Source of the DNA: Candidatus Aminicenantes bacterium
GTDB taxonomy: Bacteria > Acidobacteriota > Aminicenantia > UBA2199
Direction: 5' to 3'
Length of the DNA: 32,280 nt
Assembly: GCA_026393795.1 (NCBI GenBank)
Contig: JAPKZL010000082.1
Location: 1 to 32,280 of the forward strand
This document shows positions 1 through 32,280 of this stretch, piece by piece (the first letter of the stretch is position 1; every line of letters starts with the position of its first letter). The notes beneath the pieces were generated by a model. The model saw only the letters and a program-made list of their open reading frames with translations, was not told the DNA's origin and did not search any database. Position numbers and translations under genes: made by a program.

Positions 1-2
1 CC

Positions 3-1250
3 AAGGCGCCGGGGCTGGACTGGGACGCCTTCTTTTCCGCGGGCGGCCTCGTGGGGCAGTCCGATTTCGTAGTGTGGCAGCCCAGCGCCCTGACGGGCAT
101 TTCGGCCCTCACGGCTACCGAACCGCTCCGGGTATGGAAGGATTACCTGGCATTCCGCGCCATCGAGCACAGGGCCAGAGTCCTGCCGAAGGAATTCGAT
201 GCGGAAAACTTCGTTTTCTACGGCACGGTCCTGTCCGGCGTCCCCCGTCCAAGGGACCGCTGGAAGCGCGCCGTCGACGCCACCAACGGCGCCTTGGGGG
301 ATGCCGTCGGCAAGCTCTACGTCAAGAAGTTCTTCCCCGCGTCGGAGAAGGCGCGCGCCAAGGCAATGGTCAGCAACCTCATCGCCGCCTTCCGGGCGCG
401 CATCGACAAATTGGCATGGATGACGCCCGAAACGAAGGCCAAGGCGAAGGCCAAGCTCGACGTCCTGATCGTTGGCGTGGGCTATCCCGACGCCTGGGTC
501 GACTATCTGGAGATCCTCCCCAACGACGCGTACGGCAACCTGGAGCGCGTGGAACAGTTCGACCTGCAGCGGAGCCTGCGCCTGCTCGGCCAGGTTGTCG
601 ACCGTTCCGAGTGGGTCATGACCCCGCAGACGGTGAACGCCGTCAACCTGCCGGCGATGAACGCCTTGAACTTCCCCGCCGCCATCCTGCAGCCGCCGTT
701 CTTCGACCCCAAGCGGCCCGAGGCGATGGACTACGGGGCCATCGGCTCGGTGATCGGCCACGAGATCAGCCACAGCTTCGACGACCAGGGGGCCCTGTTC
801 GACGCCGAGGGAAAACTCAACAATTGGTGGACCGAGGCCGACACGGCGCACTTCCAGGCGGCGGCCGCCATGCTCGTCAGCCAATACGACGCCTATCGCC
901 CCCTCCCCGACTTGGCGGTCAAGGGCAGGCAAACCCTCGGCGAGAACATCGCCGACGTCGCCGGGCTGGCCGCGGCCTATGACGCCTACCGCCTGTCCCT
1001 GCGCGGGAAGAGAGCGCCGCTGGCCCAGGGGTTCAGCGGCGACGAGCAGTTCTTTCTGAGTTTCGCCCAGTCGTGGCGCGGCAAGGCTCGCGAAGCCTCG
1101 CTCCGCCGCCAGCTGATCACCGACAGCCATTCCCCCGCCGAATACCGAGCCGACACCGTCCGTAACCTCGACGCCTGGTACCAAGCGTTCGTCGTGAAGC
1201 CGGGCCGCGCCCTCTACCTGGCCCCGGCGGATCGCGTCCTGGTGTGGTGA
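3..1250 (+). CDS. M13 family zinc metallopeptidase (neprilysin/PepO-like), 5'-truncated
   Basis: C-terminal ~415 residues of an M13 (neprilysin/endothelin-converting-enzyme-like) peptidase, which cleaves peptides using one zinc ion, usually in the periplasm or secreted. The reading frame is open from base 3 (APGLDWDAFF...), so the gene begins before the window; the GTG at 51 lies inside a conserved stretch and is not the start. The zinc motif HEISH lies near base 760 in the context GHEISHSFDDQG. The downstream ENIADVAGL supplies the third zinc ligand (Glu) and the Asp of M13 enzymes. The protein ends in a Trp-terminated tail; M13 enzymes normally finish within a few residues of a conserved C-terminal Trp. 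Full-length members are 650-700 aa, so roughly 250 residues including the signal peptide are missing. A large hairpin starts 20 nt after the stop. The family call is secure; the substrate is unknown. Confidence 0.93.
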   Translation, partial: KAPGLDWDAFFSAGGLVGQSDFVVWQPSALTGISALTATEPLRVWKDYLAFRAIEHRARVLPKEFDAENFVFYGTVLSGVPRPRDRWKRAVDATNGALGDAVGKLYVKKFFPASEKARAKAMVSNLIAAFRARIDKLAWMTPETKAKAKAKLDVLIVGVGYPDAWVDYLEILPNDAYGNLERVEQFDLQRSLRLLGQVVDRSEWVMTPQTVNAVNLPAMNALNFPAAILQPPFFDPKRPEAMDYGAIGSVIGHEISHSFDDQGALFDAEGKLNNWWTEADTAHFQAAAAMLVSQYDAYRPLPDLAVKGRQTLGENIADVAGLAAAYDAYRLSLRGKRAPLAQGFSGDEQFFLSFAQSWRGKAREASLRRQLITDSHSPAEYRADTVRNLDAWYQAFVVKPGRALYLAPADRVLVW

Positions 1251-1270
1251 GCGAAGTTTCAAATTGATCA

Positions 1271-1355
1271 TAGGACGAGCGGGGCGGGATAGGACGAATA
1301 GTGTCCACGCAGGAGCGTTGTCAATTCGTCCTACCCTCCCCGCTCGTTGTTCCTA
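1271..1355. repeat. Long imperfect inverted repeat downstream of the M13 peptidase
   Basis: Bases 1277-1299 (GAGCGGGGC...GACGAAT) pair with 1324-1346 (ATTCGTCCTACC...CGCTC) with one bulge and one mismatch. Outer TAGGA/TCCTA blocks add to the stem, and an inner ACGC-AGGA-GCGT mini-hairpin sits in the loop. It starts 20 nt after the peptidase stop codon. There is no T-run after it, so it is not a classical intrinsic terminator, though it could act as a 3' stabiliser. Confidence 0.6.
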
Positions 1356-1360
1356 GTTTA

Positions 1361-1401
1361 AAAATGGTTTCATGAACTTAATAGGAAGGTGAAACCATTT
1401 T
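1361..1401. repeat. Simple hairpin, inner stem only (related to the 58-nt family)
   Basis: Perfect 12-bp stem AAAATGGTTTCA (1361-1372) / TGAAACCATTTT (1390-1401) with a 17-nt loop. The same ATGGTTTCA inner-stem sequence occurs in the element at 19325. It has no bulge and no CACTA outer stem, so it may be a truncated family member. Confidence 0.5.
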
Positions 1402-1481
1402 ATGCGAAAATTATAGTGGGAGTACCCCGGGGTCCCGTGGGATCGAATCCCACCAAGAAAAAGGATAATCCCCTGCGGGGA

Positions 1482-1539
1482 TAGTTTCACTAAATAATTT
1501 CCCCGACTTACTGGACTTGGGGAAATTATAGTGAAACTA
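1482..1539. repeat. 58-nt bulged hairpin element E2
   Basis: Outer stem TAGTTTCACTA / TAGTGAAACTA and inner stem ATAATTTCCCC / GGGGAAATTAT around a 14-nt loop. The 5' arm carries two extra bases (AA) at the stem junction (CACTAAATAA versus CACTATAA in the complement of the 3' arm). A small hairpin CCCC-TGC-GGGG ends just upstream of it. Length 58 nt. Confidence 0.75.
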
Positions 1540-1559
1540 CGGAGGGGGTGGGATTCGAA
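1540..1559 (-). pseudogene. Fragment resembling a tRNA-Ser 3' end
   Basis: Read on the minus strand, these 20 nt look like the T-loop 3' side, T-stem 3' strand, acceptor 3' strand and discriminator G of a tRNA (TTCGAATCCCACCCCCTCCG). The intact tRNA-Ser at 1887 has TTCGAATCCCTGCCCCTCCG. The similarity stops exactly where hairpin E3 begins, so it reads as a tRNA 3'-end remnant interrupted by a repeat. A second copy lies at 1724-1743. It could also be chance similarity of a palindromic motif. Confidence 0.4.
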
Positions 1560-1617
1560 TACCAACGCTATGTTTTCAGCAAGCTCAGGTAGCCGCTGAA
1601 AACATCCAGCGTTGGTA
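1560..1617. repeat. 58-nt bulged hairpin element E3 (first of a doublet)
   Basis: Outer stem TACCAACGCT / AGCGTTGGTA, inner stem ATGTTTTCAGC / GCTGAAAACAT, 14-nt loop. Two extra bases (GG as read on the complement) sit on the 3' arm at the junction. It abuts E4 directly, giving a TATA join. An identical copy is E5 at 1744-1801. Confidence 0.78.
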
Positions 1618-1675
1618 TACTCCCACTAAATGATTTCCCCGACTTACCAAACTTGGGGAAATCATAGTGGGAGTA
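1618..1675. repeat. 58-nt bulged hairpin element E4 (second of a doublet)
   Basis: Outer stem TACTCCCACTA / TAGTGGGAGTA, inner stem TGATTTCCCC / GGGGAAATCA, 14-nt loop. The 2-nt bulge (AA) is on the 5' arm, so E3 and E4 lie in opposite orientation. The loop GACTTACCAAACTT resembles that of E2. After it comes a GGGGCCCCGTGGGA stretch and TCGAATCCCACC (1694-1705), which pairs with GGTGGGATTCGA before E3 and so encloses the doublet in a third-tier stem. A second copy of the right flank without the left hairpin arm sits at about 1411-1454. Confidence 0.78.
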
Positions 1676-1723
1676 CACTGGGGCCCCGTGGGATCGAATC
1701 CCACCAGGGTTATAGAATGTAAT

Positions 1724-1743
1724 CGGAGGAGGTGGGATTCGAA
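1724..1743 (-). pseudogene. Second fragment resembling a tRNA-Ser 3' end
   Basis: It differs from the 1540-1559 fragment at one position (CGGAGGAGG versus CGGAGGGGG at its start). Again it ends exactly at the left edge of a hairpin (E5). The right flank of E5 (TTCGGATCCCTGCCCC) is roughly the inverse of this fragment, so E5 sits at the centre of a larger imperfect palindrome. Confidence 0.4.
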
Positions 1744-1801
1744 TACCAACGCTATGTTTTCAGCAAGCTCAGGTAGCCGCTGAAAACATCCAGCGTTGGT
1801 A
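1744..1801. repeat. 58-nt bulged hairpin element E5 (identical to E3)
   Basis: Exact second copy of E3, 184 bp further on, with the same 20-nt tRNA-3'-like left flank but a different right flank. This points to local duplication followed by separate insertion or rearrangement at the right edge. Confidence 0.78.
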
Positions 1802-1886
1802 TTCGGATCCCTGCCCCGCGGGTGTTTTCAAACGAATTAGTTTTGGAAAACGTAAAATTCTTGTGTTAACAAAAGATTTAGTAAAC

Positions 1887-1974
1887 GGAGGGGCAGGGAT
1901 TCGAACCCTGGGTGGGGGTTACCCCCCACAACGATTTTCGAGACCGTCCCGTTCAACCGCTCCGGCACCCCTCC
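1887..1974 (-). tRNA. tRNA-Ser, anticodon CGA
   Basis: An 88-nt class II tRNA without encoded CCA. The acceptor stem is GGAGGGG / CCCCTCC with discriminator G just after it. The anticodon loop is CTCGAAA, giving anticodon CGA (reads UCG). There is a long GC-rich variable arm (GTGGGGGG-TAA-CCCCCAC type) and a T arm AGGGTTCGAATCCCT. The long variable arm and the G discriminator fit serine. The last 56 nt of the tadA reading frame overlap the 5' part of this gene. Confidence 0.95.
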
Positions 1975-2419
1975 GCGCCTGGAAAAACCCGGTCAGCATG
2001 GCCGATGCCGGCTGGGCGAGCAGCCCGGCCTCGACCTCGATCCGGTGGTTATATATGTCCTTGACATTTTCAAAGACGCCGCTGGTAAAGATGCCGTTCT
2101 TGGCATCGCCGGCGCCGTAGAACAGCCGGGCGATGCGCGCCTGCACCATGGCGCTGTAGCACATCACGCAGGGCTCGAGCGTGACGTACAGCTCGCTGCC
2201 ATTCAGGCGGTATTCGGCGGCTTTTTTCCCGGCCCGGCGCATGGCCACGATCTCGGCATGGGCGCTGGGATCGTTCTTCCCGATCGGTTCGTTGTGGCCG
2301 CGGCCGATGATTTGCCCTTCCCGGACCAGCACGGCGCCTACCGGCACTTCGCCCCGCGCTTCGGCCCGGACGGCCTGGAGCAGCGCTTTTTTCATGAAGT
2401 AAACCTTGTCTTTTTTCAT
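1919..2419 (-). CDS. tadA: tRNA-specific adenosine deaminase TadA
   Basis: Converts A34 of tRNA-Arg(ACG) to inosine so that one tRNA reads CGU, CGC and CGA. The 166-aa product has the cytidine-deaminase-fold zinc motifs HAEIVAM (ligand His, catalytic Glu) and PCVMC (two Cys ligands), plus the TadA-typical GHNEPIGKNDPSAHAE and YGAGDAKNGIF segments. I chose the ATG at 2419 (MKKDKVYFMKKALLQA); starts further upstream would read through the tRNA-Arg gene. The gene lies 23 nt downstream of its own substrate tRNA-Arg(ACG). The normal TadA C-terminus is FFQARR; here the frame continues for about 18 codons through the 5' half of tRNA-Ser and stops in the sequence for its variable arm. The family is certain; the tail length is unusual. 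Confidence 0.93.
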   Translation of the reverse strand: MKKDKVYFMKKALLQAVRAEARGEVPVGAVLVREGQIIGRGHNEPIGKNDPSAHAEIVAMRRAGKKAAEYRLNGSELYVTLEPCVMCYSAMVQARIARLFYGAGDAKNGIFTSGVFENVKDIYNHRIEVEAGLLAQPASAMLTGFFQARRGAGAVERDGLENRCGG

Positions 2420-2442
2420 GGCGTTTGAAAGAGAAAAAAAAA

Positions 2443-2515
2443 CGCACCTGGAGGGAGTCGAACCCCCAACCTTTTGATCCGTAGTCAAAAGCTCTATCCA
2501 TTGAGCTACAGGTGC
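2443..2515 (-). tRNA. tRNA-Arg, anticodon ACG
   Basis: A 73-nt tRNA without encoded CCA: acceptor GCACCTG / CAGGTGC, discriminator G, D arm AGCTC-AATGGATA-GAGC, anticodon loop CTACGGA (anticodon ACG), T arm GGGGG-TTCGACT-CCCTC. A34 is the TadA substrate. A good promoter ends 12 nt upstream (2527-2555). Confidence 0.96.
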
Positions 2516-2526
2516 GTCCGGGACAT

Positions 2527-2555
2527 AGTTTACCATAAAATAGGGCGATCAGCAA
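2527..2555 (-). promoter_or_regulatory. Promoter for the tRNA-Arg/tadA/tRNA-Ser cluster
   Basis: Minus-strand TTGCTG (2555-2550), 17-nt spacer, TAAACT (2532-2527), 11 nt before the tRNA-Arg 5' end. It could serve all three genes. Confidence 0.55.
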
Positions 2556-2626
2556 ACTGCATTTAGCATAAAATTCAAAGTGAAGAACGGAGGACTAAAA
2601 TTCCAAATAACAAATCCCAAATTTCA

Positions 2627-2685
2627 TAGTCACACTAGATAGGTTTCGTTGCCCTTCGGACACCACGAAACCTAAAGTGTGACTA
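2627..2685. repeat. 59-nt bulged hairpin element E6
   Basis: Outer stem TAGTCACACT / AGTGTGACTA, inner stem AGGTTTCGT / ACGAAACCT, 15-nt loop. The 5' arm is two bases longer at the junction (AGAT against TT). Its outer stem is identical to that of E10, but the inner stem differs. Confidence 0.7.
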
Positions 2686-2739
2686 AAATTCCAAGTTCCA
2701 AATTCCAATGCCCTAAACAAAGGCGATTTGCATTCCTTT

Positions 2740-2767
2740 GTAGGGAACGCAGATCTGCGTTCCCTAC
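2740..2767. repeat. 28-nt perfect palindrome (GTAGGGAACGCA type)
   Basis: GTAGGGAACGCA, then GATC, then TGCGTTCCCTAC. It differs from the copy at 9958-9985 only in the central bases, and the change is symmetrical so the palindrome is kept. Confidence 0.75.
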
Positions 2768-2893
2768 CCTAGGCAGAGCCTTTGTTTTGCTCATTCGTCT
2801 ATTGGAACTTGGTGCTTATTTGGTGCTTGGTGCATGTGATTTGGAATTTTCAGTTTTTCCTTACCCCGCACGCCGTCCGCCCTACGCCGAGTC

Positions 2894-2922
2894 TTGTCAA
2901 ACGCCTCTATCTCATTTACAAT
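2894..2922 (+). promoter_or_regulatory. Promoter of the DUF5924-like gene
   Basis: TTGTCA (2894-2899), 17-nt spacer, TACAAT (2917-2922). The ATG follows 13 nt later, so the predicted leader is only about 7 nt. Confidence 0.6.
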
Positions 2923-2935
2923 ACTCACCCGACCC

Positions 2936-3943
2936 ATGGCCGCGATCAAAAGCTTTGCCAACGAGTTCCTCCACCGCCACCAGGACAAGCTCTGGTGGTT
3001 CCACAGCTCGTACTCTTTGCAGCTGGGCATCGGCGTGATGTGGCTGGGCAGCCGTCACTTCACCTAACTGCGCGTGGCCGAGTTCCACATCGCCTTCATC
3101 TGGGTGAGCAGCCTGGCGTTGCCGCTGTTGTCCCGGCTGCAGCGCCTCCCGGAAAACTGGCGCCGCCGTCTGCGCCTGCTGATCAACTATTTCCAGCGCA
3201 ATTTCTACCAGCAGTTGCTTTTTTTTATCCTGCCCATCTACTATTTCAGCGCCAGCTGGGGAACGGGCAACATGGTGTTCGTGCTGCTTGTGGCCGCATC
3301 GGCTTTGCTGGCCACCATGGACATCATCTATGACCGCTATCTATCCCGCCGCTGGCTGGTGCTGGCGATGTTTTTCGCCTTCAACCTGTTCGCCTGCATC
3401 AACGTCATGCTGCCCATCGTCTGGAATTTCAAGAATTCCTTTGCCCTGCGCTTGAGCGCCCTGCTGGCCCTGGCCGGGTTCGCTTCCTTTTGCCTCACCC
3501 TCAGGGAGGTAAGCGGGCGGGACCGGCTGCTGCTGGTCCTGGCCGCCGCCCTGCTGTTGGCCGGGGTCAGCGAGGTCGGCCGGCCGCTGATCCCGCCGGC
3601 GCCGCTGCGCCTGACCGCCAGCCGCTTCTACCTGGATTTCGACCCGGAAAGCACCCAAGCGCAGCCCCCGCTTACGCACCTGCCGGCCGGCGGCCCCTAC
3701 AAAATTTACGCCCTGACCGCCATCAGCGCCCCGCTCGGGCTCAAGGACCGGGTCGGCCACCGCTGGTACCTCAACGGCAGGCTGGTGCACGCCTCTCCTT
3801 TTTTCACGGTCCAAGGGGGGCGCAAGACCGGCTTCCGCTTCTGGACGTTCCGCACCCTGAAGAACATCCTGCCCGATTCGACCCTGCTCATCGAGCTGCG
3901 CACCGAGGCCGGCCAGCTGATCGGCCGCGCCCGGCTGCATTGA
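2936..3943 (+). pseudogene. DUF5924/DUF2914-like membrane protein, interrupted by an in-frame TAA
   Basis: One continuous frame of 336 codons from ATG 2936 to the stop at 3943 is broken by TAA at 3065-3067 (codon 44). The frame reads ...WLGSRHFT-stop-LRVAEFHIAFIW, so sequence on both sides looks like one protein. The middle has about five hydrophobic segments (LLFFILPIYYF, LLVAASALLATM, LVLAMFFAFNLF, LALAGFASFCL, LLLVLAAALLLAGV). The last ~90 residues look like a DUF2914 domain (HRWYLNGRLVHAS...GFRFWTFRTL...LLIELRTEAGQLIGRA). The role of this family is unknown to me. A GTG at 3074 could restart translation to give a 289-aa protein lacking the first 46 residues. The cause may be a true nonsense mutation or a base error; the intact promoter and the undamaged remainder argue for a recent event. 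Confidence 0.7.
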
Positions 3944-3980
3944 CGGGCTGCGTCGTTCCGCCACGCAGGCGCCGCAGAAG

Positions 3981-4009
3981 TTGACCGCGAAGCGGATATT
4001 TGCTAACAT
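3981..4009 (+). promoter_or_regulatory. Promoter of dsbD, near-leaderless
   Basis: TTGACC (3981-3986), 17-nt spacer, TAACAT (4004-4009). The ATG is only 9 nt after the -10 box and there is no Shine-Dalgarno sequence between them. Confidence 0.55.
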
Positions 4010-4018
4010 GAATCGCCC

Positions 4019-5785
4019 ATGAAAAAGAAAATATTAGCCGTTTTTTATCTGCTGTTCGCGGTTACCGCGACCGCTGCAGCCCAGTTCAACGAGCCGTCGG
4101 CGTTCAAGCCGTCGATTGCCCCCCGGGTCGATGCCGCGCAAGGGAGCGTCGACTTTGCCTTCCAGGTTCCGGCCGGCTACCATATCACCGATCTGAAAAA
4201 CAATTTTTTCAGCATCGAGCTCGAAAAAAACGCCGGCGCGGTTATCGAGCGGGTGGTTTTCCCGGATGGAACCCCGTACGGAGAAGAAAAGGTTTTCTCG
4301 GGCAGCTTCATCGTCCGCGCCTACCTGAAGACCCCGGCGCCGCTCGGCGCGCCCCTGCCCTTGTCCTTCGATGTCTCGTATCAGATCTGCCAGGAATTCC
4401 CGCAGGAACTCTGCTACCCTCCCGACCAGAGCCTGGTGCCGGTCACCCTCCCTGCCGGCTTCCGTTCCTCCCCGGGACCGGACGCGGCCGCGGCGACGGC
4501 TGACGCCGGAGGGGCCCACCAGGGCGGCCCGCTGGCGTCGCGGTTGGAAAGGCTGATCCGCGGACAGCTCAGCCATGCCTCCTTCCTGCTCTTCATTTTT
4601 GTCTTCGTCGCCGGTTTTCTGGCCAGCCTGACCCCCTGCGTCTACCCGGTCATTCCCATCATCATGGGCTACGTGGGCGGCCGCAGCAACGGCCGCAAGT
4701 TGAAGGGCTTCAGCCTCTCCCTGTTCTTCGTCCTCGGCCTGGCCCTGGTCTATTCGCTGCTGGGGGTCATCGCCGCCAAGGCCGGCTCGCTGATCGGCAT
4801 TTCATTCCAGAACCCGGTCGTGGTCTCGCTCATCGCCGCCATTTTCATAGTCATGGGCCTGAGCCTGGCCGGGCTGTTCTCCATCCCGGTGCCGGCCTGG
4901 GTGTCAGCCAAGCTCTCCCGCGGCCACAAGAGCGACATCGTGGGCAGCATGATCGTCGGCGGGGTCTCGGCCATCATCGCCGCCCCCTGCGTCGGCCCGG
5001 TGCTCATCGCCCTGCTTTCCTGGATCAGCCAGTCGGGAAACATCCTCCTCGGTTTCTGGCTTACCTTCGTTTTCTCACTCGGCATGAGCGTCATTTTCCT
5101 GGTGGCGGGAACGTTTTCCGGCGCCATCTCGGCCCTGCCTCGCGGCGGCCATTGGATGAGCACGGTGAAATATTTTTTCGCCGCCCTGCTGATCGCCGGC
5201 GGCATTTACTTCCTGGGCAATATCCTCAGCCCCTGGCTGACGCTGGTTATCTGGGGCGTCTTCCTCATCACCCTGGCCGTCGGCCTCGGCCTGTTCCGCC
5301 CGCAGCATGAAGCCACCATGGTCCACACCCTGGCCAAATCGACGGCGCTGGTGGTTCTTTTGTGCGGCGCCATCGTGTTTTACCACGGGCTGGCCGGCCG
5401 TTTCTTTCCGTCCGCGACAACGGTTCCCGTTGTCGCAGAAAAATCGCTGCCCTGGCTGGCTGATCTGGCCCAGGCCAGGGAAAAAGCCCGCCTGGAGAAC
5501 AAGCGGCTGATGGTCGATGCCTGGGCCGAGTGGTGCGCCGCTTGCCGCGAACTGGATGAAGAGACCTTCAGCCGGGCCGATGTAGCCGAGAGCTTGAGAA
5601 ACTACGTCCTGGTCAAGATCGACCTGACCAGCAAAAACACCGCCAACGAGGAATTGCGCAAATCACTGGCGATTATCGGCATGCCGACGATCATCTTTTT
5701 CGACCCGGCCGGGAAGGAGCTGGGCCGCTTTTCCGGATTTCTCAATGGCAGCGATTTCATCGACATGCTCGGCGGCCTGAACTAA
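4019..5785 (+). CDS. dsbD: Thiol:disulfide interchange protein DsbD
   Basis: Inner-membrane reductant conduit that passes electrons from cytoplasmic thioredoxin to periplasmic partners such as DsbC and cytochrome c maturation proteins. The 588-aa product has the standard three parts. After a signal peptide (residues 1-21) comes an N-terminal immunoglobulin-like domain with the Cys pair CQEFPQELCYPP. The central eight-helix domain (~190-460) has the redox cysteines in LTPCVYPVIPIIMGY and IAAPCVGPVLIALL. The C-terminal thioredoxin domain has WAEWCAACRELDEETF. All six functional cysteines are visible and the length matches the family. It is probably transcribed alone and converges with the outer-membrane barrel gene, with 14 nt between the stops. 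Confidence 0.96.
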   Translation: MKKKILAVFYLLFAVTATAAAQFNEPSAFKPSIAPRVDAAQGSVDFAFQVPAGYHITDLKNNFFSIELEKNAGAVIERVVFPDGTPYGEEKVFSGSFIVRAYLKTPAPLGAPLPLSFDVSYQICQEFPQELCYPPDQSLVPVTLPAGFRSSPGPDAAAATADAGGAHQGGPLASRLERLIRGQLSHASFLLFIFVFVAGFLASLTPCVYPVIPIIMGYVGGRSNGRKLKGFSLSLFFVLGLALVYSLLGVIAAKAGSLIGISFQNPVVVSLIAAIFIVMGLSLAGLFSIPVPAWVSAKLSRGHKSDIVGSMIVGGVSAIIAAPCVGPVLIALLSWISQSGNILLGFWLTFVFSLGMSVIFLVAGTFSGAISALPRGGHWMSTVKYFFAALLIAGGIYFLGNILSPWLTLVIWGVFLITLAVGLGLFRPQHEATMVHTLAKSTALVVLLCGAIVFYHGLAGRFFPSATTVPVVAEKSLPWLADLAQAREKARLENKRLMVDAWAEWCAACRELDEETFSRADVAESLRNYVLVKIDLTSKNTANEELRKSLAIIGMPTIIFFDPAGKELGRFSGFLNGSDFIDMLGGLN

Positions 5786-5799
5786 AAAACGATCCCCTC

Positions 5800-6369
5800 C
5801 TAAAAACGCAGGCCCAGGTTTACGGCCAGACGCAAGCCCCCCAGCAAACGCCGCCCCCCCAGGCTGACGGCGGTTTCCGCCAGCGTGACGCGGGCTTCGG
5901 AATAGGAAAAGGCCACGCCGATGAAGACCTGCTTCCTGAAATAATAGCGCAAACCCGTTCCCAGCTGGAACCCGGGGCCGGAAGCGCTGAAACTTTCGCC
6001 CAGGGCTTGTTCCCTGAATCCAGCCCAGGTCAGGGCGGCAAAATAATCGGACTGCAGGCGGCCGCGGCGGATTTCCCAGCCGACCCCGAGAGCCAGGAAG
6101 TGCTGGTTAACCTCGGCTTCGTCAAGCAAAACCGGGATGGTGTAGGTGGCTGAAAAAAAGCTGTAGCCCAGCCAGAGATAAAAATTATCGTAAAACACAT
6201 ACCCGGCCTTCAGCTCCGGGCTGAATTGCAGCCGGCCGTAAAGATCCTTGAAGCGCTCGTCGCCGGAGAAAACGGCGCCGGCCCCGGCGCTGACGAACCA
6301 TTTGTCGCCAGCCACCATGGGCAGTGAGAAAAAAACGAGCCAGATGCCGATAACGATCGATTTTCTCAT
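5800..6369 (-). CDS. Outer-membrane beta-barrel protein
   Basis: A 189-aa protein with a clear signal peptide (MRKSIVIGIWLVFFSLPMVAG) followed by alternating hydrophobic strands rich in aromatic residues (LKAGYVFYDNFYLWLGYSFF, GTGLRYYFRKQVFIGVAFSYS, LRLAVNLGLRF). It ends in Phe, the usual C-terminal signature recognised by the BAM complex. Size and strand count suggest a small, about 8-stranded barrel of the OmpA/OmpW-like porin fold. No specific function is recognisable. It starts 9 nt after the subtilisin-like gene ends, so the two are probably co-transcribed, which may mean a surface or secretion-related pairing. Confidence 0.7.
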   Translation of the reverse strand: MRKSIVIGIWLVFFSLPMVAGDKWFVSAGAGAVFSGDERFKDLYGRLQFSPELKAGYVFYDNFYLWLGYSFFSATYTIPVLLDEAEVNQHFLALGVGWEIRRGRLQSDYFAALTWAGFREQALGESFSASGPGFQLGTGLRYYFRKQVFIGVAFSYSEARVTLAETAVSLGGRRLLGGLRLAVNLGLRF

Positions 6370-6378
6370 GGGCGCACC

Positions 6379-8435
6379 TCAGATGCTCTCTGGAGTGGAA
6401 CTGGCGATCACCTCGCCCTGGGCGTTCCTGGCCTGGATCAGGTAGGTATAGGCCACGCCGCGATCGAGGTATTTGTCGTAATAGGTGTACGAATTGTTCT
6501 GCAATTCGGAGGCCGCGACCTCCTTGATCATTTCGAAACCGCTGTCGCCGCTGCTGCGGTAAATGCCGTAGCTGGCGCCGCTGACCCCGGATCCGGGATC
6601 GTTTTCGACGCTGAAATAAACCTGGGCAAAATCTTTTTTCAGCACCCAGATGTTGACCTGCTGGCGAAAGACCGCCAGGATCAGCAGCAGGTTCCGTTCC
6701 AGGGAACGGGCCAGGTTCAAACGCCCCCCGGTCTTCACTTTTTTGTCCAGGGAAGCCAGACGGTCGGACGCGGAATAAATGCGGGCGATGCGCTTGAGCA
6801 TGGCATCGGTCGGATAAAGGGCAGCCAGAAGGCCGACGGTACCGCAGACATAGGGCGCAGCCATGGATGTGCCCTCCATGATGTCGTAGTCGGAGGCGCC
6901 GATAACGAGCGTCACCGGGTGAATGCCGAGGGCCTTTTCCAGCAGACCGTCCTCCCTGGCCAGGGAGACGACCGGGATCCAGTTCCCGGCTTCGCCCAGG
7001 GTGCCGGAAAAATTACCGGCTTCATTGTTGAAGATCACCGCGGCCACGGCGCCGCCTTCCTGGGCGAGCCGCGTCTTTTCGGCGAAGGTCTTGTCGCCGC
7101 GCTCGATCAGGGCGATGTTTCCCATGACGGCGGCCGGGAAAGAACCGCTGTCCAGGCCGCGGCCGCAGTCGACCAGCTGAGCGGCCAGGCCGGCAACGGG
7201 GGGGGGCCCGAAAATTCCAAAGGCATCGCATCGTACGCGCTCGCTCCCGAGAGCAATGTCCCGGCGAACCCCTTGCCGCTGGGGAAAGTGGAGAGGATAT
7301 TGGTGCCGGGGGCGGCGATATCGACCGAGTTCGCCCCGTAGTTCGAAAAATCGGCAAGCCGGTCTTCGCTATCGCTGGCGGCCACGGCGATGATGTTCGG
7401 CAAGTCGTAACCGGCCGGATAGAAGGTGGTCTGGTCGCTGTCCACACTGCCATTGCCGGCCGCGCAGACCACGATGATGCCCTGGCCGCCCGCCTCGGCG
7501 ATGGCGTCCTTCTGCAGCGGACTGTCGCCGGTGCCGCCGAACGAGGCGTTGATGGCCACCAGATTGACCCCATAATCGCGCTTCATCAGGACGGCGTACT
7601 CGATGGCGGCGATGGCATCGGAATCGTAGAGGAAACCGTCGGGCCGGAAACACTTCAACGCCATGACCTTTGCGTTCCAGTTGACCCCGCAAACGCCGCG
7701 GCCGTTGTCACCGACCGCGGCCATGATTCCGGCGATGTGGGTGCCGTGGGTGTCGATGTCCATGGGATCGCTGTCCCGGCCGCCGTTCTTGTTAGCGGAG
7801 AAATCAAAGCCGAAAACATCATCGACAAATCCGTTGTTGTCATCATCGACGCCGTTGGCGGCGATCTCGCCGGGGTTGCGCCACATGTTGGCCGCCAGGT
7901 CCTCGTGGCGGTAATCGACCCCGGTGTCCAGGACGGCGAGCACCACCTCGGGCGAGCCGGTAGTTTTTTCCCAGGCCGCGGGGGCGGCGATCTTGGTCAG
8001 CCCCCAGAGCCGGGGGAACTTCGGATCATTGGGCAGGCGCTGCCGGCGGCGGCGGTAATTGGGCGACACCGCCTCCACGTCCGGACGCGAGCGCAAGGAG
8101 GCGAGCAGCTCCTGAGTTGTGGCCGTAGAAGATGTGATCAACATGTAGGCGCACTGCCGCCACTGCGACAGCAGTGAAAATTCCCTGACCTCGTCCGCCG
8201 CCAGGTCGCGGGCCAGCATTCCGGCCTCGCTCCGGGTCATCATTTTTTTGAACTTGACCAGGACTTCGCCTTCGCGGAAAACCGCGCCGTCGTCCGCCGG
8301 GTCCTGGGTGAGGCGCCGGGGCGGGCGCGGGGTTTCGTCGGTCGTTTTTTTGATCGCTGCCCCGGCGGGCAGCACGGCCAGCCAGACCATTAAAAGCAAT
8401 GCCGTCAACGATTGCCGTTTCCAGCGTTTGTTCAT
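6379..8435 (-). pseudogene. Secreted subtilisin-like serine protease (S8) with PA domain, frameshifted at a C9 run
   Basis: Two overlapping frames together encode one subtilase of about 685 aa. The first (8435 to 7107) has a signal peptide (LLLMVWLAVLPAGAA), an I9-like propeptide (EGEVLVKFKK...VEAVSPNYR) and the catalytic Asp (AVLDTGVDYRHEDL), His (DTHGTHIAGIMA) and Asn (NASFGG) regions. The second supplies the rest of the PA domain (LVDCGRGLDSGSFPAAVMGNIALIERGD in a third reading before its ATG), the catalytic Ser (GTSMAAP) and a C-terminal fibronectin-III-like segment (SYGIYRSSGDSGFEMIKEVA...YTYLIQARN). The frame breaks at nine consecutive C residues on the coding strand (7198-7206). Ten or seven would restore it. 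This may be sequencing error, decay, or a slipped-strand on/off switch. Promoter TTGACA-N17-TACCCT lies upstream. Confidence 0.85.
7198..7206 (-). repeat. Homopolymer C9 (G9 on the plus strand) at the protease frameshift
   Basis: Nine identical bases inside the PA domain of the S8 protease. The reading frame changes exactly here, and a run of 10 or 7 would rejoin the two halves. Confidence 0.85.
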
Positions 8436-8472
8436 GCGCCCCCCGTCGGTACCATCCGTCGCTTAAAAGGCA

Positions 8473-8501
8473 AGGGTAGCAATCTTCCCCGAAATTGTCA
8501 A
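8473..8501 (-). promoter_or_regulatory. Promoter of the S8 protease/outer-membrane barrel pair
   Basis: Minus-strand TTGACA (8501-8496), 17-nt spacer, TACCCT (8478-8473). The start codon is 37 nt downstream of the -10 box. Confidence 0.55.
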
Positions 8502-8538
8502 CCTTGAGCAAACGGCCTTTCCATCCCCTTCGGGGACA

Positions 8539-8595
8539 TACTTTCACTATGATTTCAACCGGTCTTTAAATTGTTGAAATCATCTAGTGAAAGTA
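8539..8595. repeat. 57-nt bulged hairpin element E7 (first of a doublet)
   Basis: Outer stem TACTTTCACTA / TAGTGAAAGTA, inner stem TGATTTCAAC / GTTGAAATCA, 13-nt loop. The GA bulge (TC on the plus strand) is on the 3' arm. A CCCC-TTC-GGGG mini-hairpin precedes it, as before E2. Confidence 0.8.
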
Positions 8596-8653
8596 TACCA
8601 TCACTAGATGTTTTCAGCAGCCTTCCGAGTAAGCTGAAAACATAGTGATGGTA
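8596..8653. repeat. 58-nt bulged hairpin element E8 (second of a doublet)
   Basis: Outer stem TACCATCACTA / TAGTGATGGTA, inner stem TGTTTTCAGC / GCTGAAAACA, 14-nt loop. The GA bulge is on the 5' arm. It abuts E7 with a TATA join and lies in the opposite orientation. The inner stem is the same as in E3. Confidence 0.8.
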
Positions 8654-8654
8654 G

Positions 8655-8690
8655 ACAAACTAGATCCGCCACGGTCGGCGGATAGTTTGT
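8655..8690. repeat. 36-nt short bulged hairpin E9
   Basis: ACAAACTAGATCCGCC (8655-8670) pairs with GGCGGATAGTTTGT (8677-8690) around a 6-nt loop. The 5' arm again has the extra GA after CTA, the same rule as the 58-nt elements but with a shorter stem and loop. Confidence 0.7.
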
Positions 8691-8696
8691 GCTGGG

Positions 8697-8725
8697 TTTA
8701 CGATCCACCCTTTTAGCTGTATAAT
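8697..8725 (+). promoter_or_regulatory. Promoter of ychF, leaderless arrangement
   Basis: TTTACG (8697-8702), 17-nt spacer, TATAAT (8720-8725). The ATG is 7 nt after the -10 box, so transcription should start at or next to the start codon. No Shine-Dalgarno sequence is present. Confidence 0.6.
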
Positions 8726-8732
8726 CGAAAAC

Positions 8733-9800
8733 ATGATCTTAACCATATTCGGCTATCCCAAAACCGGCAAGACCACGCTTTTCAACCTGCTCACCGAGAA
8801 AAAAGAGAAAATTTCCAAATACTCCACCGCCAGCAACGAATTTCACAAAGCCATCGTCGACGTCCCCGACGCGCGCTTGCAGAAGCTGGCCGCCTTTTTC
8901 GAGACCCCGCCCGTCTACGCCAAGATCGAGTTCCTCGACGCAGGCGCCATCTCCCTGGGCGAAGTGAAAAATTCGACCTTTATCGACCTGCTGCGCCGCG
9001 CCGACGGCCTGGTGCACCTGGTGCGCGCCTTCCAGGATCCGGAAATCCTCCATCCGCTGGAAACGATCGACCCGGCCCGCGACATGGCCGCCATGGAGGA
9101 CGAGCTGAAGACCATCGACTTCCTGACCATCGAGAAGAGGCTGGAGCGGCTGGAAGTAGACGTGAAAAAAATCAAGGCCAAGGACCTGCAAGAGGAGCTG
9201 GAATTGCTCAAAAAGCTGCAGCCCTTCCTGGAAAGCGGCAAACCTTTGCGCGAATACCCGTTCAGCGAGAAGGAGGAACTGCTGGTGCGCGGCTTCAAGT
9301 TCCTCTCGGCCAAGCCGCTGCTGAACCTGATCAATGCCGATGAAAATACCCTGAAGGCCCACGCCGCCCTGGCCCGCCCGGCGGAAAACAAGAAGACCAC
9401 CGCCCTGTTCGCGGCCAAGATCGAGCAGGAACTGCTGGAGCTGAGCGCCGAAGAAAGGCCGGTTTTCCAGCGCGAGTACGGTCTGCCTGATTACCGCTAC
9501 ATCCGCGACGAATTCATCAAGACCAGTTACGGATTGATGAACCTGATCTCGTTCTTTACCGTGGGCAAGGACGAAACCAAGGCCTGGACCATCGAAGCCG
9601 GCTCAGGCGCCTATATCGCCTCGGGCAAGATCCACAGCGACATCCAGAAGGGCTTCATCCGCGCCGAGGTCATCGGCTGGCGGGAATTCCTGGAATGCAA
9701 CGGCTTCGCCAAGGCCAAGGAGAAGGGGTTGCTGCGTCTGGAGGGCAAGGAATACGTCGTCCGGGACGGCGAGATCGTCCATTTCAGGTTCAATACGTAA
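8733..9800 (+). CDS. ychF: YchF-family (Obg-related) nucleotide-binding ATPase
   Basis: A 355-aa TRAFAC-class P-loop protein of the YchF/OLA1 branch, which binds ATP rather than GTP and associates with ribosomes and stress responses. The P-loop is GYPKTGKTTLFN (residues 7-18) and the Walker B/G3 equivalent is FLDAGAI in place of the usual DxAGLV. A helical insert (~125-190) is rich in Glu/Lys/Leu. The C-terminal TGS domain carries the YchF signature FTVGKDETKAWTIEAGSGAYIASGKIHSDIQKGFIRAEVI. The P-loop and G3 are less canonical than in E. coli YchF, suggesting a divergent paralogue. Its start codon lies almost on the predicted transcription start. The gene stands alone between two repeat-filled spacers. 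Confidence 0.88.
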   Translation: MILTIFGYPKTGKTTLFNLLTEKKEKISKYSTASNEFHKAIVDVPDARLQKLAAFFETPPVYAKIEFLDAGAISLGEVKNSTFIDLLRRADGLVHLVRAFQDPEILHPLETIDPARDMAAMEDELKTIDFLTIEKRLERLEVDVKKIKAKDLQEELELLKKLQPFLESGKPLREYPFSEKEELLVRGFKFLSAKPLLNLINADENTLKAHAALARPAENKKTTALFAAKIEQELLELSAEERPVFQREYGLPDYRYIRDEFIKTSYGLMNLISFFTVGKDETKAWTIEAGSGAYIASGKIHSDIQKGFIRAEVIGWREFLECNGFAKAKEKGLLRLEGKEYVVRDGEIVHFRFNT

Positions 9801-9909
9801 GAGAGCGATCGAACCATCATAGCGCGAGTTTGATTATGTTTATTTGAACAAGACTTAAATTCTAAATTCCAAGCACCAAAAACCAATGAGCAAATGACCC
9901 AAACGAAGA

Positions 9910-9937
9910 GTAGGGGTTTGATTAATCAAACCCCTTC
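9910..9937. repeat. 28-nt palindrome (GTAGGGGTTTGAT type)
   Basis: GTAGGGGTTTGATT then AATCAAACCCCTTC. It is perfect except near the final bases (CTTC instead of CTAC). The same GTAGGGGTT half-site forms the outer arms at 19236. Confidence 0.65.
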
Positions 9938-9957
9938 ACCCCAGAATTCTGCCTGCG

Positions 9958-9985
9958 GTAGGGAACGCAAATTTGCGTTCCCTAC
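9958..9985. repeat. 28-nt perfect palindrome (GTAGGGAACGCA type)
   Basis: GTAGGGAACGCA, AATT, TGCGTTCCCTAC. The central tetramer differs from the 2740 copy (GATC) but remains palindromic. Confidence 0.75.
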
Positions 9986-10042
9986 GGAAGAAATTTTCTA
10001 GAATTTTTTGTTTTGGTCATTGGAATTTGGAACTTGGAATTT

Positions 10043-10100
10043 TAGTCACACTATGGTTACAGCAATTTCAACGAGACGCTGGAACCATCTAGTGTGACTA
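10043..10100. repeat. 58-nt bulged hairpin element E10
   Basis: Outer stem TAGTCACACTA / TAGTGTGACTA, inner stem TGGTTACAGC / GCTGGAACCA with one mismatch. The GA bulge is on the 3' arm (CATCTAGTG). Confidence 0.78.
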
Positions 10101-10137
10101 TGGAATTTGTAATTTGGAATTTTTATCAGGCATCAAT

Positions 10138-11760
10138 CTACAAGTATTTGACGATCATCAGGGTGACGTCGTCGGAAAAATCCTTGCGCCGGCAAAAACT
10201 TCTCAAATCGTCGATCAAGGCCGCCTGCATGGCGACGGCCGGCAGGTCGCGCCGCCCGACAACCGCCGCGCTCAACCGGGCCAGGGAATACTCCTCGCCG
10301 TCCTCATTCTCGGCCTCGATCACCCCGTCGGTGTACATGATCAGCCGGTCGCCGGGCTGCATGGCGAAGCTAGAAACCGGGTAGTCGACCTCGGCGAACA
10401 TGCCCACCACCGTGCTGCCCGACTCCAGCATCAGGAGCTCCTTGCCGCGCAACACCAGCGGCAGCGGGTGGCCGGCGTTGATGTAGCTGAGGATCCCGGT
10501 CCGGCAATCCAGCTTGGCGGTGAACGAGGTGACGTACAAGTTGGGCTCGGTGGTCTCGGCGATCAGGCGGTTCAGGTGGCTGATGGTCGAGGCGATGTCG
10601 CCGCCGCGGCGCAGCTGGAAGACGAAACTGCTGCGAAAGATGGCCATCAGCAGCGAGGCGGGAACGCCGTGCCCCGAGACGTCGTTGACGCTGAAAATGA
10701 TTTCGCGCTCGTTGAGCGGGATGACGTCATAGTAATCGCCGCCGACCTTGGAGCTGGGAATGTTCAGGAAGGCGATGTCCAGCCCGGGGAACTTCTGCGG
10801 CTGCTGCAACAGGAACGACTGCTGGATGTCGCGGGCGACCTGCAGCTCCTTTTCCATTTTTTCCTTTTCCAGCATCTGGCCGATATAGCGGAATTTTTCC
10901 AGGGAAATGGCCATAAAGGCCGCCAAGCCGCGGAACAGGGAGGCCGCTTCGTCGGAGATCGGCTTTTCGCTCTGGATGTCGAGGTAGCCGAGCATAGCCC
11001 CTTCGGCGCGGAGGGGGAATCGGCTGCTGACTCTGCCGATGGTGGTCCCGAGGCATTCCACGTCCTCCTTTGCACGGCTGCTGTTGGCCAGCAGGTCGTA
11101 TTCCCTTTTTTCGCTGCTGACGTGGACGCAGGCGGTCAGCGGCTGGATCTCGGCGCAAATGATCTCCTTGAGCGCCAGCAGCACCCCGCCGCTGTCGGTT
11201 GAGGCCGATATTTTTTTGCCCAGCTCGATCAGCCGCTCCTTGGCCAGCGTCTCGCGGGTGATGGCGCGGAACAAAACGGCGTTGTGCAGGGGGATAGCCA
11301 GGAAACCGGCCATCTGCTGGAGCACCTGCAAATCGTCCTTGCTGAATTTTCCCCTCTTTTTGTTCACCGCCTCCAGCACGCCGAGCACCCGATCCTCGAG
11401 CAGCACCGGCACGCCCAGGATGGATTGGGTCTGAAAGAGGATTTTGCGGTCGACCATGCCCGTGTGGCGCGGATCGTGCTGCGAATCATTGATAATCACC
11501 CCTTTCCGCTCGGCGGCGATCCACCCGGCCACGCCCTGGCCTTTTTTCAGGACGATCTGCTTCAGGGTCTTCTCTTGATCCCCGGTGGCCGTTTCAAAGG
11601 TCAGCTCCTCCTTTTCCGGGTCGTACAGGAAGATGGAAGCCTCTTCGCTGCCCATGTAGGCCTTGATGCTGGCGGTAATTTTTTCAAGAAGCGCGTTAAG
11701 GTTCACCTCGGAATACAAACCCAGGACTTCATCCTTGAAACGGCTGATGCGCTCTGCCAT
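10138..11760 (-). CDS. GAF-domain PP2C/SpoIIE-type serine phosphatase (RsbU-like)
   Basis: A 540-aa cytoplasmic signalling protein. An N-terminal GAF domain (~20-165: EASIFLYDPEKEELTFETATG...SILGVPVLLEDRVLGVLEAVNKK) and a second, weaker GAF-like region (~200-310) precede a linker helix. The C-terminal PP2C-type SpoIIE phosphatase domain (~340-540) has the metal-binding motifs VGGDYYDVIPL, SVNDVSGHGVPASLLMA and LIMYTDGVIEAENEDGEEYS. Such enzymes dephosphorylate anti-sigma-factor antagonists in partner-switching systems, in response to a ligand sensed by the GAF domains. No partner STAS or anti-sigma gene is adjacent. I use the ATG at 11760 because AGGAAGGA lies just upstream; a frame extension to 11820 exists but crosses the promoter. 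Confidence 0.92.
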   Translation of the reverse strand: MAERISRFKDEVLGLYSEVNLNALLEKITASIKAYMGSEEASIFLYDPEKEELTFETATGDQEKTLKQIVLKKGQGVAGWIAAERKGVIINDSQHDPRHTGMVDRKILFQTQSILGVPVLLEDRVLGVLEAVNKKRGKFSKDDLQVLQQMAGFLAIPLHNAVLFRAITRETLAKERLIELGKKISASTDSGGVLLALKEIICAEIQPLTACVHVSSEKREYDLLANSSRAKEDVECLGTTIGRVSSRFPLRAEGAMLGYLDIQSEKPISDEAASLFRGLAAFMAISLEKFRYIGQMLEKEKMEKELQVARDIQQSFLLQQPQKFPGLDIAFLNIPSSKVGGDYYDVIPLNEREIIFSVNDVSGHGVPASLLMAIFRSSFVFQLRRGGDIASTISHLNRLIAETTEPNLYVTSFTAKLDCRTGILSYINAGHPLPLVLRGKELLMLESGSTVVGMFAEVDYPVSSFAMQPGDRLIMYTDGVIEAENEDGEEYSLARLSAAVVGRRDLPAVAMQAALIDDLRSFCRRKDFSDDVTLMIVKYL

Positions 11761-11778
11761 GATTCCTTCCTGTTCATA

Positions 11779-11807
11779 ACTATATGCAAGGGGAAAAAGA
11801 AAGTCAA
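11779..11807 (-). promoter_or_regulatory. Promoter of the GAF-SpoIIE phosphatase gene
   Basis: Minus-strand TTGACT (11807-11802), 17-nt spacer, TATAGT (11784-11779), 18 nt before the start codon with an AGGAAGGA ribosome binding site between. Confidence 0.65.
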
Positions 11808-11886
11808 CCACATGAAACATTGAAACTTTTTCCCGTTTGTGCTCATCTTTACCTATGAACTGATTGCCATCAATGGGAGGCTGGAA

Positions 11887-12957
11887 ATGAAAAAATTGTC
11901 CAGAGTGATTTTGCTGCTGGGGCTGGGCACGGCGGTCATCCTGGCTGCGCCGGTCGATGCCGAAAACGTCGCCGACCTGTCCGGCCCTCCCTTAAGCCAA
12001 GCCGAGATGTTGGCGCGCGTCAGCGCGCTGATCGACGAGCAGGTGAAGGCCGACCTGTTTTCTGGCGTGGTGCTGCTGGCGCAGGAAGGCCAGGTATTGC
12101 TGCACGAAGCCCGCGGCCTGGCCAGCAGCGAATACAATGCCGCCAACCGCCCCGATACTCGCTTCAACCTGGGTTCGATAAACAAGATCTTCACCCGCGT
12201 GGCCATCGGCCAGCTGCTCGAAGGGAAAAAGCTGTCCCTGGACGACCCGATCAAAAAATTCCTTCCCGACTATCCCAACCCGGAGGCGGCGGAAAAAGTT
12301 ACGGTGCGCCAGCTGCTGGACATGACCTCGGGCATCGGTGATTTTTTCGGCAAAAAATACGTTGAAACGCCCAAGGACCGCCTCCGTTCATTGAGCGATT
12401 ACCTGCCCCTGTTTGCCAACGAGCCCCTGCTCTTCGAGCCGGGGAGCAACCGCCGCTATTCCAATGGCGGCTACGTCGTTCTGGGGCTGATCATCGAAAA
12501 AGCCTCGGGAAAAAGCTACGGCGACTACGTGCGCGACAACATTTACCAACCGGCGGGCATGGAAGCGACCAGCCACCTGGACGCCGACATCCCGGCAGCC
12601 AATGTGGCCAGCGGCTACACCCGCTTTTGGGATGAAGGAGACCACGCAGCCGAGCCCAGGCGCAATAACCTCTACACCCGGCCGGCGCGGGGCAGCTCGG
12701 CCGGCGGCGGCTACTCGACGGCCGCCGACATGCTTAGATTCGCGCTGGCCTTGAAAGCGGGAAAGCTGCTCGGGCCCTTGACCAGGGAGTGGTTCAACGG
12801 GCCGCAGGCGTACGCCGGCGGCGCGCCGGGGATCAACGCCGAGCTCGACATCGAGCCGGTCCCGGGCTGGACAGTCGTGGTCATGGGCAACTACGATCCG
12901 CCGGCTGCCAACAACCTGGCGCAAAAGATCGAGATCCTGCTGAAACGGATGCGCTGA
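11887..12957 (+). CDS. Secreted serine hydrolase, beta-lactamase (class C)/PBP4* family
   Basis: A 356-aa member of the class C beta-lactamase-like family (PF00144), which includes esterases, D-amino-acid peptidases and penicillin-binding-like proteins. A signal peptide (MKKLSRVILLLGLGTAVILAAPVDA) indicates export. The nucleophile motif SxxK is SINK in FNLGSINKIF (~residue 98), and the YxN motif is YSN in NRRYSNGGYVVLGLIIE (~residue 194). Family landmarks LLDMTSGIGDF and SAGGGYSTAADMLRFA are present. The usual extra C-terminal domain is short. I chose ATG 11887 because GGGAGG lies nine bases upstream. True beta-lactamase activity cannot be claimed from sequence; cell-wall peptide or ester hydrolysis is as likely. 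It converges with the S37 peptidase gene. Confidence 0.87.
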   Translation: MKKLSRVILLLGLGTAVILAAPVDAENVADLSGPPLSQAEMLARVSALIDEQVKADLFSGVVLLAQEGQVLLHEARGLASSEYNAANRPDTRFNLGSINKIFTRVAIGQLLEGKKLSLDDPIKKFLPDYPNPEAAEKVTVRQLLDMTSGIGDFFGKKYVETPKDRLRSLSDYLPLFANEPLLFEPGSNRRYSNGGYVVLGLIIEKASGKSYGDYVRDNIYQPAGMEATSHLDADIPAANVASGYTRFWDEGDHAAEPRRNNLYTRPARGSSAGGGYSTAADMLRFALALKAGKLLGPLTREWFNGPQAYAGGAPGINAELDIEPVPGWTVVVMGNYDPPAANNLAQKIEILLKRMR

Positions 12958-12976
12958 ACCGCAAAAAATTCCTAGC

Positions 12977-14362
12977 TTAGCGCATGCCGCCGAGGCGGGA
13001 TTCCTCCCTGTTGAGCGCGGCCTGCTCCCGGTTGGCAACGGCGGCCCGCTCCCAGAGGCCCACCGATGTACTGATGGAAATTCCGAGCCATTCGCCCAGC
13101 GTGCGCAACACCCGCTCCCTTTCGTCCAGTCCGGCGATCCGTATCAAGTGGTTGGCGTTGGGTTGGATGACGCGCAGGGCGTTGGTTTGTCCGGTCAGCT
13201 CGACCGCCGCACTCGTGTAGGGATCGTTGGCGCCGTAGATGTAAATGATATTGTTGCCGCTGGCCTGCAGCCAGGAATTCACGCCGATCATGGCTCCGGC
13301 GTCGAAATTCATGGCGACGCCGGCCGGGGCGAAGACGCGGTAGGTCGGCGCCGGCACCGCGGCCAGCAGGTCGACGAGATGGTCGTAGACATAGGGGGTG
13401 TAGCCCAGCTCGCTGTAAGCCTGGTAGTAGAAAGACTCGTAGTAGGCGATGGTCGCCGGCGAGTAATAGCTGAAACCTGAAACCTGGTCGAGGTAATTGA
13501 ACAGCACATCGGGCGCGGCATCGGCGGCCGGGATCTTCGACGTGTCGCCGTCGCCATACTGCCAGAAGGAAAAAAGGTATTCCAGCACCGCATATTCCAG
13601 CGTCGCCTCGTCACCCAGGGGCCAGGCAAAACCGTTGCGCGCGGCAAGGTCTTGCACCAGCACCAGGAGCTCGGCGCGCCTGGAGAGCAGCAGGCGCTGA
13701 AAAGCCTTGATCTTATCCCGGTCGGCCGGCGTGCCCGCTTGCTCGAGCAGGTAGGCGCGGAAGCGCGGATCCTCGACCCCGAACATCATCGGCGCCACAT
13801 AGGCCACGGTGGCGGTCACGTCGGCGGGGAAAAAGCGGCGGTGATAGAAGGCCGTCATCCCCCCCTTGGATGCGCCCTCGTTGACCCATTTTCCCGGATA
13901 CAACGGCTTGAACATCTGCACGATGCGATGATGGTCGCTGGCCGCCTGCCAGATGTTCAAAAACCGCCAATCGACCGGGGAAGGCTTGGCATTGGGGAAA
14001 TAGCGGTGGGTGACCACGATCTGGTTGGCGTTGAGCAGGATGGTCAACTCATCTAGGGAATTCCTCGTCACGCCATAACCGCGCGTGCTGAGCACCATGG
14101 GCCGATCGTCACCCAGGTGGGAAAGGTAGATGCGCTGATGGAACTTGCTGCCGTTGGGATAGCGATGATCGACGGGCTGGCCGACATCGATCTGGAATGC
14201 CTGCAAATACCCCTGGGGAGGAGCTATTTCGGTAACGATGACATCGGGAAGTTTCTGCAGCTTCTGCAACAGGGTTTCGTTTTCGTTCTCGCTCCCGCCG
14301 CCGTGGCTGCAGGAAAGGAGCATGCAAAAAATCGCCAGCAAGCTGAACCATTTTTTTATCAT
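12977..14362 (-). CDS. S37-type (PS-10-like) prolyl/tripeptidyl aminopeptidase lipoprotein
   Basis: A 461-aa alpha/beta-hydrolase peptidase. The N-terminus MIKKWFSLLAIFCMLLSCSHGGG is a lipoprotein signal with lipobox LLSC, so the enzyme should be anchored in the envelope. The nucleophile elbow is EGASKGGMTAFYHRRFFPADVTATVAYVAPM (~residue 168), the pattern of MEROPS family S37, which releases tripeptides from peptide N-termini. A likely acidic residue lies in IYIYGANDPYT and the His in PNANHLIRI. A C-terminal Arg/Glu-rich tail (~30 aa) is extra. The start is supported by GGAGGAG seven bases upstream. A short frame of unknown value ends 3 nt before this start codon. Confidence 0.85.
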   Translation of the reverse strand: MIKKWFSLLAIFCMLLSCSHGGGSENENETLLQKLQKLPDVIVTEIAPPQGYLQAFQIDVGQPVDHRYPNGSKFHQRIYLSHLGDDRPMVLSTRGYGVTRNSLDELTILLNANQIVVTHRYFPNAKPSPVDWRFLNIWQAASDHHRIVQMFKPLYPGKWVNEGASKGGMTAFYHRRFFPADVTATVAYVAPMMFGVEDPRFRAYLLEQAGTPADRDKIKAFQRLLLSRRAELLVLVQDLAARNGFAWPLGDEATLEYAVLEYLFSFWQYGDGDTSKIPAADAAPDVLFNYLDQVSGFSYYSPATIAYYESFYYQAYSELGYTPYVYDHLVDLLAAVPAPTYRVFAPAGVAMNFDAGAMIGVNSWLQASGNNIIYIYGANDPYTSAAVELTGQTNALRVIQPNANHLIRIAGLDERERVLRTLGEWLGISISTSVGLWERAAVANREQAALNREESRLGGMR

Positions 14363-14365
14363 CGT

Positions 14366-14560
14366 TCACTCCTCCAGACGATCAAAGCCATATTGCACCG
14401 GGACATATTTTTGCACACGCCAGCCCTGTCGCGGCCCGGATCGCAACAGTGGGACGTTCGGCACAAACCAATTTTCCATGAACCAATAATAAATCATATC
14501 CCAGTCAATTCCATAGGACTTTAGTAAGTTTTTTCGGAATACAGCCAATTTACCGACCAT
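14366..14560 (-). CDS. Possible small protein, unrecognised
   Basis: A 64-codon frame rich in Trp and Tyr (GIDWDMIYYWFMENWFVPNVPLLRSG...YVPVQYGFDRLEE). Its stop codon lies 3 nt before the S37 peptidase start and its last codons (CTG GAG GAG) form that gene's ribosome binding site, so translation could be coupled. I recognise no family, and see no clear ribosome binding site. It may be a remnant of a longer gene or a chance frame. Confidence 0.25.
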   Translation of the reverse strand: MVGKLAVFRKNLLKSYGIDWDMIYYWFMENWFVPNVPLLRSGPRQGWRVQKYVPVQYGFDRLEE

Positions 14561-14605
14561 GCCCCTCCCGGGAGCAAGGTCACCGTCAGCAGCCGCTGCT
14601 GTGCC

Positions 14606-14634
14606 TTGTCAAACGGCCGCCATTCGGCTACAAT
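14606..14634 (+). promoter_or_regulatory. Promoter of the DUF6498-like gene, leaderless arrangement
   Basis: TTGTCA (14606-14611), 17-nt spacer, TACAAT (14629-14634), and ATG only 6 nt later. No ribosome binding site is present. Confidence 0.6.
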
Positions 14635-14640
14635 CGTTCC

Positions 14641-15098
14641 ATGGACTCCACCATGGCAACAACCGGGGCCGAGGCTACCATCCCGGCAAAAACTTTACGC
14701 CAGCGCTTGCGCGCCTCCAGCCTGGCCCTGCTCACGGCCAACCTGATGCCGCTGCTCGGCGTGCTGGCCCTGAACTGGGACGTGACCCCGATCATGGTTT
14801 TTTACTGGTCCGAGAACCTGGTGGTCGGGTTCTACAACGTGCTCAAGATGCGGCGGGCCCAGGGTTCGGTCGCTTCGTCGAGCACCACCCTGAACGACAG
14901 GCCGGTACAGCAATCGGACCGGCGGGCGATGATCGTTTTTTTCATCGTCCACTACGGCATGTTCACGCCTGGGCCCAGGCCAAGGGCTCCCCGGTTTACG
15001 CCTTGGTGGTGTTGGTCAGCTTGAAGACCATCATCGACCTGGGCCTTCATTTCCTGGAACACAGGAAATTCCAACATCAACAGGCAGCGCCGGGCTGA
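14641..15098 (+). pseudogene. DUF6498-like membrane protein, decayed by internal deletion and frameshift
   Basis: The first ~105 codons (LALLTANLMPLLGVLALNWDVTPIMVFYWSENLVVGFYNVLKM...FFIVHYGMF) match the N-terminal half of DUF6498 membrane proteins. At about 14967 the frame is lost and the open frame ends at 15024. In another frame the following sequence reads HAWAQAKGSPVYALVVLVSLKTIIDLGLHFLEHRK, which resembles the family's C-terminal helix. The expected middle (the VHG-containing helix pair and about 60 residues) is absent. An internal deletion that also shifted the frame explains this. The promoter looks intact. Function is unknown for the family. Confidence 0.65.
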
Positions 15099-15175
15099 AA
15101 TGAAGGTGGCTGCTTTCTTACCATCGCCAGGGATCAGCAAACCTAGGCAAGCTGTACTTATCATTTTGTGCGCAA

Positions 15176-15203
15176 TTGCATTTTTTATTATTTGTGATAA
15201 AAT
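15176..15203 (+). promoter_or_regulatory. Promoter of the CxxG peptide/HprK-like locus
   Basis: TTGCAT (15176-15181), 16-nt AT-rich spacer, TAAAAT (15198-15203). It would give a ~45-nt leader before the ATG at 15254. Confidence 0.5.
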
Positions 15204-15253
15204 TATGTTTGGAACCATGTGAACAGAATGAGAAGCGGCCAGGGAACCGACAT

Positions 15254-15469
15254 ATGAAAAAAAAGGCGCGCTATCAACCTCCGTTTTGTCGCGATTTGTC
15301 CGACGCCACGGCCTCCGGCCAAAGGCCAAGACCACAGGGTATTTGTTATTCAGGTTCCAGTCCCGGCCAGGTGGGCGCCTGCAATCCGACCGGCCTTTTG
15401 CCCGCCTATGGTTGCGGCACGGGCGCGAACCCATTTCAAATCTGTGCCGTAGGATCAGCCGACCGCTAA
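15254..15469 (+). CDS. Small Cys-x-x-Gly peptide, candidate RiPP precursor
   Basis: A 71-aa peptide with a basic, charged N-terminal half (MKKKARYQPPFCRDLSDATASGQ) and a core of small residues. Four Cys in the core are each followed by Gly within three or four residues (CYSG, CNPTG, CGTG, CAVG) with Ser/Ala/Pro/Gly between. A leader of the KKKxxYxxPxxRDLS kind followed by a Cys/Gly-rich core is typical of ribosomally made peptides that are later modified. The gene has its own promoter, a start at 15254 with AGGGA upstream, and lies 32 nt before an HPr-kinase-like gene, which may phosphorylate or otherwise recognise it. No radical-SAM, PqqD-only or transporter gene is adjacent. Precursor status is inferred from composition and context, not from a known match. 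Confidence 0.5.
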   Translation: MKKKARYQPPFCRDLSDATASGQRPRPQGICYSGSSPGQVGACNPTGLLPAYGCGTGANPFQICAVGSADR

Positions 15470-15501
15470 AAACAAGCGACGGCCATTGTTCCCTAAATTC
15501 A

Positions 15502-16410
15502 ATGAAACTGAAAGACATTAGACAAACTTTTGTCATCGGTGGCCTGAATATCGTTATTCGTTCTCCGCAAAACCTGCCTTTTTTAAATGATGATCGCTTC
15601 GACCCTTTCCGCGGCGATACGACCGCGGCCGACATTTGCTGGGATTACCAGATTATCCTCCCCGCTGACCTGATTCTGCCGCCCCTGGATCCGGAGAGCG
15701 ATACGCTGTTGGCCCAAGCCTGCCGCATCGGTCGCGAAAGTCCGTTGTTGGCCGCAACCCAGGTCAAGGCCAGCTTGGAACAAGCCCGAGAGCATGCTGA
15801 TCAGCTGGTAGTCGAGATGCACCAGGAGGCAGTGACCATTCTCGATTTTTCAACCCACCGCGCCGACATGTTTTTCAATCCAGATTTCGGCAATCAACTC
15901 AGACAGCACTGCATCGGGCCGGCCATGCTGGCCCTTTTTATGCCCCATTTTTCGGCCATGTTGCTCCACGCCTCGGCCGTCGTGCGCAAAGGCAAGACAG
16001 CGGTTTTTTTGGCCCCGGATGAGGGGGGCAAGACCACCGCGGCCAGGAACTCTCCCGAAGGAACCATTCTTTGCGATGACCAGGTGCTGGTTCGCCAAAC
16101 CCATGGTGGTTTTCAAGCCAGCGGTACACCCTGGGGGCTTTACTGCAACAGCAAACTCCAGGCACCGCTGAGCGGCCTTTTTTTACTGGAAAAATCCGGA
16201 CATTTCGCCCTCAATCCTCTGCCACCAAAAGAATTGAGCCGCTATCTCTGGGAAGAACACAAAAATCAACTGGCCATTCTGCCCCCGCCCTTGCAAGCAA
16301 AGGCCCGCGAAATCACCGTCGCTATCAGCAACTCGGTGCCATCCTGGAAACTATCTTTTTCTAAAGACACAATCGACTGGGAAGCGATAGACAATGCAAT
16401 GGCCCTGTGA
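15502..16410 (+). CDS. HPr-kinase-like P-loop protein next to the CxxG peptide
   Basis: A 302-aa protein with the C-terminal fold of HPr(Ser) kinase but not a true HprK. Landmarks are LLHASAVVRKGKTAVFLAPDEGGKTTAA (His-x-Ser then a modified Walker A, PDEGGKTT, ~residues 170-180), ILCDDQVLVRQ (acidic pair of the active site) and ASGTPWGLYCNSKLQAPLSGLFLL. The N-terminal ~130 residues are variable. Related HprK homologues occur in peptide-modification clusters, and lasso-peptide kinases phosphorylate the precursor's C-terminal Ser. The true hprK of this genome is at 22216, so this is a second, specialised member. ATG 15502 is preferred because upstream in-frame sequence (RPLKTSDGHCSLNS) looks non-coding. 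The substrate is inferred to be the 15254 peptide. Confidence 0.72.
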   Translation: MKLKDIRQTFVIGGLNIVIRSPQNLPFLNDDRFDPFRGDTTAADICWDYQIILPADLILPPLDPESDTLLAQACRIGRESPLLAATQVKASLEQAREHADQLVVEMHQEAVTILDFSTHRADMFFNPDFGNQLRQHCIGPAMLALFMPHFSAMLLHASAVVRKGKTAVFLAPDEGGKTTAARNSPEGTILCDDQVLVRQTHGGFQASGTPWGLYCNSKLQAPLSGLFLLEKSGHFALNPLPPKELSRYLWEEHKNQLAILPPPLQAKAREITVAISNSVPSWKLSFSKDTIDWEAIDNAMAL

Positions 16411-16449
16411 AAGGCAAATAAGGTAAACTGACTTTCCACAAGCCTCGTT

Positions 16450-17037
16450 CTACTTGCGGGTAGCGCTCCAGGTTCCCCCCGCGTCGCCATTGCTCCAAAG
16501 TCCGCTCATGTTGAAGAGGTACCCGGTCAGGATATAGCTTTCCCAATTGCTGTAGGTCATGGTGAAGGCATTGCTTGTCCCGTCCCAGGTGCCGTCGAGG
16601 CCGCGGCTGTCGCTGAAGGTTCCGCCCAGCATGGTGGTCCCGGAAAAAGTGACGTCGGCGTCGATCAGCTTGTTGGAGCTCGAATCGTACAAGGTGATGG
16701 TCCATACGTCGCGGATGTCGACCAGGCGGGCTTCCAGGGCCACGTTGGTGTAGACGGTGAAGCTTCCCGAGGCGCTCATCTGCGCCCCCTCGTAGATGAC
16801 CTCGACCGTGTACCTGTAGTCCGCTGGCGTGTAGGCGTACTCGACCGCGGTCAAATCCTTATATAAATGGACTCCGCTCTCCGGCGAGCCATTGACGCCG
16901 TCGCGGACGGTCACGGTCAGCTCGTAGTTGGGAATGCCGAAAAAACTGCAACTCAGCAGCGACACCATCAGCACGCAGGCAGGCAATGCGACGCGCAGGA
17001 CTGCGAACACGGATCTTGTTTTCATTTTCATGAGCAT
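16450..17037 (-). CDS. Hypothetical lipoprotein
   Basis: A 195-aa envelope protein. The N-terminus has a signal sequence ending in the lipobox LLSC (VLMVSLLSCSFFG), predicting an acylated Cys near residue 30. The body looks all-beta: an Ig/transthyretin-like part (YELTVTVRDGVNGSPESGVHLYKDL...) and a second part with repeated Trp/Gly strands (TFSDSRGLDGTWDGTSNAFTMTYSNWESYILTGYLFNMSGLWSNGDAGGTWSATRK) resembling small beta-barrel or lipocalin-like lipoproteins. No family is recognised with confidence. Start 17037 has AGAGGTG just upstream. It converges with the HprK-like gene and diverges from tonB. Confidence 0.65.
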   Translation of the reverse strand: MLMKMKTRSVFAVLRVALPACVLMVSLLSCSFFGIPNYELTVTVRDGVNGSPESGVHLYKDLTAVEYAYTPADYRYTVEVIYEGAQMSASGSFTVYTNVALEARLVDIRDVWTITLYDSSSNKLIDADVTFSGTTMLGGTFSDSRGLDGTWDGTSNAFTMTYSNWESYILTGYLFNMSGLWSNGDAGGTWSATRK

Positions 17038-17066
17038 GGCACCTCTTCGCTTGAATCGTAGCTTCT

Positions 17067-17095
17067 ATTATATTACAAAACCGGGTCAATGCAAA
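17067..17095 (-). promoter_or_regulatory. Promoter of the lipoprotein gene
   Basis: Minus-strand TTTGCA (17095-17090), 17-nt spacer, TATAAT (17072-17067), 29 nt before the start. Confidence 0.55.
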
Positions 17096-17201
17096 ATTAT
17101 CGGGCCGAAATTCTTTTTGGCGCTGTTCCGGGGAAACTTTTACCGCATCGTGCGCGTCTTAATAATCGCGGCCCTGCAAGAAAAAACGGGCCAACATGTT
17201 G

Positions 17202-17207
17202 TATAAT
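17202..17207 (+). promoter_or_regulatory. -10 box upstream of tonB
   Basis: Consensus TATAAT 42 nt before the tonB start. No good -35 hexamer is found at 16-18 nt spacing, so an activator may be needed or the site may be weak. Confidence 0.35.
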
Positions 17208-17249
17208 AGATTGCGGAACGCAAAATCCTTTCCGGAAAAGGCGAACATC

Positions 17250-18173
17250 ATGGAAGCAAAGGTCAAGCGGCAGATCGTTTTGTTGTCCATCCTGCTGCAT
17301 ATCCTGATCTTGGCTTTCTGGGACAGTTTCATCCAGCTCGACATCACCCGGATTTTTCCCGCCCCGCCGCCGGCCGCGGCAGCGAGCTCGCCGCTGGTCT
17401 TTGATCTGGCGCAGCCAGCACAGAACAACCTGCCGCGCGAGGTGATCGCTACCCCGGCCGACGCCAAGATCACCCCCAACCCGCAAAAAGCCGATTTTTT
17501 ATCCGATAAAAACGCCCTGGCCCGCAACCAGGTGCAGCCGCCAGCCGCCCTGCCTCTGGGCGATGCCCCCTACGCGACGGGTGATTTCCCCTCCCACGAT
17601 TTGTTCCCGCAGCCGGCCATCCCGGAAAAGGAGTCCGCAGCAGCGGGCGCCCAGCTTGAGGAAAAAACGGCCGACGCCGACAAGAGCCAGGCCGAAGCCG
17701 ATCAGGAACCGCTGAGCGGAGAAGCCGTTGATTCGACCCTGGCGCAGGCCAAACCGCAACCGGGCCGGGGCAAAACCCTGCCGCGGCCGTCCATGCCTGG
17801 GGTGGCGCACGATCATCCTGACACGCAGGTGGCCGACAGCGGCGGATTGTCGTTCAACACCTACAACTGGGATTTCGCCCCGTACATGCTGGAACTGAAG
17901 GAGCGGATCAGGCGAAACATTTTCCCGCCCATCGCCTTTTCCCAACTGGGACTGATCGACGGCAACACCATGCTGCGCTTCAAGATTTATCCCAGCGGCG
18001 AGCTGCGCGACCTGGAACTGCTCGCCTATGAGGGGCACCACTCGCTGATGGAAACCAGCACCACCGCGATAAAAGTTTCGGCCCCGTTCCGAAAACTGCC
18101 CGGCAATTTTCCAGAACCTTATTTGCAAGTAACGGCTAAATTTTCTTTTTTCATCAAAAACAAGCGAGGCTAA
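17250..18173 (+). CDS. tonB: TonB-family energy transducer
   Basis: A 307-aa protein with the three-part TonB layout. A short cytoplasmic start and one transmembrane helix (IVLLSILLHILILAFW, ~8-24, including the conserved helix His of SxxxH type) anchor it in the inner membrane. A long Pro/Ala/Gln/Glu-rich spacer (~35-215) spans the periplasm. The C-terminal domain (~225-305: WDFAPYMLELKERIRRNIFPP...TMLRFKIYPSGELRDLELLAYEGHHSLMETSTTAIKVSAPFRKLP) is the TonB/TolA fold that contacts receptors. It precedes exbB by 2 nt and exbD, so the trio is one energy-coupling operon. No TonB-dependent receptor is nearby. It could act in a Tol-like role instead. Start 17250 has AAAAGG upstream. Confidence 0.88.
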   Translation: MEAKVKRQIVLLSILLHILILAFWDSFIQLDITRIFPAPPPAAAASSPLVFDLAQPAQNNLPREVIATPADAKITPNPQKADFLSDKNALARNQVQPPAALPLGDAPYATGDFPSHDLFPQPAIPEKESAAAGAQLEEKTADADKSQAEADQEPLSGEAVDSTLAQAKPQPGRGKTLPRPSMPGVAHDHPDTQVADSGGLSFNTYNWDFAPYMLELKERIRRNIFPPIAFSQLGLIDGNTMLRFKIYPSGELRDLELLAYEGHHSLMETSTTAIKVSAPFRKLPGNFPEPYLQVTAKFSFFIKNKRG

Positions 18174-18175
18174 AA

Positions 18176-18805
18176 ATGAAAAATGTCTGGGAATTTCTGG
18201 TTAAAGGCGGCATCTGCATGATTCCCCTGTTTTTGTGCTCGGTCGCCGGCCTGGCCATCGTCATCGAGAAGTTCATCTCGTTGCAGCGTCGCAAGATCAT
18301 CGTCCCCGAAGTGGTCAGCGTGCTGGAGAACATCAAAGGGGCGAACGACTTTCCCCTGGCCGTTTCCATTTGCGAGAAACACCACGGGCCTTTCGCCAAT
18401 ATCATCCGCAGTACCCTGGAAAACCATAACTTGCCCAGGGAGGAAATCAAGGAGACCTTGCTCGACCAGGGCCGCCAGGAGGTCCACCAGCTGGAAAAAG
18501 GGCTTGGGGTGCTGGAGACCGTCGCCGGCATCGGCCCCCTGCTGGGACTGCTGGGCACGGTGCTCGGCATCCTGAAGGTTTTCAAAGTCATTTCGGTAAT
18601 GGGGGTGGGGCAGGCCACGTCACTGGCCGCCGGCATTTCCGAAGCCCTGATCACCACCATCGCCGGCCTTTTCATCGGCATCCCGGCGCTGGTGGCCTAC
18701 AATTACTTCTCCAGCCGGGCCGACGCATTGGTGCTGGAGATCGAGAAGTACTCCAACCGCCTGCTGAACAAGATATCCTCCTTCGCACCGGTTCAGGGGA
18801 AGTGA
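18176..18805 (+). CDS. exbB: MotA/TolQ/ExbB proton channel family protein
   Basis: A 209-aa inner-membrane subunit of the proton-driven motor that energises TonB. A first helix (GGICMIPLFLCSVAGLAIVIEKF) is followed by a cytoplasmic loop (~35-105). Two further helices (VAGIGPLLGLLGTVLGILKVF and EALITTIAGLFIGIPALVAYNYF) carry the family signature GPLLGLLGTVxGILxVF and the conserved Thr/Gly residues of the pore. Length is slightly below E. coli ExbB (244 aa), as in many non-proteobacterial members. It starts 2 nt after tonB and ends 3 nt before exbD. Confidence 0.94.
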   Translation: MKNVWEFLVKGGICMIPLFLCSVAGLAIVIEKFISLQRRKIIVPEVVSVLENIKGANDFPLAVSICEKHHGPFANIIRSTLENHNLPREEIKETLLDQGRQEVHQLEKGLGVLETVAGIGPLLGLLGTVLGILKVFKVISVMGVGQATSLAAGISEALITTIAGLFIGIPALVAYNYFSSRADALVLEIEKYSNRLLNKISSFAPVQGK

Positions 18806-18808
18806 ACC

Positions 18809-19210
18809 ATGCAGCTGCGAGCCAAGCCGCGCCGCAAGGTGATCATCAACATCACCTCGCTGATCGACGTCACGTTCATGATGCTGCTGTTTTTTATGAT
18901 CACGTCGACTTTTTTGGAGCAGCCGGGAATAAAACTTGAACTCCCGACCGCAAGGGCATCGGCCAACAACGAAGCGCAGGAGTGTGTGCTCACCGTCGAC
19001 AAAAAAGGCGATTTGTTCCTGAACCGCCAGGCCGTGACCCTGGCCGGGCTTGAAGAAGAGATCAGGAAAGCCCTGCCGCAGATGAAGGATGCCGCCCTGG
19101 TGCTCAAAGCCGACCAGGAGATCACCCACGGCCTGGTCGTGCGCGTCATGGACATGGCCAAGCGCGGCGGCATAAAAAAGCTGATTATAGGCACCAAGCC
19201 GGAGAAATAG
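18809..19210 (+). CDS. exbD: ExbD/TolR family biopolymer transport protein
   Basis: A 133-aa partner of ExbB with one N-terminal helix (INITSLIDVTFMMLLFFMITSTF). The Asp in SLIDVTFMMLLFFM is the protonatable residue of the motor. The periplasmic domain (~45-130: IKLELPTARASAN...LNRQAVTLAGLEEEIRKALPQM...VLKADQEITHGLVVRVMDMAKRGGIKKLIIGTKP) has the ExbD/TolR fold. The size is typical. It is the last gene of the tonB-exbB-exbD operon; the next 300 nt are repeats and the lptB promoter. Confidence 0.95.
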   Translation: MQLRAKPRRKVIINITSLIDVTFMMLLFFMITSTFLEQPGIKLELPTARASANNEAQECVLTVDKKGDLFLNRQAVTLAGLEEEIRKALPQMKDAALVLKADQEITHGLVVRVMDMAKRGGIKKLIIGTKPEK

Positions 19211-19267
19211 AAAACAATTCTCTGGACAAACCGCTGTAGGGGTTCAATACGAGATCAATCGAGATCA

Positions 19268-19324
19268 TACTAACACTATGTTTTTGGCCATTCAGAAAGT
19301 CGCCAAAAACATCTAGTGTTCGTA
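19268..19324. repeat. 57-nt bulged hairpin element E11 (first of a doublet)
   Basis: Outer stem TACTAACACTA / TAGTGTTCGTA with one mismatch, inner stem TGTTTTTGGC / GCCAAAAACA, 13-nt loop. The GA bulge is on the 3' arm. Confidence 0.78.
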
Positions 19325-19384
19325 TAGTCACACTATATGGTTTCAGCAGATTACTAAGCTTGCTGAAACCATACTGTGACGATA
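19325..19384. repeat. 60-nt bulged hairpin element E12 (second of a doublet)
   Basis: Outer stem GTCACA / TGTGAC inside TA ends, inner stem ATGGTTTCAGCA / TGCTGAAACCAT, 12-nt loop. The 5' arm is two bases longer at the junction (CTAT against GT), the opposite arm from E11. The join with E11 reads TATA. Confidence 0.72.
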
Positions 19385-19460
19385 TTGAACCCCTACACCC
19401 AATAAAAATAATTTTTGAATATTGCCGATAAACGGTCATTTTAAAGCCTCCCGCCTGCAT

Positions 19461-19489
19461 TTGACACCCGAAAAATGAAATGCTACAAT
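19461..19489 (+). promoter_or_regulatory. Strong sigma-70-type promoter of the lptB-rpoN-PTS operon
   Basis: TTGACA (19461-19466), 17-nt spacer, TACAAT (19484-19489). The -35 box is consensus and the -10 differs by one base. The predicted leader is ~22 nt. Confidence 0.75.
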
Positions 19490-19517
19490 GATCCGGGGTG
19501 GCTAGCGCGAAAAAGCA

Positions 19518-20234
<717 letters not shown>

Positions 20235-21638
20235 ATGCCGATTAAACTCCAGCTCAGAGGTTCCCAGCAACTGACCATCACCCCGGTGATGCATTATTTC
20301 ATCCAGCTGCTGACCACCAACCACCTGGAATTGATCGAGACCCTGCAGAACGAAGTCGAAGCGAATCCCATGCTCGAAATCGAGACGGTGGAAAAGCCCG
20401 CCCAGGAAGCCGAACCCAACGAAATCCAGCAACGAATGGAAAGGGCCGATACGTCATTCATGACCCCTTATGAGGAACACGGCTTTCTAAGAAAAAATCC
20501 CGACGATGTCGACAAAAACAAAGCTTTGGAAACCATGACTCCCTCCTTCATCAGCCTGGCCGACTACCTGCTCGAGCAAGCCATGGCCAACTTCGGCCGG
20601 GAGGCCGAGATCGAAATCATCCGCCAGATCATCTACAACCTGGACCAAGACGGCTACCTGAAAATAGAGATCGAGTCCATCGCCTCGCTGCTTCAGACCA
20701 CTCCGGACGAGATCGAACGCCTGCGCCGGCTCGTCACCCGCTTCGATCCCCCGGGCTGCGCCAGCAAATCGCTCCAGGAATGCCTGCTGGCCCAGGTCGG
20801 CGAAGCCCCGGAAAATGAAAAGCTGCGCCGGCTGATCCGCGACCACCTGCAAGACCTCTCCCGCTCCAATTACGAGGCCATCTGCCGCCAGATGGGGATC
20901 GCCATGGAAGAGCTCCTCCCCCTCACCGCGCGGCTGAAGCGGCTGAATCCCAGGCCGGCCGAAGCCTTCGACCATGAAGAGATCGAATACGCCCAGGTGG
21001 ACCTGATGCTGATCAAGGAAAACGGCGAATACCGGGTCATCTATTTGGAAGAGGGCATCCCGCGGCTGTCGCTGTCGCAATATTACCGGGAGATGCTGGA
21101 CAAGGCCAAGGATAAAAAAACCGTTTCCTATCTGAAAACCCGCTACCGCGACGCCCAGTTTTTCATCGAAAGCATCGAATTGCGCAAAAAAACCATCCTG
21201 CGCATCGCCGAATTCCTGGTAAAGGCCCAGAAGGATTTCCTGGATTTCGGCGACAAGTGGAAGAAGCCGCTGACCATGAAGGACGTTGCCCGCGAAATCA
21301 ACCTCAACGAATCGACCATCTCGCGGGCCGTCAGCAACAAGTTCATGAACTCGGAGAAAGGGCTGATCGCCTTGAAGGATTTTTTCAGTTACGGGCTGAA
21401 GGGTGATTTCGGTTTTTCGCATTCGGTCAACACCATCAAGGACAAGATCAAGGAACTGATCCAGAACGAACTGCCGGACAAGCCCCTGGCCGATGATGAA
21501 ATCGCCACCAAGCTCGCCGACCTGGGCATCCGCATCGCCCGGCGCACGGCGCGCAATTACCGGGAAGAGCTGAACATCCCCAGCTCGTTCGTCAGGAAAA
21601 AAGAAAACAAAATAAAAGGAGTAAAAAATGAGCATTAA
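20235..21638 (+). CDS. rpoN: RNA polymerase sigma-54 factor
   Basis: A 467-aa sigma-54. Region I (residues 1-50: LQLRGSQQLTITPVMHYFIQLLTTNHLELIETLQNEVEANPMLEIE) binds activators and holds the complex silent. An acidic region II follows. The core-binding domain starts near 95 (SLADYLLEQAMANF). A helix-turn-helix region (TMKDVAREINLNESTISRAVSNKFM, ~350) is followed by the RpoN box ARRTARNYREELNIPSS, which reads the -24 element. Length is normal. The start is directly after the lptB stop. The last 11 nt overlap hpf. Confidence 0.97.
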   Translation: MPIKLQLRGSQQLTITPVMHYFIQLLTTNHLELIETLQNEVEANPMLEIETVEKPAQEAEPNEIQQRMERADTSFMTPYEEHGFLRKNPDDVDKNKALETMTPSFISLADYLLEQAMANFGREAEIEIIRQIIYNLDQDGYLKIEIESIASLLQTTPDEIERLRRLVTRFDPPGCASKSLQECLLAQVGEAPENEKLRRLIRDHLQDLSRSNYEAICRQMGIAMEELLPLTARLKRLNPRPAEAFDHEEIEYAQVDLMLIKENGEYRVIYLEEGIPRLSLSQYYREMLDKAKDKKTVSYLKTRYRDAQFFIESIELRKKTILRIAEFLVKAQKDFLDFGDKWKKPLTMKDVAREINLNESTISRAVSNKFMNSEKGLIALKDFFSYGLKGDFGFSHSVNTIKDKIKELIQNELPDKPLADDEIATKLADLGIRIARRTARNYREELNIPSSFVRKKENKIKGVKNEH

Positions 21639-22200
21639 CTTTTCCACCAAGAACATCAAGATACCGGGCGCTTTGAAAGCCTTTATCGAAAAGCACCTGG
21701 TCGACATCGAAAAGATCGCCGGGGCGATCATCGACGCCGAGGTGATCATCAACGAAGAAAAACTCTCCTATAAAGTGGAAATATCCCTGAAAACGCGTTT
21801 GAATTCGTTTTACGCCGAGGACCGCAACAAAATCCTGAAGCAGGCGGTGCGCAACACGCTGGCCACCCTCAGGAACCAGGCCAAGAAAAACAAGGAAAAG
21901 CTCAAGGAAGAGAAAAAAAGGGCCGGCAGCAACGGATTCTTCAAGCGGACGCTGGGGTTCATGACCGGCGAAAAACGCGCAGCCCCCGAAGGGGACGAAA
22001 GCGCCGAAGCGCGCAAGCCCGGCAACATCGTCATTTCCGAGAACTATTCCTCCAAGCCGATCACGGTCGAGGAAGCGGTGTTTTTTCTCAAGGAGAGCGG
22101 TGAAAACGGCTACATGTTCGTCAATGCCGAAACCAACCGCCTGGCCGCCGTCTTTTTCGGCAAAAACGGCGGCATTTCCCTGATGGAACCGAAGCTGTAA
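21628..22200 (+). CDS. hpf: Ribosome hibernation-promoting factor, long form
   Basis: A 190-aa protein that binds idle ribosomes. The N-terminal S30AE domain (~1-95: FSTKNIKIPGALKAFIEKHLVDIEKI...AEDRNKILKQAVRNTLATLRNQ) sits in the tRNA/mRNA channel. A charged linker leads to a C-terminal domain (~130-190: NIVISENYSSKPITVEEAVFFLKESGENGYMFVNAETNRLAAVFFGKNGGISLMEP) that dimerises ribosomes into 100S particles. It overlaps the end of rpoN; AAAGGAG lies just before its ATG. Position between rpoN and the PTS genes is widely conserved. Confidence 0.93.
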   Translation: MSINFSTKNIKIPGALKAFIEKHLVDIEKIAGAIIDAEVIINEEKLSYKVEISLKTRLNSFYAEDRNKILKQAVRNTLATLRNQAKKNKEKLKEEKKRAGSNGFFKRTLGFMTGEKRAAPEGDESAEARKPGNIVISENYSSKPITVEEAVFFLKESGENGYMFVNAETNRLAAVFFGKNGGISLMEPKL

Positions 22201-22215
22201 CCAGGCGGTCCGTTG

Positions 22216-23136
22216 ATGCCCAAAGATATCAAGGGGATCGAGATCAGGCAAATCCTGGAATTGAACCCGCTCAAGATCCAAAAAATCCATAATGAAAAGT
22301 GGCTGAACAACTCGGTCAGCCACCCGCGGCCTCAGCGCCCCGGCTTGGGCTTGAGCGGCTATCTGAAGCACATCCAGACCGGCCGCATCCAGGTTTTCGG
22401 GAAAACGGAGATCGGCTACCTGCACAACCTGAAGGACGACGAGAAAAACCGCCTACTGAAGAACTACCTGGCGCTGAAACTGCCCGCCATCATCGTTTCC
22501 GAAAACATCGCCATCGAAGCGGACTGGATTGCCATGGCCGCCCATTTCCATACCCCGATCCTCATCTCGGAACTGCACACGGCGCCGCTGATTTCCCGCC
22601 TCAACGCCTTTCTCTACCAGTACTTTTCCAAGAAAATCAAGCTGAACGGGGTGCTGATGGACATTATGGGCCAGGGCGTACTGCTCACCGGCGCTTCGGG
22701 GATCGGCAAGAGCGAAACCGCCCTGGAGCTGGTCAACAAGGGCTACCAGCTGATCGCCGACGATGTCGCCGAGTTTTATCTCGACTCCAACGATGACCTG
22801 GTCGGCCGCTCCAACCCGATTATCAAGAACCTGATGGAGGTGCGCGGGTTGGGCATCATCAACATCAACGACATCTTTGGCGCCTCGGCCGTGCTCGATG
22901 AAAAAAAACTGAACCTGGTGATCAACCTGGAAAAATGGGATGCCAAAAAAAAATACGACCGCCTGGGCGAGGACAGTTTCTATTTCAAGATCCTGGGCCT
23001 GGATATCCCGCTGATCACGCTGCCGGTGGCGCCTGGACGGAACCTGTCGACCATCATCGAGGTGGCCATGCGCAATTTCCTGGTTAAAAAGAGCGGTCGC
23101 AAGAGCTACCTCGAATCAAAAAAGGAAAACCCATGA
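22216..23136 (+). CDS. hprK: HPr kinase/phosphorylase
   Basis: Phosphorylates and dephosphorylates a Ser on HPr, linking carbon or energy state to regulation. The 306-aa protein has the N-terminal HprK domain (~1-130) and the C-terminal kinase with P-loop LLTGASGIGKSETALEL (~157-172), active-site acids in LIADDVAEFY, and the HprK signature LMEVRGLGIININDIFGA. The usual HGVLVD just before the P-loop reads NGVLMD here, so the conserved His is Asn. The HPr substrate Ser is present two genes downstream. ATG 22216 follows AGGCGG; a TTG lies one codon earlier. The stop overlaps a 18-codon mini-frame (23133-23189) that ends on the EIIA start; no rapZ is found in this gap. Confidence 0.94.
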   Translation: MPKDIKGIEIRQILELNPLKIQKIHNEKWLNNSVSHPRPQRPGLGLSGYLKHIQTGRIQVFGKTEIGYLHNLKDDEKNRLLKNYLALKLPAIIVSENIAIEADWIAMAAHFHTPILISELHTAPLISRLNAFLYQYFSKKIKLNGVLMDIMGQGVLLTGASGIGKSETALELVNKGYQLIADDVAEFYLDSNDDLVGRSNPIIKNLMEVRGLGIININDIFGASAVLDEKKLNLVINLEKWDAKKKYDRLGEDSFYFKILGLDIPLITLPVAPGRNLSTIIEVAMRNFLVKKSGRKSYLESKKENP

Positions 23137-23181
23137 ACAGCCGCAGCCGCACAAAAACCCCGGGGTCCGAGGTGACTACAA

Positions 23182-23586
23182 ATGATTAAGAGCCTCATCA
23201 TCACCCATGGCAACCTGGGCCATGAATTAATCCAGGTGGCCGAAAAGATATTGGAGCAAAAGCTGGCCATCGAGGCCATCGCTTTCGACTGGCAGGGCGA
23301 CGGCAGCGACATGATCGCCCAGCTGGAAAAATTCATGGCCGCCAACAAAGGCCACAAGATCATTATTTTCACCGACATGTTCGGCGGTTCGCCTTCCAAT
23401 ATCGCGTCCCGCTTCATCAACAAGAACGTGGAAGTCATATCGGGGGTCAATCTCCCCGGCCTGCTCAAGTTTTTCTGCCACGAGGAAAAAGGGAGGAATT
23501 TCAAGGAAATCATCAAGACCGTCGCCCAGGGAGCCGTGGAGGGCGTCAATATCATCAGCGAATACATAGGAGAAAAAAATGATTGA
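23182..23586 (+). CDS. PTS EIIA component, mannose/sorbose (Man) type
   Basis: A 134-aa EIIA-Man-like phosphocarrier. The phospho-accepting His is His9 in LIITHGNLG. Other landmarks are FTDMFGGSPSNIA and SGVNLPGLLKF. Single-domain EIIA-Man proteins next to hprK, HPr and EI are common in bacteria with a regulatory PTS rather than a sugar uptake system; no EIIB, EIIC or EIID is nearby. The ribosome binding site is GAGGTGA. The last 8 nt overlap the HPr gene. Confidence 0.92.
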   Translation: MIKSLIITHGNLGHELIQVAEKILEQKLAIEAIAFDWQGDGSDMIAQLEKFMAANKGHKIIIFTDMFGGSPSNIASRFINKNVEVISGVNLPGLLKFFCHEEKGRNFKEIIKTVAQGAVEGVNIISEYIGEKND

Positions 23587-23848
23587 AAAAACGCAGGTAA
23601 TCATCAATAAGCTGGGCCTGCACGCCAGGGCCGCCGCCAAATTATCCCATCTGGCCAACATGTTCAACGCCAATATTTACCTGATTTACAACGAGGATAA
23701 AGTCAACGCCAAGAGCCTGCTCGGAATATTGACTCTGGCCGCATCGGTCGGCAACGAGATCATCCTGCAAGCCAGCGGCGACGATGAACAGCAAGCCATC
23801 ACTGCAATCAGCGAGCTTTTCAACCGCAAATTCGACGAAGAAAGCTGA
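23579..23848 (+). CDS. Phosphocarrier protein HPr
   Basis: An 89-aa HPr. The phosphorylatable His15 is in KLGLHARAAAKLS; the family's HARP is HARA here. Ser46, the HprK target, is in VNAKSLLGILTLAASVGNEI. Start 23579 has AGGAGA and overlaps the EIIA end. It is followed directly by ptsI (ATG after the TGA without a gap). It accepts phosphate from EI and passes it to EIIA. Confidence 0.94.
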   Translation: MIEKTQVIINKLGLHARAAAKLSHLANMFNANIYLIYNEDKVNAKSLLGILTLAASVGNEIILQASGDDEQQAITAISELFNRKFDEES

Positions 23849-25606
23849 ATGATCCGCATCAAGGGTAAAGCGGTCTCGCCCGGAATCGTCATGGGCAAGG
23901 CCATGCTCTATGATTCCGCCCGGGAGGTGATCCGGCCCGAAAAAATCGCTGAAAAGTCGGTCGAAAGGGAAATCTGGCGCCTGGAAAACGCGGTAAAGAA
24001 AACCCAGGCCCAGTTGAAGAAAATCAACCGCGACTTGCAAAAGGTCATGGGCCGGGACTCGGCCCTGATCATCGAGACGCAGTACATGCTCATCCAGGAC
24101 AACCATCTTTTGGACGAAATCAAGGTCGCCATCAAGGGCAATCTGGTCAAAGCCGAGTGGGCGATCAAGGAAACCGAAAAAAAATACCTGCGCATCTTCA
24201 ACACCATTCCCGATCTCTCATTCAAGACCAAGAGCAACGACATTTCCGACGTGTTGAGCCGGCTGATCGAAAACCTGAAAAGAAGCGGCCGCTCGTCGCC
24301 GGCCGCCCATCCCGGCCAGGTCATCTTGGTCGCCGACGACATCACCCCTTCCGAGGCCGCCAAGCTGATGGGCAGCAACAAATTGCTGGGCCTGGTCCTG
24401 AACAAGGGCGGCGAGACATCGCACACGGTCATCCTGGCCCGTACCATGGGCATTCCCGCCATCATGGACACCGCCAATGCCACCGAATCCATCGCAGACG
24501 GCGATGAACTGGCGCTGGACAGCATCAACGGCGAAGTGATCGTGCAGCCCACCCAGGCCGTGGTCGCCGAGATCACCATCAAGAGCGAAAAATACCAGAT
24601 CTACCGCGAACAGCTTAAAACGCTCAGCCAGTTGCCGGAACTGACCCGCGACCATCATCAGTTCCATCTCTACGCCAATATCGAGCTCCCTTTCGAAAGC
24701 GAAATTGTCCAGGCGTACGGGGCCAAGGGCATCGGCTTGTTCCACACCGAATTCATGTACCTGGACGACAAAATGAACCTGGCGGAGGAAGCGCAGTACC
24801 TGATATACAAGAGCATCGCCCAGAACATATTCCCCCATCCGTTGGTCGTCCGCACCTACGACCTGGGCCGCGACAAATCGGACGCAGCCGCGCCCGGCCG
24901 CGAAGAGAACCCCTCGCTGGGACTGATGGCCGTGCGCATGTTCCTAAAGAAAAAGGAAGCGTTCAAAATCCAGATCAAGGCCATCCAGCGGGCCAACAGC
25001 AGCGGCAACATCAGGATCCTGTTCCCGATGATCACCGAGATCGAGGAAATTCACGCCATCCGGGCCATCATGGCCGAAACCAAGGAGGAGTTGCTGCACG
25101 AGGGCCATTATCCGAAGAAGGACGTCGCGGTCGGCATCATGCTGGAGATCCCGGCCGCGGTGCGGCTGATCCGCTACCTGAAGGACGATGTCGATTTCTT
25201 TTCGATCGGGACCAACGACCTGATCCAGTACCTGCTGGCCGTGGACCGCAACAACAGCGAGGTGGCTTACCTGTTCAGCCCCTTCCACCCGGCCTTCGTC
25301 CACATCCTCAAGGAGATCCGCCAGGAAGCGGCCCGCATCGGCAAGGAAGTCACCATCTGCGGCGAAATGGCCGGCAAGTGCTTCCAGGCGCTGATGCTTC
25401 TGGGCATGGGCTTCACCCATTTTTCCATGAACGCCATGGCCATCGCCGAGATCAAGAGGGTGTTCACCCAGATCCATTACAGCCGTTTGCGAAAAATCGT
25501 CGCCGAGTTGGACCGCTTCAGCTCGCGTACGGAAATCGAGGAATACCTCACCGAATCGCTGCTGAAGCTGTACCCCGACCTGCTGATCCGCCAACGCTTG
25601 TTCTAG
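23849..25606 (+). CDS. ptsI: PTS enzyme I (phosphoenolpyruvate-protein phosphotransferase)
   Basis: A 585-aa enzyme I that takes phosphate from PEP and passes it to HPr. The phospho-His lies in LNKGGETSHTVILARTMGIPAI (~190). The PEP-binding barrel has VRTYDLGRDK, ENPSLGLMAVR, FPMITEIEEI, FFSIGTNDLIQYLLAVDRNNSEVAYL and the catalytic Cys in VTICGEMAG. Two residues differ from the norm: the RTE motif is GLFHTEFMYL, with His for the Arg equivalent to E. coli Arg296, and LGWRAIR is LGLMAVR. Length is normal. It ends the operon, convergent with plsC after 47 nt without a clear terminator. Confidence 0.95.
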   Translation: MIRIKGKAVSPGIVMGKAMLYDSAREVIRPEKIAEKSVEREIWRLENAVKKTQAQLKKINRDLQKVMGRDSALIIETQYMLIQDNHLLDEIKVAIKGNLVKAEWAIKETEKKYLRIFNTIPDLSFKTKSNDISDVLSRLIENLKRSGRSSPAAHPGQVILVADDITPSEAAKLMGSNKLLGLVLNKGGETSHTVILARTMGIPAIMDTANATESIADGDELALDSINGEVIVQPTQAVVAEITIKSEKYQIYREQLKTLSQLPELTRDHHQFHLYANIELPFESEIVQAYGAKGIGLFHTEFMYLDDKMNLAEEAQYLIYKSIAQNIFPHPLVVRTYDLGRDKSDAAAPGREENPSLGLMAVRMFLKKKEAFKIQIKAIQRANSSGNIRILFPMITEIEEIHAIRAIMAETKEELLHEGHYPKKDVAVGIMLEIPAAVRLIRYLKDDVDFFSIGTNDLIQYLLAVDRNNSEVAYLFSPFHPAFVHILKEIRQEAARIGKEVTICGEMAGKCFQALMLLGMGFTHFSMNAMAIAEIKRVFTQIHYSRLRKIVAELDRFSSRTEIEEYLTESLLKLYPDLLIRQRLF

Positions 25607-25653
25607 AAATTATCGAACCAGGTATTCGTGACGCGTGACGGAGCAGGCAATCA

Positions 25654-26370
25654 TTACACGTACTTTAAAAATACATCCCTGACTTTATCCGTCAACTGGG
25701 TGATCGTTTCCTTGGTATATCCGGACACCGGGATGGGTTTTTCGATTGAGAATTCGATCCGGCCGGGGCGGATGAGCAGGCTGCTGCGGCGATTGATCTC
25801 ATAAGCCCCCTTCTGCACCAGGGGCAGGATGTCCAGGCCGGTCTCCAGGGCCAGCAGGAAGCCGCCTTTTTTGAAAGGCCCGAGCTTGCCGTCGCGGGTG
25901 CGCGTCCCTTCCGGGAATACGGCGCAGGAAAAATTTTTTTTCTGCCTGATCAGCGCGGCGGCGCGGCGCAGGGATTCCATGGCCTTGATGCCGCTCTTGC
26001 GGCTGACCGGGATCTGGCCCATGCGCCGGATCACCCAGCCGTAGACCGGCCAGTCGAAGTGGCTCTCCTCCTCGATACCGCGCGCCCAACCCGGGAAACT
26101 GCGGTAGAAAACAAAACCGTCGAGGAGATTGACGTGGTTCATCATCAGGATGTACTGCCGGCCCGATTGGAAGTTTTCCCGGCCCGATAGGGTGACCCGG
26201 ATGCCGCAGATCCAGACCAGCGAGCGGCACAATCCCTTCACCCAGCCTTCAAAAAAACCGCCGGCGCGGAAAATGCCGATCAACAATAGGAACAGCGCCC
26301 CGAAAAAGAACCAGATCCCGCCGATGCACCAGATCAGCAGCGAGAGAGCGGCGGCAGCGGCTTTCTTCAT
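25654..26370 (-). CDS. plsC: 1-acyl-sn-glycerol-3-phosphate acyltransferase (PlsC family)
   Basis: A 238-aa membrane acyltransferase. One or two N-terminal helices (AALSLLIWCIGGIWFFFGALFLLLIGIF) anchor it. The catalytic HX4D is NHVNLLD (~residue 78), with substrate motif FPEGTRTRDGKLGPFKKG (~150) and the proline block DILPLV. The reaction would add the second acyl chain to lysophosphatidic acid, though lyso-glycolipids are possible. Its start overlaps the upstream lipid kinase stop by 4 nt, so the two genes are translationally coupled in phospholipid metabolism. Confidence 0.92.
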   Translation of the reverse strand: MKKAAAAALSLLIWCIGGIWFFFGALFLLLIGIFRAGGFFEGWVKGLCRSLVWICGIRVTLSGRENFQSGRQYILMMNHVNLLDGFVFYRSFPGWARGIEEESHFDWPVYGWVIRRMGQIPVSRKSGIKAMESLRRAAALIRQKKNFSCAVFPEGTRTRDGKLGPFKKGGFLLALETGLDILPLVQKGAYEINRRSSLLIRPGRIEFSIEKPIPVSGYTKETITQLTDKVRDVFLKYV

Positions 26371-27281
26371 GCCAGGATGGTCAGCTCGCCGGGGAGCACC
26401 TTCAGCGCCAGCGGCGTCGCGCCCAGCAGTTCGCCGTCAGCCATGAGCTGCTCCTGCGGGCAGCTGTCGATCACGATCTCGGCGGCACGGAAATGCTTCA
26501 CCTTGGGATGCCCGACATGGGTGCCCTTGAACACCCTGGAAAAGATGTTCAGGATGTCGCGGCGGTTGACACCCGCGAAGATGACCAGGTCCACCTTGCC
26601 GTCACCGCTGTCGGCGGCGGGGGCGATCTTCATGCCGCCGCCGGTATACTTGGAATTGGAGATGACCAGGGCGCTGTCAGCGACCTCCATCTTTTCATTG
26701 TCGACGGTCAGCAGCATGCGGTTGCGCATGCCCTTGGCCAGGCGCAGCAGCACGGCCAGGCTGTAGCCCATGGAACCGAAGCCTTTGAGCTTCTCGTTGG
26801 TCAGCTTGAGGATGTCGGCGATCAGGCCGACGCCCAGGATGTTGAGGTAATATTGCCTGATTTTCTTTTGCCCGCGCTGATAGACGATTTCCACCAGATC
26901 GACCTGGCGGCGCTTTCCGGCCAGAATGTTCTCGACGGCCGGCCGCCAATTCAGGATTGAAAAATCGCGCAGGAAGGAATTGCCGGTGCCGGCCGGTATC
27001 ATGCCCAGTTCCACCGGCTTTTCCGGCCTCCCGTCGGCGTACAGGCCGTTGACGATCTCGAAGGGGGTGCCGTCGCCGCCGATGGTCAGGATTCTCTCGT
27101 ATTCCTGGCTGGCGGCTTCACGGCCGATCTGGAAAGCATGGCCAGCATACTCGGAAACCTTGACATCCATCCGGCCGATGCGCTCGGCCAGCGTCGTGCG
27201 GATGGCGGCGAAAGCCTTGAGCCCCTTGCCCTTGCCGGCATGGGGATTCAGAACGAGCATGGTTTTGAGGTCGGGAAGCAT
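26367..27281 (-). CDS. Diacylglycerol kinase family lipid kinase (DagK/YegS-like)
   Basis: A 304-aa soluble lipid kinase. Landmarks of the catalytic domain are LVLNPHAGKGKG (~10-21), ILTIGGDGTPFEIVNGL (GGDGT nucleotide loop, ~68), PAGTGNSFLRDF and, in the C-terminal beta domain, GGGMKIAPAADSGDGKVDLVIFAG and DGELLGATPL. Likely substrates are diacylglycerol or related lipids, giving phosphatidic acid precursors used near PlsC. A promoter TTGTCT-N17-TATAAA places the start codon 5 nt after the -10, so the mRNA should be leaderless. No ribosome binding site is seen. Confidence 0.9.
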   Translation of the reverse strand: MLPDLKTMLVLNPHAGKGKGLKAFAAIRTTLAERIGRMDVKVSEYAGHAFQIGREAASQEYERILTIGGDGTPFEIVNGLYADGRPEKPVELGMIPAGTGNSFLRDFSILNWRPAVENILAGKRRQVDLVEIVYQRGQKKIRQYYLNILGVGLIADILKLTNEKLKGFGSMGYSLAVLLRLAKGMRNRMLLTVDNEKMEVADSALVISNSKYTGGGMKIAPAADSGDGKVDLVIFAGVNRRDILNIFSRVFKGTHVGHPKVKHFRAAEIVIDSCPQEQLMADGELLGATPLALKVLPGELTILA

Positions 27282-27286
27282 GGCTA

Positions 27287-27315
27287 TTTATAGCACAGGC
27301 CCGAGGCAAAGACAA
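27287..27315 (-). promoter_or_regulatory. Promoter of the lipid kinase/plsC operon, leaderless
   Basis: Minus-strand TTGTCT (27315-27310), 17-nt spacer, TATAAA (27292-27287), 5 nt to the ATG. Confidence 0.6.
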
Positions 27316-27631
27316 CCCGGATTCCCCGCCTTATTCCTTCCTTCCTTTAACTGTAACCGAAAGACTCATGGATTGCCAGGGCGCTGGATAACCCATTTTT
27401 TTGGCTGTTTTTTACTCAATACCTGCCTTTCCTGCCGCCTCATCGACCAGCCATGAAGGGATATCGGCGGAGGTTTGAACATCAGAGTGTGGAAAACTCG
27501 CGAAAAGGGATGAAAGAACCTGATTGCTCCGTACTCTTCTTTTTTTGCACAACTATGTCACGCCGATATTACCGATAACATTGCCTTTTCCTGATAACAT
27601 CCGACCTGCAAGGGTTTGCGGAATCGCGCCT
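27316..27631. other. Spacer of ~315 nt with nothing recognisable
   Basis: Low-coding-potential sequence between the lipid-kinase promoter and the end of the TM1266-like gene. No convincing frame, tRNA, long inverted repeat or member of the 58-nt or 28-nt repeat families is seen. Confidence 0.5.
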
Positions 27632-27892
27632 CTATTTCAGCTTCAGGGTGATGCGTTTGGCCGTGGCCCCCTTGACCAGGTTGAGCTTGCGCACGAACTC
27701 GTCGATCTTGGCGTCCTCGCCCACCATCTCCAGCAGCACCAGGCCGGTCTGGGAGCAATTGTCGAGCACGCCGTCATGAATGCCAAGCCGGGTCTTGATC
27801 AAGCAGCCCCAGCCGGTGAGTATCTTTTGCACGTTCATAGCGGTCTCGCTGCGGGTGCTGATCAGTAGCGCCACCACGTCTCTTTTATTCAT
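27632..27892 (-). CDS. TM1266/NikR-C-like ferredoxin-fold regulator
   Basis: An 86-aa protein resembling the TM1266 family (putative iron-only hydrogenase system regulators), related in fold to ACT and NikR C-terminal domains. Visible matches are VALLISTRSETAMNVQKILTGWGCLIKTRLGIHDGV and the strand-helix pattern LVLLEMVGEDAKIDEFVRKLNLVKGATAKRITLKL. Such proteins often sit near [FeFe]-hydrogenase maturation genes, but none is in this window. It lacks a DNA-binding domain. GGAGG lies upstream of the ATG at 27892. It diverges from the methyltransferase gene. Confidence 0.7.
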   Translation of the reverse strand: MNKRDVVALLISTRSETAMNVQKILTGWGCLIKTRLGIHDGVLDNCSQTGLVLLEMVGEDAKIDEFVRKLNLVKGATAKRITLKLK

Positions 27893-27966
27893 CGCAGCCT
27901 CCTAGATGTATGATTGGCTATAGTACCACAAACGAATGGCGCGTACCCGCAGCCGGCGAAATTCAA

Positions 27967-27995
27967 TTGACATTCACGCCAATTGTCTTCAGAAT
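27967..27995 (+). promoter_or_regulatory. Promoter of the methyltransferase gene, leaderless arrangement
   Basis: TTGACA (27967-27972), 17-nt spacer, CAGAAT (27990-27995), ATG 6 nt later. The -35 is consensus and the -10 matches 4 of 6 positions. Confidence 0.45.
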
Positions 27996-28001
27996 ACGAC
28001 C

Positions 28002-28598
28002 ATGGCTGCTGACATCAAACAACTGCTGAGCAATCTGCTCGGCTTCTACGATTTCACCGGCAAGACCATCGTCTCAATCGGGGCCGGCGGCGGGCAGATG
28101 ATCGAGTACGCGCGACCGGCCAAGCGAGTGTTTGCCGTGGACAGCAGCGCCGCGGCGCTGGACACGCTGCGCCAAAACCTGAAAAAATCGGACCTCGCCA
28201 ACAAGTTCACCATCATCCTTTCCGACTTCTATCGCTGCCAGCAAAAGGGCGACGTGGTGCTGTTCGAGTTCTGCCTGCACGAATTGCCAGATCCCGCCAC
28301 AGCCCTAGCCCACGCCCGCGAGCTGGCCGGAGACGTCCTGGTCGCTGACCATTTCCCCGGATCGGAGTGGGCGTACCATGTCGCCGAGGAGGACAAGGTC
28401 GCCAGGAGTTGGAAAGCGCTTCACGCCTGTCGGCCCAGGAAGGTGCAAAAACACGAAACGGTCCAGTCATTCAAGGACTACCAGGAGCTACGACTGAAAG
28501 TGGAGTCGATAGGCGAGGTCGCCATCAGCCGCATCACGCCCTTCGTCGGTCGCAGCGACTTCACCATCCCCATGACCTACGGCTTCGCCCTGGTTTAA
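28002..28598 (+). CDS. Class I SAM-dependent methyltransferase
   Basis: A 198-aa Rossmann-fold methyltransferase-like protein. Motif I is TIVSIGAGGGQMIEYA (~25-40), followed by an acidic residue at the end of strand 2 (RVFAVDSS) and motif IV-like DVVLFEFCLHELPDP, where a Cys-Leu-His-Glu pattern follows the strand. The C-terminal part (VQSFKDYQELRLKVESIGEVAISRITPFVGRSDFTIPMTYGFALV) is beta-rich. The substrate is not recognisable. I use ATG 28002, which fits the promoter 6 nt upstream; an upstream frame extension to 27936 would cross the promoter. Confidence 0.78.
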   Translation: MAADIKQLLSNLLGFYDFTGKTIVSIGAGGGQMIEYARPAKRVFAVDSSAAALDTLRQNLKKSDLANKFTIILSDFYRCQQKGDVVLFEFCLHELPDPATALAHARELAGDVLVADHFPGSEWAYHVAEEDKVARSWKALHACRPRKVQKHETVQSFKDYQELRLKVESIGEVAISRITPFVGRSDFTIPMTYGFALV

Positions 28599-28684
28599 AC
28601 GGCCGGAACGCACCTCCACGAAGGCTGGGCTTTTCGCCTGCTGCTGTGCTATACTCGGCCTGTCCCAACCACGCGGAGGTAAAT

Positions 28685-29395
28685 ATGGCGTCAGCGGATG
28701 AATTCAAGGGGTTTTCCAAAGAGACCGTTAAATTCTTTCGCGAGCTGGCGAAAAACAACGACCGCGAGTGGTTCGCGGCCCAGCGCCGCCACTATGATGA
28801 GTTCGTGCTGCGGCCGGCCCAGGCATTTGTCGTTGCCATGGGCGAGCGGCTGCAACGCCTCACCCCCGGGATCAACGCCGACCCGCGTGCGAACGGTTCG
28901 TTGTTCCGCATTTTCCGCGACACCCGTTTCAGCCAGGACAAGACGCCGTACAAGACCCATCTGGGGATATATTTTTGGGAGGGCCAGGGGGGGCGAATGG
29001 AATGCTCGGGCTATTACTTCCACCTGGAACCGCCCATCATGATGCTGGGAGGGGGAATCTACATTTTCCCGCGCCCGCTGCTCGAGCGTTTCCGCCAGGC
29101 CGCGCTCGACCCGGAATACGGCGACGAGCTGGCTGCAATCATCAGGAAAATCCTCGCCCGGCCGGGCTTCATCCTCGGCAACCCGCACTACAAGCGCCTC
29201 CCGCCCGGGACCGATCCCGCCCATGCCAATGCCGGGCTGCTGCTCCACAACGGCTTGTATGCCGCCTGGGAATCAAAAATACCGAATGAGTTCTATTCAG
29301 CCGCGTTGCTTGAGTATTGCACCGACAAGTTCAGCTTGCTGCAACCCTTGCATCGATGGCTGACCGACCTGAGAAACGGCAATTTCGATTTTTAA
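28685..29395 (+). CDS. DUF2461 domain-containing protein
   Basis: A 236-aa protein of the DUF2461 (TIGR02453) family, found across bacteria and some fungi, with no settled function. Typical blocks are FKGFSKETVKFFRELAKNNDREWFAAQRRHYDEFVLRPAQAFV, LFRIFRDTRFSQDKTPYKTHLGIYFWEG, GYYFHLEPPIMMLGGGIYIFPRPLLERFRQA and AWESKIPNEFYSAALLEYCTDKFSLLQPLHRWL. The length is normal. GGAGGT lies 5 nt before the ATG, with a TATACT -10-like box at 28650-28655. A 28-nt palindrome begins 3 nt after its stop, filling the gap to the convergent tsaE. Confidence 0.9.
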   Translation: MASADEFKGFSKETVKFFRELAKNNDREWFAAQRRHYDEFVLRPAQAFVVAMGERLQRLTPGINADPRANGSLFRIFRDTRFSQDKTPYKTHLGIYFWEGQGGRMECSGYYFHLEPPIMMLGGGIYIFPRPLLERFRQAALDPEYGDELAAIIRKILARPGFILGNPHYKRLPPGTDPAHANAGLLLHNGLYAAWESKIPNEFYSAALLEYCTDKFSLLQPLHRWLTDLRNGNFDF

Positions 29396-29398
29396 AGG

Positions 29399-29426
29399 GT
29401 AGTGACAGGTCGCGACCTGTCACTAC
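29399..29426. repeat. 28-nt perfect palindrome between convergent genes
   Basis: GTAGTGACAGGTCG then CGACCTGTCACTAC, with no mismatch and no loop. It occupies almost the whole 35-nt gap between the DUF2461 and tsaE stop codons. It has the same length and GTAG/CTAC ends as the palindromes at 2740 and 9958 but a different interior. It could act as a bidirectional terminator if it forms a hairpin, although no T-run is present. Confidence 0.75.
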
Positions 29427-29430
29427 TTCG

Positions 29431-29898
29431 TCATGTTTTTGCAAAACCGAAAATATCTTCGGTGATATAAGGCAGTTCCGTGCGCAGGCGCAAGCGGCGA
29501 CGATTGTTTTTGAGGGTGGCGATGTCCACGACGATGACTCCGGCCAGGGAAAAATATTCGGGCCGCAGGTACTGCGCCCATTCCACCGCCACCACCCCGG
29601 CGCCGATGAACTCGTCAATGGGGTTTTCCCGGGCTCCGAGCAGTCCGCCCAAGCGGTACAGATCGAAATGGAACAAAGGGTGGATGCCCTGGTACTGGTT
29701 CATCAGCACGTAGGATGGGCTGACCACTTCCGGCACGGGAATTTCCAGCCCGGAAGCGATGCCCTTGATCAGAATGGTCTTCCCGGCCGCCAGGTCGCCA
29801 CTGACCAGAATAATCTCTTGCCCGCGCAGCTGGAGTCCCAGCCGCCGGCCGATGGCCTGCGTGTCTTCAGGAGCCGAGGAAAGGAGAGTGGAATCCAT
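29431..29898 (-). CDS. tsaE: tRNA threonylcarbamoyladenosine biosynthesis ATPase TsaE
   Basis: A 155-aa P-loop protein required with TsaB, TsaC and TsaD for the t6A37 modification of ANN-decoding tRNAs. Walker A is VSGDLAAGKTILIKGIASGL (~33-52), with the family blocks VVSPSYVLMNQYQG, LFHFDLYRLGG and VVAVEWAQYL. The length is normal. The start overlaps the end of nnr by 32 nt; the nnr-tsaE order is widespread in bacteria. Confidence 0.94.
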   Translation of the reverse strand: MDSTLLSSAPEDTQAIGRRLGLQLRGQEIILVSGDLAAGKTILIKGIASGLEIPVPEVVSPSYVLMNQYQGIHPLFHFDLYRLGGLLGARENPIDEFIGAGVVAVEWAQYLRPEYFSLAGVIVVDIATLKNNRRRLRLRTELPYITEDIFGFAKT

Positions 29899-31429
29899 CG
29901 ATGCCCAGGATACTCTTCGGGATGGCGGCGGCGATATCGCTGGCCGTCAGCCCCATTTCGCCGGTCCGGCGCGCGGCCAGATCGCCGGCGAAACCGTGCA
30001 GGAAGACGGCGGCGGCCAGGATCGTTTCCATCGGCTGCTGCGGATGGAATTGGGCGATCAGGCCGGCGATCAGGCCGCTGAGGACATCGCCGCTGCCGGC
30101 CGTGGCCATTCCGGGATTGCCGGTCTGGTTGACCCAGACCCGGCCCTCGGGGGTCGCCGTCAGCGTATGATGTCCTTTCAAAACCAAGTAAAGGCCGTAC
30201 TTAAGGGCGAATTCCCTGGCCAGGCCCAGGCGGTTATCCCGGATCTCTTTGAGGGTTTTGTTGGTCAGCCGGGCAAACTCGCCGGGGTGCGGCGTCAGCA
30301 CCAGCGGCCGTGAACTGCGCGTCGGCAGCAGGTTGGTCTGGCCCTGGAGCACGTTGAGGGCATCGGCGTCCAGGACGAATGGCTGGTGTGATTCCCTCAG
30401 CAACAGCGATACGGTTTTCAGGGTGGAAAGCCGATTGCCCATTCCCGGGCCGGCCAGGACGCAGGAAAAGTCGTTCAGCCGGCCGGAGAGCTCCTCCGGC
30501 TTTTCGTAGGGCAAGGTCATAATCTCGGGATGGGCCAGAACGTAGAGGTCACGGTTGCGCATCGAGACGGCGGCGGTGCATAGTCCCGCCCCGGCCTTCA
30601 GGGCGGCGAACGCAGCCAAAATGCCGGCTCCCGGTTTTTCATTGGAGCCGGCGACGACCAGGGCATGGCCGAATGTCCCCTTGTAGGCATCCGCCTTGCG
30701 TCTGGCCAGCAAGGCCTTGAAATCGGCCGGCTCGGTCAGGCGGATATAATGTTCCTTGTCGTCTTCCAGACCATCTGGAATGCCGATGGGAAGGACGCGG
30801 ATCTTGCCGCAGTCCGGGCAGCCGTCGGGAGCGAGGTGGGCCCACTTCAAGCTGTGCAGCGCGGCCGTTACCCGCGCCTGGACATGGATACCGGCCTCGG
30901 ACGGAAAGCTTTCACCCAGACCCGAGGGGATGTCCACGGCGGCGACGGGAATGCCCGATTCATTGACCGCCTCGAGAGCTTCGGCGAACAATCCCGAGGT
31001 CACCGGCTTGTCAAGGCCGGTACCAAACACGGCATCAACCAGGAACGTTCCCTCGGCGTCGCGCTCGGCCAGGATCTTTTTGAGTTTGGCCATATTGGCG
31101 ATGATCTCGATATCGCCTTCCAGGGCGCGGATGAGATCATAATTGGTCCTGGCGTCGGCGCTGAGCTGAGCGGGCGGGACAAGGAGGAGAAAGCGCACCC
31201 CATAGCCCAGTTCCAGCAGCTGGCGGCCGATGGCCAGGCCGTCGCCGCCATTGTTGCCCTTGCCGGCCAGCACCAGGCAGTCGGGGAAACGGTTGGGTGG
31301 GAATTCGTCTGCGAAACAGGCGGCGGCCGCCTGGGCCGCGTTCTCCATCAGCACAATGGACGGAATCCCCGCTTTTTCGATCGCCAAGCGCTCCAGTTCC
31401 TTGATCCAAGAAAAGAGCAGAATTTTCAT
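29867..31429 (-). CDS. nnr: Bifunctional NAD(P)H-hydrate epimerase / ADP-dependent dehydratase
   Basis: A 520-aa metabolite-repair enzyme. The N-terminal YjeF-N epimerase domain (~1-215) has VLAGKGNNGGDGLAIGRQL and FLVDAVFGTGLDKPV, and interconverts R- and S-NAD(P)HX. The C-terminal ribokinase-like dehydratase domain (~235-510) has ALVVAGSNEKPGAGILAAFAALKAGAGL, LAGPGMG, LDADALNVL, LTPHPGEFARL and the phosphate loop MATAGSGDVLSGLIAGLIAQ, and uses ADP or ATP to regenerate NAD(P)H. The start codon overlaps the upstream gene's stop by one base (TAATG) and the end overlaps tsaE. Confidence 0.95.
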   Translation of the reverse strand: MKILLFSWIKELERLAIEKAGIPSIVLMENAAQAAAACFADEFPPNRFPDCLVLAGKGNNGGDGLAIGRQLLELGYGVRFLLLVPPAQLSADARTNYDLIRALEGDIEIIANMAKLKKILAERDAEGTFLVDAVFGTGLDKPVTSGLFAEALEAVNESGIPVAAVDIPSGLGESFPSEAGIHVQARVTAALHSLKWAHLAPDGCPDCGKIRVLPIGIPDGLEDDKEHYIRLTEPADFKALLARRKADAYKGTFGHALVVAGSNEKPGAGILAAFAALKAGAGLCTAAVSMRNRDLYVLAHPEIMTLPYEKPEELSGRLNDFSCVLAGPGMGNRLSTLKTVSLLLRESHQPFVLDADALNVLQGQTNLLPTRSSRPLVLTPHPGEFARLTNKTLKEIRDNRLGLAREFALKYGLYLVLKGHHTLTATPEGRVWVNQTGNPGMATAGSGDVLSGLIAGLIAQFHPQQPMETILAAAVFLHGFAGDLAARRTGEMGLTASDIAAAIPKSILGIDGFHSPFLGS

Positions 31430-32280
31430 TATTTCTCGGCCTTCCTTTTGCCTTTCTTTTCGCTGCCAGCATCCTGCTTCGTGTCCTTCTTCACGATTTC
31501 ATCGAGTTGGCTGGCCAGGATGCCGCCAAAACCGCCTTCATCCTGGTAGCGCACTTCCTCGCCCTTGACCGGCTTTTTCTTTTCCAGCGCCGCTTCGGTT
31601 TCGGAAACGATCTCGCTGATATCGGTTTGCAGCATCTGCTTTTTTATTTCATCCAACTCGATCTTTTCCTCCAGGATCTTCCTTTGCCCTTTGCGGACCG
31701 TCTTCGCCGTTTTTTCGACATCAATTTTTTTCTTCAGTTTCTTGCCCGACTCCGGCTTGGCGAGGGTGGCCTCGAGGGGGATGCTGGCCTTGGCCTGGGC
31801 TTCATCTTCCCTGGCGTACGGCTTCTTGGCGCGGCCGTCCGCGCTTGCGCCCGGCAGCTTGTCGCCCGCAGGGAAAGCGCTTTCCTGCCGGCGCCGCGAT
31901 TCCTTCTCATGAAGCAGCTTCTCCTTCTGCCACATCTCCTCTTCGCGCTTCTTACGCCGCCCCTCGCGGATGAGGCGGATCTCTTCCTTGACCTTCAGCT
32001 CTTCATCCAGCTGGTGCTTGCGCGAATCCTCGCGCTTACGCTTCATTTCCTCGATCAATCCCTGGCGGCGGTCCCGCTCTTCTTCCTCGATTTCCATCAC
32101 GGCGTCCGAATCCAGGTAAAAGACCCCGGCCAGCTTCTCGGCCGGGACGAACTCCGGATTGCTCAGGATGACATCTTCGACCAGTTTGAGGTCGACGGGA
32201 GCAATCAGGTCCAGGATGTGGTAAAGCCGAAGCAGGTGGATTTCATAATTTTTTTCCCGGCCGCCGAATTCCAGGAATAT
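31429..32280 (-). CDS. Charged coiled-coil protein, 5' end outside the window
   Basis: At least 283 residues; the frame is open to the window edge (IFLEFGGREKNYEIHLLRLYHILDLIAPVDLKLVEDVILSNPEFVPAEKLAGVFYLDSDAVMEIEEEE...). The GTG at 32100 is internal. The visible N-terminal part is a small helical domain. From ~60 to ~125 the sequence is a long Arg/Lys/Glu coiled coil (EEERDRRQGLIEEMKRKREDSRKHQLDEELKVKEEIRLIREGRRKKREEEM), then a low-complexity linker and a second charged helix, ending in a Lys-rich tail. I recognise no family. It could be a cytoskeletal, ribosome- or membrane-associated protein. It is the first visible gene of the nnr-tsaE operon. Confidence 0.75.
   Translation of the reverse strand: MFLEFGGREKNYEIHLLRLYHILDLIAPVDLKLVEDVILSNPEFVPAEKLAGVFYLDSDAVMEIEEEERDRRQGLIEEMKRKREDSRKHQLDEELKVKEEIRLIREGRRKKREEEMWQKEKLLHEKESRRRQESAFPAGDKLPGASADGRAKKPYAREDEAQAKASIPLEATLAKPESGKKLKKKIDVEKTAKTVRKGQRKILEEKIELDEIKKQMLQTDISEIVSETEAALEKKKPVKGEEVRYQDEGGFGGILASQLDEIVKKDTKQDAGSEKKGKRKAEK

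Follow-up and report, generated by a model that had tools for sequence, protein, structure and literature searches.

The REPINs described so far join two copies of the same repeat and are linked to a single transposase, and a GTAG tag is commonly used to find REP-like elements. Integron attC sites, another kind of structured DNA, are defined by GTTRRRY/RYYYAAC boxes. In E. coli REP, the conserved bulge is needed by its Y1 enzyme (PMC8266576), and the replicative unit of REPINs is an inverted doublet (PMC3116915). Class 3 TnpA_Y1 of Acidobacteria and Planctomycetes comes with high-copy atypical hairpins, a CNGA foot and a flanking Y1 gene (PMC6006769). Double-hairpin or repetitive hairpin elements also occur in the mitochondria of fungi and sponges, the Allomyces case lacking flanking duplications (PMC2800124).

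The hairpins of Candidatus Aminicenantes studied here resemble the REPINs and BIMEs with TnpA_REP (RAYT; E. coli, Pseudomonas fluorescens) in being short, high-copy palindromes with a stem bulge, as in group 2 REPs, and in using inverted doublets as the unit, with singles alongside and patchiness at the level of the genus; the likeness to REP elements remarked on in a first-pass annotation of this DNA is supported. They differ in having no GTAG or GT[AG]G foot, in a hairpin of about 58 nt, in a zero spacer, and in halves drawn from two classes with different stems; moreover, a cognate RAYT is usually flanked by its REPs, whereas no Y1 gene flanked by copies was seen here. Like PATEs and other non-autonomous IS200/IS605 derivatives, they have hairpins at both ends and do not duplicate the target, which looks strand-polar, but their two hairpins enclose no internal sequence, a common parent IS was not found, and the target motif is not one fixed tetranucleotide. 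Mitochondrial double-hairpin elements share paired hairpins and insertion in genes and near tRNAs, but they are organellar and of other sequences, and we know of no 2-nt bulge or pairing rule of two classes in them. Integron attC sites are likewise rich in structure and poor in sequence conservation, with unpaired bases on one arm, but no R/L boxes, IntI or cassettes accompany the elements here. The class 3 TnpA_Y1 hairpins are also high-copy, atypical and without GTAG, in a related phylum (PMC6006769), but the CNGA foot is theirs, and no such Y1 gene was seen beside our elements. In the open literature, we found no report of elements of this kind in Aminicenantes.

Results and discussion

The window analysed is a stretch of 32,280 nucleotides from a Candidatus Aminicenantes genome. 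Ten hairpins had been proposed in it, and all ten were located, with coordinates right to within 1-3 nt (Table 1). A generic finder of hairpins with a 2-nt bulge returned 10 in the window, whereas none of 100 shuffled versions, in which dinucleotide frequencies were kept on average, contained any, and a loose core pattern matched 49 times in the genome versus 2 in the reversed control. Each hairpin is 57-60 nt long, nearly always with TA at both ends. An outer stem of 10 bp (TA + 8) is separated from an inner one of about 11 bp by two unpaired nucleotides on one arm, and the loop measures about 9-16 nt. The constant design claimed earlier holds, with these more exact dimensions. The two extra bases had been described as mostly GA; AG was read in 89 of 158 copies and the rest varied (GG, AT, AA, TG and others). 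The presence of the bulge, which nearly all copies retain on one arm, is therefore more conserved than its letters.

Table 1. Bulged hairpins, targets and host repeats in the window
Feature	Position	Strand	Remark
Bulged hairpin, L class, single	1482..1539	+	abuts 3' end of tRNA-Ser fragment at 1540
Target, tRNA-Ser 3'-end fragment (CGGAGGGGGTGGGATTCGAA), broken in T-arm	1540..1559	-	
Bulged hairpin, R class, pair half 1	1560..1617	-	
Bulged hairpin, L class, pair half 2	1618..1675	+	
Bulged hairpin, R class, single	1744..1801	-	sequence identical to 1560-1617
Bulged hairpin, single; outer stem TAGTCAC, inner stem AGGTTTCGT	2627..2685	+	within AATTCCAAATTCC-type repeats
Bulged hairpin, L class (TACTTTC), pair half 1	8539..8595	-	
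Bulged hairpin, R class (TACCATC), pair half 2	8596..8653	+	
Host repeat GACAAACTAGATCCGCC..GGCGGATAGTTTGTGCTG, own hairpin with 2-nt AG bulge	8654..8692	+	
Bulged hairpin, L class (TAGTCAC), single	10043..10100	-	between GGAATTT and TGGAATTT
GTAG-type palindrome, left arm (GTAGGGGTTCAATA)	19236..19249	+	pair held inside palindrome
Bulged hairpin, R class (TACGAAC), pair half 1	19268..19324	-	
Bulged hairpin, L class (TAGTCACACTATATGG), pair half 2	19325..19382	+	
GTAG-type palindrome, right arm (TATTGAACCCCTAC)	19383..19396	+	

The further copies that were to be looked for exist: the window holds ten of about 100 in the source genome (G000), although some pairs are found again only within one and the same host repeat, so that part of this copy number may be co-amplification. 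Among related species of the same genus, copies range from none to dozens per genome; none was found in 126 further genomes of the class. The elements are patchy within one uncultured genus, and viral contigs, phages and plasmids gave no match to them.

The commonest form is an abutting head-to-head pair of one L and one R hairpin, with zero spacer and the bulged arms facing each other. Exact -/+ abutment was found in 44 neighbour pairs, and 47 head-to-head doublets were present among the loci read, three of them in the window (1560/1618, 8539/8596 and 19268/19325). Position 16 is a purine in one member and a pyrimidine in the other in 43 of the 47 pairs, never pyrimidines in both, and position 6 agrees between the members in 35/43, against 16.4 expected. 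The two members belong to different classes, L and R, which are complementary. In some singles, such as 1482-1539, a small TCCCC-GGGGA hairpin stands on the bulge side in place of the partner. Folding of the 115-nt pair gives two bulged hairpins whichever strand is used (z about -12). The head-to-head pairing of L with R, and the precise insertion described below, had been missed in the first-pass annotation.

Both arms of the stems had been said to change together, and this is far beyond chance: among 48 distinct copies, 97.9% of cells are paired versus 78.1% in shuffles, and 204 cells carry two-sided changes versus 58 in shuffles. The signal is lost when the partner column is slid by 1-3. 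Bases 3-6 of the outer stem differ between subfamilies and vary freely with compensation. Such covariation, and several copies lying directly at tRNA 3' ends, could suggest a structured RNA family under selection in place, such as processing signals or terminators. However, an Rfam search gave no match for the hairpins and found only the two tRNAs, and among mismatches G·T (22) is no commoner than A·C (29), both being equally rare, so that the constraint is not RNA-like and the evidence favours DNA over RNA. As both orientations abut and the insertions disrupt genes and tRNA copies, we regard the RNA explanation as the least probable of all. Selection on a folded DNA or RNA form had been proposed; the constant shape with covarying arms is confirmed, and of the two forms DNA is the one favoured.

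Our results show that genes, tRNA copies and other palindromes carry units at precise positions and that the target is not duplicated. Junctions of uninterrupted sites are ungapped and have no added TA (CGG^ATAG, GTGG^TCG, TTCGAA^CCC and others). In the related genome G010 (Zod_Metabat.875), a Y1 gene is broken by a hairpin pair, and five uninterrupted homologues align gap-free at the junction; in the source genome, two interruptions break a resolvase gene of which one intact copy lies close by. In four species, degenerate copies of tRNA-Ser(TGA) and tRNA-Arg(CCG) are broken in the D-, anticodon- or T-arm, and intact tRNA genes stand beside them. In the window, hairpin 1744-1801 adjoins a second tRNA-Ser 3'-end fragment (1724-1743), and the element at 1482-1539 is also present at the orthologous tRNA-Ser site in two related genomes, G012 and G010. 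These junctions bear on whether the elements are MITEs of a TA-targeting DDE transposase (IS630/Tc1 type), with the terminal TAs as target duplications. The TA at both ends, the short length and the palindromic form fit this idea, but uninterrupted sites lack an extra TA and join without duplication, and with outer stem bases 3-6 unconserved between subfamilies there are no conserved terminal inverted repeats, which makes it decidedly improbable.

Units lie within another palindrome or hairpin in 28 of 110 cases, against 2.75 expected. G012 carries a complete TAGTCAC hairpin (L114 1111-1168) at an orthologous site where the source genome has the TAGTCAC outer stem with a whole other hairpin replacing the inner stem (L096 7658-7716). 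With L placed left, the left flank mostly ends in GG, GGACA, TTCAATA or GGCA, whereas the right flank is variable, which gives the target a polar appearance; in a test of fixed tetra- and pentanucleotides, the left-flank motif differed between L and R types. Neither GTAG nor any other constant tetranucleotide was found beside the hairpins, whose outer flanks include GG, ACA, ATA, GCA and others.

Some pairs recur in one host repeat (GGGACA^GACAAA; GTAGGGGTTCAATA); pair 8539/8596 lies between GGGGACA and GACAAA. The recurrence would suit a spread of composite repeats through recombination or gene conversion, with arms kept complementary neutrally by template switching in quasi-palindromes. Template switching would yield two-sided changes without G·T intermediates, and the orthologous copy beside tRNA-Ser does differ by two-sided changes between species. 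However, it should erase the 2-nt bulge, which nearly all copies keep, and insertions at unique sites (the Y1 gene, the resolvase gene and tRNA loops) are left unexplained by conversion from repeat to repeat; we consider this account unlikely. Within a subfamily, stems are 86-100% identical and loops mostly 48-60%, a contrast that would not be expected if inserted copies simply decayed neutrally.

The bulge had suggested a link to a Y1 (RAYT) transposase, which has not been borne out so far. PF01797 (Y1) genes are present in 15/16 genomes of the genus. In these incomplete genomes, no Y1 gene that was read is flanked by the hairpins, and bulged hairpins were absent from Y1 neighbourhoods, bar the pair that breaks the G010 gene, the sole Y1 gene found in that genome. 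The Y1 count does not track the element count: G015 has 6 Y1 matches and 0 elements, whereas G010 has this one broken Y1 gene and 42 element matches. The Y1 genes of the source genome, whose proteins are of 309-aa and 177-aa types, have different ends (GGGACGGACTATGAAAAAGTGAA), and no parent IS with hairpin ends was found. Of the tyrosine recombinase, reverse transcriptase, IS110 and resolvase families, none is shared by all three element-rich genomes beyond housekeeping-type copies. Resolvase genes beside bulged hairpins on one contig (C158) were considered as the linked enzyme and rejected, because reading of the DNA showed that a hairpin and its small partner interrupt the gene, which is thus a target. 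Proteins recurring beside arrays were ordinary syntenic genes only, with no common transposase.

Sites of a tyrosine recombinase using folded single strands, like integron attC, would account for the length of about 58 nt, the extrahelical bases on one arm, and the conservation of structure over sequence. But the stems end in TA and not in GTTRRRY/RYYYAAC boxes, cassette genes between sites are absent, and G010 and G012 have only two full tyrosine recombinases each, whose match strengths recur in almost every genome of the genus, as those of XerC/XerD should; this reading is highly improbable.

Our preferred reading, at a probability of roughly 60%, is that these are REPIN-like, non-autonomous mobile elements on which an enzyme works in trans, most likely one that handles folded single strands. 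It would recognise the bulged hairpin in folded single-stranded DNA, cut there and join the strand to targets that are single-stranded or able to form hairpins, in the mode of REPINs and IS200/IS605 (HUH Y1 transposases); copies inserting into one another would give nested hairpins. The mobility of the elements is well supported, most clearly by the L+R pair as a unit and by precise insertion at sites uninterrupted elsewhere. The enzyme itself we infer, and its Y1 class is the weakest step of the explanation. Counting against this reading are the lack of a constant tetranucleotide, the lack of a hairpin-flanked Y1 gene, the unlinked Y1 and element counts, the contrast between loops and stems, and the possible share of co-amplification in the copy number. 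Another possible, though rather doubtful, explanation is that of interchangeable hairpin modules, in which L would need the complementary R or the small partner, the bulge would be the processing point, and new hairpins would be added on or inside older ones so that whole tops are exchanged, as at the orthologous site of G012 and the source genome; the enzyme would then be of a kind other than REP-linked RAYTs and known integrases.

Conclusions

One genus thus carries many covarying subfamilies with one shape and a two-class pairing rule, whose targets are tRNA copies, genes and each other, and the insertion record is precise enough to be read. The elements suggest that REP-like spread is possible without a GTAG tag. 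Should they be moved by an enzyme that acts on folded single strands, they are a natural library of functional hairpin variants, from which the features that this enzyme reads, such as the position of the bulge, the register of the stem or the loop, could be learned directly.

Results

The ten hairpins that a first-pass annotation had described in the window were borne out by direct reading and by a generic bulged-hairpin finder blind to their sequence, which at the same threshold found no bulged hairpin in 100 shuffled windows. Read so that the bulge falls on the 5' arm, a typical copy runs TA-N4-CACT, a 2-nt bulge, an inner stem beginning ATG-N-TTTC, a variable loop, the complementary inner arm and AGTG-N4-TA. 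The bulge letters were AG in 89 of 158 copies, and within subfamilies the bulge was retained while its letters varied. The arms covary, as had been claimed: in 48 distinct copies, changes occurred on both sides in 15 of 21 pairs, and sliding the register by any step lowered pairing to 33-46%. Standard pairs made up 97.9% of the 1005 pair cells, a percentage inflated because the copies were found and aligned by structure; the two-sided changes far exceed what such finding and alignment alone would give. Within subfamilies, stem identity was 86-100% (the 3' arms, also 86-100%, are the fair comparison because the 5' arms partly defined the subfamilies) and loop identity was mostly 48-60%, with 82% in one small set. 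The rare mismatches among 127 clean copies included G·T (22 times) and A·C or C·A (29 times), favouring neither strand, whereas RNA would favour G·U, which points to constraint at the DNA level.

Further copies, for which a covariance-model scan had been proposed, were found with a model trained on the 48 distinct copies: at least 103 elements in the stretches read from the window's genome (G000), a 3.15-Mb metagenome-assembled genome of 323 contigs and 96% completeness. Strict-mode matches, which can include both strands of one palindrome, numbered at least 93 in G000, 81 in G012, 42 in G010, and 10, 6, 3, 2, 1, 1 and 0 in seven other members of the genus. Elsewhere in the class, 126 genomes gave no match, and none occurred in viral contigs, plasmids or phages. 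When 84,980 species genomes were scanned for the core pattern, it occurred only in Candidatus Aminicenantes/Acidobacteria metagenome-assembled genomes (KR13_N1.mb.47, LacPavin_0920_SED5_MAG_56_9, Zod_Metabat.875 and PFL21).

Among 158 elements, 44 neighbour pairs abutted exactly in -/+ order, bulged arms face to face, and the best predicted single-strand DNA fold of a pair was two separate bulged hairpins on either strand. Position 16 held one purine (class L) and one pyrimidine (class R) in 43 of the 47 pairs spaced 0-2 nt, and two pyrimidines in none. TAGTCAC, the commonest subfamily, never paired with itself in these 47; fixed partners recurred (TAGTCAC with TACCAAC or TACTAAC, TACTTTC with TACCATC, TATTCGC with TACACGC), and at position 6 the partners matched in 35 of 43 pairs, where 16.4 were expected. 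Of 63 single elements, 11 were accompanied on the bulge side, and 2 on the other side, by a small hairpin that was mostly TCCCC-GGGGA.

Insertion sites were found in genes and gene copies. Five homologues of the interrupted Y1 transposase gene of G010, in other genomes of the genus, are ungapped across the junction. In G000, two resolvase genes are interrupted in their 3' portions by a related bulged hairpin (GTCCCTTA...TAAGGGAC) with a small hairpin, and an intact copy adjoins. Pairs also lie in degenerate copies of tRNA-Ser(TGA) (G000 L027, G012 L116, G006 L121) and tRNA-Arg(CCG) (G000 L093, G010 L106), at the junctions GTGG^TCG, GGCGG^TCT, CAACGG^ATAG, GTGGG^TTCGAA and TTCGAA^TCCC, whose uninterrupted sequence is present in adjoining intact tRNA genes. 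In several species, tRNA-Ser or tRNA-Leu 3' ends are abutted by single L elements or a pair; at the window tRNA-Ser site three species share the L element, whose stem has undergone compensatory changes in G010. No target duplication was seen at the Y1, resolvase, tRNA-copy or tRNA 3'-end insertions. In units oriented with L leftmost, most left flanks end in GG, GGACA, TTCAATA or GGCA, and the right flanks are variable.

Flanks were mutually complementary over at least 8 bp in 28 of 110 units against 2.75 expected from shuffled partners, an excess that overstates independent events because some cases are copies of one composite. Hosts included a GTAG...CTAC palindrome, another bulged repeat (GACAAAYTAGATCCGCC...) and further members of the family itself; in L084, L088, L096 and L045 the outer stem of one copy surrounds a complete second copy.

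Coordinates of the hairpins, their sites and neighbouring repeats
Sequence	Position	Feature
Window	1275-1347	Another long hairpin in a tRNA-Ser-like fragment, GGGATAGGACGAAT...ATTCGTCCT; G010 and G012 have it at the orthologous site
Window	about 1362-1433	Decayed bulged-hairpin remnants, ATGGTTTCA..TGAAACCAT, and 3' arm ATAGTGGGAGTA then CGTGGGATCGAATCCCACCA
Window	1560-1675	Pair in tRNA-Ser T-arm fragment; only in the window among species compared
Window	2740-2767, 9958-9985	Canonical GTAG palindromes, GTAGGGAACGCARATYTGCGTTCCCTAC
Window	19236-19396	GTAG...CTAC palindrome enclosing a hairpin pair
L108 (G010)	2943-3058	Pair interrupting Y1 transposase gene
L192 (G000, contig C322)	about 3348-4027	Copy of GTAGGGAACGCARATYTGCGTTCCCTAC near small RAYT-type Y1 gene
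L036	1012-1333, 5718-5776, 6767-6826	Second subfamily, same 2-nt AG bulge, outer stems TAAGAGCCTT / AAGTCCCTT; small partner hairpins CCAGC-GCTGG or ATTGC-GCAAT
L118	near 10900-10970	As for L036
L117	9571-9656, 9713-9798	86-nt hairpins with a bulge on each arm, resembling two stacked modules
L114	1228-1313	As for L117
L096	7789-7874	As for L117
L152, L159 (G000)		Y1 genes with inverted GGGACGGACTATGAAAAAGTGAA ends, whose start GGGACGGAC resembles GGGACAGAC of a repeat hosting many hairpin pairs
L143, L144 (G007, G012)		Y1 transposase domain in frame within Eco57I-like DNA methyltransferase gene, bounded by NKGLKPLV-encoding repeats

Discussion

The bulged hairpins are a real family of heterodimeric mobile elements, undescribed as far as the openly accessible literature shows. 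Readings as integron attC sites, TA-targeting MITEs or structured RNA each fail a tested feature. The resemblance to REP elements remarked on in the first-pass annotation stands in part: the family probably works in a manner similar to REPs and REPINs (inverted REP doublets), but it is not filed with either, because the GTAG foot of known REPs was tested and is absent and the suggested RAYT link was not found. The RAYT-type Y1 gene near a GTAG palindrome in contig C322 indicates that a REP/RAYT pair may be present in G000.

The structure, copy number, unit and precise insertion of the hairpins are direct observations. Their folded single strands would be processed by an enzyme, which fits insertion without duplication, the polar-looking targets, the one-strand bulge, the inverted doublets and insertion in palindromes. 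TnpA_REP processes a folded single strand, strand-specifically and with a required bulge (PMC8266576), and processing of folded single strands has been inferred for REPINs (PMC3116915). An HUH Y1 enzyme is suggested as the mover, and Y1 genes occur in 15 of 16 genomes; in these incomplete drafts, the Y1 gene ends examined differ from the hairpins and gene counts are out of step with element counts. Reverse transcriptases, IS110 and resolvases are each missing from at least one element-rich draft; absence of enzyme genes is weak evidence because all the genomes are incomplete. Element-rich genomes each hold only two full tyrosine recombinase genes, of a genus-wide kind, apart from a third in G000.
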